DNA of 64,000 nucleotides from Pandoraea iniqua. GTDB lineage: Bacteria; Pseudomonadota; Gammaproteobacteria; Burkholderiales; Burkholderiaceae. The position numbers and the translations under genes are program-made. Shown here piece after piece: positions 1 to 64,000 of this stretch (positions are counted from its first letter, which is position 1; every line of letters starts with the position of its first letter). The stretch is taken from contig NZ_CABPSF010000002.1 of the NCBI RefSeq assembly GCF_902459685.1, positions 310,001 through 374,000 of the forward strand, given 5' to 3'. The notes below the pieces were generated by a model. That model was given only the letters and a program-made list of their open reading frames with translations, made no database searches and was not told the DNA's origin.

Positions 1-121
1 CGCTGCAACGCTCGAACAGGGCGACGTGGCCGGTGCCGAAGCCCTTGGCAAGCGTGTCGCGCAGGAACTCATCGACGCGGGCGGGCTGGCACTGGTGCCG
101 CCGTCCGAGCCGAAGGACTGA
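1..121 (+). CDS. hemC: Hydroxymethylbilane synthase, C-terminal end (partial)
   Basis: Only the last 39 codons are in the window; the reading frame enters at base 2 and ends at the TGA at 119-121. The visible tail is an alanine-rich helix ending in a run of small residues and LVPPSEPKD. It matches the C-terminal end expected of porphobilinogen deaminase, which joins four porphobilinogens into hydroxymethylbilane. The identity rests mainly on context: the stop overlaps the ATG of hemD (TGATG), the classic hemCD arrangement in betaproteobacteria. Confidence 0.7.
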   Translation, partial: AATLEQGDVAGAEALGKRVAQELIDAGGLALVPPSEPKD

Positions 122-1032
122 TGCGTTTGGTCCCGCGCGCGCCGGTTCCCTCACGCTGTGTCATCCTGACGCGTCCCGACGGGCAGAGCGGTGCACTCGC
201 CGCCGCCCTGCAAGCGGAAGGCATCGACTCGTTCGCCTTCCCGTTGCTGCACATTGCGGCGCAAGCCGACGCCGCCGCGCTGGCGGCGCTCGATACCGCG
301 CTGCACGATCTCTCGTCGTACGCACTGGCGGTGTTCGTCTCGCCGAATGCCGTGACACACGCGTTGTCGCGGCTCGTGTTTCTGAAGTCGGGCGCGAGTG
401 CTGCAACGGCGTATTGGCCGGTATCGCTGCCGGTGGCCGTCGTTGGCCCGGGCAGCGCACAGGCGCTGGCTGAAGCGGGCATTGCACCGCCGCAGCATCA
501 AGTGATCGTGCCGCCGGGCGGCCCCGATGCACGCTTCGATTCCGAAGCGTTACTGGCAGAACTCGATGTCGCCGCACTGGCCGGACGCCGCGTGCTGATC
601 GTGCGCGGCGACGGCGGGCGTGAGCTGCTCGCAGACACACTGCGCGCTGCCGGCGCTCAGGTCGACATCGTGAGCGCGTACACTCGACGTGCCCCAGCCC
701 CGGATTCGGCTGCGTGGGCGGCGCTCGAAGCACGGCTGGCCTCCAGCGTGCCTTGCGCATGGGTACTGACCAGCTCCGAAGCCGTGCGCCATCTGGCGAC
801 GATGCTGGCGGCCCGATACGGAACACAAGAAGGCGTACATACGCCCGGCACCCCGCACGTTCTGGCGCAAATCCTTGCTGCGCCGTGCTTTACGTCGCAT
901 GCGCGCATCGCCGATGCCGCGCGGGCTGCGGGGTTTGATAGGATTACGCAGTGCGCGGCTGGCGACGAGAACTTGCTGGCGGCACTCAAAACATGGGCGG
1001 ATCCCATTCAAGTCAAGCATGACGACAGATAA
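121..1032 (+). CDS. hemD: Uroporphyrinogen-III synthase
   Basis: The 303-residue protein begins with a strand followed by the typical RPDGQSGALAAAL helix of HemD proteins (about residues 16-30). It keeps the bilobal alternation of Rossmann-like segments, with VFVSPNAV near residue 77 and a LTSSEAV segment near residue 217. HemD closes and inverts ring D of hydroxymethylbilane to give uroporphyrinogen III in the cytoplasm. It overlaps hemC by one base and the following hemX by 14 bases, so the three genes are probably translationally coupled. The extra 10-15 residues at the N-terminus are a little long for the family; a later start cannot be excluded. Confidence 0.9.
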   Translation: MRLVPRAPVPSRCVILTRPDGQSGALAAALQAEGIDSFAFPLLHIAAQADAAALAALDTALHDLSSYALAVFVSPNAVTHALSRLVFLKSGASAATAYWPVSLPVAVVGPGSAQALAEAGIAPPQHQVIVPPGGPDARFDSEALLAELDVAALAGRRVLIVRGDGGRELLADTLRAAGAQVDIVSAYTRRAPAPDSAAWAALEARLASSVPCAWVLTSSEAVRHLATMLAARYGTQEGVHTPGTPHVLAQILAAPCFTSHARIADAARAAGFDRITQCAAGDENLLAALKTWADPIQVKHDDR

Positions 1033-2164
1033 TCGCGTTCCTGAGTCTTCCCCAAATTCGCCGGCATCGACCGGCCCGGCGGCGTCGAGCCCTTCGTCCG
1101 CGACCTACGGCACTGCGGGTGTGCCGCCCGCGTGGACACCGCCCGAGCCGCCGCAAAAGCGCCGTGGCAGCGGGGCAGCCCTGCCGTGGCTGCTCTTCGT
1201 GCTGGTGTCGGCCGGCGCCGGTATCGGCGGCTGGTCCCTCAATCAGAAGCTCGACCGCGTGCAGCAGGAGATGGCCCGCCGCGCGCAGGCCGGCGACGCG
1301 CAGGTCATGCAGGCGCAGGTGCGCACCGCACAGGCGCTCGATAATCAGCGCGATTTGCAAAACCGGCTGACGGCGCTCGAAGGCCGCGTGGCTGATTCGC
1401 GCAGTCAGCAGGCCTCGCTGGAGCAGCTCTATCAGGAACTCGCGCACAACCGCGACGAGTGGGTGCTGGCCGAAACCGAGCAGATCGTCACGAGTGCCAA
1501 CCAGCAGTTGCAGCTCACCGGCAACGTGCGCGGCGCGCTGATTGCGCTCGAAGGTGCCGATGCCCGTCTGGCACGCACCGGTGCACCGCAACTGGCCGGC
1601 GTTCGCGATGCGCTCAAGAAGGACATCGACCGTCTGAAGGCCGTCCCGGCCGCCGATTTGCCCCAACTGACCGGCAAGCTCGATCAGGCCATTGCGATGA
1701 TCGATACCCTGCCGTTGCAAGCGGAAGAGCAACGTGCCGCTCCGAAGTCCGACGCCACGGGTCCGAGCGGCGCGGGCGACACCGGCTGGCGCGCCACGCT
1801 GGACCGTTTGTCGGGCGAAATGCTCGGCAGTCTCAAGCAATTGGTGCAGGTGCGCCGTCTGGACGACCCGGACGTGATGCTCGTCGCGCCGGAACAAGGG
1901 GCGTTCCTGCGGGCCAACCTGAAGCTGCGCCTGCTGAATGCGCGTCTGGCGCTGCTCGCGCGCAATGCGGCCGCCGTGCACACCGACGTGCTGGTGGCGC
2001 AAGCGGCGCTCGACAAGTACTTCGACGGCAAGTCGCGTCGCATCGGTGCGGTCAAAACGTTGCTCGATCAGGTCGATTCGGGCGCCCGCACCATCGAACT
2101 GCCCACGCTTGACGCCAGCCTGACCGCCATCGGTCAGGTCAAGGACGTCAAGGACAAGCCGTAA
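1019..2164 (+). CDS. hemX: HemX-family membrane protein
   Basis: This 381-residue protein has a Pro/Ser/Thr-rich cytoplasmic N-terminus of about 50 residues, one membrane segment (about 53-72, PWLLFVLVSAGAGIGGW), then a coiled coil rich in Gln/Arg and a helical periplasmic domain. That is the HemX architecture. HemX is often misannotated as uroporphyrinogen-III methyltransferase, but no methyltransferase motif is visible; its exact role in heme synthesis is unsettled. The frame is open further upstream, but the ATG at 1019 was chosen because it overlaps the hemD stop by 14 bases as in relatives. The next gene, hemY, follows after 10 bases. Confidence 0.88.
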   Translation: MTTDNRVPESSPNSPASTGPAASSPSSATYGTAGVPPAWTPPEPPQKRRGSGAALPWLLFVLVSAGAGIGGWSLNQKLDRVQQEMARRAQAGDAQVMQAQVRTAQALDNQRDLQNRLTALEGRVADSRSQQASLEQLYQELAHNRDEWVLAETEQIVTSANQQLQLTGNVRGALIALEGADARLARTGAPQLAGVRDALKKDIDRLKAVPAADLPQLTGKLDQAIAMIDTLPLQAEEQRAAPKSDATGPSGAGDTGWRATLDRLSGEMLGSLKQLVQVRRLDDPDVMLVAPEQGAFLRANLKLRLLNARLALLARNAAAVHTDVLVAQAALDKYFDGKSRRIGAVKTLLDQVDSGARTIELPTLDASLTAIGQVKDVKDKP

Positions 2165-2174
2165 GGAGCTCTGG

Positions 2175-3347
2175 ATGAGAGGATTGATCTGGTTGACGCT
2201 CCTGTTCGCGGTGGCGGCCGGCTTTGCCGTGCTGGCCACGTTCAATCACGGGCAGGTGGTGATGCTGGTGCCGCCGTACCGTGTGGACGTTTCGCTGAAC
2301 CTGTTCGTGCTGGCACTGCTGGCACTGTTCTTCGCGCTGTACGTCATCATTCGCGTGCTGCGCAACATCTACAAGATGCCGGAGCGCGTCGCGGCCTACC
2401 GCAATCGCCAACGCAGCCGTCGCGCGAACATCGCCTTGCGCGACGCGGTGGCCAACCTCTTTGCCGGTCGTTACACGCGCGCCGAAAAAGCGGCACGTGA
2501 AGCGGCCGAGCAGGACGATAACCGCGGCGTGGCGGCCATCATCGGCGCCCGCGCGGCGCATCGCATGCGTGAGTTTGCACGTCGCGACACGTGGCTGGCC
2601 GAAGCACAGGGCGCGAATCTCGAAGAAGCCCGTCTGTTGCAGACGGCCGAGTTGCGCGTCGATACCCGCGACGCAGAAGGCGCGCTCGAAGCGCTGACCG
2701 AAATGCGGGCGCAAGGCGCACGGCGTATGCAGGCGCAACTGGTGGCCCTGCGCGCGCATCAGCACCTGAAGCACTGGCCGGAGGTCCTGAACCTGCTCAA
2801 GGTGCTGGAGAAGCGTGAAGCGCTGCATCCGGCGCTGGCGGCCAAGCTCAAGCAGACGGCCAGCGAAGGCATTCTGCGCGATCACCGCCACGATGCTGAT
2901 GCGCTGCTCAAGTGCTGGCACGAGTTGCCGGCCGACGCGCGCACGTCGTCGCGCACGGCCGATGTCGCGGCGGAGTTGCTGATTGCGCTCGATCGTCCGC
3001 GTGAAGCCCGCGACATTGTCGAGGCCGCGTTGGCCGAGCATTGGGACCCGCGCCTGCTGCGCCGCTATGCCGACTGTGCGGGGGGCGACGCCCTGCCGCT
3101 CATCCAGAAGGCCGAAGCGTGGCAGCAACGCCACCCGAACGATCCCGACCTGCTCTACGCACTGGGCAAGCTCTGCCAGCATCAGCGCTTGTGGGGCAAG
3201 GCGCAGACGTTCCTCGAAGGCGCGTTGCGCCACACCGACGACCGTCATCTGCAACAGCGCCTGCATCTGGCGCTCGCGCAGCTCTTCGAAGGGCTTGGCC
3301 AGATGGAACAGGCCAATCGCCACTACCGGGCCTGCGCGACGGCCTGA
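2175..3347 (+). CDS. hemY: HemY-family heme biosynthesis membrane protein
   Basis: The 390-residue protein has two N-terminal membrane segments (about 3-22 and 40-63) separated by a short loop. A long TPR-like helical region follows, with repeated alanine-rich helix pairs (for example AEKAAREAAEQ and WPEVLNLLKVLEK). This is the proteobacterial HemY encoded after HemX, distinct from the Gram-positive HemY oxidase. It probably scaffolds heme-biosynthetic enzymes at the inner membrane (inference from the TPR fold). An AAGGAGC ribosome site lies 6-8 bases before the ATG. It is the last gene of the hemCDXY operon, and a terminator follows 14 bases after the stop. Confidence 0.9.
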   Translation: MRGLIWLTLLFAVAAGFAVLATFNHGQVVMLVPPYRVDVSLNLFVLALLALFFALYVIIRVLRNIYKMPERVAAYRNRQRSRRANIALRDAVANLFAGRYTRAEKAAREAAEQDDNRGVAAIIGARAAHRMREFARRDTWLAEAQGANLEEARLLQTAELRVDTRDAEGALEALTEMRAQGARRMQAQLVALRAHQHLKHWPEVLNLLKVLEKREALHPALAAKLKQTASEGILRDHRHDADALLKCWHELPADARTSSRTADVAAELLIALDRPREARDIVEAALAEHWDPRLLRRYADCAGGDALPLIQKAEAWQQRHPNDPDLLYALGKLCQHQRLWGKAQTFLEGALRHTDDRHLQQRLHLALAQLFEGLGQMEQANRHYRACATA

Positions 3348-3361
3348 GCGGCATAAGACGA

Positions 3362-3386
3362 CGCCAGCCCATGCGGCTGGCGTTTT
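3362..3386 (+). terminator. Rho-independent terminator of the hem operon
   Basis: An 8-bp perfect stem (CGCCAGCC pairing with GGCTGGCG) with a 5-base loop is followed directly by TTTT. It sits 14 bases after hemY. Confidence 0.8.
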
Positions 3387-3407
3387 CGCATTCGTCTCTC
3401 TACCGGC

Positions 3408-4559
3408 CTAGTCTGCCGCGTAGCTACACTGCTGCTGAATCAGATAGTCAAAGTTCGGCCGATGGTAGGCACGTCTGTCGTCGTTACTGAAGTGGCGCAG
3501 ATCGCGCAACATCGAGATGGCGTCGAGATCGGTAAAGCCCAGATGGTCGTACTCGTCTTCCAGCGTAGTGATCGCCACCAGTCGCTGAAGTACGTATTCG
3601 GCATCCTGTAGCGGACAGCGATCGATATGCTGCGCGGTCGTCATCACCGCGTCCTTGATATCCGCATCGTGCACGTGGGCGTGGGTGGCGGCGTCGAGCG
3701 TCGCCCGCATGACCCGGGGGAGCGACTCGGCCGCACAGGTTCTGTACAACGTCGTTGCTAGCGAATTCCATCCCGGGCCGCGTATGACCTTCGCCCCGTC
3801 GCTCAACATCCCAAGTATGGCCACCTCCCGATCCGTCTCGGGTAAGGCACCGATGCATTTCGCCAACCGGTTGGCTGTCGACGCCTCGTAGTACCCCTCG
3901 CAGCGCTGGATCGCGGCGAGCGTGTCGCGCCATGCATTCAGCCTCGTGGCTGGCGGCATGGCGGCGATAGCCTCGAGACGGCTGCGCAGCACGTTGTCGA
4001 AACGCGCGTTACGTGCGGTACGCACCAGTGCTTTGGCTTCCGGCAAGTGCTGTTCGGCAGAAGCATCGAACAGTAAGTCGACCATGGCGTGCGCGGTTCG
4101 TTGTTCCAGCGTGTCGTGCAAGTTCAGCAGATTTTCGAACGCCGAACGCCAACAGGTCAGGTTCGGACTCGCCTCGAGCGAAGCGAGCAGGCGCTCGAAA
4201 TGCCGTTTCGCTTCGGGTAGCGGGGACGTTGTCAGATGCGCGCGTGTGGCCAACGCCGATAGGCTTTTCAGATCGTCGGCGATATTGATCAAGGTGCCGT
4301 CCGTGATGCCCGCCGGTACGACGCGATCGACATCGAGCGTGCGGCGAGGCGTGACAACTTGCGTGAGGCGGGGCGCTGCGGGGGGTACGCATGCGGGTGA
4401 GAAGCTCGTGACGAAGCAGAAATTCGAATCGCATGCGCCATCAAAATCGGCGGCGAACGAAGGCAGCTCGGTTTGATGGCGTTTCGCCGCGGGTTCACCG
4501 TCGTGCGTTAGGTGTGTCAGTCGCTGCGGAGCGTTACCGGAAAGGGCGGAAGGGAACAC
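3408..4559 (-). CDS. Unrecognised all-helical protein, paralogue A
   Basis: I do not recognise this 383-residue protein. It starts at a GTG with GGAG 9 bases upstream. The first ~100 residues are Pro/Ser/Thr-rich and look disordered. The rest is predicted almost entirely helical, in repeated ~40-residue blocks reminiscent of ARM/HEAT repeats. It is clearly homologous to the neighbouring 4637-5887 product: both contain LEAS-x4/5-W-x2-AFE-x-L, a Leu-Pro-Glu-x2-R block, and a C-terminal P-x-FD-x-L motif, in the same order. No signal peptide or membrane segment is seen. The disordered N-terminus with helical repeats resembles secreted effectors of plant- or amoeba-associated relatives, but that is speculation. 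Confidence 0.7.
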   Translation of the reverse strand: MFPSALSGNAPQRLTHLTHDGEPAAKRHQTELPSFAADFDGACDSNFCFVTSFSPACVPPAAPRLTQVVTPRRTLDVDRVVPAGITDGTLINIADDLKSLSALATRAHLTTSPLPEAKRHFERLLASLEASPNLTCWRSAFENLLNLHDTLEQRTAHAMVDLLFDASAEQHLPEAKALVRTARNARFDNVLRSRLEAIAAMPPATRLNAWRDTLAAIQRCEGYYEASTANRLAKCIGALPETDREVAILGMLSDGAKVIRGPGWNSLATTLYRTCAAESLPRVMRATLDAATHAHVHDADIKDAVMTTAQHIDRCPLQDAEYVLQRLVAITTLEDEYDHLGFTDLDAISMLRDLRHFSNDDRRAYHRPNFDYLIQQQCSYAAD

Positions 4560-4636
4560 GTCGAGCTCCGTTGATATGAGGGGAGCGGCAGAGTGTCACG
4601 GGGCCCGCGAGCGGGCTTTGGTTTCCGTTCAACCGA

Positions 4637-5887
4637 TTACGTCCCGTAGACGCGCTCGGCAAGGCTTTCCAGCGCTTCGCTGAGCAGGGCATCGAAATCG
4701 GGCAATGGGTAACGTCGCGCTTGATCCAACTCGGTGGCGTTGCGCACCGCTTGCAGCGCGTCGAGCGATTGCTCGGTCGTGAAGATGTTCAGTTGCGTAT
4801 ATTCCGCGCGCATCGCCGCGAAGTTCGTGAGCGTGCTCACGATGACGTCGGCGTGGTCCTCGGGACAAAGCGGCACCGCCTGAGCCAGCGCTTTCAGAAC
4901 GTCCATGGTTTCGACCGGATGCGAGGCGAGCGCGACGGCATCGAGCAGCGCTTGCGCCAGCGGCACGCGATCCCGCTCGGGGGTGACGTCCATCAGCACC
5001 GCCGCGAGTTCGCCCCAGCCCCCGGTGATCTCGCCTTCCTCAGCGTCGATGCCAGCCTTCAGCGTGCTTACGGCCGCCGCACTCCTGCTGTGTTCGGGCA
5101 GAGAGGGAATCACTCGCGCCAGCCGGGTCAGCCGGGAGGGATTGCAATAGTCGCCCGTGCGTCGAAGGCTGACGAGCGTGTTTTCCCACGTGAGCGAGGG
5201 CGTTGCGTCGGGTGTCGCGGCGCCCGAAGACGGTGCCATCGACATGGCGTGCGTCTGTTGCAACCACGCGGCGTCGAGACGCGCCTCCACCGACTCGCTC
5301 GCCAGTGCGAACGCATGCCCGTGGCGATCGTCTTCCGAGTTGGGAAGGATGGCCAGAATGGCTTCGGCGATCCGGTGTTGCAGGGGAATCCGCAACGCCA
5401 CCAGATGCTCGAACGCCTGTCCCCATTCCGGGCTCAAGGCAGACGCTTCGAGTCTCCCCGTCAGACGGCCAAACAGACGTTGTGCCTCGGCAAGGGGAAG
5501 CCGCCGGAGGCCGTCGCACAATTCCCAGAATTGCGGGCCGTTCGGATTCGCGACGATGACTTGCAGTGCGGCGTCGAGTGCGGCATCGGGCAGTTCGGCG
5601 GCAGCGCGAATGAGTGCGTCTTCTGCTGCGTTCAGCGCGATGGCGGGCGAGATACGGGATAACGCGGCACTGCGCGCTTGCTGCGCATCCCGACGTGTTG
5701 CGTTTGCGCGGTCGCGGTGCTCAGGGTGATTGAAGTCACCGCCCGGAGCACCGCGCATCGTAGGATGGTCATCGACAGCAGGCCTTCCGCTGTCGGTGGA
5801 TCCGGAGATCGTCGACGACGAATTGTCGGCGATGGAATCGGCCGGCGAGCGCGGCGGGGTGGCATGGTAAGCGTTGACTGGAAGCAC
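4637..5887 (-). CDS. Unrecognised all-helical protein, paralogue B
   Basis: This 416-residue protein starts at a GTG; the next in-frame ATG is about 40 codons later. The first ~70 residues are rich in Ser, Pro, Asp and charged residues and look unstructured. The remainder is helical, with Ala/Leu-rich amphipathic segments. It aligns along its length with the downstream paralogue (3408-4559), 77 bases away on the same strand, so this is a tandem duplication followed by strong divergence. No catalytic motif, signal peptide or membrane segment is visible. Function unknown; a two-gene transcription unit is likely. The divergence between copies suggests distinct partners or diversifying selection. 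Confidence 0.7.
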   Translation of the reverse strand: MLPVNAYHATPPRSPADSIADNSSSTISGSTDSGRPAVDDHPTMRGAPGGDFNHPEHRDRANATRRDAQQARSAALSRISPAIALNAAEDALIRAAAELPDAALDAALQVIVANPNGPQFWELCDGLRRLPLAEAQRLFGRLTGRLEASALSPEWGQAFEHLVALRIPLQHRIAEAILAILPNSEDDRHGHAFALASESVEARLDAAWLQQTHAMSMAPSSGAATPDATPSLTWENTLVSLRRTGDYCNPSRLTRLARVIPSLPEHSRSAAAVSTLKAGIDAEEGEITGGWGELAAVLMDVTPERDRVPLAQALLDAVALASHPVETMDVLKALAQAVPLCPEDHADVIVSTLTNFAAMRAEYTQLNIFTTEQSLDALQAVRNATELDQARRYPLPDFDALLSEALESLAERVYGT

Positions 5888-6033
5888 GGCGGAGTCCTAT
5901 GACAAGGAGGGCGGAGACGATGAGAAACATCGTGCCGCCGCGCCTGCCCCGTCACTTTCATGCAGCGCTCATCCGCCGTAGAGGCGCGCCCTCAATTACC
6001 CGTTCCAGCCGGCTCTCTCGACACTCACGCCAC

Positions 6034-7548
6034 TCAATCGATCGCCGCCACCGCCTCATTCGCAGAGCTCTGCCGCAGCGGAATTTCCGGCAGCCGGCTG
6101 AGCGCCACGATGGCGAGTGCCGCGACGAGTGCGCTGCCGCCGAAGAATGCCCCGAACGCGAGACGCAGATGATCTTCCATACCGGCCGGTGCCCCGCCGG
6201 GTCGCAGGAAGTCAGTCAACTCGTGCGGTGCCGAACCGTCGCCGCCCATCACCAGCAACCCGACGATGATTGCCCCGAACAGAGCGACGCCGATCATGCC
6301 GCCCAGTGCACGGAAGAACGCGTGCGCGGCGGTGGCGATACCGATATCGCGCGGCGCGACAGCGTTCTGCGTGGCCACGGTCATCACCGGCATTGCGGAA
6401 CCGAAACCGATGCCCACCAGCCCCAGACACGCACCGATGACCACGAGCGGCAGCGACTCCACGCCGATGGCGATCACCGCAAGCCCAAGCAACGCGGCAG
6501 GCAACCCGATTTGCGGCGGGCGTTTGTAATGTCCGGTCGCCCGCATGTAGTGCCCGGAGGAGAGCGCCCCGATCACAATGCCGAGCAACGGCAGAATCAG
6601 CATCAGGCCGGAACTGCTGGCCGACTGGCCGCGTTGCAATTGCAGATAAAGCGGCACGTAGATGCCGATGCTGATGTTCACCATCATCACCAGCACGGCC
6701 ATCGTCGAGGTCACGCGAAACACCGGGTTGGCGAGCAAAGCGAGCGGCAGCAACGGCTCGGCCGCACTGCGCTGGCGTCGCAAAAACGCGGCGCCGACCA
6801 CGACCGTCACCACGATCAAGCCGACAATTTCCTTCGACACCCACGGGTAACGATGACCGCCCCACGTGAGCGCGAGCAGTAACGCCACCGTCGACACGAT
6901 CAACAGCAGCGAGCCCAGATAATCGATGGTCGGGCGCCCGACACGGCGGGGCAGGCGGCGCAGTGCGCGGTCGCTCAGATAGATCGCGAGCAGGCCCAGC
7001 GGAATGTTGATCCAGAAGATGAGCGTCCAGTTGAGGTACTGCGCAAACACGCCGCCCGTCACTGGCCCGGCAACGCCCGAGACCGCAAACATCCCCGAGA
7101 TATAGCCCTGATAACGGCCACGTTCGCGCGGCGAGACGATATCGGCGATGACCGTATTGGACAGCGCGATCAACCCGCCGCCGCCGAGCCCCTGCACGCC
7201 GCGCGCAATGATGAGTGTGAGCATGCTGGGCGCGAGCGCACACAGAATCGAGCCGACCAGAAACACCGCGACACTCAGCGCGATGATGCCGCGCCGCCCG
7301 AACAGATCGGAGAGTTTGCCGACGATCGGCGTGATCGCGGTCGACGAGAGCAGATACGCGGTGACCACCCACGACACGGCGTCGAAGCTGCCCAGATCGC
7401 GGGCAATCGTCGGCAGCGCCGGCGCGACGATGGTCTGGTCGAGCGAGCCGAGAAACATGATCAGCAGCAGGCCGGAGAGAATCGACTTGATCTCGGCGGG
7501 CGTGAGCGAGACGCCGGCCGGCGTCGTCTGTGAGTCGTTGGCGGACAT
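6034..7548 (-). CDS. MFS drug-efflux transporter, DHA2 (EmrB/QacA) family
   Basis: The 504-residue inner-membrane protein has about 14 hydrophobic segments. Motif A is the GKLSDLFGRRG loop (about residue 75). The SLDQTIVAPALPTIARDLG signature in the first membrane segment (about 32-50) is characteristic of DHA2 proton-driven multidrug exporters. The frame is open upstream to 7599, but that stretch contains the terminator of the preceding transcript, so the ATG at 7546-7548 is preferred. No EmrA-like membrane-fusion partner or adjacent regulator is seen, so the substrate cannot be named. Confidence 0.88.
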   Translation of the reverse strand: MSANDSQTTPAGVSLTPAEIKSILSGLLLIMFLGSLDQTIVAPALPTIARDLGSFDAVSWVVTAYLLSSTAITPIVGKLSDLFGRRGIIALSVAVFLVGSILCALAPSMLTLIIARGVQGLGGGGLIALSNTVIADIVSPRERGRYQGYISGMFAVSGVAGPVTGGVFAQYLNWTLIFWINIPLGLLAIYLSDRALRRLPRRVGRPTIDYLGSLLLIVSTVALLLALTWGGHRYPWVSKEIVGLIVVTVVVGAAFLRRQRSAAEPLLPLALLANPVFRVTSTMAVLVMMVNISIGIYVPLYLQLQRGQSASSSGLMLILPLLGIVIGALSSGHYMRATGHYKRPPQIGLPAALLGLAVIAIGVESLPLVVIGACLGLVGIGFGSAMPVMTVATQNAVAPRDIGIATAAHAFFRALGGMIGVALFGAIIVGLLVMGGDGSAPHELTDFLRPGGAPAGMEDHLRLAFGAFFGGSALVAALAIVALSRLPEIPLRQSSANEAVAAID

Positions 7549-7560
7549 GCGGTTTCGGGG

Positions 7561-7592
7561 AAAAAAACAGGCCATCCCGGAGCGGATGGCCT
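7561..7592 (-). terminator. Rho-independent terminator of the ACS-type transporter gene
   Basis: Read on the minus strand, a 10-bp perfect stem (CAGGCCATCC pairing with GGATGGCCTG) with a 6-base loop is followed by seven T. It lies between the MFS gene at 7745-9061 and the DHA2 gene, so the two are probably transcribed separately. Confidence 0.85.
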
Positions 7593-7744
7593 GATGCATG
7601 TTACTCCCAAGGCGGGCACTCGACTACAACGCCCGCCGCGTCTCGGTCTTGGCGATCAAGACGCTGTTTTATACAGCGATCCAGCGGCGCGTCGAAAAAT
7701 TCATCCGCCCGGCACGCCGGAATTGCCTCGACCGGACATCGTTT

Positions 7745-9061
7745 TCACTGGTTCACCAGCCGCGCCGGCACGGCCAGCGTAAGCAGGCCGCCGATCACCA
7801 TGAAGGCGGTGAGCAGATACATGCCGCTGTTGGTGCTTTGCGTGGTGTCTTTGAGAAAGCCGATCAGGTAGGGGCCCACGAAGCCCGCGAGGTTGCCCAG
7901 CGAGTTGATCATCGCGATACCGGCCGCCGCCGCCGTGCCGCCCAAAAACGCCGTGGGCAGGCTCCAGAACAGCGGCAGCACGATCATGATGCCCATGGTG
8001 CCGAACGTGAGCGCGAGCATGGCCAGTTGCGTGTTGTGGCTCCACGTCGTCGACAGGAAAAGCCCCACCGCACCGATGAATGCCGGGATGGCGATGTGCC
8101 AGCGGCGCTCGCCGCGCACGTCGGAGCGCCGGCCGACCAGCACCATCGCAATCACCGCGAAGAAGTACGGAATCGCGGTGAGCAGCCCGATTTGCAGCGG
8201 GTCGGTCACACCGGTGCCCTTGACGATCGTCGGCAGCCAGAAGCCGACGCCGTAGAGGCCGATCACGAACGAGAAGTAGATCAGGCTCATCATCCACACG
8301 CGCGGGCTCGAGAACACCTGCGCGAGCGGCAGATCTTCCTTGGTGAGCACGTCGCTTGCGATGTTGCGTTCCAGCATGGACTTCTCGGCTTCGTTGAGCC
8401 ACTTCGCATCGCGAATGCGGTCATCGAGCACGAACAGCACCACGATGCCGATAATCACCGACGGAATCGCTTCGAGCAGGAACATCCATTGCCAGCCGGC
8501 CAGCCCGGAGACGCCTGTCATGTCCTTGAGAATCCAGCCCGAGATCGGCCCGCCGATCAGCCCCGAGAGCGCCACGGCCGTCATGAACCATGCCGTCATG
8601 CGTCCGCGCCGCGAGGCCGGGTACCAATAGGTGATGTAGAGAATGATGCCGGGGAAGAAGCCCGCTTCGGCCACGCCGAGCAGGAATCGCATGACGTAGA
8701 ACATCGAGGGCGTGGTGACGAACATCGTCGCGCCCGAGATGATGCCCCACGAAATCATGATGCGGGCGATCCACACGCGTGCGCCGACGCGGTGCAGGAT
8801 CACGTTGCTCGGCACTTCGAAGATGAAGTAGCCGATGAAGAAGATGCCGGCGCCGAGGCCGAACACCGTCTCGGAGAATTGCAGATCGCCGACCATCTGC
8901 AACTTGGCAAAGCCCACGTTCACGCGATCGAGGTACGCGACCACGTAGCACAGCAGCAAAAACGGAATCAACCGCCAGCCCACCTTGCGGTAGGTGGCCT
9001 CTTCGAAGCCCGCCGGTAGCGAGTCTGCCATCGGCGTGGGGGGCGTCGGAATGCTATTCAT
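7745..9061 (-). CDS. MFS transporter, anion:cation symporter (ACS) family
   Basis: The 438-residue, 12-helix protein carries the ACS signature in its first helices (YVVAYLDRVNVGFAKLQM, about 38-55) and the EVPSNVILHRVGARVWIAR loop (about 83-101) of 4-hydroxyphenylacetate/phthalate/glucarate-type symporters. These import organic anions with protons. A strong GGAGGA site precedes the ATG by 7 bases. It lies 143 bases upstream of the SDR gene at 9205 on the same strand order as the catabolic genes that follow, so it may import the same hydroxy acid; this is inference only. Confidence 0.88.
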   Translation of the reverse strand: MNSIPTPPTPMADSLPAGFEEATYRKVGWRLIPFLLLCYVVAYLDRVNVGFAKLQMVGDLQFSETVFGLGAGIFFIGYFIFEVPSNVILHRVGARVWIARIMISWGIISGATMFVTTPSMFYVMRFLLGVAEAGFFPGIILYITYWYPASRRGRMTAWFMTAVALSGLIGGPISGWILKDMTGVSGLAGWQWMFLLEAIPSVIIGIVVLFVLDDRIRDAKWLNEAEKSMLERNIASDVLTKEDLPLAQVFSSPRVWMMSLIYFSFVIGLYGVGFWLPTIVKGTGVTDPLQIGLLTAIPYFFAVIAMVLVGRRSDVRGERRWHIAIPAFIGAVGLFLSTTWSHNTQLAMLALTFGTMGIMIVLPLFWSLPTAFLGGTAAAAGIAMINSLGNLAGFVGPYLIGFLKDTTQSTNSGMYLLTAFMVIGGLLTLAVPARLVNQ

Positions 9062-9204
9062 ACGGATCTCCTCCGGAATGACGTTGTGTTGTCTGTCGTT
9101 ATGGTGTGTGTGTTCGACAACTACGGTGCTTCAGTACTTCGGTGCGATCGGCTGCACGAACTGCAATCACAAAAAAACAAAGGCAAAAGCGATGCCGGGC
9201 GATG

Positions 9205-9963
9205 TCAGATGCAGCGCCCGCCGTCCACTTCGAGGCAGACGCCGGTGATGAACGCGGCATCGTCGCTGGCCAGATAAAGGCAGGCGTTGGCGATGTCCTG
9301 CGGGGTGGAGAAGCGTCCGAGGGGAATGCCGGCGAGAAATTTGGCGCGGTTCTCGGGGGTGTTGGGCACGCCCATGAAGTCGGCGGTCAGGCCCGTGTCG
9401 CCGATGACCGGATTGACGCAGTTCACGCGAATGTTGTTCGGCCCGAATTCGGCGGCCATGGCCTTGCTGGCGGTGATCACGGCGCCTTTGCTGCCGTTGT
9501 ACCAGACGAGCCCCGGGCGTGGCCGCACGCCTGCGGTGGAGGCGATGTTGATCATCACACCGCCGCCGCGTTGCAGGAAGTAGGGGACCATCGCCCGCGC
9601 GCTCCAGAAGATGCTCTTGACGTTGACCGCATACACGCGATCGAACTCGGCTTCCGTCACTTCCAGCAGCGGCTTGTTGCGATGGGTGGTGCCCGCGTTG
9701 TTCACCACGATGTCCAACTGGCCGAAGCGCGTCACGGCCTCGTCGAGCAGGGTGACGTGATCGCCCTCGCGCGACACGTCGCCGTAGACGAACGCGGCAC
9801 GTCCGCCCGCGTCGGTAATCTCGTTGGCAACGCGCTCGCCCGCTTCGCGATTCAGATCGTTGACGATCACCGCAGCGCCTTCGCGTGCGAACGTCTTAGC
9901 GATACCTTCACCGAAACCCGAGCCCGCCCCTGTGACAATCGCCACTTTGTCTTGCAAACGCAT
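9205..9963 (-). CDS. Short-chain dehydrogenase/reductase (SDR)
   Basis: The 252-residue protein has the SDR NAD(P)-binding motif TGAGSGFGEGIA near residue 12, NNAG near 90, and the catalytic Ser...Tyr-x3-Lys set (ASTAG and YNGSK). Asp in the ND after the second strand suggests NAD rather than NADP. The ATG at 9963 has GGAGGAGA 6 bases upstream, so the longer open frame is ignored. It follows the aldehyde dehydrogenase gene by about 43 bases on the same strand, so the two are probably one operon oxidising an alcohol and an aldehyde of the same pathway. The C-terminal DGGRCI end is typical. Confidence 0.9.
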   Translation of the reverse strand: MRLQDKVAIVTGAGSGFGEGIAKTFAREGAAVIVNDLNREAGERVANEITDAGGRAAFVYGDVSREGDHVTLLDEAVTRFGQLDIVVNNAGTTHRNKPLLEVTEAEFDRVYAVNVKSIFWSARAMVPYFLQRGGGVMINIASTAGVRPRPGLVWYNGSKGAVITASKAMAAEFGPNNIRVNCVNPVIGDTGLTADFMGVPNTPENRAKFLAGIPLGRFSTPQDIANACLYLASDDAAFITGVCLEVDGGRCI

Positions 9964-10006
9964 GCCTTGTCTCCTCCGTGCCTGATGAGAATCAGGTGTC
10001 AGGGAA

Positions 10007-11446
10007 TCATCCGTGCCGGATAGCAACGGTCTTGAGCGTGGTGAAGCCGTACAGCGCTTCGAAACCTTTCTCGCGTCCGTGGCCGGAGTGCCGCATGCCG
10101 CCGAAGGGCAACTCCACGCCGCCGCCTGCGCCGTAGTTGTTGATGAACACCTGCCCCGCGCGAATCGAGCGGGCGAGACGCATCTGGCGTCCGCCGTCTT
10201 GCGTCCACACGCCAGCGGCGAGGCCGTACAACGTGCCGTTGGCGAGCCGCACGGCATCGGCTTCGTCGGTGAAGGGCATCGCGGCGAGCACCGGCCCGAA
10301 CACCTCCTCGCGGGCGAGCCGATGTCCGGCTGGCACATCGCGCAGCAAGGTCGGCGCCTGATAGAAACCGCTTTCCGGCGCACTGCCGACGACTTCGCCT
10401 TGCGACATCAGCGCAATGCCGTCGTGCTGCGCTTCGGAGAGGAAGTCCCACACGCGCTGCTGTTGCTTCGCGTTGATGAGCGGCCCGAGATCGAGATCGT
10501 CGTGCGAAGGCCCGACGCGCAGCTTTGCAAACGCTTCGGCCAGATGCGCAAGCACCGTTTCATAGGCGTCGTGCTCCACGAGCAGACGGCTGCCGGCAGA
10601 ACAGGTCTGCCCGGCGTTCTGCACGATGGCGTTCACGACGACCGGCAACACGGCGTCCATGTCGGCATCGGCGAACACGATCTGCGGCGACTTGCCGCCC
10701 AGCTCAAGCGTGACCGGCGTGTGATTTTCGGCGGCCATCTGCGAGATCAGCATGCCGGTTGCAGGCGAGCCCGTGAACGAGATGTGATCGATGTCCGGGT
10801 GCCGTGCCAGCGCCGCACCGGCCTCGGCGCCGTAACCCGTCACGAGGTTGAGCGCACCGGGCGGGAGACCGGCGTCGGCGGCGAGTTCTGCCACCCGCAG
10901 CAACGACAGGCAGGCGTCTTCGGCCGGTTTGACCACGCACGCGTTGCCGGTGGCGAGCGCCGCAGCGACACTGCGCCCGAAGATCTGCAACGGGTAGTTC
11001 CAGGGAATGATGTGCCCCGTCACGCCATGCGGCTCGCGCACGGTAAAGACGGTGTAGCCCTGCTGATACGGGATGGTTTCGCCGTGCAGCTTGTCGGCGG
11101 CACCGGCGTAGAACTCGAAGTAACGCACGATGGCCGCCGCATCGGCGCGCGCCTGCTTGAGCGGCTTGCCGGTGTCGCGCGCTTCGAGCTGCGCGAGGGC
11201 TTCGTGGTGTTTGGCGAGGGTGTTGGCAATGGCGTAGAGCACGCGGCCCCGCTCGGCAGCGGAGAAGGCCCCCCATTCGCCATCGAACGCCGCGCGGGCC
11301 GTTTTCACGGCGCGGTCGATATCTTCGGCGTCGCCGCGGGCGATTTGTGTGAACGGCTGACCATCGGACGGGTCGATGACGGGAATCGCCGGGCTTTTCG
11401 CCGGCGCGACCCATTGGTTGCCGATGAAGTGTGTAGCTTCTGGCAT
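10007..11446 (-). CDS. NAD(P)-dependent aldehyde dehydrogenase
   Basis: At 479 residues it is full length for the ALDH superfamily. Visible hallmarks are PWNYPLQIFGR (about 148-158), the Glu general base in LELGGKSPQ (about 247-255) and the catalytic Cys in NAGQTCSAGSR (about 275-285), plus the FGPVL motif. Such enzymes oxidise aldehydes such as betaine aldehyde, gamma-aminobutyraldehyde or 2-oxoglutarate semialdehyde; the sequence does not fix the substrate. It is the first gene of the leftward unit and is divergent from the FAD-linked dehydrogenase at 11670. Together with the polyamine-type ABC importer nearby, an aminoaldehyde is one possible substrate. Confidence 0.9.
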   Translation of the reverse strand: MPEATHFIGNQWVAPAKSPAIPVIDPSDGQPFTQIARGDAEDIDRAVKTARAAFDGEWGAFSAAERGRVLYAIANTLAKHHEALAQLEARDTGKPLKQARADAAAIVRYFEFYAGAADKLHGETIPYQQGYTVFTVREPHGVTGHIIPWNYPLQIFGRSVAAALATGNACVVKPAEDACLSLLRVAELAADAGLPPGALNLVTGYGAEAGAALARHPDIDHISFTGSPATGMLISQMAAENHTPVTLELGGKSPQIVFADADMDAVLPVVVNAIVQNAGQTCSAGSRLLVEHDAYETVLAHLAEAFAKLRVGPSHDDLDLGPLINAKQQQRVWDFLSEAQHDGIALMSQGEVVGSAPESGFYQAPTLLRDVPAGHRLAREEVFGPVLAAMPFTDEADAVRLANGTLYGLAAGVWTQDGGRQMRLARSIRAGQVFINNYGAGGGVELPFGGMRHSGHGREKGFEALYGFTTLKTVAIRHG

Positions 11447-11570
11447 GTCGACTGCACCTCGCGTCGGGTTGGACGATCGGATGATTTCGGATGACGTCGG
11501 TCATTATCACTTAACTCACGAGGGCATTGACCGTCGTATGAGGCGCATCCGCATAAACACCTAATTCAAT

Positions 11571-11600
11571 CGCAATGCAATTAAAGAGATTTTATTGCAA
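11571..11600. promoter_or_regulatory. Candidate IclR operator in the ALDH / FAD-dehydrogenase divergent promoter
   Basis: In the 223-bp divergent region, an AT-rich inverted repeat TGCAAT-N12-ATTGCA (11576-11599) stands out from the GC-rich background. A related string (ATTGTAATG repeats and TGCAATTG) lies upstream of the IclR gene at 19369-19398. The assignment to IclR is inferred. Confidence 0.45.
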
Positions 11601-11669
11601 TTTTTTCTCGCCTATCCTTGATCACATCGGATCGCCAGACGAGTGGATTCATTCAGGAGCAGGTGGGCA

Positions 11670-13106
11670 ATGAACGACGCTGTAACGCATGAGACGCTGA
11701 TTGGGCAGATGCAGGCCACGCTGGGCACGACGGCTGTGCTCACCGGCGCCGCCGACACCGACGGCTACACCGAAGACTGGCGCGGCCGTTACCACGGCGA
11801 AGCGCTGTGCGTCGTGCTGCCGTCGTCGACCGAACAGGTCAGCGCCGTCGTGAAGCTCTGCGCTGCTGCGGGCGTCCCCATCCTGCCGCAAGGCGGCAAC
11901 ACGAGCCTGTGTGGCGGCTCGGTTCCGGCCAACGACGGCCGTGCGCCCGTCATCATCAATCTGGCGCGCATGCGTCACATCCGCCAAGTCGATGCCGCCA
12001 ACGGGTCGATGGTGGTGGAAGCCGGTTGCATTCTGAAGACCGTGCAAGACACCGCCGCTGATGTCGGCCGTCTGTACCCGGTGAGCCTCGGCGCGGAAGG
12101 GTCGTGCCAGATCGGCGGCACGCTCTCGACCAATGCGGGCGGCACCAGCGTGCTGCGCTACGGCAACACGCGCGAGAACGTGCTCGGCCTCGAAGTCGTG
12201 CTCGCCGACGGCACCGTCTGGGACGGGCTGCGCGCACTGCGCAAAGACAACACCGGTATCGATCTCAAGCATCTGTTCATCGGCGCCGAAGGCACGTTGG
12301 GCATCATCACGGCGGCGGCGCTCAAACTGCATCCGCTGCCCACGCATCACTCGCTCGCGTGGTTTGCGCCGCGCGATCCGGCGGCCGCGCTGCAAATTCT
12401 CGGCATGTTCCAGAGCGCCTGCGGCTCGCGCCTGTCGGCCTTCGAAATCATGAACCGTCACCAGCTCGATCTGGTGCTCGCCAATGTGCCCAATCGCCGC
12501 AATCCGCTGGCAGGCGAGCATACGTGGCATGTGCTGGTCGAATTGGGCGACACCCGCGACGCCGACGTGCTCGAAGCGGTGCTGACTGAAACGCTGGGTG
12601 TGGCGATCGAACAAGGACTGGTCGAAGACGCGGTCATCGCCGCGAACGAGACCCAGCGCGCCGACCTGTGGGAAGTGCGTCACAGCGTGAGCGAAGCCAA
12701 CAAGAAGGCCGCTGTCGGCCTGACCACCGATTGCGCCGTGCCGGTCTCGAGCGTGCCCGAATTCATCGCGGCGGCCACGCGTGCCGTGCATGACATCGTG
12801 CCGGGCCTCGACATCGCGATCGTCGGCCACATGGGCGACGGCAACGTGCACTTCATCCCGATGTTCTCGTTCGACGCATGGGAAGCGCTCAGCGATTCGG
12901 CGAGCATGGGCGACGCGATGCGTGCCTGCGTGAACGACGTGGCAGCACGCCTGTCGGGCACGTTCAGCGCCGAGCATGGTGTGGGCCAGACGGGCCTGCC
13001 GCTGATGGCGCGCTACAAGTCGACGGCCGAACTTGCCCTCATGCGCACCGTGAAGGCGGCACTCGATCCGCGGCAGTTGCTCAACCCGGGCCGCCTGATT
13101 CCCTGA
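11670..13106 (+). CDS. FAD-linked 2-hydroxyacid dehydrogenase (GlcD/D-LDH type)
   Basis: The 478-residue protein has the PCMH-type FAD-binding fold: ILPQGGNTSLCGGSVP (about 75-90) and the GGTLSTNAGGTSVLRYGN segment (about 150-167). Its C-terminal domain has GHMGDGNVHF (about 387-396) and an HGVGQTG motif near the end. These features define the GlcD / D-lactate dehydrogenase / D-2-hydroxyglutarate dehydrogenase family, which oxidises D-2-hydroxy acids to 2-oxo acids. The start at 11670 has AGGAG 10 bases upstream. It heads the rightward half of the island and may supply a 2-oxo acid to the DapA-family lyase. Confidence 0.88.
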   Translation: MNDAVTHETLIGQMQATLGTTAVLTGAADTDGYTEDWRGRYHGEALCVVLPSSTEQVSAVVKLCAAAGVPILPQGGNTSLCGGSVPANDGRAPVIINLARMRHIRQVDAANGSMVVEAGCILKTVQDTAADVGRLYPVSLGAEGSCQIGGTLSTNAGGTSVLRYGNTRENVLGLEVVLADGTVWDGLRALRKDNTGIDLKHLFIGAEGTLGIITAAALKLHPLPTHHSLAWFAPRDPAAALQILGMFQSACGSRLSAFEIMNRHQLDLVLANVPNRRNPLAGEHTWHVLVELGDTRDADVLEAVLTETLGVAIEQGLVEDAVIAANETQRADLWEVRHSVSEANKKAAVGLTTDCAVPVSSVPEFIAAATRAVHDIVPGLDIAIVGHMGDGNVHFIPMFSFDAWEALSDSASMGDAMRACVNDVAARLSGTFSAEHGVGQTGLPLMARYKSTAELALMRTVKAALDPRQLLNPGRLIP

Positions 13107-13275
13107 TTCACCGATCCCCCGAATTCATCCCCTCGTTTCACAGTTGTTTCATAGCTTTATCGCAAGTGTTGTTGAGTTGCCATAACTGCGCGCGCGGCGG
13201 CCGGTGCCTAAGTTCCTGACCGTACCGACTGCACCGATCGTCGCCGCGCCCAACCCTCCCAGACCGGAGACCACG

Positions 13276-14415
13276 ATGAAACGCAAGACCTCCGCACTCC
13301 CCAGTAATCCCAGCGATCTCGCAGACAACCAAAGCACCGAAGCGCTTGCGCAACCGGGTCGCCGCACCGCCATGAAGACGGCGCTCGTGGGTGCCGCTGC
13401 CGTGGCGTTCCCGTTCGTGTGGACGCCCTCGCGCGCCGCCACCAAGCGCATCGTGGTGCGCGACGACGGGGGTATCTACACCAAGGCGTACGACGCCGTG
13501 TACTACAAGCCGTTCTTCGAGAAGACCGGTATTCAGGTGGTGGGCGTGCAGGCCAATGCCGAGCCGACCGCGCAGATCAAGAGCATGGTCGATGCGGGCA
13601 GCTACACGTGGGACATGGCCAAGATCAGCCAGCCGGCCATTCTGCTGCTGACTTCGGGGGGCAAGGAGTATCTGGAGCGCCACGGTCTCGAAGCCGACCC
13701 GGTCATCGCCAAGATTCCGCCGCAGTACATGTCGCCGTTCGGCGTGGGCACCAACGTGTATTCCACGGTGCTCGCCTATCGCACCGACGCGTTCAAGGGC
13801 CGCAAAGCACCGACGTCGTGGGCCGACCTGTGGAACGTGAAGGATTTCCCGGGCCGCCGTTCGATTCGCAAGTATCCGTTCGACACCATCGAAGAAGCGT
13901 TGCTCGCCGACGGCGTGGCGGCGGGTTCGGTGTATCCGGCCGACTTCGATCGTGCGTTCAAGAGTCTGGACAAGATCGCCAAGCACGTTGACGTGTGGTG
14001 GACCACCGGCGCACAAGTCGAGCAGATGCTCGGTTCGGGCGAAGTGGACATGGTGGCCACGTGGGCCTCGCGTGCACAGTCGGCACAAGCCAACGGCGTG
14101 CCGGTGCAGATCGTGTGGAACCAGAACATCTGGGGTTGCGACAACTGGTCGATTCTCAAGGGCACGCCCAACGCGGCCGCCTGCCGTGAGTTCATCAAGT
14201 TTGCGAGCGACCCGAAGCGTCAGGCCGAACTGGTCAAGTATTTCCCGGCCGGTATGACGCAGCCCGAGGCGTTCAACTACGTCAAGCCCGAGATCGCCAA
14301 AAACTGCCCGACGTTCCCCGAGAACATGAAGAGCGGCGTGCATATCGACGCAAAGTTCTGGCAACAGAACCAGAGCGCGGCGCTCGAGCGTTTCAATCGC
14401 TGGATCCTGACCTGA
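13276..14415 (+). CDS. ABC importer, periplasmic substrate-binding protein (polyamine/iron type)
   Basis: This 379-residue protein starts with a long N-region ending in GRRTAMKTALVGAAAVAFPF (about 30-50). The twin-arginine plus hydrophobic core suggests Tat export, with cleavage after a SRAA-like site. The mature part resembles family-1/8 binding proteins of the PotD/FbpA kind (WDMAKISQP, VGTNVYSTVLAYRTDAFKGR, TTGAQVEQMLGSGEVDM). GGAGA precedes the ATG. It is followed by its ATPase (45 bases) and fused permease (3 bases), so it supplies a dedicated importer. Ligand unknown; a small cation or carboxylate is likely from family membership. Confidence 0.88.
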   Translation: MKRKTSALPSNPSDLADNQSTEALAQPGRRTAMKTALVGAAAVAFPFVWTPSRAATKRIVVRDDGGIYTKAYDAVYYKPFFEKTGIQVVGVQANAEPTAQIKSMVDAGSYTWDMAKISQPAILLLTSGGKEYLERHGLEADPVIAKIPPQYMSPFGVGTNVYSTVLAYRTDAFKGRKAPTSWADLWNVKDFPGRRSIRKYPFDTIEEALLADGVAAGSVYPADFDRAFKSLDKIAKHVDVWWTTGAQVEQMLGSGEVDMVATWASRAQSAQANGVPVQIVWNQNIWGCDNWSILKGTPNAAACREFIKFASDPKRQAELVKYFPAGMTQPEAFNYVKPEIAKNCPTFPENMKSGVHIDAKFWQQNQSAALERFNRWILT

Positions 14416-14460
14416 TCCTCACCTGCGGTTCCGTTTCACGTTTTTACGGGTGCTGATCTC

Positions 14461-15564
14461 ATGACCGTTGCCAATCTCCAAGTTTCGGGCCTCTGCAAGC
14501 GCTACGGCGATTTCGTCGCACTTGCACCGACCGATCTCGACGTCGCCCAGGGCGAATTTCTGACCTTGCTCGGGCCTAGCGGCTCGGGCAAGACCACGCT
14601 GCTCTCGCTGATCGCCGGTCTGTCGCAGCCCGATGCGGGCGCTATCCGCATCAACGGGGCCGATGTCACGTACGGTGCGCCGTACGAGCGCGACATCGGC
14701 ATGGTGTTCCAGAACTACGCGCTGTTCCCTCACATGACCGTGGCGGAGAACATCGCGTTCCCGTTGCAGATGCGTCGCACCGACAGCGCCACCGCGCGCC
14801 AGAAGGTGATGCAGGCGCTGGAGATGGTGCACCTGCCGCACGTGGCCGAGCGCTATCCGCGCGAGCTCTCCGGTGGTCAGCAGCAGCGCATTGCACTCGC
14901 GCGCTGCATGGTCTACCGGCCGTCGATCATTCTGATGGACGAGCCGCTGGGGGCGCTCGACAAGAAGCTGCGCGATCACATGCAGCTCGAAATCAAGCGC
15001 ATTCACCGCGAACTGGGCACGACCATCGTGTACGTGACGCACGATCAGGAAGAAGCGATGACGATGTCCGATCGCATCTGCCTGATGAACGCAGGCGAGA
15101 TCGCGCAACTGGGCACGCCCGACGATCTGTATTTCCGTCCGAAGAGTGTGTTCGTGGCCGACTTCCTCGGCGAATCGAACCTGCTCGACGCCACGGTGCT
15201 GGAGCGTGCCGGCGATCAGGTGCGCGTGGCGATGCCGGGCGTGGAGGGCGGTGCCGCGATGGTCTACGACCCGCAGGTCGAGCGCGGCAAGCCGGTCAAG
15301 CTGATGTTGCGTCCGCAGAACCTGCACGTGCAGGAAGGGGCGGCGAGTGCTGACGGCGTAGCGACGATTTCGGCGAAGCTCACCGACATCATGGTCACGG
15401 GCGGCATGACCAAGCTGTATCTGCAATCGCAGGCCACGGGCAGCGACACGAGCAAGTCGCTGATCGCGGCGTTTCCGACGCATCGCCGCGGCAACCGCTT
15501 CGAGATCGGGCAGACGCTCGGCCTTGCATGGCGTGCCGACGACGCTGTGGCCATCGCGGGGTAA
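14461..15564 (+). CDS. ABC importer ATPase (PotA-like)
   Basis: The 367-residue protein has Walker A GPSGSGKTT (about 38-46), a Q-loop QNYALFPHMTV, the signature LSGGQQQRIALAR (about 138-150), Walker B IILMDEPLGALD (about 156-167) and the switch His in THDQEEA. A C-terminal TOBE/OB region (about 290-360) is typical of polyamine, iron and sugar importers. It energises uptake through the permease encoded 3 bases downstream and belongs to the 13276-17394 operon. Confidence 0.93.
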   Translation: MTVANLQVSGLCKRYGDFVALAPTDLDVAQGEFLTLLGPSGSGKTTLLSLIAGLSQPDAGAIRINGADVTYGAPYERDIGMVFQNYALFPHMTVAENIAFPLQMRRTDSATARQKVMQALEMVHLPHVAERYPRELSGGQQQRIALARCMVYRPSIILMDEPLGALDKKLRDHMQLEIKRIHRELGTTIVYVTHDQEEAMTMSDRICLMNAGEIAQLGTPDDLYFRPKSVFVADFLGESNLLDATVLERAGDQVRVAMPGVEGGAAMVYDPQVERGKPVKLMLRPQNLHVQEGAASADGVATISAKLTDIMVTGGMTKLYLQSQATGSDTSKSLIAAFPTHRRGNRFEIGQTLGLAWRADDAVAIAG

Positions 15565-15567
15565 GTC

Positions 15568-17394
15568 ATGAGTGCTTCCGCCGTGGTCCGTCCTTCTTCG
15601 CCTTCATCGAGCCCCGTGCACCCCGCGCCGCGCCGTCCGCGCTGGCGCGGCCGGTTGCGCCCGGTGCTCATGGCTGCGCCCATCGTCATCCTGCTGATGG
15701 TGATGCTGGTGTATCCGGTCGGCCAGTTGCTGCTGTTGAGCATTCGTGGCGAAGCCGGTTTCACGCTCGCCGAATATCAACGCTTGTTCGCCTCGTCGGT
15801 GTACGTCGAGGTGTTGCTCATCACGCTGAAGGTGTCGCTCTACACCACCTTCTTCGCGGTGCTCACCGGTTACCCGATCGCCTACCGGCTCTCGACGCTG
15901 ACCGGCGCGCGCAAGCAGCGTCTGCTGTTCTGGGTGCTGCTCTCGTTCTGGACGAGCTTTCTCGTGCGCACCTTCGCATGGGTCGTGCTGCTCGGCCGTA
16001 ACGGCGTGGTCAATCGCACGCTGATGGATCTGGGCATCATCGATGCGCCGCTGTCGCTGCTCTACAACTTCCCCTCGGTGATCGTCGGCATGGTGCACGC
16101 GCTCATGCCGCTGGCTGTGCTCACCATGCTCTCGGTGATGGAGAACATCGACCGCCGCCTGCCGAGCGCCGCATCGACGCTGGGTGCACGCCCGGGCACG
16201 GTGTTCTGGCGGGTGTATTTCCCGCTGTCGCTGCCGGGGGTGGCTGCCGGTGCGCTGATGGTGTTCGTCACGTCGATCGGCTTCTTCATTACGCCGACGC
16301 TGCTGGGCGGACGTCATGAAACGATGATCACGCAGCTCATCATCGATCAGGTGATGCAGGCGCTGAACTGGGGCTTTGCGGGCGCGATTTCCGTGCTGCT
16401 GCTCGCCGTGGTGCTGGTGGTGTTCTTCATCTACGACCGCATGGTCGGGCTCTCGACGATGGCCGGTGGCGCGGGTGACAGCAAGCCGGGCAAGCGCCGT
16501 GGCGGCTGGACCCGAGTGCTGGGTGAGCACGTGCTGGCAGCGCTGGGCAACGTTACCGATTTGCTGTTGCGTGCGTTGCCGCGCAGCCGCAGCGCGCAGG
16601 GCGATGGGCTTGGCCTGCGTGTGGTGGTGTTCCTGCTGATCGTGTTCCTCGCGGCGCCCGCGATGCTGATGATTCCGATCTCGTTCGATTCGGCATCGGG
16701 ACTGACGTGGCCGCCCAAGGGCTTCTCGTTGCAGTGGTACCAGATGATCTGGGATTCGCCGCTGTGGATGCAGGCGATCACGCGCTCGATGCTCGTCGGT
16801 ATCGGCGCAGGGGTGCTGTCGATGCTGATCGGCACGCCGGCGGCGTTCCTGCTGGTGCGCGGCGGCATGCGGGGCAAGGCGGGCATGCTGGCATTCGTGC
16901 TGGCGCCGATTGTCGTGCCGCGCATGATTCTGGCCGTGGGCGTGTTCTATTTCTTCGCCAAGATCGGTCTGGTCGGATCGAGCATCGGGCTGACGATTGC
17001 TCACACCGTGGTGGCCGTGCCGTATGTCGTCATCACGATGATGGCGGTGCTGCGCAACTACGACACGCGCCTCGATCTGGCGGCGTACAGCCTTGGGGCC
17101 CGCCCGTGGGCGACGCTGCGCCGCGTGACCTTCCCGATTCTGGGGGCCGGCCTGCTGTCGTCGTTCCTGTTCGCTTTCGCCACGTCGTTCGACGAACTCA
17201 CGATTGCGCTGTTCAGCTCGGGCGGTCTGTCGACCACCTTGCCCAAGCAGTTCTGGGACGAGATCACGATGCAGATTTCGCCGGTGATCGCCGCCGTCTC
17301 GACCTGCCTGTTCCTCTTCATTGCCGCACTGATCTGGGTGGCCGAATGGCTGCGTCGCCGCAGTCTGACGACCGCCCCCGCCGAGGCTGCCTGA
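15568..17394 (+). CDS. ABC importer permease, PotB-PotC type fused into one chain
   Basis: At 608 residues this is about twice the usual permease length. It has two sets of about six membrane segments. Each set carries a permease loop: one around residues 185-235 (AASTLGARPGTVFWRVYFPLSLPG) and one around 505-545 (AAYSLGARPWATLRRVTFPIL). A charged linker (about 300-330) joins the halves. In most bacteria PotB and PotC homologues are separate genes; fused versions are known in several proteobacterial polyamine/iron importers. The start is 3 bases after the ATPase stop, giving strong coupling. Confidence 0.9.
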   Translation: MSASAVVRPSSPSSSPVHPAPRRPRWRGRLRPVLMAAPIVILLMVMLVYPVGQLLLLSIRGEAGFTLAEYQRLFASSVYVEVLLITLKVSLYTTFFAVLTGYPIAYRLSTLTGARKQRLLFWVLLSFWTSFLVRTFAWVVLLGRNGVVNRTLMDLGIIDAPLSLLYNFPSVIVGMVHALMPLAVLTMLSVMENIDRRLPSAASTLGARPGTVFWRVYFPLSLPGVAAGALMVFVTSIGFFITPTLLGGRHETMITQLIIDQVMQALNWGFAGAISVLLLAVVLVVFFIYDRMVGLSTMAGGAGDSKPGKRRGGWTRVLGEHVLAALGNVTDLLLRALPRSRSAQGDGLGLRVVVFLLIVFLAAPAMLMIPISFDSASGLTWPPKGFSLQWYQMIWDSPLWMQAITRSMLVGIGAGVLSMLIGTPAAFLLVRGGMRGKAGMLAFVLAPIVVPRMILAVGVFYFFAKIGLVGSSIGLTIAHTVVAVPYVVITMMAVLRNYDTRLDLAAYSLGARPWATLRRVTFPILGAGLLSSFLFAFATSFDELTIALFSSGGLSTTLPKQFWDEITMQISPVIAAVSTCLFLFIAALIWVAEWLRRRSLTTAPAEAA

Positions 17395-17399
17395 TCCAT

Positions 17400-17448
17400 C
17401 GCCGAGGCATCGCGGACACCTCAAAGGTGGCCCGATGATGCCTCGGCG
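17400..17448. repeat. Intercistronic compound hairpin between permease and DapA-like genes
   Basis: A 12-bp perfect stem (CGCCGAGGCATC at 17400-17411 with GATGCCTCGGCG at 17437-17448) encloses a second hairpin, CACCT-CAA-AGGTG (17417-17429). No T-run follows, so it is not a normal terminator; a 3'-end stabiliser or attenuator between the importer genes and the lyase is possible. Confidence 0.6.
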
Positions 17449-17481
17449 GTGCAGTCAACCGATTGATTCGATTCACGCTTG

Positions 17482-18402
17482 ATGGACGTAAAACTCATGC
17501 TTCGCTCTGCACAACTCAAAGGCATTCTCCCGGCCATTCCCACGCCGGTGCATGCCGACGACACCATTCACACCGATGCGGCGCGCGCCTTGCTGCGCTA
17601 CCTGCTGGGGCAGGGCATCGACGGCGTGGTGCCGCTGGGCGGCACCGGTGAATACGGTGCTCTCTCGCGCGCCGAGCGCGTGCGCATGGCCGAACTCACG
17701 GCACAGGAAGTCGAAGGCCGCGATGTGCCGGTGATTGCCGGCGTGCTCGATCCCGGCTATCACGACGCGATTGCCGCCGGCCGCGACTTCGCCGCCGCCG
17801 GTGTCGATGGCCTGCTGGTGCTCACGCCGTACTACACCAACCCGACGCAAGCCGGCATTCGTGACTACTTCCTGCGCTATGCCGACGAGTCGCCGGTGCC
17901 CATCCTGATTTACGAAATTCCGTATCGCACACGCATCGCCATTGCCCCGGAAGTGCTGCATGAGCTTTCGCGCCACGAAAACATCATCGGCATGAAGGCG
18001 TGCAACACCGACATGTGGCATTTCCTGCGCACGGTGGCCGGTGTCGATGAATCGTTTGCGGTGTTGAGCGGCGAAGACTCGCTGTTCCCGCTGCATGTGG
18101 CAGCCGGCGCGCGCGGCGGCATCGTCGTGACGGCGTCGCTGTTGCCCACCGCGTGGCAGCGCATCTTCACGCTGGCCTCCGAAGGCAAGACGGCCGAGGC
18201 GATCGCGCTGCACCGCTCGCTGATTCCGCTGATGAATCTGGCGTTTGCCGAGACCAACCCGGGGCCGATGAAGTCGGTGATGGATCTGATCGGCGTCGAT
18301 GCGCCCGCGATGCTCGCACCGCTGGTGCCTGCGGCGCCCGCACTGTCAGCCGACCTGCGCACGGAACTCAAGAAGCAACTGGCGATTTTCGAAGGACGGT
18401 AA
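17482..18402 (+). CDS. DapA-family aldolase/dehydratase
   Basis: This 306-residue TIM-barrel protein belongs to the dihydrodipicolinate synthase/N-acetylneuraminate lyase superfamily. It has the GGTGEYGAL loop (about 51-59), the Tyr of IYEIPYRT (about 145) and the Schiff-base Lys in IGMKACNTD (about 171). True DapA is unlikely in this catabolic setting; family alternatives are 2-oxo-acid aldolases and sugar-acid dehydratases that yield pyruvate or 2-oxoglutarate semialdehyde. The start at 17482 is uncertain because no clear ribosome site is visible; 17497 is possible. It converges with the IclR gene. Confidence 0.88.
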   Translation: MDVKLMLRSAQLKGILPAIPTPVHADDTIHTDAARALLRYLLGQGIDGVVPLGGTGEYGALSRAERVRMAELTAQEVEGRDVPVIAGVLDPGYHDAIAAGRDFAAAGVDGLLVLTPYYTNPTQAGIRDYFLRYADESPVPILIYEIPYRTRIAIAPEVLHELSRHENIIGMKACNTDMWHFLRTVAGVDESFAVLSGEDSLFPLHVAAGARGGIVVTASLLPTAWQRIFTLASEGKTAEAIALHRSLIPLMNLAFAETNPGPMKSVMDLIGVDAPAMLAPLVPAAPALSADLRTELKKQLAIFEGR

Positions 18403-18426
18403 TCGCCGGGCGGTCATCGCGCAAGG

Positions 18427-19347
18427 TTAGCGCCGGAAGGTCGAGAGCCGCGACTTCGAGATCGAGGTCGCGGCCACTTGAATGTGCGGGGCGAGTTCGG
18501 CTTCGACACGTTCGCGCGACCAGCGCGACGTCGGCACCGAGATGTTGATGGCTGCCACGGCGTGGCCGTCGTGATCGGTGATGGGGGCGGCGACCGAAAT
18601 GTCGCCCATGACCGTCTCGTTCTCGACGATGGCGTAGCCGCGCCGGGCCGTCAGTTGAATCCGGTCGATCAGCTTCTTCTCGTCGGTGAGCGTGTAGGGC
18701 GTCATCGGTTCGAGCGACGTGCTGGCGAGGATTTCTCGCACCCGCACGTCGGGCAGGCGCGACAGGATGGCGATACCCGACGCGGTGAACATGGCCGGCA
18801 GGCGCGCGCCCACCACGATATCGATGTTCACCAGATGCTGACCGGGAAAGCGGGCGACAAACACGATTTCGTGGCCGTCGAGTTCCTGAAGGTTGGTCGT
18901 CTCGCCCACGCGGCGGCTGATGTCGAGCAGGTACGGCGATGCCTTGTCGACCAGCTCGTTCGCACGAATGTAGTTGTACGAGAACTGCAACACCTTGGTC
19001 GTCAGGCCGTAGGTGCGGGTCTCGGGCACACGAAAGAGATACCCCAGTGCTTCGAGCGTATGCACGAGCCGCTGGGTGGCGCTGCGGTCCAGATCGGCCG
19101 CCTTGGCAATGTCGCTGAGCGTCATGTAACGCGCCGGGCCGTCGAAGGCGTGCAGCACCTGAAACGTCTTCTCGGTCGAGCCGACGAACAGCGTCGAGCG
19201 CGTGGCGTCCCGGCTCGCTTTGGTGGCGGCCTTCGATGGCTTGTCGTTCAACGGGACGGCAGCACCCGCAGACGCGGCTGATGTGGCAGGGGAGTCGGGG
19301 GCAGAGTCGTCGGTACGACGGGACGACCGGGCGGGCAAGCGCGGCAT
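18427..19347 (-). CDS. IclR-family transcriptional regulator
   Basis: The 306-residue protein has a disordered, Ser/Ala-rich N-terminus of about 60 residues. A winged helix-turn-helix follows (TEKTFQVLHAFDGPARYMTLSDIAKAADL..., about 65-130), then the IclR effector domain ending near GHAVAAINISVP. A TTG further upstream (19395) would add residues encoded by the operator repeats and is unlikely; the ATG at 19345-19347 is preferred although its ribosome site is weak. The gene is divergent from the FMN-dependent dehydrogenase and convergent with the DapA-like gene. It is the only regulator in the island and so probably responds to the pathway's substrate. Confidence 0.88.
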   Translation of the reverse strand: MPRLPARSSRRTDDSAPDSPATSAASAGAAVPLNDKPSKAATKASRDATRSTLFVGSTEKTFQVLHAFDGPARYMTLSDIAKAADLDRSATQRLVHTLEALGYLFRVPETRTYGLTTKVLQFSYNYIRANELVDKASPYLLDISRRVGETTNLQELDGHEIVFVARFPGQHLVNIDIVVGARLPAMFTASGIAILSRLPDVRVREILASTSLEPMTPYTLTDEKKLIDRIQLTARRGYAIVENETVMGDISVAAPITDHDGHAVAAINISVPTSRWSRERVEAELAPHIQVAATSISKSRLSTFRR

Positions 19348-19368
19348 GAGCGGTTCGTGAGTGTGCGT

Positions 19369-19398
19369 ATTGTAATGATTGTGATTGTAATGCAATTG
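19369..19398. promoter_or_regulatory. Candidate IclR operator: direct repeats in the divergent IclR / hydroxyacid dehydrogenase promoter
   Basis: Two copies of ATTGTAATG at 19369-19377 and 19384-19392, 15 bp apart, are followed by CAATTG. The AT-rich block contrasts with its surroundings and shares the AATGCAATT core with the 11571-11600 site. Confidence 0.5.
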
Positions 19399-19430
19399 TT
19401 TATGAGCAAGTCATGAGAATAGGGGGAGGC

Positions 19431-20606
19431 ATGGCCGCGTTTTCCTGCGTGGACGATTACCGGGGTGCTGCGCAGCGGCGGTTGTCGAAGATCGCGTTCG
19501 ACTATCTGGAGGGTGGGGCGGAAGACGGTCACGCGCTGCGCCGCAATCGCGACGCCTTCGCCCAATGGGGCTTTTGCCCGCGCGTGCTCACCGATACGTC
19601 GCAAGTCTCGAGTGCCACCACCTTCTGGGGACGCGAGGCAGCCGCCCCGATGGCCGTGGGGCCGACCGGCCTGAACGGGCTGTTCTGGCCGCGTGCCGAC
19701 GAATTGCTCGCGCGTGCGGCGGCCGATGCCGGCTTGCCGTTTGTGCTGTCGACGGCCTCCACGTCGTTGCTCGAAGACGTGCGCGCCGCGGTGCCCGACG
19801 GCGAACTGTGGCTGCAACTCTATGTGCAGCAAGACCGGAGCATCGCCGAGAGCATGATGCGGCGCGCTCGCGAGGCGGGGTATCGCACGTTATTGCTGAC
19901 CGTCGATACCCCCGTGCACGGCAAGCGCGATCACGACACGCGCAACGGGTTCAAGCTGCCGCTGCGGTTCACGCCGAAGCTGGTGGCGGATTGCCTGCGC
20001 CATCCCCACTGGAGTTGGCAGATGCTGGCCAACGGCGCGCCGCAACTGCGCAACATCGCCCAGAGCGTGGGCGAGCGTGCCGATCTGGCCCGTCATGCGG
20101 CCATGCTGAGCCGTCAGATGGACCTGTCGCTCGGTTGGGACGATCTGGCGTGGGTGCGGCGTCACTGGCCGGGCGAAGTGCTCGTCAAGGGCATTCTGAC
20201 GGCGGAAGACGCCAAACTCGCGCAGGCCTACGGCGCGGACGGCATCGTGGTGTCGAACCACGGCGGCCGGCAATTGGGCAACACGCTCGCGCCGATCGAG
20301 GCGCTTACCCCGATCGTCGAGGCGGTGAACGGGCGGGGACGGCATCTCGACGTGTTCGTGGACGGCGGCGTGCGGCGCGGTGCCGATGTCGCCAAGGCGG
20401 TGGCATTGGGGGCGAAGGGCGTGCTGCTGGGGCGTGCCCCGTTGTATGGCGTGGCAGCCCGTGGCGGCGCGGGCGCGGCCGACGTGCTCGCGATGTTGCT
20501 GGGCGAGTTGCGCACGACGATGCAACTGCTGGGTTGTGCGCAAGTGGGCGCCCTCTCGCCCCAGTGCGTGGCGCGGCTGCCGGCGCTTGGGGCAAACCCG
20601 CTATAA
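19431..20606 (+). CDS. FMN-dependent L-2-hydroxyacid dehydrogenase/oxidase (LldD type)
   Basis: The 391-residue protein has the FMN-binding TIM barrel of the L-lactate dehydrogenase, glycolate oxidase and mandelate dehydrogenase family. Visible marks are DYLEGGAEDGHALRRN near the N-terminus, LYVQQDR (about 125-131), the KGILTAEDA Lys, and the catalytic His in VSNHGGRQL (about 272-280), with DGGVRRGADV after it. Such enzymes oxidise L-2-hydroxy acids to 2-oxo acids. The start at 19431 is chosen because GGGGGAGG lies just upstream, rather than the ATG at 19413. With the D-specific FAD enzyme at 11670 both stereoisomers could be used. Confidence 0.9.
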   Translation: MAAFSCVDDYRGAAQRRLSKIAFDYLEGGAEDGHALRRNRDAFAQWGFCPRVLTDTSQVSSATTFWGREAAAPMAVGPTGLNGLFWPRADELLARAAADAGLPFVLSTASTSLLEDVRAAVPDGELWLQLYVQQDRSIAESMMRRAREAGYRTLLLTVDTPVHGKRDHDTRNGFKLPLRFTPKLVADCLRHPHWSWQMLANGAPQLRNIAQSVGERADLARHAAMLSRQMDLSLGWDDLAWVRRHWPGEVLVKGILTAEDAKLAQAYGADGIVVSNHGGRQLGNTLAPIEALTPIVEAVNGRGRHLDVFVDGGVRRGADVAKAVALGAKGVLLGRAPLYGVAARGGAGAADVLAMLLGELRTTMQLLGCAQVGALSPQCVARLPALGANPL

Positions 20607-20607
20607 T
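20602..20607 (+). promoter_or_regulatory. Candidate -10 element of ppa
   Basis: A perfect TATAAT overlaps the stop codon of the upstream dehydrogenase gene, about 100 bases before ppa. No convincing -35 box is visible. Confidence 0.4.
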
Positions 20608-20709
20608 GTTTCGCGCCCGAATACCCTCGGGCGGCGCGGCATCCGGCAGGTGAGCGGGGCAAGTGCGTCGCGCGGCGGTATGCCATCTTTCATACACAGG
20701 AACGTCATC

Positions 20710-21237
20710 ATGAGCTTCAACCACGTGCCGGCCGGCAAGGACATCCCCACCGATTTCAACGTCATCATCGAGATCCCGGCGCAAAGCGACCCGGTGAAGT
20801 ACGAAGCTGACAAGGACCTGGGCCTGCTGGTCGTCGACCGCTTCATCGGCACGGGCATGCGCTACCCGGCCAACTACGGTTTCATTCCGCAGACGCTGGC
20901 TGGCGACGGCGACCCCGTCGACGCACTGGTCATCACCCCGTTCCCGCTGCTGGCTGGCTCGATCGTGCGCTGCCGCGCACTGGGCATGCTGAACATGACC
21001 GACGAGTCGGGCGTGGACGCCAAGCTGGTGGTCGTGCCGGTCGACAAGATCTGCCCGATGACCGCGCACCTGAAGTCGATCGACGACGTGCCGGGCTACC
21101 TGAAGGACCAGATCAAGCACTTCTTCGAGAACTACAAGGCGCTCGAGAAGGGCAAGTGGGTGAAGATCGAAGGCTGGGAAGGCATCGATGCCGCCCACAA
21201 GGAAATCGTCGACGGCGTGGCCAACGCCAAGAAGTAA
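20710..21237 (+). CDS. ppa: Inorganic pyrophosphatase
   Basis: The 175-residue protein has the length and motifs of family I soluble pyrophosphatase. These are IEIPAQSDPVKYEADK (about 21-36), RYPANYGFIPQT (about 51-62), and the metal-binding DGDPVDALV (about 65-73). A KxxxK-like segment lies at the C-terminal half. It hydrolyses PPi to drive biosynthesis in the cytoplasm. AGGAA lies 7-8 bases before the ATG, and a strong terminator follows at 21316, so it is probably transcribed alone. Confidence 0.97.
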   Translation: MSFNHVPAGKDIPTDFNVIIEIPAQSDPVKYEADKDLGLLVVDRFIGTGMRYPANYGFIPQTLAGDGDPVDALVITPFPLLAGSIVRCRALGMLNMTDESGVDAKLVVVPVDKICPMTAHLKSIDDVPGYLKDQIKHFFENYKALEKGKWVKIEGWEGIDAAHKEIVDGVANAKK

Positions 21238-21315
21238 GCGGTTTTCGTAAGCGATTTTCGGCTTGCGACATCGAGGTCACGGTTGCCTTAGCCGCCGTGG
21301 CCCGATGTCATCGAA

Positions 21316-21340
21316 ACCCGGCATGATTGCCGGGTTTTTT
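21316..21340 (+). terminator. Rho-independent terminator of ppa
   Basis: An 8-bp perfect stem (ACCCGGCA/TGCCGGGT) with a TGAT loop is followed by a run of T. Confidence 0.88.
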
Positions 21341-21478
21341 GTTGCCCGCCGAAAGCCTGCCGGATCGTCGCGTGAAGGCGTCGTGACGGTGATGCCTGAA
21401 AGCTTCGCCGAGTTCGGCGACAATGACGGGCAGTCCGGCAGCGACTTCTCGCCGGCGGCTTCGCGAACGAGGTGACGG

Positions 21479-22609
21479 GTGAGCAGCGACGTAGTGATTC
21501 GGGTAGTGCAATCGATTGAAGACGTGCCGGCCGACCAGTGGAATGCGCTCGCCGGCAGCAATCCCTTCGTGCAGCACGCGTTTTTGCATGCCATGCATAC
21601 CAGCGGCTGTGCCAGCAAGGGCACCGGCTGGCAGCCGGCCTATCTGCTCATGCACGCAGGCGACACGCTCGCCGGGGCCATGCCGCTGTACGTCAAGTCG
21701 CACTCGCGCGGCGAATACGTGTTCGACCATGCGTGGGCCGACGCTTTTGCGCGTCACGGGCTGCGCTATTACCCCAAGCTGCTCTCGGCCGTGCCGTTCT
21801 CGCCGGTGACCGGGCCGCGTCTACTGGCGCGCACGCATGCCGACCGCGTGGCGCTCGCTCGTGGCGCCATCGCGTTTGCAAAGCAGTTGGACGTGTCGTC
21901 CATTCACGTGCTCTTCACGCACGAGGACGATCTGGCCGCGCTCACCGAAGCCGGCTATATGCTGCGCGAGGGCGTGCAGTTCCATTGGGAAAATCAGGGC
22001 TTCGCCACGTTCGACGACTTCCTTGCGCAGATGAATCAGGAGAAGCGCAAGAAGCTGCGGCAGGACCGGCGGCGCGTGCGCGAGGCCGGGGTGACCTATC
22101 GCTGGCTGCGCGGTGCCGACATCGATGACGCGGCGCTCGATTTCTTCTACCAATGCTACGAAAACACCTATCGCGAGCATTGGAACGCGCCGTATCTGTC
22201 GCGTGAGTTCTTCGCGCAGGTGCATGCCACGATGCCCGACACGCTGCTGCTCGTGATGGCGATGCGTGATGACGCTCCGCTGGCGTGTGCGCTCAACGTG
22301 GTGACGCACGACACGATGTTCGGGCGCTACTGGGGCACCACGGATTTCGTCTCCGGCATGCACTTCGAGACGTGCTACGCGCAGGGCATCGAGTACTGCA
22401 TCGTGCACGGGTTGCGCAGTTTCGAGGGCGGGGCACAGGGCGTGCATAAGATGTCGCGCGGGTTGTTGCCCACGCCGACATGGTCGGCCCACTGGATCGG
22501 CGACGCGCGGTTTGCCGACGCGATTGCCGAGTTTCTCGATGCCGAGACCTCGGCCATGGACGAGCATATTGGCGAGTTGGAAGCGCATACGCCTTTCAAG
22601 CGCACGTAA
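21479..22609 (+). CDS. FemAB-like / GNAT-fold protein (DUF482 type)
   Basis: The 376-residue protein begins at a GTG with a GAGGTGA site just upstream. It contains features of the FemAB-like 'peptidoglycan biosynthesis/recognition' family: QHAFLHAMHTSGCASKGTGW (about 23-42), QEKRKKLRQDRRRV (about 186-199) and the hallmark FEGGAQGVHKMSRGLLP (about 317-333). It is common in betaproteobacteria. It may transfer an aminoacyl or acyl group, but no reaction has been established that I can name. Its position before nadE is common in this family of organisms. Confidence 0.85.
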   Translation: MSSDVVIRVVQSIEDVPADQWNALAGSNPFVQHAFLHAMHTSGCASKGTGWQPAYLLMHAGDTLAGAMPLYVKSHSRGEYVFDHAWADAFARHGLRYYPKLLSAVPFSPVTGPRLLARTHADRVALARGAIAFAKQLDVSSIHVLFTHEDDLAALTEAGYMLREGVQFHWENQGFATFDDFLAQMNQEKRKKLRQDRRRVREAGVTYRWLRGADIDDAALDFFYQCYENTYREHWNAPYLSREFFAQVHATMPDTLLLVMAMRDDAPLACALNVVTHDTMFGRYWGTTDFVSGMHFETCYAQGIEYCIVHGLRSFEGGAQGVHKMSRGLLPTPTWSAHWIGDARFADAIAEFLDAETSAMDEHIGELEAHTPFKRT

Positions 22610-22700
22610 TATACTGGCGATCTGACCGCCCGCCGGTCGCGCCGGGCCTGCCAGCCTGCCGCTGCACCGGCCCACGAGCGATGCATGGGTAGCCGCCGAC

Positions 22701-24821
22701 ATGACCAACCGATTTCTCAATCTCTATAACCACGATTTCGCGCGCGTCGCCGTTGGCGTGCCGCAATGCCGCGTCGCCGACCCGGCGTTCAACGCCCAGC
22801 AGACCATCGCGCTCGCCCGCGAAGCCGATGCCAAAGGCGCCGTGCTGGTGGCGTTCCCCGAATTGGGGATTCCCGCTTACAGCTGCGAAGACCTGTTCCA
22901 ACAGCGCGCACTGCTCGACGCGTGCGATGCCGCGCTCGCCGAGATCGTGGCCGCGAGCCGCGAACTAGGTGCTGCGCTCATCGTCGGCATGCCCGTGCGT
23001 GTGCAACAGCGCTTGTTCAATTGTGCGGTCGTCGTCGCGCGTGGACGCATTCACGGCGTGGTGCCCAAGACCTATCTGCCGAACTACAGCGAGTTTTACG
23101 AAGCCCGCCAGTTCAACGCCGCCGACGACGCTGGCGTGGACTCGGTCACCTTGCTCGGTCATGAAGTCCCCTTCGGTGCCCTGATTTTCGAAGCCGCCGA
23201 TCAGCCGCTGCTGCGCTTTCACTGCGAAATCTGCGAAGACGTCTGGGTGCCGGTGCCGCCGTCGTCGTTTGCCGCACTCGCGGGCGCGACCGTGCTCGTC
23301 AACTTGTCGGCATCGAACGTCGTCGTTGGCAAGTCGGCATACCGTCATCAACTCGTGGGGCAGCAGTCGGCGCGTTGTCTGGCGGCGTATCTGTACACGT
23401 CGGCCGGGCAAGGGGAATCGACGACCGATCTCGCGTGGGACGGACAGGCGCTCATTTATGAGAACGGCGATATGCTGGCCGAGTCGGCCCGCTTCGCCAG
23501 CGAGTCGCACCTGATTTACGCGGACGTCGATCTGGAGCGCCTCGCCCGTGAGCGCATGCACCAGACCACGTTCGGCGTGTCGGTGCGGCGTCATGCGGAC
23601 GAAGTGGCGCGATTCCGCACGATCAAGGTCGACGTCACGATGCCGCGCGATGCCGAGTTGCCGCTCGCGCGCGCCATCGGCCGTTTTCCGTATGTCCCGG
23701 CTGACCCGCGTTTGCGCGACGAGCGCTGCCACGAGGTCTACAACATTCAGGTGCAGGCGCTGATGCAGCGTCTCGCGTCGTCGAAGATCCAGAAGGTGGT
23801 GATCGGTGTGTCGGGCGGCCTCGATTCCACGCACGCATTGCTCGTGTGCGCGAAGGTCATGGACCGGCTCGGGCTGCCGCGTACGAACATCCTCGCCTAC
23901 ACGATGCCGGGCTTCGCGACGAGCGAGCGCACGCTGCGTCAGGCGCGCGAGTTGATGGAAGCCGTAGGTTGTACGGCGCGTGAGATCGACATTCGCCCGA
24001 GTTGCATGCAGATGTTGAAGGACCTCGACCATCCGTTTGCGAAGGGGCAGGAAGTCTACGACGTCACGTTCGAAAACGTGCAGGCGGGCGAGCGGACCAA
24101 CCATCTGTTCCGTCTGGCCAACCACCTCGGTGCCATCGTGATCGGCACGGGCGATCTGAGCGAACTGGCGCTGGGCTGGTGTACCTACGGCGTGGGCGAT
24201 CACATGTCGCACTACAACGTCAACGCCAGCGTGCCGAAGACGCTCATCATCCATCTGGTGCGCTGGGTCGCCGAGACGGGGCAACTGAGTCAGGCGGCTG
24301 GACAGACGGCACCGGCCAAGGGCGCCAAGGACACGAAGGAAGGCAAGGAAGCGGCGGGCCGTCGCAATGTCCTCATCGACATTCTCGAGACGGAAATCAG
24401 CCCGGAGCTTGTGCCCGGCAAGGCCAACGGCGCGCCGGAGCAGCGCACCGAGCACTTCATCGGGCCGTACGAGTTGCAGGACTTTAACCTGTACTACACG
24501 CTGCGTTTCGGCTACGCGCCGCGCAAGGTGGCATTCCTGTCGTGGAGCGCGTGGCACGACGCGTCGACCGGGCGTTGGCCGGACGAGGGGCAGCGCGCCC
24601 ACAATGCGTATGACATGGTCGCGATCAAGCGCAATCTCCGAATCTTCCTCGACCGGTTCTTCCGCACCAGCCAGTTCAAGCGCTCGTGCGTGCCGAATGC
24701 GCCGAAGGTCGGCACGGGCGGGTCGCTGTCGCCGCGCGGCGACTGGCGTGCGCCGAGCGATTCCGAATCGGTGGTGTGGCTGGCCGATCTGGACACCGTG
24801 CCCGACGATCCGCACGCTTGA
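22701..24821 (+). CDS. nadE: Glutamine-dependent NAD(+) synthetase
   Basis: This two-domain, 706-residue protein has an N-terminal nitrilase-type glutaminase with a Glu (FPELGIP, about 53), Lys (VPKTYLP, about 123) and Cys (CEICEDVW, about 178) triad. The C-terminal synthetase has the ATP-pyrophosphatase P-loop [13 protein letters not shown] (about 369-381) and the [20 protein letters not shown] block. It uses glutamine-derived ammonia to amidate deamido-NAD. The length and domain order fit the long NadE form. It precedes glnB, a link between nitrogen signalling and a glutamine-using enzyme. Confidence 0.96.
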
Positions 24822-24922
24822 TGCCCGACGAGCGCGCGGGCGCGGCGGTTTCGCGCTGTCATCAGCGTGTTGCCGCCGGACCGGTACAATAGGCCAGCGA
24901 ATTTCCAGAACATTCAAACTAA

Positions 24923-25276
<354 letters not shown>

Positions 25277-25334
25277 GGTTTGAGGCGATGCCGTCGAGTC
25301 GACGGCATCAGCAGAACACCCGTAAGACATGACG

Positions 25335-25376
25335 AAGGGCGACCGCTGCGAGTGCAGCGTCGCCCTTTGGCGTTTT
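25335..25376 (+). terminator. Rho-independent terminator of glnB
   Basis: A long GC-rich hairpin (AAGGGCGAC pairing with GTCGCCCTT, with inner CGCTGC/GCAGCG pairing after a one-step register) is followed within a few bases by TTTTT. Confidence 0.75.
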
Positions 25377-25413
25377 TGGGGGTGGTTTCAGTGCCGTACC
25401 GGCGTGTGCCGAG

Positions 25414-26049
25414 TTATTCGGCCTTCAGCCGCACGTCGAACGCGACCGTGATCAACCGGACGAAGATCACCGAGAGGGCACTGATCGAAAGTGTGTAGAC
25501 GGGGTCGAGATCGGCGTAAGTCAGCGCGATGTAGATCCATCCGCCGATAAACGCGCATACCGCATACGGGCGTGTATCGCGCAGCACCAGCGGTACCTCG
25601 TTACAAAGAATGTCGCGCATCACGCCGCCGCCCACCCCGGTGATCACACCCATCATCACCGACATGAATGGCGACATGCCGGTCTGAAGCGCCAGCGACG
25701 TGCCCGACGCGCTGAACGTCCCGAGCCCGATGGCGTCGGTGATGAGCAGCACACGCTCGGTGGCCACGCGCGAGACGAGCCGCAGCACGCCCGACGTCGA
25801 GAGCGAGAGAATCAGAATGATGATCGTGTACCACTGGTGTTGCACCCAGTAGAAGGGGCGGTGATCGAGCAGCACGTCGCGCAGGGTGCCGCCGCCGAAG
25901 GCCGTGGCGAAGGCCAGCACGAACGCGCCGACCGGGTCGAGATGCTGTTTGCGGGCTTCGGCAAAACCGGAGATGGCGCACGACAATACGGCAATGGCCT
26001 CGGTGATGGCCAGAATCGTATGCAGCTGGCTGCTCATCTCATGAATCAT
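25414..26049 (-). CDS. TRIC-like cation channel family membrane protein (UPF0126)
   Basis: The 211-residue protein has about seven membrane helices arranged as two homologous halves. Each half holds a glycine-rich motif: AFGGGTLRDVLL (about 50-61) and GVGGGVMRDILC (about 136-147). These are the UPF0126 signatures of bacterial trimeric intracellular cation channels (YicG/YadS type). AAGGA lies 7 bases upstream of the ATG at 26049. The physiological ion has not been settled for most bacterial members. Confidence 0.88.
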   Translation of the reverse strand: MIHEMSSQLHTILAITEAIAVLSCAISGFAEARKQHLDPVGAFVLAFATAFGGGTLRDVLLDHRPFYWVQHQWYTIIILILSLSTSGVLRLVSRVATERVLLITDAIGLGTFSASGTSLALQTGMSPFMSVMMGVITGVGGGVMRDILCNEVPLVLRDTRPYAVCAFIGGWIYIALTYADLDPVYTLSISALSVIFVRLITVAFDVRLKAE

Positions 26050-26143
26050 CGGCGAATCCTTCGGGTGAAACGTCGTGATTGGTGTCGTGACAAGCGTCGA
26101 AACTGACCTTGAGACGGTGCGGCGGGGGCGTGCCCCGCCGGGG

Positions 26144-26827
26144 TCAGTAGCCCGCGCGCGGCGATCGGCCCGGCGAAGGTTGTAGCAATACTACCAGTGC
26201 GCCGCTGCCGCCGTCGCGTCCTTGTGCCTGCGCCCATGCCAGCACTTCGTTCTTCTGGGCGAGCCAACTGCGCACTTTCTCCTTGAGCACCGGTTCGCGT
26301 CCCACCGAGCCCAGCCCCTTGCCGTGGATCACGCGCACGCAGCGCAGGCCGCGCTTGACGGCGTCGTGCAGGAAGGCGGAGAGGGCTTCGCGGGCTTCGT
26401 CGCGGCGCAGGCCATGTAAATCGACCTGTGCCTGTACCACCCAGTCGCCGCGCTGGAGCTTGAGCAGGGTGTCCTGACTGATGCCCGGGCGACGGTACGA
26501 CAGGCGGTCGTCCGTATCGAGCAGCGCTTCGGGATCGAATTCGTCCGACAGCGATTCGTAGAGCACGGCGGCTTCGTCTTCCTGCGTCTGGCGGGCGACG
26601 GGTGCCGGCGGCTGGCGTGGGTGCTCGACGCGATCGACTGATCGCTTGCGGGAAATCGGGGCAATGTCGCCGATGCTGTCGCGAAACACGTTGGCATCGC
26701 GCTCAGCTTGTGCGGCGCATTTGGCGGCCTCGATGCGCTCGGCTTCGCGGGCGGCGGTTTCCTTGGCGAGGGTGTCGCGCAGGCCGGCGAGGTCGTTGAG
26801 GCTGAGCTTGGGGGGCTTCTTGCTCAT
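26144..26827 (-). CDS. Smr-domain protein
   Basis: This 227-residue protein has a charged coiled-coil N-terminus (about 10-55) and a C-terminal Smr domain. The domain shows VDLHGLRRDEA (about 138-148) and VIHGKGLGSVG (about 166-176), the LDxH-like and HGxG motifs of the MutS2 small-MutS-related nuclease. Stand-alone Smr proteins of this YdaL/SmrA type are endonucleases acting on DNA or on stalled-ribosome mRNA. The family is known; the exact target here is not. It follows trxB on the same strand, separated by a tandem repeat and a perfect 12-bp hairpin. Confidence 0.88.
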   Translation of the reverse strand: MSKKPPKLSLNDLAGLRDTLAKETAAREAERIEAAKCAAQAERDANVFRDSIGDIAPISRKRSVDRVEHPRQPPAPVARQTQEDEAAVLYESLSDEFDPEALLDTDDRLSYRRPGISQDTLLKLQRGDWVVQAQVDLHGLRRDEAREALSAFLHDAVKRGLRCVRVIHGKGLGSVGREPVLKEKVRSWLAQKNEVLAWAQAQGRDGGSGALVVLLQPSPGRSPRAGY

Positions 26828-26842
26828 GAGATGTCGGAGTCG

Positions 26843-26871
26843 GATACCGCCCGGGGTGCCCGGGCGGTATC
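26843..26871. repeat. Perfect 12-bp hairpin upstream of the Smr gene
   Basis: GATACCGCCCGG (26843-26854) pairs with CCGGGCGGTATC (26860-26871) over a 5-base loop, just before the Smr start codon. No T-run follows on either strand. It may stop or slow read-through from trxB, or act in the Smr mRNA leader. Confidence 0.6.
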
Positions 26872-26887
26872 GTCGGTCAGCGCTGAC

Positions 26888-26947
26888 TAAGTCGCTAAAT
26901 ACGTCGCGAAGTACGTCGCGAAGTAAGTCTCTAAATAAGTTGCGAAG
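26888..26947. repeat. Five imperfect 12-bp tandem repeats after trxB
   Basis: The 60 bp divide into five 12-mers of the form TAMGTCKCKAAR, beginning at 26888, 26900, 26912, 26924 and 26936. Copies two and three are identical (TACGTCGCGAAG). The array ends 5 bases before the trxB stop codon complement at 26953. Confidence 0.75.
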
Positions 26948-26952
26948 TCAGC

Positions 26953-28286
<1,334 letters not shown>

Positions 28287-30611
28287 ATGACGACGAAATC
28301 TTCCTACTCTGCTGGTGCCGGATCGTCGTTGCCCAACCGGGTGACGCATCTTTTCCATGAAATCCGCTGGATGGCGCAAGTCGCGCTGATGGTGTTCCTC
28401 TTGATGGCGTTGTTCTCGTACAGCCGTCTGGACCCCAGCTGGACACATGCGGCGCACGTGGAGCGCATCGCCAACTGGGCGGGGCGCGTCGGCGCATGGG
28501 TGGCAGATATGCTGCTGCTCATGCTCGGCCTGTCCGCCTACTGGCTGGTCGTATTCATTGCCCGCCGTGTCATTTCCGGCTACCGGCGTATCTCCACCAA
28601 GCGCGAAGCGCCCCCGCTGCGCGAACGGCTCGCGAGCGGCGGCTGGGTCGAGATCGTCTCCTTCCTGATGGTGTTGCTCGCCAGCGCCGGTGTCGAATCG
28701 CTGCGTCTGTACCGCATGAAAGCGCAACTGCCGCGCGCGTCCGGCGGCGTGATCGGCGAGACCGTCGGCGGATTCTTCCAGCATGCGCTCGGTTTTACGG
28801 GCGGTACGCTCGCGCTGTTGCTGATTCTGGCGTTCGGTCTGTCGCTGCTGTTCCATTTCTCGTGGCTGTCTGCGGCCGAAAAACTGGGCGCCCTGATTCT
28901 CGACACCGGCACGGTGATCCGGCGCCGCCGTGAGGCGCGTCAGGACCGCCGCTTGGGTGAAGAAGCGGCCATCGCCCGTGAAGGCGCCGTGGTGCAGAAC
29001 CGCGTGCGTGCCGACGTGCATGAACCGGTGCAGATCGTGCCGCCTGTGAAGGTGGTGCCCAAGAGCGAGCGCGTGGAGAAGGAAAAGCAGGCGCCGCTGT
29101 TTGCCGACCTGCCCGATTCCATCCTGCCGCCGCTGGCGCTGCTCGACGCCCCGCCGGCCGTGCAGGAGACCGTGTCGGGCGAAACGCTCGAATTCACGTC
29201 GCGCCTGATCGAGAAGAAGCTCAAAGACTTTGGCGTCGAAGTGAACGTGGTGGCGGCCTATCCGGGCCCGGTCATTACACGCTATGAAATCGAGCCGGCG
29301 ACGGGCGTGAAGGGCAGCCAGATCGTGACGCTGGCGAAGGATCTGGCGCGTTCGCTTTCGCTCGTGTCGATTCGCGTGGTCGAGACCATCCCCGGCAAGA
29401 ATTTCATGGGGCTGGAGCTGCCGAACCCGCGCCGTCAGACCGTTCGTCTGACCGAGATTCTGGGCTCCGAGGTCTATAACGATTCGTCGTCGCTGCTGAC
29501 ACTTGCGCTGGGCAAGGACATCGGCGGCAAGCCTGTCGTGGCCGATCTGGGCAAGATGCCTCACTTGCTGGTGGCCGGTACGACCGGTTCGGGCAAGTCG
29601 GTGGGGATCAACGCGATGATTCTGTCGCTGCTCTACAAGGCCACGGCCGAGCAGGTGCGACTCATCCTGATCGACCCGAAGATGCTCGAAATGAGCATGT
29701 ACGAAGGCATTCAGCATCTGTTGTGCCCGGTGGTGACCGATATGCGTCAGGCGGGGCATGCGTTGAACTGGGTGGTGTCCGAAATGGAGCGCCGCTACAA
29801 GCTGATGAGCAAGCTCGGCGTGCGCAACCTCGCGGGCTACAACAACAAGATCGACGAAGCCGCCAAGCGCGAAGAACACATTCCGAACCCATTCTCGCTG
29901 ACACCAGAAGAACCGGAGCCGTTGCAGCGTCTGCCGTACATCGTCGTGGTGATCGACGAGTTGGCCGACCTGATGATGGTGGTCGGCAAGAAGGTCGAAG
30001 AGTTGATTGCCCGCATTGCCCAGAAGGCGCGCGCGGCCGGTATCCACCTGATTCTGGCGACGCAGCGCCCGTCGGTCGACGTGATTACGGGCCTGATCAA
30101 GGCCAACGTGCCGACCCGTGTGGCGTTCCAGGTGTCGTCGAAGATCGATTCGCGCACCATTCTCGACCAGCAGGGCGCTGAGACGCTGCTGGGCATGGGC
30201 GACATGCTCTACATGCCGCCGGGCACGGGCCTGCCGTTGCGCGTGCACGGGGCGTTCGTGGCCGACGATGAAGTGCATCGCGTGGTGCAGCGGCTCAAGG
30301 AGCAGGGCGAGGCGAATTACGTCGAAGGCCTGCTCGATGGGGCGATCGAAGGCGAGGACGGTGGCATCGACGGCGCGGGTGGCGGCGGAACCGGCGAGGG
30401 GGGCGGCGAGTCCGACCCTCTGTACGATCAGGCGGTGGCGGTGGTGCTCAAGCAGCGCCGCGCGTCGATCTCGCTGGTGCAGCGGCATCTGCGCATCGGC
30501 TACAACCGGGCAGCGCGGCTGCTCGAACAGATGGAACAGTCCGGCGTCGTGTCGGCGATGGCGAGCAACGGCAACCGGGAAATTCTGGTGCCCAATCGCG
30601 AAGGAGAATGA
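28287..30611 (+). CDS. ftsK: DNA translocase FtsK
   Basis: The 774-residue protein has four N-terminal membrane helices (about 30-200) and a relatively short linker (about 215-310). The RecA-like motor follows, with Walker [11 protein letters not shown] (about 430-440) and Walker [15 protein letters not shown]-terminal gamma winged-helix domain (about 705-774) follows a Gly-rich stretch. It anchors at the division septum and pumps DNA toward dif for chromosome dimer resolution. The ATG at 28287 is preferred over the longer open frame because it precedes the first helix by the usual distance. It overlaps lolA by 4 bases. Confidence 0.95.
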
Positions 30612-31267
30612 AGAACATGCTGGGATTCAAGCGCAGTTTGCCGCTCATGGCGGGTGTGGTGGGCGTAACGCTGGCGGCGCTGGTCGCACCGGCTTACGCC
30701 AGCGGCACGGCGCAACTCAAGGCATTCGCGGCGCAGGTGAAGTCCGCGCGTGGCGAATTCGAGCAAAAGCAGGTCAAGCAGGGGAAGGACGGCAACGTGG
30801 CGGTGTCGAACATGGCATCGGGCACCTTCGAATTCTCCCGGCCGGGCCGCTTTATCTGGCGCTACGTCAAGCCGTACGATCAACTGCTGCAAGCCGACGG
30901 CGAGACGCTCTATATCTATGACAAGGACCTGAATCAGGTCACCGAGCGCAAGCTGGGCGCGTCGCTGGGCGCGAGTCCGGCGGCGATTCTCTTCGGCAGC
31001 AATGATGTCGAAAAGAACTTCACCCTCAAGGATGCCGGCGTGAAGAACGGCATCGATTGGGTCGAACTCCAGCCGAAATCGCAGGACACGCAGTTCCAGC
31101 GCGTGGGCATCGGCTTTCGCGATGGCAACTTGGCCGCGATGGAGCTCTACGATGCATTCGGCAACGTGACGCTGCTGACGTTTGCGAATATGCAGAAGAA
31201 TCCGCCGATGTCGCCGGACAACTTCAAATTCACCGTGCCCAAGGGGGCCGATGTGATCAAGGGGTGA
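30608..31267 (+). CDS. lolA: Outer-membrane lipoprotein carrier protein LolA
   Basis: The 219-residue protein has a signal peptide (about 1-32, ending AYA) and the LolA fold segments [31 protein letters not shown], and the C-terminal [15 protein letters not shown]. LolA ferries lipoproteins through the periplasm from LolCDE to LolB. The ATGA overlap with ftsK shows translational coupling; the ftsK-lolA-rarA-serS order is common in proteobacteria. Confidence 0.95.
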
Positions 31268-31359
31268 GCGAACGGCCCCGCTGCCGGTGGACTGGCATAA
31301 TGGGCGTATCCGAAATCTGATCTGCGGCCGGGGACTCCCCGGCCGCACTGCTTCTTACC

Positions 31360-32802
31360 ATGCCAGACGCACCTCTTTCTGCCTCGGTGCCACTTGCCGA
31401 GCGCTTGCGCCCCCATACCATTGACGACGTGATCGGCCAGCGCCATCTGCTCGGCAAGGGGAAACCTTTGCGCGTGGCGTTTGAAGCAGGGCGTCCGCAT
31501 TCGATGATCCTGTGGGGCCCGCCCGGTGTGGGGAAAACCACCCTCGCGCGCCTCATGGCCGACGCGTTCAAGGCGTATTTCATCTCGCTCTCGGCCGTGC
31601 TTTCCGGCGTGAAGGACATTCGCGACGCGGTGGAAGCGGCGCAGATCCAGCGCGGGCAGGGGCGCCAGACGGTGGTGTTCGTCGACGAGGTGCATCGCTT
31701 CAACAAGGCGCAGCAGGATGCTTTTCTGCCGCACGTGGAGTCGGGGCTCTTCATTTTCGTGGGGGCCACCACCGAGAACCCGTCGTTCGAAGTGAACGGT
31801 GCATTGCTCTCGCGTGCGGCCGTGTACGTGCTCAAGAGTCTGAACGACGACGAACTGGGCGAAATGGTCACGCGCGCGGCGCATGAGCTCGGCGACATCA
31901 CGTTCACCGACGAGGCGCGTCAGGCGCTGATCGATTCGGCCGACGGCGACGGTCGCAAGCTCTTCAATAACGTGGAAATCGTGGCGCAGGCAGCGACGTC
32001 GCAAGGTCTCGACACCATCGACGACGCCTTGCTCGCGAGCGTGCTGGCCGAAAACCTGCGCCGCTTCGACAAGGGCGGCGATGCGTTCTACGACCAGATC
32101 AGTGCGCTGCACAAGTCGGTGCGCGGCAGTTCGCCCGATGGTGCGCTGTATTGGTTCTGCCGAATGCTCGACGGCGGCGCCGATCCGCGTTACATGGCGC
32201 GACGCATCGTGCGCATGGCGTGGGAAGACATTGGGCTGGCCGATCCGCGCGCGGCCCGCATCGCACTGGATGCGGCAGAAACCTACGAACGCCTCGGTAC
32301 GCCCGAAGGCGAACTGGCGTTGGCACAGGCAGTGCTTTATCTGGCTGCCGCGCCCAAATCGAACGCCGGCTACAACGCTTACAACCAAGCGCGCGCGTTC
32401 GTCAGCAAAGACAAATCGCGTGGGGTGCCGGTGCATTTGCGTAACGCGCCGACCAAGCTGATGAAAGAACTGGGCTACGGTCACGAGTACCGCTATGCGC
32501 ATGACGAGCCGGACGGCTATGCCGCTGGCGAGACGTACTTCCCGGATGATCTGCGGGCACAGCAGTGGTACCGTCCGGTGCCGCGCGGGCTGGAGGGCAA
32601 GATTGGCGAGAAGCTGAACTGGCTCAAGTCGCTCGATGCCGAGTGGCGTCGTGCGAATGCCAAGGGGCGAAAAGCCGGTAATGGGGCGGATGCGGCACCG
32701 CAGACCAAGGCGTCTGGCGGCACGTCTTCTGCCTCCGCACCGCCGTCTTCCGCGCCATTTTCGGAAAAATCACCACCGGCGGATACCAGCGACGACGAGT
32801 GA
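31360..32802 (+). CDS. rarA: Replication-associated recombination protein A (RarA/MgsA)
   Basis: The 480-residue AAA+ protein has Walker A GPPGVGKTT (about 52-60), Walker B VVFVDEVHRF (about 105-114), sensor motif VGATTENPSFEV, and the C-terminal MgsA tetramerisation part (LYWFCRMLDGGADPRYMARR). It acts at stalled replication forks. The last ~45 residues are a low-complexity Ala/Ser/Pro tail ending in acidic residues, longer than in E. coli RarA. It is followed by serS as in E. coli. Confidence 0.95.
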   Translation: MPDAPLSASVPLAERLRPHTIDDVIGQRHLLGKGKPLRVAFEAGRPHSMILWGPPGVGKTTLARLMADAFKAYFISLSAVLSGVKDIRDAVEAAQIQRGQGRQTVVFVDEVHRFNKAQQDAFLPHVESGLFIFVGATTENPSFEVNGALLSRAAVYVLKSLNDDELGEMVTRAAHELGDITFTDEARQALIDSADGDGRKLFNNVEIVAQAATSQGLDTIDDALLASVLAENLRRFDKGGDAFYDQISALHKSVRGSSPDGALYWFCRMLDGGADPRYMARRIVRMAWEDIGLADPRAARIALDAAETYERLGTPEGELALAQAVLYLAAAPKSNAGYNAYNQARAFVSKDKSRGVPVHLRNAPTKLMKELGYGHEYRYAHDEPDGYAAGETYFPDDLRAQQWYRPVPRGLEGKIGEKLNWLKSLDAEWRRANAKGRKAGNGADAAPQTKASGGTSSASAPPSSAPFSEKSPPADTSDDE

Positions 32803-32805
32803 GTT

Positions 32806-32814
32806 TGGTAAAAT
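32806..32814 (+). promoter_or_regulatory. Candidate extended -10 promoter of serS
   Basis: TGG followed by TAAAAT forms an extended -10 element overlapping the rarA end, about 100 bases before the serS start. No clear -35 box is seen. Confidence 0.4.
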
Positions 32815-32834
32815 CACCCGCTTGATGCCGTTTT

Positions 32835-34220
<1,386 letters not shown>

Positions 34221-34239
34221 AAATTTTCAAAAAAGGGCT

Positions 34240-34267
34240 TGGCAGCCGAAAAAATTCGGCTATAATC
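34240..34267 (+). promoter_or_regulatory. Promoter of tRNA-Ser with palindromic spacer
   Basis: TTGGCA (-35, 34240-34245) and TATAAT (-10, 34262-34267) are separated by 16 bases. The spacer itself is exactly the inverted repeat GCCGAA-AAAA-TTCGGC. The predicted start lies about 50 bases upstream of the mature tRNA. Confidence 0.75.
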
Positions 34268-34322
34268 TCTTTCTCGCTGCTTGAGGCCACTCAGGCAGCG
34301 ACTCAAAGCAGAAAGTGTGCTT

Positions 34323-34413
<91 letters not shown>

Positions 34414-34425
34414 AGCAAACAAATC

Positions 34426-34456
34426 AGCCCTTGATCATTCAAGGGCTTTTTTGTTT
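34426..34456 (+). terminator. Rho-independent terminator of tRNA-Ser
   Basis: A 9-bp perfect stem (AGCCCTTGA/TCAAGGGCT) with a TCAT loop is followed by TTTTTGTTTT. Confidence 0.9.
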
Positions 34457-34521
34457 TACGGGTCTGTGATTAACAGGTTTCAACAGAAGTCCGTACAATT
34501 CGGCAATATCTACTGATTCTC

Positions 34522-34602
34522 GAGGATTTTCGCCATGCGCCATTGATGCCGCCGTCTTCATGACGGCCAGTCTCCACCTACCCCCATGAGCAGGGGGAGT
34601 TC
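34522..34602 (+). promoter_or_regulatory. Leader of the ABC-F gene with two mini-ORFs and two hairpins
   Basis: A GAGGA site at 34522-34526 precedes a three-codon frame (M-R-H, stop; 34535-34546). A second frame (34560-34589) encodes MTASLHLPP and stops directly after Pro-Pro. Its last codons form the CCCCC arm (34581-34585) of a hairpin with GGGGG (34593-34597), which is part of the only strong Shine-Dalgarno-like run before the ABC-F gene. A second stem GCCGTC/GACGGC (34551-34567) overlaps the start of the second frame. This layout resembles translational attenuators; it is an interpretation from sequence only. Confidence 0.4.
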
Positions 34603-34623
34603 TTGGCATCTTCGGAATCACGT

Positions 34624-36258
34624 ATGACGAATTCCTATCTCACGCTGGAAGGCGTGTCTTATGTTCTGCCTGACGGCCGAACCCTTTTCTCCGATCTGAA
34701 CGAGCACTTCGACGCGCGACCTACTGGCCTCGTCGGCCGCAACGGCGCCGGCAAGTCCGTGCTCTCCCGCGTGCTTGCCGGACAGATTTCGCCGACGACC
34801 GGACGTTGTGCCCGCTCGGGCACTGTCTACTACCTCGCGCAGCAGATTGCCCCTCGCGCTGGCGCGACCGTGGCCGATCTGGCCAACGTCCGAGACACGC
34901 TCGATGCCCTCGCACGCATTGAAGCCGGTAGCACAGCGCCTGAAGATTTCGACGCCGTGGGCGAGCGCTGGGACGTACGCCGGCAACTCGACAGCGAACT
35001 GACACGCCACGGCCTTGCCCATCTCGACGCCGCGACACCCGCTAGTGAGTTGAGCGGCGGGGAGGTCATGCGTGTGAGCCTGATCGGGGCACTGTTGTCC
35101 GAAGCCGACTTTCTCATCCTCGACGAGCCGACCAATCACCTTGACCGTGACGCGCGCAGCGCCCTCATCGAGCAACTCCGCCAATGGCCGCGTGGGTTGC
35201 TGATCGTGAGTCACGACCGTCGGCTGCTGGAACACATGACGCGCATCGTAGAACTCTCACCGCTTGGCTTGCAGAGCTACGGCGGCGGCTATCGTTTCTA
35301 TGCGCAATGCAAGGCGAAAGAACGGGCGAACGCGTTGCAAACGCTGGAGCAGCGAAAGTCGGAACGCGATCGCGAGGCCCGGTCACTGCGCGAGCAGCAG
35401 GAACGGCTGGCGCGGCGGCAGGCGCGCGGTAACCGTCATGGGCACGAGGCCAATCAGGCAAAGATTCTGCTGGGACGTCAGAAGGAGCGCAGCGAGGGGA
35501 GTGCAGGAAAGCTCCGCGCGCAGCATGCGCAGACGCGCGAGGCGCTCAATGCCCGAGTGCACGAAGCCGCGCAGCAAGTCGAGGACGAGGCGAGCATCGT
35601 GATGCGTGCCTCTGCGCTTGCGGGGGCATCGACGGCGGCGCGGCGACGTGTCGCGCAATTGGCGGCGGTATCGCTGCCCCATGTGCCGCGCGCCACACGC
35701 CACATCGACCTGACGCTGACCGGCCAGCAGCGCGTGGGTGTTATCGGTCCTAATGGCTGCGGCAAGTCCACACTGCTCAAGGTGCTGGCAGGAACGCTTG
35801 CGCCCGAGGGCGGCGTCTGCGATGTTCCGGTGCAGTGTCTGTATCTGGATCAGGGGCTGGCGAACCTGTCGCCTGAGCGCACCGTGCTGGACCAACTGAT
35901 GGAAGTGAATCGGACGCACACGCAGGGAGAACTTCGCACGCGGCTCGCGCAACTCGGACTGGACGCGCAGGCCATCATGGCCCCGAGCGGGACGCTCAGC
36001 GGGGGAGAGCGCCTGAAGGCGGCGCTGGCCCGCGTGCTTTACGCCGACCAGCCGGCGCAGCTTCTGTTGCTCGACGAACCCAGCAATCATCTGGACCTGC
36101 CGTCGCTACAGGCGCTGGAGACGTTGCTACGCAGCTACTCGGGTGCGCTCGTCGTCGTGTCACACGACGACGCCTTTCTGGAGGCATTGGGCCTGACGCA
36201 TCATCTCGCCGCGACTGAAAACGGATGGGAGATGGAGGCGTGTCAGCCACCCGCCTAA
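34624..36258 (+). CDS. ABC-F family ATPase (Uup/EttA-like)
   Basis: The 544-residue protein has two ABC domains in tandem and no membrane segments. The first has Walker A GRNGAGKSV (about 38-46), signature LSGGEVMRV (about 143) and Walker B FLILDEPTNHLD. A charged coiled linker follows (about 230-310). The second has Walker A GPNGCGKST (about 375), LSGGERLKAAL and LLLDEPSNHLD. This is the ribosome-acting ABC-F layout; some members rescue stalled ribosomes, others protect against antibiotics. The ATG at 34624 agrees with the usual MTNSYLTLEGVSYVLPDGR start of relatives. An in-frame TTG at 34603 lies next to the GGGGGAG run and is an alternative. Confidence 0.9.
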   Translation: MTNSYLTLEGVSYVLPDGRTLFSDLNEHFDARPTGLVGRNGAGKSVLSRVLAGQISPTTGRCARSGTVYYLAQQIAPRAGATVADLANVRDTLDALARIEAGSTAPEDFDAVGERWDVRRQLDSELTRHGLAHLDAATPASELSGGEVMRVSLIGALLSEADFLILDEPTNHLDRDARSALIEQLRQWPRGLLIVSHDRRLLEHMTRIVELSPLGLQSYGGGYRFYAQCKAKERANALQTLEQRKSERDREARSLREQQERLARRQARGNRHGHEANQAKILLGRQKERSEGSAGKLRAQHAQTREALNARVHEAAQQVEDEASIVMRASALAGASTAARRRVAQLAAVSLPHVPRATRHIDLTLTGQQRVGVIGPNGCGKSTLLKVLAGTLAPEGGVCDVPVQCLYLDQGLANLSPERTVLDQLMEVNRTHTQGELRTRLAQLGLDAQAIMAPSGTLSGGERLKAALARVLYADQPAQLLLLDEPSNHLDLPSLQALETLLRSYSGALVVVSHDDAFLEALGLTHHLAATENGWEMEACQPPA

Positions 36259-36461
36259 GCTAGGTGTCCCACACGGCGAAACACTGAAGTCAGTGTCGTA
36301 TCCGAAAGCATGCCGCCCTTCGGCGCCGAGGATACGGACGAAGTTTGTCTTTCGATTAAAGAAATGTCGATGTTCTTCCGTAAAGCTCTGTCTGAGCCAG
36401 TTCTTGCTGGCTGAGACCGGCATGACGACGCGTTAATTCGTCTGCATCACGGGGCGTAGCA

Positions 36462-36499
36462 AAAAGGGTTGCGAGGCGTTTCGTCCTCGCAACCCTTTT
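36462..36499. terminator. Bidirectional Rho-independent terminator
   Basis: A 15-bp perfect stem (AAAAGGGTTGCGAGG / CCTCGCAACCCTTTT) with an 8-base loop has A-runs and T-runs suited to both strands. It ends the SDR transcript from the right and may also end the ABC-F transcript. The 36259-36461 stretch before it shows no gene. Confidence 0.88.
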
Positions 36500-36529
36500 C
36501 GCCATTCCACCGGCAATGCGCCAGACGTC

Positions 36530-37264
36530 TTATGCCTGCTGACGCGTTGCCGCCAGCACGATCTCGCGAATGCACACGCCTGCGGGCTGAGCGTAGGCGT
36601 AATAGACGGCATTGGCCACATCCTCCGCCGCAAGGACCTTGCCGCCCATCTCCGTCTTCCATGCTTCGTAGCCCGTCTTGATGGCCTTGTCGGTGGTGTG
36701 GCTGAGCAGGTCGGTCTGTACGGCCCCCGGCGCAATCGTCACCACGCGCACGTTATGCGACGAGAGTTCTTCCCGCAGGTTTTCCGACAGCCCATGCACC
36801 GCGAACTTGGTGCCGACGTACGCCACGTGGTTGGGGAACGTCTTGCGCCCGGCCACGGAGCTGATGTTGACGATCGTGCCGTGTTTGCGCTCGACCATAC
36901 CGGCGGCCACGGCGTGCACCCCGTTCAACACGCCTTTGATGTTGACGTCGATCATGCGATCCCATTCGGACGGCGCTTGCCGCGTGATGTCGCCCAGCAA
37001 CATCACGCCAGCATTGTTGATGATCGCCTCGGCAGGACCGAACTGCTTTTCCGCGTCTCGCACGGCGGCGACCAGCGCATCCCGGTCGGTGACGTCCACC
37101 GATCGCGTCATCGTGTTCGGCAAGTCGAGCGATTGCATCTTTTCCAGTCGACGCGCCAGCAACAGTAGCGAATGGCCGTGAGACGAGAACAGGCGGGCGG
37201 TCGCCATACCGATGCCCGAACTGGCACCGGTGACGATCACGAGGGGTTTTTGCGATGCGGTCAT
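36530..37264 (-). CDS. Short-chain dehydrogenase/reductase (YdfG-like)
   Basis: The 244-residue protein has TGASSGIGMATA (about 11-22), NNAGVM near 84-89 and the active-site Ser (SSVAG) with Tyr-x3-Lys (YVGTK). The classical SDR fold acts on alcohols or ketones with NADP. The start at 37264 has GGAGGA 7 bases upstream; the longer open frame lacks one. It is divergent from a LysR gene 112 bases away that probably regulates it. Substrate unknown. Confidence 0.9.
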   Translation of the reverse strand: MTASQKPLVIVTGASSGIGMATARLFSSHGHSLLLLARRLEKMQSLDLPNTMTRSVDVTDRDALVAAVRDAEKQFGPAEAIINNAGVMLLGDITRQAPSEWDRMIDVNIKGVLNGVHAVAAGMVERKHGTIVNISSVAGRKTFPNHVAYVGTKFAVHGLSENLREELSSHNVRVVTIAPGAVQTDLLSHTTDKAIKTGYEAWKTEMGGKVLAAEDVANAVYYAYAQPAGVCIREIVLAATRQQA

Positions 37265-37376
37265 GAGATTCCTCCAGATATTGGTGCTGCTTATCAATAA
37301 GCGTTGAATAAAATTCTAAGCACAAATTTCATCGGCGAAAAATGGTTTATTCTTTTCGCAGGCATCGGAGAAACTT

Positions 37377-38189
37377 ATGGATGGTCGTCAATTAAAGGCG
37401 TTTATCGCCGTCTTCGAAGAACGCAACATCACGGCAGCGGCGCGACGTCTTCACTTGAGCCAGCCCGCGCTGTCCGGCACGATCAAGAGCCTCGAAGACC
37501 TGTTGGGCGCGCAACTCTTCACACGTGAAGCGCGCGGCGTGGCAGTGACAGAGGCAGCCCGCATTCTGTATCCGCAGGCCCGCCGGATTCTGTCTCAGAC
37601 CGATTCCATGACGCGTCAATTCCGTCAGGGCGGAAATGTTTCGGCGATCGACATCGGCATTGAGGCGGATATTGCAGGACAAGACGTCGCCGTGTTCGTA
37701 CGTCTGGCGCGACAGGCGATGCCTGCGTTGTTCGTCAATTTGCTTGACGGGTGCAAGGGCGATGCCCGCTTGTCGACGGAAGACGGACGTTGCGAGGACG
37801 AACTGTTTTTGCCGCTGTTCGCCGAGCCGTATGTGCTGGCTATCCCGGAAGGCGCAGATGCCGAAGGGTTGCCATGGATTGTCTGTCCGAACCATCCCAC
37901 CCATCAACGTCTTCTGCCGTATTACGGCGCCGCTGCGGGTGCTCCTGCGGCCAGTGCCGAAACGCTGGCACTCGCACTGGATCTGGTCGCCGCCGGTTTG
38001 GGGGCGTGCGTCGCACCTGAATCTTTGGCACGCGCTCACACGAACGTAGACGTCGCGTCCATCGACGGATTCGAAATGTCGCGCCGCGTGGGTATTTGCT
38101 ATGCCGTGCAGGCGCTGGACCAGTCGGTGCTGGCCACGTTGATCGATCAGCTGCGAGCCGCGGCGGTATTGCCGCCGGTCACAACGTGA
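37377..38189 (+). CDS. LysR-family regulator with a shortened effector domain
   Basis: The 270-residue protein has the LysR winged helix-turn-helix (about 1-60: LKAFIAVFEERNITAAARRLHLSQPALS). It is some 30 residues shorter than usual. The missing part is the strand region that normally carries LDLAL between subdomains; here the sequence runs from NLLDGCKGDARL straight to ELFLPLFAEPYVLAIP. It may be an internal deletion that still folds, or a variant that has lost ligand sensing. Divergent from the SDR gene, so that gene is the likely target. Confidence 0.88.
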   Translation: MDGRQLKAFIAVFEERNITAAARRLHLSQPALSGTIKSLEDLLGAQLFTREARGVAVTEAARILYPQARRILSQTDSMTRQFRQGGNVSAIDIGIEADIAGQDVAVFVRLARQAMPALFVNLLDGCKGDARLSTEDGRCEDELFLPLFAEPYVLAIPEGADAEGLPWIVCPNHPTHQRLLPYYGAAAGAPAASAETLALALDLVAAGLGACVAPESLARAHTNVDVASIDGFEMSRRVGICYAVQALDQSVLATLIDQLRAAAVLPPVTT

Positions 38190-38256
38190 TGCTTCTTCGC
38201 GAGTTGAAAGCACCACAACCGGCGGCAGCGGTTGCAGTGCCTTCCACGCGAAGGGA

Positions 38257-39717
38257 TTACTCGGGTGCCCCGGTCGATGCATCTTCCAGCGACCTTCCTT
38301 TGGTCGACGGGCCGTAAAGCGCGATGCAAATCGCTGCCACCAGCAGGATGACGTCGCTGATGATGAACACGAACAGTTTGCCTTTGAGCACGGCGAACAC
38401 GCCGAAGACCAGCAGCAACAGAATCGCACCGGCTCGCCCCCAGGCTGACGCCAGACCCATCCCCGTCGCACGAATCTCCGTCGGATACAGTTCCGGCGTG
38501 TAGCTGTAGATCGCTGTCGAGCCAAGGGCGAGGCAGAATGCCGTCAGTCCGCCGAACGCCATGAGCGCCCCCGATGTCGTCGACAATCCGAACAACGTGC
38601 CGAAAATAGCCGTGCCGATGAAGGCGAGAATGGCCGTCGGCTTCCGGTCGAGCCAATCGACCACGTAGCCGCCGAACACATACCCCGGGATCACCGATGC
38701 GTAGATCGCAATGGAGAACTCGAACGACTTGACGATGCTGAAGCCCTCCATGGCAAGCAGCGTCGGCACGAAGGTCATGAAGGTATAGAGCACGCCGTAT
38801 TCGGCAAACCACGCCGCCCACAACATCAGTGTCACCTTGCGAAAGCGCGGGCTCAGCAAATCCCGGGCACGCCAGACCTTGGCCGGCTTGGCGGCAACGG
38901 CGGACGCAACGGGTGTCACCTCCGCATCCTCGGGCAACTGCCGCCCGACACGTTGCTCGATCGACGCGAGCACGGCCTCGGCTTCGGCCGCTCGTCCGCG
39001 AAGCAACAACCATCGGGGCGACTCGGGCAGACCCGAGCGCATCAGACCGACGACGACGGCGAACGGCAGCGTCAGGAACAGGGCGGCGCGCCAGCCCCAA
39101 TGCGGAATGATGTTCAATGCCCAGAGCGGCGACACGGCAATACCCAACGCAAAGAAGCCCATCATCCAGCCGCCCAATTTGCCGCGCACGCGCGTCGGCC
39201 AGAGTTCGGCCAGATACGCCGGGACGATCGAGCTCTCCGCACCCACGAACAACCACGTAAAGAAGTTCAGCGCCGCAAACGACCACACGTCGTTCGCTAA
39301 CCCGCGCGATGCGGAAAACAGCGAATACAGCACCAGCGTGAGCATGATCATCCGTTTGCGCCCGAACCGGTCGGCCGCGAAACCGGCCATCGCGGAACCC
39401 ACGAGATAGCCGCCTAGCCCAATGGCGGAAATCACGCCGATCGTCGCGGCGTCGAAACCCCACAGCGGCCGCAACGTGGCCAGCACGAAGCCGGTGATGA
39501 CGGTGTCGAGCGTGTCGAAAAACAACGAGAGCGCTGCAACGACAAGCACCGTCAGGTGAAAGCGCGACACCGGCAAGCGGTCGAGCCGCCGGGCAATGTC
39601 CTGCTGAGTCAGCACCGAATGCGTCGGCACCGAAGCGGCGGAGCCCGGGGCACCATCGCTACCGGAGATCCGGCCGGCATCGCCGGTCTGGCGAGCGTCG
39701 AATTGAGAAGTCGTCAT
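38257..39717 (-). CDS. MFS metabolite transporter (MHS/sugar-porter type)
   Basis: The 486-residue, 12-helix protein has a 40-residue cytoplasmic start. The motif GFAADRFGRKRMIM (about 109-122), PAYLAELWPTRVRGK (about 165-179) and PESPRWLLLRGR (about 230-241) mark the sugar-porter/metabolite:H+ symporter branch. It follows the amidohydrolase gene by 88 bases on the same strand, so it probably imports that enzyme's cyclic amide or ureide substrate. Confidence 0.88.
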   Translation of the reverse strand: MTTSQFDARQTGDAGRISGSDGAPGSAASVPTHSVLTQQDIARRLDRLPVSRFHLTVLVVAALSLFFDTLDTVITGFVLATLRPLWGFDAATIGVISAIGLGGYLVGSAMAGFAADRFGRKRMIMLTLVLYSLFSASRGLANDVWSFAALNFFTWLFVGAESSIVPAYLAELWPTRVRGKLGGWMMGFFALGIAVSPLWALNIIPHWGWRAALFLTLPFAVVVGLMRSGLPESPRWLLLRGRAAEAEAVLASIEQRVGRQLPEDAEVTPVASAVAAKPAKVWRARDLLSPRFRKVTLMLWAAWFAEYGVLYTFMTFVPTLLAMEGFSIVKSFEFSIAIYASVIPGYVFGGYVVDWLDRKPTAILAFIGTAIFGTLFGLSTTSGALMAFGGLTAFCLALGSTAIYSYTPELYPTEIRATGMGLASAWGRAGAILLLLVFGVFAVLKGKLFVFIISDVILLVAAICIALYGPSTKGRSLEDASTGAPE

Positions 39718-39805
39718 GTTCTGGTCTGTCTGTGGGTGCCGGCCTGCGCGCCGGCACCGTTGTCATGGGGAATCGCTGCGTCGATTCGCGTCACGTCGAT
39801 TCGTG

Positions 39806-41203
39806 TCAGGCCGATGCGCCAGTGCCCGGGTGAAATTGGCCATGCCCCGGCGTGCCGACAATCTTGCCGTGGTCCATGACCGTCTCGCCGCGCACGATGG
39901 TGTAGACCGGCATACCCGTCGTACGAATGCCTTCCCACGCGGTGTACCCGGCTTTCGTGTGCATGTCGGCAACGGTAAACGTTTGCGTTTGCGCCATGTC
40001 GACGATGGTGAAATCGGCGTCGGCGCCACACTGGATGCGGCCTTTCTTCGGGTACTGGCCAAAGCGTTTGGCCGGCGCTTCGGCACAAAGGCGCGCGACA
40101 TCCTGAAGCGTCAACTTTCCTTCGTTCACGGCATTGAGCACCAGCGGAATGAATTCCTGCGCCCCCGTAATGCCCAGCGGGACCGAGAAGTTGTCCTGCC
40201 AGCCCGGTGTGATCTCTTCGAGTGTGTGAGGCGCATGCTCGCCGACCAGCATGTCGGCCGTGCCGTCGCGAACCGCCGCCCAATGACTCTCCGGCGCGTA
40301 TGCCCACGCATAGGCGCCCGGCCCCACCTTCTCCGCTTGTGCACGCGTCATGAACAGCGTCGCAGACTCCATCTCGCCGGAGATGTCCTGCCCCTGTGCC
40401 TTTGCCTGTCTCACCAGTTCGTTCGCCCCCGGCGGCATCACCCCCATGTGCAGAACGTGCAGACGAACACCGGTCAGCCGCGCGTAATAAATCGACGCTG
40501 CCAAGCCCGCCGCCATGCCGTGGCCATACATGTAACCGCGCTCGTACGCCTCCATGTAGTCACGATTGCTGGTCTTCCCCGGATTGATGTAATCGCGAAA
40601 CGTCAGGCGTTTGCACCACTCGCTATCGTCGTGATGTACGGCACAGATCAGCCCCTTGTCGGCGACCGCTTCGTACAGTTCATGCAGGATGCCGTGATCG
40701 ACCACGCCTAACTCGGAAATGTACGGATACACCTCTTTCACGTGCCGGGTGTTGAACACCTTGATGCCAATTGCCCCGGCCTCGGCCAGCGCCTCGACCG
40801 TCTTCGGATACAGACCTCCGCCGTACAACGCATAGTCGACCAGCGCTTTCGGCGCGATGGTTTCGCGCTTGAGCATGAACGACTCGAGTGTCGTCGGGTG
40901 CGGATCGTTGTTCGTCATGTCGATGCAGAACGTAATGCCGCCGGCTGCCGCGGCCGTCGTGCCCGACGTGAAATCCTCTTTGTACGTGTGCCCCGGCTCG
41001 CGAAAGTGGCAATGCACGTGCCACAGTCCGGGCAGCACATCCAGACCATTCGCGTCGATGGTACGCAGCGCCGGGGGCGTGTTCGCGTCGTCCGTCAACG
41101 CCACGATTTTCCCGCCCCGTATGCCGATGTTCAGCGTCGAGAACCCCTCTGGCGTGTGCACTCGGCCGCGCCTGATCACCAGGTCCATGGGTTGTTCGTT
41201 CAT
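39806..41203 (-). CDS. Dihydroorotase/allantoinase-like cyclic amidohydrolase
   Basis: The 465-residue protein has the metal-binding motif WHVHCHFREPGHTYKEDF (about 61-78), of the HxHxREPG type that defines dihydroorotases and allantoinases. The DNA-encoded strand GITFCIDMTNNDP follows, and later His/Asp ligands include AVHHDDSEW and the LVGEHAPHT segment. It probably opens a cyclic amide or hydantoin ring with zinc. It is not the pyrimidine-pathway PyrC by context: it is paired with an importer and faces a GntR regulator. The ATG at 41203 has GGAGATTGAG upstream. Confidence 0.85.
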   Translation of the reverse strand: MNEQPMDLVIRRGRVHTPEGFSTLNIGIRGGKIVALTDDANTPPALRTIDANGLDVLPGLWHVHCHFREPGHTYKEDFTSGTTAAAAGGITFCIDMTNNDPHPTTLESFMLKRETIAPKALVDYALYGGGLYPKTVEALAEAGAIGIKVFNTRHVKEVYPYISELGVVDHGILHELYEAVADKGLICAVHHDDSEWCKRLTFRDYINPGKTSNRDYMEAYERGYMYGHGMAAGLAASIYYARLTGVRLHVLHMGVMPPGANELVRQAKAQGQDISGEMESATLFMTRAQAEKVGPGAYAWAYAPESHWAAVRDGTADMLVGEHAPHTLEEITPGWQDNFSVPLGITGAQEFIPLVLNAVNEGKLTLQDVARLCAEAPAKRFGQYPKKGRIQCGADADFTIVDMAQTQTFTVADMHTKAGYTAWEGIRTTGMPVYTIVRGETVMDHGKIVGTPGHGQFHPGTGASA

Positions 41204-41228
41204 CTCAATCTCCAAAATACACAGTAAA

Positions 41229-41250
41229 TACACAACAAATTGTTTGTGTA
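41229..41250. promoter_or_regulatory. Candidate GntR operator between amidohydrolase and GntR genes
   Basis: An inverted repeat TACACAA-N8-TTGTGTA spans 41229-41250 in an AT-rich 115-bp divergent region. Partial copies of ACACA/TGTGT lie on both sides (ACACAG at 41219, TTGTGTC at 41269). Confidence 0.55.
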
Positions 41251-41318
41251 TAAAAATATTGTGTCAAGTGGGGATTGTTCGCTACACTGGCTGCCAATCG
41301 ATCACTTCCCGTCTCACC

Positions 41319-42092
41319 ATGCGCAAGAAAGCAGAGGCCGCTCAAGACGCGGCGACCAAACACGTCAAGGGTTCCGGGGCTTCCAAGGCCTATCAGTTGC
41401 TGCGCGATCGCATCGTTTCGCTCGAAATGCATCCCGGCGACGACATCGACGAGCAGGCGCTTGTCGATGAACTGGGCATTTCACGCACGCCGCTGCGCGA
41501 GGCGATGATTCGTCTGGCCGCAGAAGGGCTGATCTCGTTGCTGCCGAATCGGGGGGCGCGGGTGTCGTCGATGGACATCCCGCAGTTGCAGGAGCATCTG
41601 GAGGCGTTCGAGTTGACGCAACGCGCCACCACACGACTGGCGGCGCTACGGCGTACGCCCGCCGATCTGGTTCGCATCGAGGCACTGGTCGTCGCGTTCG
41701 AGCAAGCGCATGAGAAGGAAGACGTCAACGGCATGATCGATGGCAACTGGGAGTTGCATCTGGCCATCGGCAACGCCTGCGGCAATCGGGTGCTCGCCAA
41801 GATCTACACCAATCTGCTCACCGAGAATTTGCGGATCGCGCGGCTGGCGATGAGCTACGAGACGTTCCCGACGCAAGAGGCCCGGCAGGCGCATCTGAAC
41901 AGGATTCTGGAAGAACACCGCGAGATTCTGGACGCCATTCGCGTGCGGGACGCCGAGCGGGCGGACCAGCTCGCTGCCTCCCACACCAATCTCGCGCGCA
42001 AACGTGTGACCGAGTACATCTCGCTGAGTGCGCTGGGCAGCATGGCCGTGGGCACGCTGGCGAATGTCCCGGGGCTTACCGGAGGGATCTGA
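41319..42092 (+). CDS. GntR-family (FadR/FCD) regulator
   Basis: The 257-residue protein has an N-terminal winged helix (SKAYQLLRDRIVSLEMHPGDDIDEQALVDELGISRTPLREAMIRLAAEGLI, about 21-71) and an all-helical FCD effector domain. Metal/ligand-type residues follow in DGNWELHLAIGNACGN and EEHREILDAI. The ATG at 41319 is chosen over a much longer open frame that lies antisense to the amidohydrolase. Divergent from the amidohydrolase and directly followed by two co-transcribed genes. Confidence 0.9.
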   Translation: MRKKAEAAQDAATKHVKGSGASKAYQLLRDRIVSLEMHPGDDIDEQALVDELGISRTPLREAMIRLAAEGLISLLPNRGARVSSMDIPQLQEHLEAFELTQRATTRLAALRRTPADLVRIEALVVAFEQAHEKEDVNGMIDGNWELHLAIGNACGNRVLAKIYTNLLTENLRIARLAMSYETFPTQEARQAHLNRILEEHREILDAIRVRDAERADQLAASHTNLARKRVTEYISLSALGSMAVGTLANVPGLTGGI

Positions 42093-42093
42093 A

Positions 42094-42441
42094 ATGTGCG
42101 AAGTGTGCGCCGTCTTTGGCGTGAGTGAGCATTGGACGGACGCCGCCGACCCGATGGGCCAGCACTCCGTTGCCGCCGGCATTCTGGAAAACCGCAGCGA
42201 GCGCGCTCGCCGGCTGCGGCTGATCAACCGAATTCTGCGCCCGCACGGCTTGAAAGCCGAAGACTGGGACGGCGAATCGTACAGCGTGGAAGACGCCAGC
42301 GGCCGCCGTCAGCTGGCTTCCGACTTGTCGTCGCTATGGCGTGTTGCCGAGCGTCTGGGCCACTCCCTCATCGATCCTCTGGAGGGCGACTTCACGGTCG
42401 CGCAATCGTCATGGTCAGACTCGTACCGCGTCTCGAACTGA
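42094..42441 (+). CDS. Small Cys-containing protein of unknown function
   Basis: I do not recognise this 115-residue protein. It starts one base after the GntR stop and overlaps the CobW gene by 31 bases, so its translation is coupled at both ends. It begins MCEVCAVFGVSEHW, a CxxC pair followed by His, which could bind metal. The rest is Arg/Leu-rich helical with an acidic, Trp-containing C-terminal part. No signal peptide or membrane segment is visible. Its tight linkage with a CobW GTPase and a metal-dependent amidohydrolase suggests a role in metal insertion or sensing (inference). Confidence 0.75.
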   Translation: MCEVCAVFGVSEHWTDAADPMGQHSVAAGILENRSERARRLRLINRILRPHGLKAEDWDGESYSVEDASGRRQLASDLSSLWRVAERLGHSLIDPLEGDFTVAQSSWSDSYRVSN

Positions 42442-43415
42442 ATATCGTCACGGGCTTTCTCGGCAGTGGCAAAACCACACTGCTCAAGCGTTTTCTGGCG
42501 CAACGGCCGCCCGCCTCGACGTTGGTCATCATCAACGAGTTCGGGCGTGAGTCGATCGACGACCGGCTGACGTTGCACCTCAATTCGGAGATTTCGACCA
42601 TCGCCAACGGTTGCCTGTGCTGCACGGTACTCGACGATCTGCGCGAGACGCTGCTGAACGTGCTGACCCGTCGTGCGCGCGGTGAACTGCCCGAACTAGA
42701 GCGCATCATCATCGAGACCAGCGGTCTGGCCGACCCGGGCCCCATTCTGGGGACGGTGCTGTCGGATGAGAATCTCGACGAATACTTGCGCGTCGGCGCG
42801 TGCATCACGACGTTCGACGCCTTGGAAGGGATTGAGTCGCTGGCGCGATTTCCCGAAGCTGCGGCGCAACTTGCCGCCGCCGATCGGGTGGCCCTCACCA
42901 AGACAGATTTACTCGACGAGAGCCACCTGAGCACACTCGTCGACGCCGTGCGTGCCGTCAATCCGGCGTGCGCCATCATGACCAGCGAAGTGCCCGATCG
43001 GCTCTTTGCGCCGGGACAAGCCACGGCCATCGGTGAGGTCGTCCCTGCACGTCAGATGGGCGCGCATGTGCACACGAGTTCGGTGCAGAGCTTTTCTACC
43101 GCGCTCGACGCGTCGCTGGACTGGGCCACATTTTCGGTCTGGCTCACCGCGCTGCTCAACCGTCACGGCGACCGCATTCTGCGCTTCAAATCCGTGTTGT
43201 CGATACGCTCGACACCCGGGCAACTGGTGGTGCAGGGCGTGCGTCATCGCGTCTATCCGCCAAGCCATTTGCCACGAGTCGAAGGTGAATCGTCGACATC
43301 GCGGCTGGTGTTCATTACTGACGGACTCGATAAATCGCGCATCCTCGAATCACTGCACCGGTTTGCCGATGCCCGGCTGATCGACCCGGGTTTCAGTGCG
43401 CTGACGATGCAGTAA
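42411..43415 (+). CDS. CobW/G3E-family GTPase (putative metallochaperone)
   Basis: The 334-residue protein has the G3E P-loop GFLGSGKTTLL (about 15-25), the family's metal motif CLCCT (about 68-72), and the Walker B region ETSGLADPGPI (about 103-113). Its C-terminal CobW_C domain covers about 240-330. Such GTPases deliver zinc or other metals to client enzymes. The neighbouring dihydroorotase-like enzyme is a plausible client. The ATG at 42411 lies 7 codons before the P-loop strand and no better start is seen. Confidence 0.9.
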   Translation: MVRLVPRLELNIVTGFLGSGKTTLLKRFLAQRPPASTLVIINEFGRESIDDRLTLHLNSEISTIANGCLCCTVLDDLRETLLNVLTRRARGELPELERIIIETSGLADPGPILGTVLSDENLDEYLRVGACITTFDALEGIESLARFPEAAAQLAAADRVALTKTDLLDESHLSTLVDAVRAVNPACAIMTSEVPDRLFAPGQATAIGEVVPARQMGAHVHTSSVQSFSTALDASLDWATFSVWLTALLNRHGDRILRFKSVLSIRSTPGQLVVQGVRHRVYPPSHLPRVEGESSTSRLVFITDGLDKSRILESLHRFADARLIDPGFSALTMQ

Positions 43416-43474
43416 CGACGCGCGGCGATCGGCGAAACCTGATGCGCGTCCGGCGTTGGCGGCCCCGACCCATT

Positions 43475-44380
43475 TCAGGAAATGCGCATCATGTCGATGA
43501 GCGCACGCAGGCCACTCGCCACGTGCCGCCGGCTCGGATAGTAGAGACACAGCCCGGGCATGACCGGGCACCAATCGGCAAGTACGCGCTCGAGACGGCC
43601 ATCGGCCAGTGCGTGTTCGGCGAGGTGATCCGGGACAAAAGCGATGCCGATACCGTCGAGCGCTGCGCTCACCATGAGCGGCTGATGGTTCAGCGTTAGC
43701 GGGCCGGTGACGTTCACGGTTTCAACTACACCCTTGCGCTCGAACTCCCATCGGTAGATGGCGCCGCTATCGAAGCGAAAACGGATGCAGTCGTGTCGAT
43801 AGAGGTCTTGCGGCACTTTGGGGCGGCCACGCGAAGCGAAATACGCCGGAGACCCGACGACCGCAAACGTGACCGGCCCCGACACCTGAACGGCCACCAT
43901 GTCCTGCGGCACCGCTTCGGTAAGCCGGATGCCGGCATCGAAACCGCCCGCGACGATGTCGCTGAGTTTTCCGTCCGTCACGATATCGAGATGCATCTTC
44001 GGATACTCGCGCAGAAAGCGTGCGAGCACCGGCTTCAACACCATATCGATTGCTCCCTCGCTCGCATTGATACGTACCGTTCCGCTCGGTTCGTCGCGCA
44101 GCCCTTCGACGCTCTGCATCGCCTCTGCCACCGAGAAAATCGCGGGGCGAAGTTTGTCGGCGAGGCGCGCGCCGGCGTCCGTCAGCGACACACTGCGCGT
44201 GGTGCGATGGAACAAGCGAACCCCGAGCCGTTGCTCAAGGTTTTTCACCGAGTGACTGACCGCCGATGGCGTGATGTCGAGTTCGATCGACGCCGTTCGA
44301 AAACTGAGGTGCGTGGCCACCGCCAGAAACACGTTGAGCGAGAAGATGTCGGCGCTTCTCAATTGATGAACAGTGCTCAT
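43475..44380 (-). CDS. LysR-family regulator
   Basis: This full-length, 301-residue protein has the helix-turn-helix FLAVATHLSFRTASIELDITPSAVSHSVKNLEQRLGVRLF at about 17-55 and a complete effector domain typical of the AaeR/DmlR-like group (LSDIVAGGFDAGIRL, about 138-152). It is divergent from the alcohol dehydrogenase gene, the likely target, and converges with the CobW gene. Confidence 0.92.
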   Translation of the reverse strand: MSTVHQLRSADIFSLNVFLAVATHLSFRTASIELDITPSAVSHSVKNLEQRLGVRLFHRTTRSVSLTDAGARLADKLRPAIFSVAEAMQSVEGLRDEPSGTVRINASEGAIDMVLKPVLARFLREYPKMHLDIVTDGKLSDIVAGGFDAGIRLTEAVPQDMVAVQVSGPVTFAVVGSPAYFASRGRPKVPQDLYRHDCIRFRFDSGAIYRWEFERKGVVETVNVTGPLTLNHQPLMVSAALDGIGIAFVPDHLAEHALADGRLERVLADWCPVMPGLCLYYPSRRHVASGLRALIDMMRIS

Positions 44381-44507
44381 GTTTGTATCAAGATTGGCGA
44401 GATTGTAATAATAATGCGTCCTTTTTAGACTGGGCTGGTTTCTCGGCGCTACGTAATCACCGACCGCCGACCACTCGCCGCAATTCAGGTCGAACAAGGA
44501 GCCAGCA

Positions 44508-45551
44508 ATGAAGATGAAGGCAGTCGTGATGACGGGGGCCAATCGGCCATGGGAGCTGTGGGAAGTTCCGGTCCCGAAGGCGGAGCCGGGGCAGGTGTTG
44601 GTCAAGGTTCATGCATCGGGGATGTGCTACACCGATGTGTGGTCGACGCAAGGTTATGGCGGCGACATCTACCCGCAGACGCCCGGTCACGAAGTCGTTG
44701 GCGAGATTGTCGAAGTGGGCGCCGGTGTACACACGCGACGCGTCGGTGACCGAATCGGCACGACGTGGGTGCAGTCCGCGTGCGGCCGCTGTCCGTATTG
44801 CCGGGAGAGTCGTCCACTGTCCGGGCAAACGGCGATGAATTGCGATGCCCCGCGCACCACCGGCTTCGCGTCCCAAGGTGGGCACGCGGAATACATCGCC
44901 GTGGCCGCAGAAGGGACCGTACTGTTACCCGATGCGCTGCCATACGTGGATGCTGCGCCGATGATGTGCGCCGGCTACACCACGTGGAGCGGGCTCAGAG
45001 ATGCCGCGCCACAACCGCATGAAAAAGTCGCTGTGCTCGGCATTGGTGGCTTAGGGCACGTGGCCTTGCAACTGTCGAGCGCGTGCGGGTTCGAGACGAT
45101 TGCGATCACACATTCGGCGGACAAACACGCGTTGGCAACGCAGTTGGGCGCGCAACACGTCGTTGCCAGCGGCGCAGAACTTCGCGATATCGGCGGGGCA
45201 GATGTGCTGCTGGTGACCTCCAACGATTTCGGCTCGGCAGAGGAAGCCATGGCGGGCTTGCGTGTTGACGGTCGCGTCGTGCTTTGCGGATTGGATTTCA
45301 GCCGGCCATTCTCGATCTCGTCCGCAGGCAAGCCATTCCACATGATGCGCCAACGAGTCGTCGGCTCCACGCATGGGGGATTGCGATATTTGAGCGAGGT
45401 ACTCGATCTCGCCGCCAACGGAAAAGTGAAGCCCATCGTCGAGACGTTTGCGCTTGAGCAGGCGACCGAAGCGTACGACCGTCTCGCGACGGGGAAGATG
45501 CGCTTTCGCGGCGTATTCACGCCCTCGGCAATCCATAGCGATCAAGGATGA
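44508..45551 (+). CDS. Zinc-dependent alcohol dehydrogenase with altered structural-zinc loop
   Basis: The 347-residue MDR protein has the catalytic zinc ligands in GMCYTDVW (Cys about 40) and PGHEVVG (His about 61), and GIGGLGHVALQL for NAD (about 175-186). The structural zinc site is unusual: the first three Cys fit CGRCPYC (about 92-98), but the fourth follows after 13 residues (RESRPLSGQTAMN-C) instead of the usual 7. It may bind zinc with a longer loop. Regulated presumably by the divergent LysR. A small exported protein is encoded 5 bases downstream. Confidence 0.9.
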   Translation: MKMKAVVMTGANRPWELWEVPVPKAEPGQVLVKVHASGMCYTDVWSTQGYGGDIYPQTPGHEVVGEIVEVGAGVHTRRVGDRIGTTWVQSACGRCPYCRESRPLSGQTAMNCDAPRTTGFASQGGHAEYIAVAAEGTVLLPDALPYVDAAPMMCAGYTTWSGLRDAAPQPHEKVAVLGIGGLGHVALQLSSACGFETIAITHSADKHALATQLGAQHVVASGAELRDIGGADVLLVTSNDFGSAEEAMAGLRVDGRVVLCGLDFSRPFSISSAGKPFHMMRQRVVGSTHGGLRYLSEVLDLAANGKVKPIVETFALEQATEAYDRLATGKMRFRGVFTPSAIHSDQG

Positions 45552-45556
45552 GCGTC

Positions 45557-45895
45557 ATGAAAATACTGACGGCTCCCCTGTGTTGCGCTGCCGTGTCGGT
45601 GCTGCCGACGCTTGCTTTCGCGGCAGACTTTTCGATTCGAAACGATCCGGATACGCGAGTCAGCTTCGTCGTAGAGTGCCGCGACCGATCCGGAAAATCC
45701 GGGTCGAATGAAATTACCTTGCAGCCGGGTCAGCGAATGGACATCGGCGACCCCGGATGCAGAACGTTCACGGCATCGATATCCACCGACAACGGGACGA
45801 GGAGCGGGCGCATCAAGACCTACACATTGGATGCCGGACACTCCTACTACGTATTCTGGAATGACCGGTATTGGGATATTGCGGAAGAGGAGTGA
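45557..45895 (+). CDS. Small exported protein of unknown function
   Basis: The 112-residue product has a clear signal peptide (MKILTAPLCCAAVSVLPTLA..., cleavage near residue 22). The mature ~90-residue, beta-rich domain has two Cys (VECRD and DPGCRT) likely to form a disulphide. AAGGA lies 8 bases before the ATG at 45557, which is why the earlier ATG at 45548 was not chosen. It probably shares a transcript with the alcohol dehydrogenase. I do not recognise the family. Confidence 0.75.
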   Translation: MKILTAPLCCAAVSVLPTLAFAADFSIRNDPDTRVSFVVECRDRSGKSGSNEITLQPGQRMDIGDPGCRTFTASISTDNGTRSGRIKTYTLDAGHSYYVFWNDRYWDIAEEE

Positions 45896-45903
45896 TGTCT
45901 CGC

Positions 45904-46545
45904 TCATGCGCTCGCGCGATTCACATCCACGCAGCAGACGATGGCGTCCACGCCGCCATCGTGCTCGCTCAGATAGACATGCCCCACGCCACTGTCGAAA
46001 TACAGACTATCTCCCGGCGCCAGACGGAATTCGCTGCCATTTTCAAACTGCAAAAGCAAGCTGCCCGATAAAACAAAAACAAACTCTTCGCCCTCGTGGC
46101 GAATGTAATCGGGAAAATCTTCCAGCTTGCGCGCTCGAATGTGGGCGCGCATCGGCACCATGCGTTTGTGGGCAAGATCCGAGGCGATCATGCCGTAGCG
46201 ATAGTTGGGTGTTTCGTATATCGCCTGCTTTCCCGCTTCGGTGAAGCATGGGCGGATCCCTTCGGCGGGTTCGGCGTTGCCTTGCCCGAAGAGGGTGGCG
46301 TAATCCAGACCAAGGGCAGATGCCAGTGCGCCAAACTTATCGTAGGTGAGGGCAATGTCGCCGCGCTCTGCCTTCGAGATCGTCGATACCGCAACGCCTG
46401 AGCGCTCGCTCAACGCCTTGAGTGTCAGCCCGTTCGCCTTGCGCGCATTTCGCAATCGTGCACCCACGGTTTCGTGACTGACTTGGCTATCGCTGCGTTT
46501 CTGTTTGCCTGCCGAAGCGGGCTTCTTTCGTGTCGATGGCGTCAT
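45904..46545 (-). CDS. XRE-family regulator with C-terminal cupin domain
   Basis: The 213-residue protein has a basic N-terminus and an XRE helix-turn-helix (VGARLRNARKANGLTLKALSERSGVAVSTISKAERG, about 28-63). Its C-terminal cupin (about 130-205) shows the HEGEEFVFVLSGSLLLQF and PGDSLYFDSGVGH motifs. Such HTH-cupin proteins sense small metabolites of amino-acid, polyamine or phosphonate breakdown. A GTG at 46563 would add six residues. It is divergent from RidA/DadA-like genes, whose promoter carries two palindromes that are its likely operators. Confidence 0.9.
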   Translation of the reverse strand: MTPSTRKKPASAGKQKRSDSQVSHETVGARLRNARKANGLTLKALSERSGVAVSTISKAERGDIALTYDKFGALASALGLDYATLFGQGNAEPAEGIRPCFTEAGKQAIYETPNYRYGMIASDLAHKRMVPMRAHIRARKLEDFPDYIRHEGEEFVFVLSGSLLLQFENGSEFRLAPGDSLYFDSGVGHVYLSEHDGGVDAIVCCVDVNRASA

Positions 46546-46622
46546 AGGGCTGATATAGGCCACGCGTGACCCGGCGATGCGAACCGGCCCTGCATAGCTG
46601 ATGGTGTCAATCTCTCAGTGTT

Positions 46623-46660
46623 TTCTCGTATACGAGAATTAAAATTCTCATATATGATAA
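46623..46660. promoter_or_regulatory. Paired operator palindromes for the XRE-cupin regulator
   Basis: A perfect 16-bp palindrome TTCTCGTATACGAGAA (46623-46638) is followed 22 bp later, start to start, by a degenerate copy TTCTCATATATGATAA (46645-46660). The two-turn spacing fits cooperative binding of two XRE dimers. Confidence 0.7.
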
Positions 46661-46743
46661 CCGGAATAGCCACAGACACCTTGAGTCGGCGTTGACGGCC
46701 GCATCGTCATTCACCGCATCGTCACTTTTTTCCGAGTCCAACA

Positions 46744-47097
46744 ATGAAGAAAGAAATCACGCGTTTGCAAACGAATGCCCGTATGAGTCAGGTGGTCGTT
46801 GCTGGTGGTGTTGTCTATCTGGCCGGTCAGGTGCCGATGACGGAGCACGCCACGATTACCGAGCAGACGATCGAAGTCCTGAAGCAAATCGATGCGCTAC
46901 TCGCGTCGGCAGGCGTGGACAAAACCCATCTTCTCACGGCGAATATCTGGCTTTCCGATGCGCGTTATTTCGATGAATTCAACCGCATATGGGATGTTTG
47001 GATTCCTGAAGGAAATGCACCCGCGCGCGCGTGCGTTCAGTCGCCACTGATGCGAGCGGGTTTCGACGTAGAAATTGCCGTGACGGCGTTGGCCTAG
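46744..47097 (+). CDS. RidA-family enamine/imine deaminase
   Basis: The 117-residue protein has the RidA fold. GGVVYLAGQVP comes early, and the C-terminal catalytic Arg lies in PARACVQSPLM (about 97-107), the family's ARxxV/AxxxL motif. RidA hydrolyses reactive enamine/imine products of amino-acid oxidation or dehydration. The next gene, one base later, encodes a DadA-like oxidase that makes such imines, so the pair makes biochemical sense. Confidence 0.92.
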   Translation: MKKEITRLQTNARMSQVVVAGGVVYLAGQVPMTEHATITEQTIEVLKQIDALLASAGVDKTHLLTANIWLSDARYFDEFNRIWDVWIPEGNAPARACVQSPLMRAGFDVEIAVTALA

Positions 47098-47098
47098 C

Positions 47099-48331
47099 AT
47101 GAAATACGACGTTCTCGTACTCGGCGCGGGGATCGTCGGCACGTCGACGGCGATCCATCTTCAGCGCCGTGGTCTGACTACTGCACTTATCGACCGTGAG
47201 GCGCCGGGCCGGGAAACATCGTTTGGCAACGCCGGATTGATACAGCGTGAAGGCGTGTATCCCTACGCGTTTCCTCGGCATTTCGGTGCGTTGCTTCACT
47301 ACGCGCGCAATCGATCGACGGACGTGCGCTATCATCCGTCGGCGCTGCCGGGCGTTGCTTCGTTTCTCGCGCGCTACTGGCATCACTCAGCGCCACATCG
47401 CCATGCTCGCATCGCCCGTCATTACAGCACCCTGATCGAGCATTGCGTGACTGAGCACAAGACACTCATCAGCCTTGCGGGCGCCGATGATCTGCTACGT
47501 GACGGCGGGTGGCTCAAGGTCTTCCATCAACGTGCTGCACTCGACGCCGCTCATCTTGAAGCCGAGCGGTGGCAACGTGAGTACGACGTGCCCTTCGAAC
47601 GGCTCGAAGCGACGCAGCTTCAGCGCGATGAGCCGTCGCTCTCGACGTCCCTCGCAGGTGCCATTCGACATACTGCCTCGAGTTCGATACGCGATCCGGG
47701 TGAGTTGGTGACTCGTTTTGCGCAGTACTTTACGTCGATAGGCGGGCGCATCATTCGCGGCGACGCAACGACGCTGACTCCCCACTGGCGCGTACAGACG
47801 GCAGAAGGTGACATTGAAGGCCGGCGCGCCGTCGTTGCCATGGGGCCGTGGTCCGATACGATCACGAAAGCGCTGGGTTACCGGCTGCCGCTGATGGTCA
47901 AGCGCGGCTATCACCGGCATTTTCTGCCCGAGTCCGGCGCAAGCTTGAATCAACCGGTACTGGATGCCGAAAGCGGATTCCTGATCGCACCGATGCGTCA
48001 GGGCATTCGTCTGACCACGGGCGTCGAACTCGCGCTACGCGACGCGCGTCGGACACCGGTGCAGCTCGCGGCAGTCGAGCCGCTGGCGAGACGTTTGTTC
48101 CCATTGGGAGCGCCGGTCGAACCGACCCCATGGATGGGCTGCCGCCCTTGCACGCCCGACATGCTGCCGATCATCGGCCCGGCGCCCGGGCATCGCGACC
48201 TCTGGTTCGCCTTCGGTCATGCCCACCATGGCCTGACGCTCGGTCCTGTGACAGGACGTTTAATTGCCGAGATGCTCACCGGCACACCGGCGTTGGTCGA
48301 CCCGTCACCATTTCGTGCTGACCGATTCTGA
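47099..48331 (+). CDS. FAD-dependent D-amino-acid dehydrogenase-like oxidoreductase (DadA/DAO family)
   Basis: The 410-residue protein has an N-terminal dinucleotide-binding motif VLVLGAGIVGTSTAIHLQRRG (about 4-24), the FGNAGLIQ segment typical of DadA (about 41-48), and the C-terminal GWMGCRP-like/FGHAHHGLTLGPVTGRL FAD motif (about 370-388). DadA enzymes oxidise D-amino acids to 2-imino acids in the membrane. Coupled to RidA at one base. The exact amino acid is unknown. Confidence 0.88.
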   Translation: MKYDVLVLGAGIVGTSTAIHLQRRGLTTALIDREAPGRETSFGNAGLIQREGVYPYAFPRHFGALLHYARNRSTDVRYHPSALPGVASFLARYWHHSAPHRHARIARHYSTLIEHCVTEHKTLISLAGADDLLRDGGWLKVFHQRAALDAAHLEAERWQREYDVPFERLEATQLQRDEPSLSTSLAGAIRHTASSSIRDPGELVTRFAQYFTSIGGRIIRGDATTLTPHWRVQTAEGDIEGRRAVVAMGPWSDTITKALGYRLPLMVKRGYHRHFLPESGASLNQPVLDAESGFLIAPMRQGIRLTTGVELALRDARRTPVQLAAVEPLARRLFPLGAPVEPTPWMGCRPCTPDMLPIIGPAPGHRDLWFAFGHAHHGLTLGPVTGRLIAEMLTGTPALVDPSPFRADRF

Positions 48332-48391
48332 CTTTGTGCAGCACCGTTCCCCTCGTTCGAGACATGCCTCCGCCCTGCGGCGCTTCAGACG

Positions 48392-48417
48392 AAAAAAAGC
48401 CCTTCGATAAGAAGGGC
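48392..48417 (-). terminator. Rho-independent terminator of the M81 gene
   Basis: On the minus strand, GCCCTTC/GAAGGGC with a 5-base loop is followed by seven T. It lies about 75 bases after the M81 stop and also ends the space behind the DadA-like gene. Confidence 0.85.
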
Positions 48418-48490
48418 AAAATTTGCCGGGGTTTTGGCGATTCCCGGCAAACGATCGGAACGGCCGTCCGTGGCGTCGGTACCCTTCGGA

Positions 48491-49948
48491 TCACACGAAC
48501 GGGTTTTCGACGCGTGGCCAGTAATTGAGGTCGCGGCGGCGGTACGGAATTGCCGCGAAGTCGGGCGTCAGTGCGCCCGGCGCCGCGACGTGAAAGATCG
48601 CCTTCGCCCGAGGCGCAAACTCGGCCTGAAAGTGCTGCGTTGACTTCACGATCACGAGCCGCTTGGCGTCCATGGCGATGCCTATGCCGGTAAACGCATC
48701 GACGCCCATGACTTGGGTTCGCACGGAAACGAGCACGATGTCCAACCCGTTCGGTCCTTCGACCCAAACCGAGCGGCCCAATGGCATCGACATTCCTTGG
48801 ATGCTTTGCGAATGTGTATCGTGCACGGCTCGGACGGTTACGCGCAGATCCACAGGGTCACCTGAAGTGACCCCGCATTTGCCGCCGATGCGAAGATCGA
48901 GCGTCGCACCGACGCCGGCATCGGCGCAGATTTGAATAGCGCCCAAATCCCAGAAGCAACCCAGCGCGACATCAGGGATACCGCGCTCGACGATTCGCCG
49001 AAGGACGAAGGTGCTATCCCCGGGGGCGCCGCCGCCGGGATTGTCAGCCACATCCGCCACGACCACCGGTCCAGCGCCCACGGCCAATGCCAAGTCGAGC
49101 CCGTGATTCAGGTCATGCCATTGGGGCTGAACCTCATGCCGCATCGCCCAGAATTCATCTCCGAGCTGACGCGCCAACGCACCGGCTTGGGTGGGGTCAC
49201 GGTCCGCAATCACCCAAAGCTTCGCGCCCGCCTCGGGAACATCGCCCCAGGGGAATCCGTGGCCGAGAGATACGGAGAGAATGCCGTCGCGTCCCTCGAA
49301 GGACTTCATGCGCCGCACAAAACCGGCCATCGGTTCCGACGTGGTATGCCATGCCCCGACCATGCGGCAATCGTGCACCGCTGTGACCGGGGTGACTTTC
49401 TCGTCGACCGCCTGCGTCACCAGCCGATAGACTTCGCGCAATCGGTCGATCGCATCGGTATGCGGATACTCCTTGTACGCGATGAGAATATTGGCTGCAC
49501 ACTGCATCAAATCGGTGAAATGACAATGCGGGTCGAGCGTCGCCGCGATCGGCACATCGGGGCCGACAACTTCACGAATGCACGCGAGGAGATCGCCTTC
49601 GCAGTCGTCGTGATGCTGCGCCACCATGGCACCGTGGAGCATGAGTACAACGGCATCGAGCGGCAGCGCTGCGCGTACGCCGGCGACGATCTCGTCGCGC
49701 AGCGTTTCGTAGACCTCTCGAATCACCGGGCCCGAAGGCTGCGCTTCTGCGCTGAGCCCTTCCGCGATTTCGTTTCCGTCCGACTCGGCGAGTCGTCGAA
49801 GTTCGGCCATCAGATAGCCCACGCTTTCCGGTGCGCGCAGGCTTGCGTCGCCCCGAAAGATCCCGAATTCTTGGAATCCGCCCCAGCCCGTGGGGCACGG
49901 CGCGAAGGTATTGGTTTCGGTCGATAGCTGTGCCGCGAATATCTTCAT
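48491..49948 (-). CDS. M81-family (MlrC-like) metallopeptidase
   Basis: The 485-residue protein has the M81/DUF1485 start KIFAAQLSTETNTFAP (about 2-17), the DPHCHFTD motif (about 150-157) and AYKEYPHTD (about 166-174), which carry likely zinc ligands. MlrC, the founding member, cleaves linear microcystin and short D-residue peptides in the cytoplasm; most family members are uncharacterised. No signal peptide is seen. It follows the histidine kinase gene by about 120 bases on the same strand, with a TGTATC-N6-GACACA repeat between them. Confidence 0.88.
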   Translation of the reverse strand: MKIFAAQLSTETNTFAPCPTGWGGFQEFGIFRGDASLRAPESVGYLMAELRRLAESDGNEIAEGLSAEAQPSGPVIREVYETLRDEIVAGVRAALPLDAVVLMLHGAMVAQHHDDCEGDLLACIREVVGPDVPIAATLDPHCHFTDLMQCAANILIAYKEYPHTDAIDRLREVYRLVTQAVDEKVTPVTAVHDCRMVGAWHTTSEPMAGFVRRMKSFEGRDGILSVSLGHGFPWGDVPEAGAKLWVIADRDPTQAGALARQLGDEFWAMRHEVQPQWHDLNHGLDLALAVGAGPVVVADVADNPGGGAPGDSTFVLRRIVERGIPDVALGCFWDLGAIQICADAGVGATLDLRIGGKCGVTSGDPVDLRVTVRAVHDTHSQSIQGMSMPLGRSVWVEGPNGLDIVLVSVRTQVMGVDAFTGIGIAMDAKRLVIVKSTQHFQAEFAPRAKAIFHVAAPGALTPDFAAIPYRRRDLNYWPRVENPFV

Positions 49949-50021
49949 TGCGAGTCCAGAGGTGTGATGGATGCCATGACACACACTCTATTGGGACCGC
50001 GTTGCCGGATTGTGAGCAATG

Positions 50022-50039
50022 TGTATCCACATTGACACA
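50022..50039. promoter_or_regulatory. 18-bp inverted repeat, copy 1 (upstream of M81 gene)
   Basis: TGTATC-CACATT-GACACA, one mismatch from a perfect 6-6-6 inverted repeat. It lies 74 bp before the M81 start and also contains AATGTG-TATC-CACATT. The same form recurs at 51223 and 62120. Confidence 0.6.
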
Positions 50040-50067
50040 GAAGCCACGGAAGGCGACTTTGCGAGCG

Positions 50068-51099
50068 CTATCGCCTCGGCAGCACAACGCGTGCGATCAG
50101 TCCGCCCTCTCTACCGTTGATCAGTGTCAACGATCCGGCGTGCCGCTTCACTACGTCGTGGGCAATGGCCAGCCCGAGCCCTGTACCGCCAGTGTCCCGG
50201 TTGCGGGATTGTTCGAGCCGAAAAAATGGCTCCAGCACCCGCTCCAGATCACGCTCCGGAATGCCCGGGCCACGATCGACGATATCTATCTGAACGGCGT
50301 CATGGCCGTCGATGAGTTCAATTCGAGCCTCGCCGCCGTAGCGGATAGCGTTCGCCACCAGATTGCTGAGACACCGTTTCAATGCTAGTGGCTGCGCAAG
50401 CAGCGGCGCGATGGCGCCATGCACAGAGACTTTCTGGCCACGCTCCATCGCGTCTTCCGCAATGGCGTCCACGAGCGCATCGATGTCGATGGGGCTGACT
50501 TCTTCGGTGACAGCTTCATTGCGCAGAAACGAGAGCGTTGCATCGAGCAGCTGCGTCATCTCATCGATATCGGCAACCAGTCGATCACTGAACTCCGAGG
50601 CGTCGAGCGCCCCAAGCCGAAGACGCATTCGCGTGAGCGGTGTGCGTAAGTCATGCGAGACGGCTGCGAGAAATCGATTGCGATCGTTCACCTGACGGCG
50701 TATCGCCGCCTGCATCGAGTTGAAAACACGAGCGGCCTGTCGCGCTTCGATGGGGCCGGCTTCCGGAATCGGTGGCGCGTCCATGTTGCGTGACAACTCT
50801 GCGGCGCCCGCAGCCAGCGACTTAAACGGTATCGACAGCATTCGCGCGCCGACCCAAGAGGAGACGAGCAGCGGAACGATCTGCACAGCGGTGGCGAGTG
50901 CCCACTGCTGCGTGTTTGACATGCCGGGCGGTGGTTTAAAAGCCGCTGCGGAGTACAGCGTGTACATCAGTGTCGCGGTACCGGTTTGTGTCAGGGCCAC
51001 CATGACGAGCATGACAAACAGCAACCGATAGAACGCAGAGTCGAACGATGGCTTTTGCATGGTGGTTGCGGCAGGTGCCGTGGAAGAGGACTCGAACAT
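50068..51099 (-). CDS. Sensor histidine kinase, orphan, short periplasmic loop
   Basis: The 343-residue protein has two membrane segments (about 25-50 and 66-88) with only about 15-20 residues between them, then HAMP-like (about 90-140) and HisKA domains with His149 (FLAAVSHDLRTPLTRMR). The ATPase shows NLVANAIRYG, DRGPGIPE and GTGLGLAIAHD. The short loop suggests sensing in or near the membrane. No response regulator gene is adjacent; the nearest is 11 kb away at 62275. The ATG at 51099 is preferred over a longer open frame. Divergent from the TonB-dependent receptor. Confidence 0.92.
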   Translation of the reverse strand: MFESSSTAPAATTMQKPSFDSAFYRLLFVMLVMVALTQTGTATLMYTLYSAAAFKPPPGMSNTQQWALATAVQIVPLLVSSWVGARMLSIPFKSLAAGAAELSRNMDAPPIPEAGPIEARQAARVFNSMQAAIRRQVNDRNRFLAAVSHDLRTPLTRMRLRLGALDASEFSDRLVADIDEMTQLLDATLSFLRNEAVTEEVSPIDIDALVDAIAEDAMERGQKVSVHGAIAPLLAQPLALKRCLSNLVANAIRYGGEARIELIDGHDAVQIDIVDRGPGIPERDLERVLEPFFRLEQSRNRDTGGTGLGLAIAHDVVKRHAGSLTLINGREGGLIARVVLPRR

Positions 51100-51222
51100 G
51101 CCGCCATTATCCCGCGCCCATGTAGCGGCTTCGTCAACAGATTGTTTCAGGACGGAAACATCCTCCGGTGCATACCTCACGTTCGACTTCCCGTGGATTC
51201 GGAAGCCGCGTTCACGTGGCTA

Positions 51223-51240
51223 TGTTTCACGGGCGATACA
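51223..51240. promoter_or_regulatory. 18-bp inverted repeat, copy 2 (kinase / receptor divergent promoter)
   Basis: TGTTTC-ACGGGC-GATACA lies in the 286-bp region between the histidine kinase and the TonB-dependent receptor, about 146 bp before the receptor start. One mismatch from a perfect inverted repeat. Confidence 0.65.
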
Positions 51241-51385
51241 AAGTCCACATGAACCAGAAATATCGCGCAAATAACGTCTATCCCGGAGCTAAGACTCGAA
51301 TCAGCGTGGACACACAACGCTAAACGAACCAAACCGCGAAGGCATTCGTGATGACCGAAGTGCGGAAATCCCGGAGGAGACGACA

Positions 51386-53752
51386 GTGGCAATCAGACAA
51401 CATCGCAGGCATACCGCAGTCACCTTGCACCGATTCAGGCTGCGTCCGCGCGGAGGAACCTGGTTGGTCGGTTCGCTGCTGGGGCTGGCGACGGCCTATG
51501 GACATGCGCAAACCGTAGCACCGCCCGGTGCGGCGTCGGCGGTGAGTGCCGACGCGGAGAGCGCTAACCCGGCACCGCAGACCAACGCAGGTCCGGGCAA
51601 TACCGCAGAAAGCGCAGAAACCAAGACCGCCGCTTCGGCGAAAGACGGCGCGACACTCAATACCGTGGTGGTGACTGCCACGCGCCGTCGCGAACCCGCG
51701 CGCGAAGTGCCGATGCAGATCAACGTCATTTCGGCGGACGAGTTGCAGAAGAGTGGCGCGAAGACGATGTCCGATTTTCTCGCGGGCGAACCTGGGGTGG
51801 ATCTCAACACACAAGGCGGAAGCGGTGCCGGACAGATCAGCATGCGCGGCGTGACGACCGGTGAACAAACCGGTCCCACCGTGGGTGTCTACGTCGATGA
51901 TGTCGCCTTCGGGGGGAGCACGCTCTTCTCGCAAGGCGCCACGTTTGCACTGGACATGAGCCTGCTGGATCTGAATCACATCGAAGTGCTGCGCGGGCCG
52001 CAGGGCACGCTCTACGGCGCAGGGGCGATGGGCGGGTTGTTGAAGTACGTTACGAACGAGCCGGATACCAACGAATTCTCCGGGCAGGCGAGCCTTGGCA
52101 TGTCGTCGACGAAGCACGGCGGCATTGGCAATACGGCCAGCGCGGTCCTGAATATTCCAATCAAGAACGACGTAGCCGCCGTGCGTGTGTCGGCGTTTAG
52201 CCAGCATGATGCCGGTTACATCGACGCCGTTGGCCCGCAGGCGGGGAGCCGCATCGACAGAGGTGATACGTACGGCGCGCGCGCGTCTTTGCTGTTGACA
52301 CCCACGAGTCAATTCACCGTGCGTCTGAGCGCGATCACGCAAAACATCAATCGCAACGCGCCCAATTACGTTGCCTACGACAAGAGTGGCCAGCCTGTCG
52401 ATGGCGACCTGACAACGCGCGTTTTTGCCCCGGAACCGTTCCATCAAAACGTTCAGCTCTACTCGCTCGGTCTGGAGTACGACTTCGGCTGGGCACGCCT
52501 GAACTCGATCACGTCGTATCAATCGGTCAAGACAGACCAGCCTCAGGATCTGTCGGTGGTCTACGTGCCGGCGCTCGCTGCGCAAGGGCTCAATTTGAAC
52601 TCGGTCGTCGCGGCAAACTTTGCGAAAACGAACAAGGTGACGCAAGAGTTTCGTCTGACATCGGCGGCGAACCAACGCCTCGAATGGTTAGGCGGGCTCT
52701 TCTTTACCCGAGAACGAAGTGAATCGGATCAAGGCATTCTCGCGGGATTCCCCAACGGGACGCAGGCCACCCTCTCTGGGCTGGTGGCACCGAGTACCTA
52801 CACCGAATACGCGGCGTATGGCGATTTGACGTACCACGTGACGCCACGTCTGGCACTCACGGGCGGCGTCAGAATTGCCCACAACCAGCAGAATTACGAT
52901 CAAACCACGTCGGGGCTTCTGGGTGGCCCGCCGCAATCGACTTCGTCGCCGTCGTCCGACACCAGTAAGACCTACATGCTGACGGCCAGCTATGGGTTAA
53001 CCGATAACAGCAACGTGTACGTTCGCGCGGCCAGCGGCTATCGTCCCGGTGGGCCGAACGCACAGCTCATCAGCCCGATCACAGGGCTTCCCGGCAATGG
53101 CAATCCAACGTTTCAGCCCGATACGCTTTGGACCTACGAGGCAGGCTACAAGGCCGACTTGTTCGACAAACGTCTCTCGTTTTCAGCCACGGTTTACGAC
53201 ATCGAGTGGAAAAACATTCAGCAGCTCGGTGCCGTGGACGGCGTCAATCAGGTGCTCAACGCGGGTAATGCACGCGTTAAAGGGTTTGAGCTGGCGAGCA
53301 GCTTCCGCCCTGATCGGCATTGGAGCTTTGGCCTGGGCTTTTCCTACATCGACGCCAAGCTGACGCAAGGCAACGCCGCAACTGGGACGCAATCGGGCGA
53401 CCCGCTGCCGAACTCGGCGAAGTTCTCGGCCACACTGACCGGGACCTACCACTTCTCGCTCGGGACGTACGCCTCGTACGTCGGCTTTAGCGAACGATTC
53501 GTCGGCCGTCGCCACTCTGGATTTAGCGGCAGCAGCGGCCGGCCGGATTACCCGCTGCCGGGTTATGCCGTGACCGACCTTCAGGCGGGCATCGACTTCG
53601 GCCGCGCCAGTCTGAACTTCTACGTGCGCAATCTGTTTGACCGCCGCGCGCTCCTGGCCGCAGGCACCGCACTGATGCCACTCGGCGGGCCGGCGCTGGT
53701 CAGCGTGGCACAGCCGCGCACTATCGGCGCTGTGCTCACCGTGCCGTTCTGA
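51386..53752 (+). CDS. TonB-dependent outer-membrane receptor
   Basis: The 788-residue protein starts at a GTG with GGAGGA 7 bases upstream. It has a signal peptide (about 1-41, ending YGHAQ) and a Pro/Ala-rich linker. A TonB box-like stretch LNTVVVTATRR (about 91-101) precedes the plug domain (VPMQINVISADELQ ... IEVLRGPQGTLYGAGAMGGLLKYVT, about 107-220). A 22-strand beta-barrel ends in VPF. It belongs to the broad TonB-receptor family used for siderophores, sugars and peptides. The next gene, an S12 peptidase, is 29 bases away, so the receptor and the peptidase are probably one operon. Confidence 0.95.
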   Translation: MAIRQHRRHTAVTLHRFRLRPRGGTWLVGSLLGLATAYGHAQTVAPPGAASAVSADAESANPAPQTNAGPGNTAESAETKTAASAKDGATLNTVVVTATRRREPAREVPMQINVISADELQKSGAKTMSDFLAGEPGVDLNTQGGSGAGQISMRGVTTGEQTGPTVGVYVDDVAFGGSTLFSQGATFALDMSLLDLNHIEVLRGPQGTLYGAGAMGGLLKYVTNEPDTNEFSGQASLGMSSTKHGGIGNTASAVLNIPIKNDVAAVRVSAFSQHDAGYIDAVGPQAGSRIDRGDTYGARASLLLTPTSQFTVRLSAITQNINRNAPNYVAYDKSGQPVDGDLTTRVFAPEPFHQNVQLYSLGLEYDFGWARLNSITSYQSVKTDQPQDLSVVYVPALAAQGLNLNSVVAANFAKTNKVTQEFRLTSAANQRLEWLGGLFFTRERSESDQGILAGFPNGTQATLSGLVAPSTYTEYAAYGDLTYHVTPRLALTGGVRIAHNQQNYDQTTSGLLGGPPQSTSSPSSDTSKTYMLTASYGLTDNSNVYVRAASGYRPGGPNAQLISPITGLPGNGNPTFQPDTLWTYEAGYKADLFDKRLSFSATVYDIEWKNIQQLGAVDGVNQVLNAGNARVKGFELASSFRPDRHWSFGLGFSYIDAKLTQGNAATGTQSGDPLPNSAKFSATLTGTYHFSLGTYASYVGFSERFVGRRHSGFSGSSGRPDYPLPGYAVTDLQAGIDFGRASLNFYVRNLFDRRALLAAGTALMPLGGPALVSVAQPRTIGAVLTVPF

Positions 53753-53781
53753 ATCCCATGACCGAATACCGGAGACTCTCA

Positions 53782-55416
53782 ATGACTTTGCAGCAGAAAG
53801 ACCTGCACGCTCGCCTTGATGCCCATCTGGCGAAGTTCAACCGAGGCGACGCGCCGGGGCTCGTGGTCGGTGTTGCCCATGAAGGGCGGGCACTGTACCG
53901 CAAGGGTTTTGGCATGACGAGCCTCGAACACAGCGTCGCGAACACTTCGGCGACCCGCATGCGGATCGGGTCGACCAGCAAACATTTCACGTGTCTTGCG
54001 GCGCTGCTGCTCGCAGAGGACGGAAAACTGGATATCGACGCGGGCGTGCGCACTTATATTCCCGAATTGCCGGAATTGAAGGGGGCGCCAACGCTGCGTC
54101 AGTTGATGACGCATACCGGAGGCTATCGATGCTATCTGGACTTGTCAGTGATGACGCAAGGCGTTGCCACGATCGGGCCGGGTGTACCGCTGGCGATCGA
54201 GCTTCGTCAGCAGGATGTTAATTTCCCGCCGGGCGAGCGCATGATCTATTGCAACGGGGGATATCACCTCCTGTCGCAGGTCATTGCGCGCGTCAGCGGC
54301 ATGTCGTTCGAACGGTTTCTCAAGCAGCGGATTTTCCGCGTGATGGGCATGAACGACACGGAATCCGTCAGTGACGATTTGCGGATCAGGCCACGCATGG
54401 CCACACAGCATGTTCCTGACGGCGATGGCGGGTATTTGCGCGGACTGTTTCCGAGTGTCGATGTACTGGGGGAGGGCGGTATCGTCTCCACGATCGACGA
54501 TATGCTGAAGTGGGCCGGACATCTTCGTCATCCCACCAAGCTGGGTAGTCCCGAGACGTGGCGTGAGATGCTGACGATGCCTCGGTATTCGAGCGGAGAA
54601 CTCGGTGTCTACGCGCTGGGCCTGATACGCACCCGATATCGTAACGTCGAAACCATTCATCATGCGGGCGGCGTTTTTGGTGGATGCAGTCAGATGTTGA
54701 CGGTTCCCGCACATGCTCTGGATATTGTGCTGATGAGCAACGGCGCCCCAGTCGATCCCGTCGCGCTGGCGACCGAGATTGTCGATATCGTCCTTGGCGA
54801 TGACGTCCTCGGTCCGCCGCGGCAAGGGCCGGCACAGACGTCGGACAATCCCGGTTTGCGCGGGAAATATCTTTCCGTCGACCCGCTTCAGTGGGTGGAA
54901 ATCATCGAGCGGGACGACGGTTGGTACGCAACGACACATAATCAGACACACCTTCCGCAACCACTCATCGCGGCTGAGCTCGGATACCGGATCGACGATG
55001 GTGCGGGTGCGCAGACTCGTGTGGTGCCGCATGTGCGTACGCCGGCAGGCGACGTTTCAGCCATCGATGTCATCGAGAGCGGGCATGCCGTGACTCTGCG
55101 CCGATACGACATTGTCCTGCCGGATGAGGCGTTGGAAATGGACGGAATCTGTGGTCGATACTTTAGCCACGATGCCGACGCCCACGCCGTCGTCTCAATC
55201 GAGGACGGGATGTTGACGCTGGCCATTCGCGGCGCTACGGGAAGTGTGCGCTATCGCCTGAGTGCGATAACCCGCGATGTCTGGACCTTCGCGCCTGCAG
55301 ATGCTTCAGCACTCTCGACGGGCACGGCACGGGTGGAGCGCAACGCAGACAAGGCCATCCGCTTTTCGCTCTCCACATCCCGCACGCGGGGGCTGGCGTT
55401 CTCTCGTATTGACTGA
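53782..55416 (+). CDS. S12-family D-aminopeptidase-like serine hydrolase (copy A)
   Basis: The 544-residue protein has a penicillin-binding fold with Ser64-x2-Lys67 (GSTSKHFTC), Tyr156-x-Asn158 (YCNGGY) and His294-x-Gly296 (HHAGG). These are the three catalytic motifs in the same positions as Ochrobactrum D-aminopeptidase DAP (S62/Y153/H287). The last ~200 residues fit its two beta-barrel domains. There is no signal peptide, so it acts in the cytoplasm, probably removing N-terminal D-residues. The ATG at 53782 has GGAG 7 bases upstream; 53758 is an alternative. Confidence 0.9.
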   Translation: MTLQQKDLHARLDAHLAKFNRGDAPGLVVGVAHEGRALYRKGFGMTSLEHSVANTSATRMRIGSTSKHFTCLAALLLAEDGKLDIDAGVRTYIPELPELKGAPTLRQLMTHTGGYRCYLDLSVMTQGVATIGPGVPLAIELRQQDVNFPPGERMIYCNGGYHLLSQVIARVSGMSFERFLKQRIFRVMGMNDTESVSDDLRIRPRMATQHVPDGDGGYLRGLFPSVDVLGEGGIVSTIDDMLKWAGHLRHPTKLGSPETWREMLTMPRYSSGELGVYALGLIRTRYRNVETIHHAGGVFGGCSQMLTVPAHALDIVLMSNGAPVDPVALATEIVDIVLGDDVLGPPRQGPAQTSDNPGLRGKYLSVDPLQWVEIIERDDGWYATTHNQTHLPQPLIAAELGYRIDDGAGAQTRVVPHVRTPAGDVSAIDVIESGHAVTLRRYDIVLPDEALEMDGICGRYFSHDADAHAVVSIEDGMLTLAIRGATGSVRYRLSAITRDVWTFAPADASALSTGTARVERNADKAIRFSLSTSRTRGLAFSRID

Positions 55417-55427
55417 CGTTGGGGGAC

Positions 55428-55466
55428 GGTGGGAACTGAGAACAACTGTGAACGTCGGTTCCCACC
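55428..55466. terminator. Hairpin between the two convergent S12 genes
   Basis: A 9-bp perfect stem (GGTGGGAAC/GTTCCCACC) with a 21-base loop lies between the stops of the two converging genes. No T-run is seen, so termination is inferred. Confidence 0.45.
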
Positions 55467-55501
55467 TCTGCGATGCGTTCTGCGGTATCTGCCGTGTCCG
55501 C

Positions 55502-57184
55502 TCAAGACTTGGCAAATCGAAGGTTTCGAGTGCGGTTGGTGTTGACGGAAAATCCCTCGACACGTCCCGTGCCGGGGTGCCTCACGATGGAAAGCGTTCC
55601 CGTTCTGACGGCATTCGGGGCGCGGGGCGAGAAGCGAAAAAGATCGACGTCGACTGGAAAGATGTCGTAGTGGCATTCGCCCGCGCGTCCCACTATCTCG
55701 AGCGACATAATCGCGCAAACGTCGTCACGCGATTCATCTCCCAACACCGAAGGGCGCAGCGTAGCGCGAGCATCGGCTTCTTCGCTGGCATAGGCGCCAC
55801 TTAGCGAATCGATAACTTCGACGCTTACCGACGCCGATACCTCGACGCGCCGATAGATTGCCGTGTGGCCGCAATGAGAGATGCGCAAAGCCTCGGCATC
55901 ATCCGGATTGACGGCGCTTCCCCACTGAAGCAGAAAGGTGCCGTCGCCACTCGATTCCAAGGAAAACTCGCACGTGCCAGTTTCGGCGCGATCGTACGGA
56001 TAGAGCATTGGGTTGCTCGGTTCAAGCGGCCCGCTAAGCGTCATGTCTCCGGCGCGATCGGCGATGTCGTACACCATGTCGTTGTTCACCTCGCGATAGG
56101 TCCCCGCGCGTCCGGGCCAGCGGCCCGTGCTGGCGGGCGTTGGAACGGCGTAGCACTCCATCGGGGCCGCCAACAGAATGTCGAGCATGCGAAGCGAAAA
56201 CGCGGCCGGAGCTGGGATTGCCCCATTGCCAAGCAACACGATATCGATGCCGTGCTCGGGGACGCAGAGCATCTGGCACGATCCGCCCACGACACCGCCC
56301 GCATGCTGGATCAGTTCGCATCCGCGATATTGCGAGCGCCTTAAGCCCATCATGTAATCGCTGCGTAGACCACTGGAGAAGATGGGCGAAGAGAACATCA
56401 GGTCCCATGTGTCGGGATTTCCTATGCGTTTTTCGCCACGCAAATGCGAACACCATTTCAGCATGTCGTCCACGCACGAGACGACACCGCCTTCACCGAG
56501 AATTTCTCGCGAAGGAAATATCCCCCGATCGTAAGTACCCTCGCCGTTTTGGACATGGCAGGCGGCCATATGGCTGCGGATTCGATAGTCGTCGGGCAGG
56601 AGAAACGTATCGTTCATGCCCAATGGGTCAAAGACTTCGGCGGCGAGAAACGCCGCAAAGGGTTGTGCACTGACACGCTCGATGGCCAGCGAAATCAGGT
56701 GATATCCGCCGTTGCAATACATCATCCGCTCGCCCGTGGGAAAGTTGACACTAGTTTGCCGGCGCATGATGTCGAGCAGGTAGCCGGTCTGCGGCACCGC
56801 CAACCCGTTAGTAAGGAGCGATACGTCGAGCGCGCACCGTTGCCCACTTGTGTGGAACATGAACGCGCGTAATGGCGCGTCGCCGGCTACCCCGGTCAGT
56901 TCCGGTAAATAGCGGCGTACCGGCACATCGATATCCAGCGCTTTCGCTTCCCGGAGCAGCAAGGCCGCGAGGCAAGTCATGTGCTTGCTCGTCGATCCGA
57001 TACGCAGCAGGGTCCGCACATTCAAACCCAGTCCCAGGCCAACGTCCGCCATACCGAAGGCCTCGCGCAACACGACCTCGCCGTCAATGGCGGCGGCGGC
57101 GACGACGCCCGGTGAATCGCTTCGGTTGAACGGATCAAACAGCGCCTTCAGAGCGGTACCGTCAAATTGTTCCTGTGCCGACAC
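55502..57184 (-). CDS. S12-family D-aminopeptidase-like serine hydrolase (copy B)
   Basis: A 560-residue paralogue of the 53782 product with identical motifs at the same positions: Ser64-x2-Lys67 (GSTSKHMTC), YCNGGY and QHAGG. The start GTG at 57184 gives a 6-base spacing to AGGAGG and the same numbering as copy A; the ATG at 57190 abuts the ribosome site. The epimerase gene ends 15 bases upstream, so it is the last gene of the tonB-exbBD-MFS-epimerase unit. It lacks a signal peptide. The two copies differ strongly outside the core, suggesting different peptide preferences. Confidence 0.9.
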   Translation of the reverse strand: MSAQEQFDGTALKALFDPFNRSDSPGVVAAAAIDGEVVLREAFGMADVGLGLGLNVRTLLRIGSTSKHMTCLAALLLREAKALDIDVPVRRYLPELTGVAGDAPLRAFMFHTSGQRCALDVSLLTNGLAVPQTGYLLDIMRRQTSVNFPTGERMMYCNGGYHLISLAIERVSAQPFAAFLAAEVFDPLGMNDTFLLPDDYRIRSHMAACHVQNGEGTYDRGIFPSREILGEGGVVSCVDDMLKWCSHLRGEKRIGNPDTWDLMFSSPIFSSGLRSDYMMGLRRSQYRGCELIQHAGGVVGGSCQMLCVPEHGIDIVLLGNGAIPAPAAFSLRMLDILLAAPMECYAVPTPASTGRWPGRAGTYREVNNDMVYDIADRAGDMTLSGPLEPSNPMLYPYDRAETGTCEFSLESSGDGTFLLQWGSAVNPDDAEALRISHCGHTAIYRRVEVSASVSVEVIDSLSGAYASEEADARATLRPSVLGDESRDDVCAIMSLEIVGRAGECHYDIFPVDVDLFRFSPRAPNAVRTGTLSIVRHPGTGRVEGFSVNTNRTRNLRFAKS

Positions 57185-57199
57185 GGCCATCCTCCTGGA

Positions 57200-58216
57200 T
57201 CAATGCATCTCATACGGGGCGTCATCGCGACCCCAGACGCTCTCGGGGCCTTGCAGATATCCGTTTAGGTATTGGAACGAGGGCGCGCGATCCTCAGCCA
57301 GGAAGCAGGGCCCGTCGAGGTCTACCCGGTCGCACTGCTGCCCCAGAATGTAGGCCGGGGCCACACCGAGCGATGTGCAGGGCATACATCCGACCATGAC
57401 CGACAGTCCGAGCTCTCGAATCGGCGCGACCAGCGAGAGTGCACGTGTGAGGCCGCCGCACTTATCGAGCTTGACGTTGACGACGTCGTACCGGCGGGCG
57501 ACCGTGGCGAGATCGTCCAGATCCTGAAACGATTCGTCTGCCGCCAGGCGGATCGGATATCGCATGGATTCAAGGCACTCATCCTCGCCTGCCGGCAGGG
57601 GTTGTTCGAGCAGGTCGACGCCAACGTGCTGCATGACCGGCAGCATGCGAACCATGTGTTCTTGCGTCCACCCTTGATTAGCGTCGACGGAAAGCGCAGC
57701 GCCAGGGCAAGCCGCGCGAATCGCGACAAGTCGATCTACGTCGGTTGCGCTGCCGTCGAGCTTGATCTTCAACGCAACGGCGCCCTCGAAGCCACGCGCC
57801 GCCTCGGCCATGGCGGGTGCGGCATCAACACCGACGGTGAATGACGTCCGTAGTGGGCGCAGCCGGGCGCGTCCGGCCAGTCGTGCGACCGTCATGCCAC
57901 AGCGCTGAGCGGCCAATGACCATAGCGCCGCGTCGAGGGCGTTTCTCGCACCGCCGGCAGGCAGCAACCCGATGAGGGCCTCGCGGGATATGCCTCGCTC
58001 GATCAGCGGGCGTACGGCGGCAATCTGCTCGGCCATGCCCTCAGGCGTTTCTCCACGGTAGTAGACGCCGGCGGCCTCTCCTCGTCCTCTGTGTTGCCCG
58101 GATCGCAACGAGACAACCAGGACGCGGGCCGCGTCGACCGTGTGGCCCGAGATGTGAAAGGGGGTGGCCAGCGGCCACTGTTCGATACGAACGGAAAGCT
58201 TGCAGGGAATGGTCAT
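57200..58216 (-). CDS. Dipeptide (L-Ala-D/L-Glu-type) epimerase, enolase superfamily
   Basis: The 338-residue muconate-lactonising-type protein has the acid-base pair Lys150-x-Lys152 and Lys249 (VNVKLDK), metal ligands Asp178, Glu204 and Asp227, and the Asp299-x-Asp301 (DLDGP) motif. That last motif is the mark of dipeptide epimerases such as YcjG/YkfB, which turn L-Ala-D-Glu into L-Ala-L-Glu during muropeptide recycling. Substrate side-chain preference varies within the family. It starts 6 bases after the MFS stop and is part of the D-peptide operon. Confidence 0.9.
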   Translation of the reverse strand: MTIPCKLSVRIEQWPLATPFHISGHTVDAARVLVVSLRSGQHRGRGEAAGVYYRGETPEGMAEQIAAVRPLIERGISREALIGLLPAGGARNALDAALWSLAAQRCGMTVARLAGRARLRPLRTSFTVGVDAAPAMAEAARGFEGAVALKIKLDGSATDVDRLVAIRAACPGAALSVDANQGWTQEHMVRMLPVMQHVGVDLLEQPLPAGEDECLESMRYPIRLAADESFQDLDDLATVARRYDVVNVKLDKCGGLTRALSLVAPIRELGLSVMVGCMPCTSLGVAPAYILGQQCDRVDLDGPCFLAEDRAPSFQYLNGYLQGPESVWGRDDAPYEMH

Positions 58217-58222
58217 TGGCGC

Positions 58223-59614
58223 TCAGGCGTAGCGTTCGATGGCAAGACGTACGGCATTGGCCGCACCGCGCATTAAGAGGCAGGCCACGATGAATCCGGG
58301 CAACGCCACGGCAACGATGGCCCATATGAGACCGGACTCGGTGCGATGCAAGTGATCCGACATCAGGCCAATGGCCACAGGACTGCCGGACTGCATCAGC
58401 ACCGTCGTCAGCACACCGATGGCCGCTACTCTCGACCTTAGATAAGGCGGGCAAATGCTCTGCATCAGTCCCGGAAACATGATCATGCCTGCCACAACGC
58501 ACATGAATTGAGCGCCGAACAGGACGTAGACATAGGACACGGATGGTGCGATCAGATACCCGAGGCTGACGACGCATGCCCCCAGGGCCCCCCACTCACA
58601 TACGCGTAGCGGGGCGAGCACGCCGAGTCGCGAACTCAGGCGGCGAGCGAGCAGCCAACCGAGCGCGCATCCGAAGACGCTACCTGTCATCGCCGCGCTG
58701 CCGAGTCCGGCACCGGCCGTTGCAGGCGTTGCACCAAAGAAGCGGACGGCGACGACCGGCATCCAGGTGGTGATACCGGCAAAGGCCATGTTGATCAGCG
58801 CGATGGCACCGAAAAAGCGAATCATCATCGGCATCTCCCGGCGAAAGTATTCACCCGCGGCGAGCCCAGGCACCGGCACGTTGCCGGTCGAGCGCTGAGT
58901 GTCCGAATGGGCATAGCGGGGCCGGATCATCGCGACAATCAATACCAGCAGCGGCGCGGGGATCGCGACGGCAAAGAATGCAATCCGCCATGTGGACGCG
59001 TTTCCCAGACCGAAGGGCAATACGCCATGCATGGTGTCGATCCCCTGGATGAGTAACCCGCCCAGTGCCATGCCCGCGCCCGCGCTGAGAAGATTGACCA
59101 GTGCGAAGACCGAGTTGGCGAGGATGCGCTGGCGCGCCGGAAACAGGTCGGGGAGCAAGCCGTAGATGATAGGCATGAGGCCTGCTTCGCCGATGCCCAG
59201 GCCGATCGATGCGATGAAGAGCGTCCAGAATCCGGTCGCGAAACCGCAGGCGGCGGTCGCGGCGCTCCAGAGCAGGATGCAGAGTACCAGCACGGCACGA
59301 CGATCCACGCGGTCTGCGAGCCATCCGATCGGAATGGCTGCCGCACCTGCAAATAGCGCAATGCCGGCGCCTTGCAAAAGCCCCACCTGAATATCGGCGA
59401 GGCCGAACTCGGTGCGAATGAGTTCGGCCAATAGCACCAGCATCTGACGATCGACGTTGGCGAAAAACGTCACGAGGACGAGGGCGAGAAGTCCGAGCCA
59501 CGCCCCGATCCCCGCATATCGCTCGCGGCTTGACGTTGGTGCATACCGCGGCCTTTCGGTATTCGAATCGAACATTTGAAGTCCAGTATTGAGTGCGTCA
59601 GCGCGTGAGGACAT
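58223..59614 (-). CDS. MFS transporter of the D-peptide locus
   Basis: The 463-residue protein has 12 membrane segments and an MFS loop (GWLADRVDRRAVLVL, about 98-112). It resembles metabolite symporters of the spinster/ACS border group (FFANVDRQMLVLLAELIRTEFGL). It sits between exbD and the dipeptide epimerase, so it probably carries the imported peptide or its products across the inner membrane, the step MlrD is proposed to do in microcystin users. GGAG lies 6 bases before the ATG. Confidence 0.88.
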   Translation of the reverse strand: MSSRADALNTGLQMFDSNTERPRYAPTSSRERYAGIGAWLGLLALVLVTFFANVDRQMLVLLAELIRTEFGLADIQVGLLQGAGIALFAGAAAIPIGWLADRVDRRAVLVLCILLWSAATAACGFATGFWTLFIASIGLGIGEAGLMPIIYGLLPDLFPARQRILANSVFALVNLLSAGAGMALGGLLIQGIDTMHGVLPFGLGNASTWRIAFFAVAIPAPLLVLIVAMIRPRYAHSDTQRSTGNVPVPGLAAGEYFRREMPMMIRFFGAIALINMAFAGITTWMPVVAVRFFGATPATAGAGLGSAAMTGSVFGCALGWLLARRLSSRLGVLAPLRVCEWGALGACVVSLGYLIAPSVSYVYVLFGAQFMCVVAGMIMFPGLMQSICPPYLRSRVAAIGVLTTVLMQSGSPVAIGLMSDHLHRTESGLIWAIVAVALPGFIVACLLMRGAANAVRLAIERYA

Positions 59615-59632
59615 CGGCGCTCCGACGTGATG

Positions 59633-60061
59633 TCATTGCGCGAAGCGCTCGTTGCCGACCAGCCCGATGCGCGTCACCCCTAGCCGCTGCGCCGACGCCA
59701 TGACCATGGCGACCGACCGATAGGGTGCCGTCGCGTCGGCGCGAAGGTGAAGCTCAGTTGGCGGTGTGGACGATGCGGCTTCGGCAAGGTGGGTCTCCAA
59801 TTGCGCGCGGTCGCTAAGCGGCAAGCCGTTCCATGCCACGACTCCGCTCGCATCGACGTCGACTTGCACGACGAGCGGAGGCGTCGGCGGTGAGGCATTG
59901 GAAGGGGTGGGCATGTCGAGTTTCACGGCATGCGTCTGAATCGGGATGGTGAGAATCAGCATGATCAGCAGCACCAACATGACGTCGATGAGCGGCGTCG
60001 TGTTGATCTCCACCATGATGTCGCCGTTTTCGTCAGCGCCCGATGGCATGGTCATTGCCAT
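59633..60061 (-). CDS. exbD: ExbD-family proton-channel subunit (second copy)
   Basis: The 142-residue protein has a single N-terminal membrane helix beginning INTTPLIDVMLVLLIML with the essential Asp26, and a periplasmic domain that differs from copy one. AGGAGA precedes the ATG by 6 bases. Two ExbD genes behind one ExbB occur in several proteobacterial TonB systems; the second may tune substrate specificity. Confidence 0.92.
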   Translation of the reverse strand: MAMTMPSGADENGDIMVEINTTPLIDVMLVLLIMLILTIPIQTHAVKLDMPTPSNASPPTPPLVVQVDVDASGVVAWNGLPLSDRAQLETHLAEAASSTPPTELHLRADATAPYRSVAMVMASAQRLGVTRIGLVGNERFAQ

Positions 60062-60092
60062 GGAAGTCTCCTGATGTAGGGCGTCTCGCGCG

Positions 60093-60527
60093 CTATTGGC
60101 GCGGCGGCGCTTCGGTGATGAAGTCGACTTTGGCGATGCCCGCACGCTGGCATGCCAGGACCACCCGTCCGATCGCGGCGTAGCGAGCGTCGAGATCGCC
60201 GCGAATATGCACTTCGGGTTGGGGCGTCAATACAGCGACCGTCTTGAGTTTGTCCAGCAACGTTGCGGCGTCGGGAATACGTCGCTCGTCCCAATACACC
60301 TCGCCGTCGCCTGTCACGGCAAGAACAACGTTCTGCGGTGTGGTCTGCAAGGGTTGAACGGCTTCCTTCGGAAGCGTGACGGGGACGGTGTGCGAGACCA
60401 CGGGAATCGTGATCAGGAAGATGATGAGCAACACCAGCATGACGTCGACCAGCGGCGTCGTGTTGATGGTCGCCATGACCTCGTCGTGCTCTGCGCCACC
60501 GCTCCCGCCAGACAGGGATATCGCCAT
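60093..60527 (-). CDS. exbD: ExbD-family proton-channel subunit (first copy)
   Basis: The 144-residue protein has a membrane helix INTTPLVDVMLVLLIIFLIT with the essential Asp28, and a periplasmic domain ending DFITEAPPRQ. It follows exbB by 4 bases. It should form the proton channel with ExbB and energise TonB. Confidence 0.93.
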   Translation of the reverse strand: MAISLSGGSGGAEHDEVMATINTTPLVDVMLVLLIIFLITIPVVSHTVPVTLPKEAVQPLQTTPQNVVLAVTGDGEVYWDERRIPDAATLLDKLKTVAVLTPQPEVHIRGDLDARYAAIGRVVLACQRAGIAKVDFITEAPPRQ

Positions 60528-60531
60528 GGCA

Positions 60532-61353
60532 TCACCCCACGCGCGCGACTTGAGACGACCGGGTCGCCACGATGGCCGACGCCGTCGTTTTACCGGTGAG
60601 CAGCACGTTGTGTATTTCGCTGCCGAAATCGCGCACACGCTCCATGACCGCTTTGTTGCGACGGACAAGCCAGTTGTATCCGAGCACGGCGGGAACGGCG
60701 ACCGCCAGACCGATTGCCGTCATGATCAACGCTTCTCCCACGGGGCCCGCGACCTTGTCGATGGAGGCTTGGCCCGCAATGCCGATTGCGGTGAGCGCGT
60801 GATAAATGCCCCAGACGGTGCCGAAAAGGCCAACGAAAGGCGCTGTCGAACCGACCGTGCCCAAGAACGAAAGCCCATCCTGAAGGCGATTCGATACGCC
60901 GGTCATCGCACGCTCGATGGCGCTCGCGACCCAAGTATTCAAATCGACCTGATCGAGCAGTGCGCCGTTGTGATGATCACGGGCAGACAGCGCGGATTCC
61001 GCAATGTATCGAAACGGGCTTCCCGCATCGAGCGACCGGACGCCTTCGGAAAGCGACGCGGCATTCCAGAACGTCTTTTCCGCGGCACGGGCACGACGCA
61101 GGACCTTGGCCTGTTCGAGCAGTTTGGCGACGATGATGTACCAGCTCCCCATGGACATGATCACGAGGATGAGCAGGGTCCCGCGAGCGATCATATCGCC
61201 GCCCTCCCATAGCGCTTGCAGCCCGTAAGGGTTGGTTACGGTCGATGCTGCGTGTGCGCTCAACGAGGCGAACGCCGCGATCGTCGATACGACTGCCATG
61301 GGCGCCATAAGGCGGCGCTTACGGGGCATGGCACGATACTGGAACTGAAGCAT
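60532..61353 (-). CDS. exbB: ExbB-family proton-channel subunit
   Basis: The 273-residue protein has an N-terminal signal-like hydrophobic stretch (about 12-36), seen in long ExbB proteins, and three further membrane segments of the MotA/TolQ/ExbB fold. These include LGTVGSTAPFVGLFGTVWGI, the family signature. CAAGGAGA precedes the ATG. It starts the proton channel of the dedicated TonB complex; tonB is 49 bases upstream. Confidence 0.93.
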   Translation of the reverse strand: MLQFQYRAMPRKRRLMAPMAVVSTIAAFASLSAHAASTVTNPYGLQALWEGGDMIARGTLLILVIMSMGSWYIIVAKLLEQAKVLRRARAAEKTFWNAASLSEGVRSLDAGSPFRYIAESALSARDHHNGALLDQVDLNTWVASAIERAMTGVSNRLQDGLSFLGTVGSTAPFVGLFGTVWGIYHALTAIGIAGQASIDKVAGPVGEALIMTAIGLAVAVPAVLGYNWLVRRNKAVMERVRDFGSEIHNVLLTGKTTASAIVATRSSQVARVG

Positions 61354-61402
61354 GGTCGTCTCCTTGACGTGAGTTCCGAGGGGGGGGCGGTTGAAGACCG
61401 CC

Positions 61403-62041
61403 TCAATTGAGTTGAAAATCGAACGGCACCTGGACGCGGACTTCCTGGCCTTGCGCGACGCACTGAAATTGCCGCACCGCGCTCTCCGCGGCTCGGTCCA
61501 GCACGGGGGCTGCCGATCGGGCGACACGAAGTTGTTTGACTTGCCCGTCGGTGCCAACAACGAACTCGACGAGTACGCTGCCGGTGATGTTGTCGCGCAG
61601 CGCTTCACGCGGGTATCGGATGGCGGCACGGACTTGCGCGGAGTTTGGGCAAACGACGCCGACGTTGCCTGCCACGGGTTTGCTCTCGAGAGGCGCCGGT
61701 GGGGCGACCGGTGTCGTGGGGACGGGCTTGTCGGTCTGCACGGCCACGGCATTGGGTTGCGGGGTGGCTTGTACCTGAACTTCGGGCGGCGGTACGTAAG
61801 CCTTGGGCTGAACGACGGGGCGCGGCGCCGGGGCGATCTTCTTTACCGGAGGTGGCGGCGGAGGCGGGGGCGGCGGTTTGATTTCTTCGATGATTCGCGT
61901 CTCGATGGGCGCCTGAATGATCGTCGCAACACGCGTTGCGAGCCCGCTAAGCAAGGCATACAGAATCAGGGCGTGCAGCAGCAGTGCCACGCCGATGCCG
62001 AGCAGCCGCCGAGCGGGTGGTTTGGGCTGAGCGTAATTCAT
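61403..62041 (-). CDS. tonB: TonB energy transducer
   Basis: The 212-residue protein has one N-terminal membrane helix (about 13-35), a ten-proline run followed by a Pro/Lys-rich periplasmic spacer (about 50-110), and a C-terminal TonB domain (AAIRYPREALRDNITGSVLVEFVVGTDG, about 140-170). It is shorter than housekeeping TonB and lies in an operon with exbB and two exbD, so it most likely serves the receptor at 51386. Confidence 0.92.
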   Translation of the reverse strand: MNYAQPKPPARRLLGIGVALLLHALILYALLSGLATRVATIIQAPIETRIIEEIKPPPPPPPPPPVKKIAPAPRPVVQPKAYVPPPEVQVQATPQPNAVAVQTDKPVPTTPVAPPAPLESKPVAGNVGVVCPNSAQVRAAIRYPREALRDNITGSVLVEFVVGTDGQVKQLRVARSAAPVLDRAAESAVRQFQCVAQGQEVRVQVPFDFQLN

Positions 62042-62119
62042 GGACTACGTGTCTCCTACCTGCATAGGTCTTGTGTGGAGTCACGTTACGGCGCGGGTAT
62101 TTCTGTTTCATCTCGACTT

Positions 62120-62137
62120 TGTATCGGGTTTGATACA
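62120..62137. promoter_or_regulatory. 18-bp inverted repeat, copy 3 (tonB / response regulator divergent promoter)
   Basis: A perfect TGTATC-GGGTTT-GATACA lies 79 bp before tonB and 138 bp before the response regulator. An extra TGTTTC half-site at 62104-62109 lies 16 bp upstream of it. It matches the sites at 50022 and 51223. Confidence 0.7.
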
Positions 62138-62274
62138 TAGCCGAAGCGATGCGATCGCGTCGAATGTTTCAGGACTGCAACAAAGCCGCAAGATTGCCGG
62201 CACGTTTGTCGCCGATAATCCGGAACTTGGGGACACTGAATCGACGCGGCGGTGGATGAGAAGAGGAAAAAACC

Positions 62275-62994
62275 ATGGCAACGCACGTACTTGTAGTCGA
62301 TGACGATGCGCAGATAAGGACTCTGCTCTGTGATTGTCTTGCCGGTTTTGGCATGACCTGTATGCAGGCGGCCAGTGGGGAGGAGATGCACGACGTGCTC
62401 GAGCACAACGATATCGACATCGTCGTGCTCGACCTGATGCTTCCCGACAGCGACGGCCTGACGTTATGCCGGGAATTGCGTACCTCGTCGGAAATTCCCA
62501 TTGTGATGCTCACCGCGCGTGGCGAGATGACCGACAGAATTGTCGGTCTGGAACTCGGTGCGGACGATTACGTCGTGAAGCCTTTTGAACCGCGAGAGCT
62601 GGTGGCGAGAATTCAGACGATTCTTCGCCGCACCCGTGCGCAGGCGCGGGCGATACCCGAACCCAAGGACGAGCGGAAGTTCGCGGGATGGCGTCTGAGC
62701 TTGATCGGTCGCCATCTGATTGCGCCCGATAACACGGTTATTCCGCTTTCGAACGCGGAATTTCGACTGCTGAACGCCTTTCTTTCCGCGCCGGGGCGGG
62801 TGCTAAGCCGTGAGTACTTGATGGATACGGCCCGAGGGAAATCCATCGATGCGTTTGATCGCAGCATCGACGTACAGATATCGAGGCTGCGGCATAAATT
62901 ACGAGAGGACATCAAGGAACCACGGTTACTGCGGACGATTCGTGGAGAAGGCTACATGCTCGACGTTCGCGCGCGATCCGATGTCGAAGGCTAG
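62275..62994 (+). CDS. OmpR-family response regulator, orphan
   Basis: The 239-residue protein has a receiver domain with Asp9-Asp10, phospho-acceptor Asp53 (VVLDLMLPDSDG), the switch Thr in MLTARGE and Lys in DYVVKPF. An OmpR/PhoB winged helix follows (about 135-235, ending LLRTIRGEGYMLDV). AGAGGA precedes the ATG. No kinase gene is adjacent; the only kinase in the window is at 50068. Divergent from tonB, with the 18-bp repeat between. Confidence 0.94.
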   Translation: MATHVLVVDDDAQIRTLLCDCLAGFGMTCMQAASGEEMHDVLEHNDIDIVVLDLMLPDSDGLTLCRELRTSSEIPIVMLTARGEMTDRIVGLELGADDYVVKPFEPRELVARIQTILRRTRAQARAIPEPKDERKFAGWRLSLIGRHLIAPDNTVIPLSNAEFRLLNAFLSAPGRVLSREYLMDTARGKSIDAFDRSIDVQISRLRHKLREDIKEPRLLRTIRGEGYMLDVRARSDVEG

Positions 62995-63021
62995 GTGTCG
63001 GCGGGTCTGGCCCGTACAGGG

Positions 63022-64000
63022 CTACACCGCCAACGCCGCCCCATCGCTGCGCGGGTCATGCGCACCACTCGCGAGACCGTCTTCCGCAATAGCGATCACC
63101 CCGGCCTGACCCGCCAGCGGACTATGCTTCGGCAATGACGCAATCGCATGCCCGCGTGCCGCGAGTGCTGCGAACACCGCTTCCCCTGCGTCGCTCTCAA
63201 GCTTGAGGTTGTCCCGGCTGTCGGAGAACGTCCGGCCCAGCAGAAAGCGCGGATGGGATAACGCTTCGTGTGGCGACATCCCGTAATCGATCAATCGGGT
63301 AAGCAGTGCGCTCAGCGTTTGTGGCTGTCCATCCGCCCCCTGTGTCCCATACAGCAATCGCGCTCGCCCATCTTTCAGATACATACCGGGATTGAGCGTG
63401 TGAAAGGGCCGCTTGCCGGGCATAAGCGCATTCGGATGCGCACTGCCCGCCGGGCGAAACGCCGCGCCCCGGTTGTGCCACAGCACCCCCGTGTCGCCTG
63501 CCATCACGCCGCTGCCCCAATCGAAGTAGATCGTCTGCAACACGCTCACCGCGCGCCCGGCCGAGTCCGTCGCCGCGAAGTACACCGTGTCGCCTTCGCG
63601 AAAACGATGCGGCCAGTCGAGTGCCACCCGATCATCGATGCGTGACGCTGCGGCGCGAAGATGTCCGTCCGACAACATCGTCGCGACGGGAACATCCACG
63701 AATTCCGGGTCCGCGATGTACCGGTCGCGATCGATAAACGCCTGCTTCACCGCCTCCACGAGCCGGTGGTAATACGTCGCGCTGCCGTGAGCACAATCTT
63801 TCAGCCCCAAGCGCGCGAGAATCCCCATGATTTGTAGCGTCGTCACCCCTTGCGTCGGCGGCGGCAATGTCGCCAACACACCGTCGCCATACGGCATCGT
63901 CAATGCGTCTGACACGTGCACACGCGTGGCCGCAAGATCCTCGCGCGTGAGCGGCGAACCCGCCGCCTGCAAGCCGTCTGCCAGAAGGGCGGCCAACGCG
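63022..64000 (-). CDS. Gamma-glutamyltransferase-family protein, C-terminal part (cut by window end)
   Basis: About 325 residues are visible; the 5' end lies beyond 64000. Family marks are TLPPPTQGVTTLQI, the self-cleavage/nucleophile Thr of GDTVYFAATDSAGRAVS (aligned with the TTHYS Thr of E. coli GGT), GSGVMAGDTGVLWHNRG and RPFHTLNPGM. This is the GGT-like branch common in soil bacteria, which hydrolyses gamma-glutamyl bonds of glutathione, poly-gamma-glutamate or cyclic imides. It converges on the response regulator 27 bases away. Confidence 0.88.
   Translation of the reverse strand, partial: ALAALLADGLQAAGSPLTREDLAATRVHVSDALTMPYGDGVLATLPPPTQGVTTLQIMGILARLGLKDCAHGSATYYHRLVEAVKQAFIDRDRYIADPEFVDVPVATMLSDGHLRAAASRIDDRVALDWPHRFREGDTVYFAATDSAGRAVSVLQTIYFDWGSGVMAGDTGVLWHNRGAAFRPAGSAHPNALMPGKRPFHTLNPGMYLKDGRARLLYGTQGADGQPQTLSALLTRLIDYGMSPHEALSHPRFLLGRTFSDSRDNLKLESDAGEAVFAALAARGHAIASLPKHSPLAGQAGVIAIAEDGLASGAHDPRSDGAALAV

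Follow-up and report, generated by a model that had tools for sequence, protein, structure and literature searches.

A Pandoraea iniqua gene locus proposed as a TonB-dependent utilisation unit for D-residue peptides

The stretch of Pandoraea iniqua DNA analysed here (64 kb, called the window) contains a probable peptide-utilisation unit that spans about 45.9 to 63.0 kb and is bounded as 14 genes plus RidA with one private operator. The gene content, the gene spacing, the co-inheritance, the private operator shared by the promoters and the intact catalytic motifs were observed directly. We consider it rather probable that the locus works as one inducible TonB-dependent utilisation unit for D-residue peptides, which would probably be nonribosomal products of neighbouring microbes. 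A literature search, largely of papers outside subscription journals and judged by their listings, found no described locus of such make-up; a dipeptide epimerase is named in a table row of PMC6090828. The members run in the order XRE-cupin, RidA, DAO-like enzyme, M81, kinase, TonB receptor, two S12 enzymes, enolase-type epimerase, MFS, ExbD-ExbD-ExbB-TonB and response regulator. Their identities were taken from Pfam profile matches to the reading frames of the window, and they are listed here together with the regulatory sites and a flanking gene.

45904 to 46563, minus strand: XRE-cupin transcriptional regulator (Pfam HTH_3 and Cupin_2)
46623 to 46638: perfect 16-bp palindrome TTCTCGTATACGAGAA, kept in 9 aligned Pandoraea promoters, window included
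46744 to 47097, plus strand: RidA, imine/enamine deaminase family (PF01042, 90.5 bits)
47099 to 48331, plus strand: DAO/DadA-like FAD enzyme (PF01266, 201 bits)
48491 to 49984, minus strand: M81 metallopeptidase-family protein (PF07364, PF07171)
50022 to 50039: operator copy with 1 mismatch between M81 and kinase, at the same position in other genera
50068 to 51180, minus strand: EnvZ-like sensor histidine kinase (HisKA, HATPase_c), which probably begins downstream of its annotated GTG
51143 to 51160: exact operator copy, TGTTTC-N6-GAAACA
51223 to 51240: exact operator copy, TGTTTC-N6-GATACA
51386 to 53752, plus strand: TonB-dependent outer-membrane receptor (PF00593, PF07715)
53758 to 55416, plus strand: S12a, D-aminopeptidase-like serine hydrolase (PF00144; PRK13128, 147.9 bits)
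55502 to 57190, minus strand: S12b, paralogue of S12a (41%; PF00144)
57200 to 58216, minus strand: enolase-superfamily dipeptide epimerase/DgcA-like (MR_MLE), catalytic residues intact
58223 to 59614, minus strand: MFS transporter (PF07690), candidate inner-membrane peptide importer
59633 to 60145, minus strand: ExbD 1 (PF02472)
60093 to 60668, minus strand: ExbD 2 (PF02472), true start probably near 60530
60532 to 61353, minus strand: ExbB (PF01618, MotA_ExbB) within ORF 60532-61752, start estimated from sequence
61403 to 62041, minus strand: TonB (PF03544, TonB_C)
62120 to 62137: exact operator copy, TGTATC-N6-GATACA
62165 to 62182: operator copy with 1 mismatch
62275 to 62994, plus strand: OmpR-family response regulator (PF00072, PF00486)
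63022 to past the window edge: GGT, complete in L002:1023-2663

All the genes named in a preliminary description of this DNA were recovered by Pfam at or near the coordinates assigned to them. Its gene set is a genuine unit, but with other edges: RidA had been missed, and the DAO-like gene and the XRE-cupin regulator, which accompany the set, lay beyond the interval given. Strong S12 matches occur in 12 of 32 Pandoraea genomes and the gene order is kept in 10 of these 12, P. iniqua included. This order, conserved in 9 genomes besides that of the window, and an operator whose exact form is found only at the locus indicate a grouping beyond chance. The epimerase was found in 11 of the 32 genomes (E<=1e-30) and adjoins S12 every time (hypergeometric P 9e-8, relatedness ignored); it was not found in P. 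horticolens (G006). Of the 9 other Pandoraea with an ordered block, 8 have the XRE-cupin regulator with it. In Pandoraea genome G028 the DAO match is split into three and no XRE-cupin gene was found, with the remaining block present. Separate travel of the genes had been named beforehand as what would speak against the unit; in the neighbourhood comparison they were found together, GGT excepted. With the private operator at the main promoters, these co-travelling genes bear out the proposed dedicated unit of TonB-dependent uptake and hydrolysis.

In an even sample of 399 genomes across the order, 5 carried S12 at E<=1e-60, that of the window among them, so the family is patchy. At 71 wider S12 loci the partners are M81 (60/71), a TonB receptor (55/71), MFS (43/71) and the epimerase DgcA (33/71); these counts are lower bounds and non-independent because each locus reaches no further than 10 kb flanks or the end of its contig, and some come from one contig or genome. 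Related gene sets are present in other bacteria.

The inverted repeat TGTWTC-N6-GAWACA is common to the locus promoters. Its exact form has 3 copies in the 6.3-Mb genome, all 3 inside the locus. With up to one mismatch allowed there are 20 genomic sites, 5 of them in the locus, compared with 10 for a reversed-pattern control; the 15 sites outside the locus, all at one mismatch, are of the order of that control. The 5 sites in the window compare with a shuffle mean of 0.20 and a maximum of 2, for a pattern derived from the same promoters in which it was searched. The kinase/receptor promoter carries an exact operator in 16 of 16 kinase-holding loci, which come from Pandoraea, Ralstonia, an unclassified Burkholderiaceae, Burkholderia and Paraburkholderia. 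Two window promoters are identical in 23 bases over a 26-base stretch running into the operator, compared with at most 20 in 500 shuffled pairs. In P. bronchicola, the kinase adjoins the response regulator. No structured RNA of known family reached gathering score in 44-64 kb. An island at tRNA-Ser was considered and set aside: none of 9 proteins scanned from 32.9 to 43.4 kb is an integrase.

The receptor ends 5 bp before S12a, and its best model matches are siderophore and haem receptors, below their cut-offs (TIGR01783, 165.5 against 223.5; pesticin receptor 4epa, 118 bits). These matches, together with a PF00756 esterase beside the P. horticolens version of the locus (L088), could point to siderophore or haem acquisition, in which a ferric peptide siderophore would be taken up and its iron freed by the hydrolases. 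We regard this as unlikely, because the unit has a dedicated operator and two-component pair and iron release would need no epimerase, RidA or DAO. Fur-like sites gave no sign of iron control either: the best ones (9-11 of 19 in 8 promoter stretches, two promoters each from 4 genomes out of 10 aligned) did not rise above mononucleotide shuffles in a search with one consensus and no positive control. TonB-dependent polysaccharide utilisation loci may be a functional parallel, in that a receptor and a transporter lie together with enzymes and a sensor-regulator. In place of glycosidases the Pandoraea locus has peptide enzymes, and it has its own TonB-ExbB-ExbD-ExbD.

The catalytic lysines and metal ligands (LKIK149, DANQ178, EQPL204, ADES226, KLDK249) are present in the epimerase, and the DxD signature noted previously was found as DLDGP at residue 299. 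The nearest PDB entry is E. coli YcjG (1jpd, 233 bits). With YcjG and YkfB of muropeptide recycling the enzyme shares the enolase fold, KxK, D, E, D, KxD and DLDGP, but it stands within a TonB uptake unit and lacks the Arg that presumably holds the glutamate side chain. ARGSR of YcjG aligns with SGHTV, which puts Gly at the Arg position, and Arg is kept in 0 of 15 comparable rows of an alignment that has no row for L049 and no N-terminus for L072. The Arg rule is not clean, since 4 of 6 DgcN-locus rows keep Arg at this position (in L094 the following position carries it, and L098 has none) and some rows without DgcN have it as well.

This bears on muropeptide scavenging, in which peptidoglycan fragments would be imported, their L-Ala-D-Glu-containing peptides degraded and their gamma bonds attacked by GGT. 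The nearness of YcjG counts for it, and D-aminopeptidases act on D-Ala peptides. With the presumed Glu-binding Arg replaced, however, muropeptides are unlikely, and the L-Ala-D-Glu reading offered previously loses its footing on the Gly of the window and the 15 comparable rows. The epimerase scores 263.3 bits on the L-Ala-D/L-Glu epimerase model, under the cut-off of 343, and GGT is outside the unit; we judge muropeptide scavenging quite improbable. GGT, which had been included in the gene set, belongs to the adjacent ABC operon and was rejected as a member because it overlaps at its start with the end of a LIV-type ABC gene (L002:2660/2663), it adjoins the block in 4 of 10 Pandoraea with an ordered block and is present at 2 of the 71 wider loci (both Pandoraea), and no operator at <=1 mismatch lies near it. 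In one sphingomonad locus outside the 71 (L146), S12, M81 and a receptor do have a GGT-like gene as neighbour.

The likeness to the DgcN-DgcA D-glutamate pathway consists in the score of the epimerase on the DgcA model (364.4 bits, under the cut-off of 400); the difference is a genome without DgcN. The pathway was excluded for P. iniqua by the absence of a DUF1611/DgcN (PF07755) match in its genome, in a search whose control was positive in 4 of 14 genomes. DgcN-cluster genes occur together with DgcA at 7 of 71 related S12 loci, and the one such cluster gene scored, from L101, reaches 452.9 against a cut-off of 480.

The D-aminopeptidase motifs SxxK, YxN and HxG are complete in both S12 enzymes (S72xxK, Y164-C-N-G and H302-x-G in S12a; S66, Y158 and H296 in S12b). 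Their S-Y and S-H distances are 92 and 230, compared with 94 and 230 in MlrB and, from the alignment, 91 and 225 in the D-aminopeptidase 1ei5; the spacing described as exactly that of D-aminopeptidase is close to it but not exact. On the D-aminopeptidase model NF009622, S12a aligns over nearly its full length (13-530 on 6-496 of 518) and S12b over residues 22-391 on 18-377 alone, with scores of 147.9 and 112.9 bits, both below the equivalog cut-off of 443; MlrB scores 137.5. Since the scores are under the cut-off and the S12b match is partial, the enzymes may be esterases or have another cleavage. With the Ochrobactrum D-aminopeptidase (1ei5, S12) the YCNG motif is common and S12a is collinear with the family model, while the Pandoraea pair falls below the equivalog cut-off and consists of two divergent paralogues inside an uptake unit. 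The S12 fold lies within the class C beta-lactamase superfamily and D-residue peptides are often antimicrobial, which would suit detoxification of beta-lactams or antimicrobial peptides, with S12 protective and the peptide not food; class C models are far under cut-off among the best 25 families, active uptake with a dedicated energy supply would be odd, and we think this very unlikely. No export signal is evident in S12a or S12b by hydropathy maximum (0.98, and 1.76 inside the domain; MlrB 2.12 near its start), a crude measure by which the TonB receptor, necessarily exported, scores 1.65.

The M81 protein had been labelled MlrC-like. It belongs to a different clade and is 36% identical to genuine MlrC; on the MlrC model NF041767 it scores 329.5 against a cut-off of 999, while the genuine MlrC of L144 scores 1172. 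In a tree of 84 sequences kept from 180 candidate reading frames, the window M81 sits in a 47-tip clade (support 0.838) of which MlrC is not part, and orthology with MlrC was ruled out by tree and identity. S12-locus tips number 67, window included; 46 of them share the window's clade and 21 do not. Among the 'other' tips, a minority of which had their contexts checked, L147 is the window's own gene again. M81 genes are also found in unrelated contexts, and the P. iniqua genome has a second one elsewhere.

In mlrABCD of Sphingopyxis and relatives (PMC12474180, PMC11070527), too, S12, M81 and an MFS-superfamily transporter are adjacent, there serving a peptide with unusual residues. The Pandoraea locus differs in having a receptor, TonB-ExbB-ExbD-ExbD and a two-component system, in adding the epimerase, RidA and DAO, in its M81 clade, and in an MFS protein without a BLAST match to MlrD, which is of the POT family. 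MlrA (Rce1-like) had no match at E<=0.001 in the P. iniqua genome and none at 1e-5 across the 71 related loci plus 12 regions, and MlrB is periplasmic according to the same two papers, whereas the S12 pair has no evident signal by the crude measure above. With these differences a microcystin-type pathway, in which S12, M81 and MFS would be MlrB, MlrC and MlrD, is highly improbable, even though the S12 and M81 families are common to both and, in the genuine mlr locus L144, an MFS gene and a TonB receptor come next.

RidA ends 1 bp before the DAO-like gene, whose best NCBIfam match is a D-amino acid dehydrogenase subfamily (144.8 against a cut-off of 383), so that it is a candidate D-amino-acid oxidase or dehydrogenase. 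The palindrome TTCTCGTATACGAGAA is likely the operator of the XRE-cupin regulator. Since this operator differs from that of the locus, RidA and DAO may be neighbours with a separate job. On a Comamonas plasmid RidA, an FAD enzyme, XRE and M81 are grouped, with no S12 gene in the stretch seen.

For the preferred reading, utilisation of a D-residue peptide, the enzyme set (two S12, epimerase fold, DAO-like, RidA) agrees by family knowledge with the D-residue claim made previously, and the substrate itself is proposed on family logic. We infer the transporter directions, the kinase ligand, the contact of regulator and operator, and the cellular place and order of the enzymes. The kinase would respond to the peptide or to one of its fragments, and the response regulator would act at TGTWTC-N6-GAWACA and switch on the operons TBDR-S12a, TonB-ExbB-ExbD-ExbD-MFS-DgcA-S12b and kinase-M81. 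The peptide would enter the periplasm via the receptor, with energy from the dedicated TonB-ExbB-ExbD-ExbD, and the cytoplasm via the MFS protein. There S12a and S12b may act as D-aminopeptidases cleaving next to D-residues, M81 would cleave a bond spared by ordinary peptidases, and the epimerase would convert X-D-Y dipeptides to X-L-Y for housekeeping dipeptidases to finish. The D-amino acids released may be converted to keto acids and ammonia by RidA and the DAO-like enzyme, which the XRE-cupin regulator would control.

A more speculative and rather doubtful extension is that S12-M81-TBDR-MFS-epimerase loci make up a widespread class of D-peptide utilisation loci new to the literature, each tuned to a different nonribosomal peptide by receptor and epimerase, and that the loci of Roseateles toxinivorans, with its distant MlrA homologue, are the unexplained 'mlr-independent' route by which microcystins and further cyanopeptides are degraded. 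This species has three loci of this kind, and its genome holds the distant MlrA homologue. It degrades microcystin and is said to lack mlr; according to its 2021 paper (PMC8068134) the degradation genes had not been identified, and its loci are concrete candidates for that pathway. Across many genera, the epimerase and S12 subtypes may make substrate preference readable from sequence. The locus bears on how Gram-negative bacteria use D-residue peptides that resist ordinary peptidases.

Scans with Pfam and NCBIfam recovered all the families named in the preliminary description of the window, which covers bases 310001-374000 of contig C2 in a 6.34-Mb genome; the best named match of S12a is in Pandoraea sp. 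PE-S2T-3 (99%). Two genes were added to the set, as listed below.

Genes and operator sites of the block
45904-46563: XRE-cupin regulator, added to the set
46744-47097: RidA, 117 aa (PF01042, 90.5 bits), absent from the earlier list
47099-48331 (+): DAO-like FAD enzyme
48491-49984 (-): M81 peptidase
50068-51180 (-): kinase
51386-53752 (+): TonB-dependent receptor (TBDR)
53758-55416 (+): S12a, D-aminopeptidase-like
55502-57190 (-): S12b, paralogue of S12a
57200-58216 (-): DgcA-like epimerase
62275-62994 (+): response regulator
50022, 51143, 51223, 62120, 62165: operator sites with at most one mismatch

The gap between TBDR and S12a is 5 bp, that between kinase and M81 is 83 bp, and RidA ends one base before the DAO-like gene. 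In the run TonB-ExbB-ExbD-ExbD-MFS-DgcA-S12b, the gaps from ExbD1 to S12b are 6-18 bp, and the listed frames overlap before that. This intergenic spacing suggests that TBDR-S12a, the TonB to S12b run, kinase-M81 and RidA-DAO are operons, with the response regulator standing alone.

An alignment of 10 Pandoraea revealed conserved promoter stretches. In the window, the kinase/TBDR and TonB/regulator promoters share a 26-base stretch identical at 23 bases, compared to a maximum of 20 in 500 dinucleotide-shuffled pairs, and this stretch continues into the inverted repeat TGTWTC-N6-GAWACA. At up to one mismatch the window holds 5 sites against a mean of 0.20 and a maximum of 2 in shuffles; since the pattern was derived from the same promoters, its recovery there is expected. 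In the whole genome there are 20 such sites, 5 of them in the locus, and the reversed-pattern control yields 10, so the 15 outside are about as many as expected by chance. What is informative is that the genome has no exact copies beyond the 3 within the locus, and that other genera retain the site. All 16 loci with the kinase have an exact site between that gene and TBDR (6 from Pandoraea, 3 from Ralstonia and an unclassified Burkholderiaceae, 7 from Burkholderia and Paraburkholderia), and the M81-kinase gap holds a site at up to one mismatch in 13 of the 16; P. bronchicola has an exact site at the TonB end as well. Across 71 loci (1.38 Mb) obtained from one scan of named genomes with an S12 alignment, 55 sites at up to one mismatch were counted, and of the 54 listed, 53 map to these promoters, including some that lie within over-long stop-to-stop frames, and one (locus L113) maps elsewhere. 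RidA-DAO carries a different conserved palindrome, TTCTCGTATACGAGAA, which is perfect (46623-46638) and faces the XRE-cupin gene. We are nearly certain that the unit is real and that its main promoters share one operator.

Among 61 genomes searched, close S12a relatives (best E 8e-128 or lower) were found in 12 of the 32 Pandoraea genomes, own genome counted. The neighbourhood comparison proposed earlier, made on 36-38-kb stretches round the S12a relatives of the other 11, bore out the shared gene set apart from GGT: 9 of them keep the window's block order, and the genes flanking the block vary among species. One of these nine, P. eparura (G028), has its DAO-like match in three pieces (joined coordinates 23547-24617); XRE-cupin was not found in its region (L031-L032), and the remainder of the block is retained. 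In P. bronchicola (G009) the block is compact and diverged and the kinase adjoins the regulator, which suggests that the window's kinase and regulator, though far apart, are partners. The set of P. horticolens (G006) is looser, with two M81 genes, two receptors and no epimerase. The epimerase occurs in 11 of the 32 genomes (E<=1e-30), namely the S12 genomes minus P. horticolens, and adjoins S12 every time; the co-occurrence has P = 9e-8 assuming independent genomes, which Pandoraea genomes are not.

The GGT gene had been counted in the unit, and belongs elsewhere. Its first bases overlap the end of the upstream LIV-type ABC gene (L002:2660/2663), it is convergent to the response regulator, and the genome-wide site search found no operator site at up to one mismatch near its operon. 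Of the 10 Pandoraea with an ordered block, 4 have GGT next to it, as do 2 of the 71 wider loci, both Pandoraea. A counter-example is the sphingomonad locus L146 (genome G491, outside the 71), where a GGT-like gene (25%) lies beside S12, M81 and TBDR. GGT, the LIV-type ABC operon and a GntR regulator, with an Asp/Glu racemase further along, make up a separate uptake operon next door (L002:1023-12577). Beside LivK there is a 388-aa frame (L002:7564-8730, minus strand) with no Pfam match, matched in three other Pandoraea and in locus L091.

The 71 loci span Burkholderiales, Xanthomonadales/Lysobacterales, Solimonas, Nitrospirillum/Azospirillum, a sphingomonad and others. By tblastn, M81 is present in 60, the receptor in 55, MFS in 43, the epimerase in 33, XRE-cupin in 25, ExbB in 17 and DAO in 13; reading-frame clustering gives 59 for M81, 55 for the receptor, 38 for MFS and 30 for the epimerase. 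Other recurring clusters, judged by representatives, are M17 and S15 peptidases, RidA, FecR, MFS_2, ABC ATPase, aldehyde dehydrogenase, PF00756 esterase and alpha/beta hydrolase. When the order was sampled evenly, 5 of 399 genomes, the window's among them, had S12 at E<=1e-60, and the class is therefore patchy. A DgcN-cluster gene occurs with DgcA inside 7 of the loci (L079, L082, L094, L098, L101, L105, L107), which suggests that some relatives may handle D-Glu. The tested member (L101) is DUF1611, the DgcN family, scoring 452.9 against the DgcN cut-off of 480; nothing in the window's own genome matches DgcN.

Both S12 enzymes carry STSK, YCNG and HAGG with identical spacing. The D-aminopeptidase model matches S12a nearly full length (147.9) and S12b over the first three quarters (112.9), both far under the cut-off of 443; the MlrB of a genuine mlr locus scores 137.5. 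The two are probably cytoplasmic because a crude measure found no evident export signal in either, unlike MlrB, whose start is hydrophobic. In the epimerase the catalytic residues are all retained, together with DLDGP. Use of muropeptides is weakened as a role for the unit by the exclusion of GGT and by the loss of an Arg in this enzyme: the ARGSR stretch of E. coli YcjG, whose Arg we take to hold the substrate's glutamate side chain, is replaced by SGHTV, and Gly occupies the Arg position in the window protein as well as in 15 of 15 other usable rows (Pandoraea, Ralstonia, Burkholderia and Paraburkholderia loci). A preference for residues other than Glu is plausible by analogy, since a review (PMC5808125) reports activity on L-Ala-D/L-Phe, Tyr and His for the relative from Thermotoga.

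Siderophore use, to which the receptor's best-scoring models point, is likewise weakened: epimerase, RidA and DAO are present, and no Fur-like site was found in 8 promoter stretches by a search that had no positive control.

A true mlr pathway is unlikely, as MlrA is absent. For comparison, the sphingomonad locus L144 (G613:C30:425000-444999) is a genuine mlr locus with MlrC (1172 bits), an Rce1-like MlrA, a POT-type MlrD and a 541-aa MlrB with S77, K80, Y171, N173, D245 and H307, the residues published in PMC11070527. Its right flank holds an MFS gene and a TonB-dependent receptor, a possible microcystin uptake route. The window's M81 has 36% identity to this MlrC and 45-53% to several M81 proteins that other searches returned. 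It falls, in a tree of 84 M81 sequences, in a 47-tip clade (support 0.838) of only M81s of S12 loci and a duplicate entry of the window's own gene; 21 other M81s of S12 loci fall outside, as does MlrC, which lies among M81s from other searches.

Roseateles toxinivorans DSM 16998, presumably the same strain as 2C20, has S12/M81/MFS/TBDR/epimerase loci at three places, and S12 also occurs at a fourth, where M81 is missing. According to PMC8068134, this species can break down microcystins, anabaenopeptins and other peptides but lacks mlr. Its genome (G433, contig C16) encodes a distant MlrA homologue (L163:15073-16035, minus strand; 38% identity, 203 bits) carrying EELGWRG, HFPRE and THNIGNE, about 9.5 kb from an M81 gene (L163:4093-5550, plus strand). 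As a side lead, the two are a candidate explanation of its activity.

The protein families of the unit are all known already, and no description of the assembly as such was found in the literature searched. The best reading, which we hold to be somewhat better than an even chance on the logic of these families, is that the unit serves D-residue peptides.
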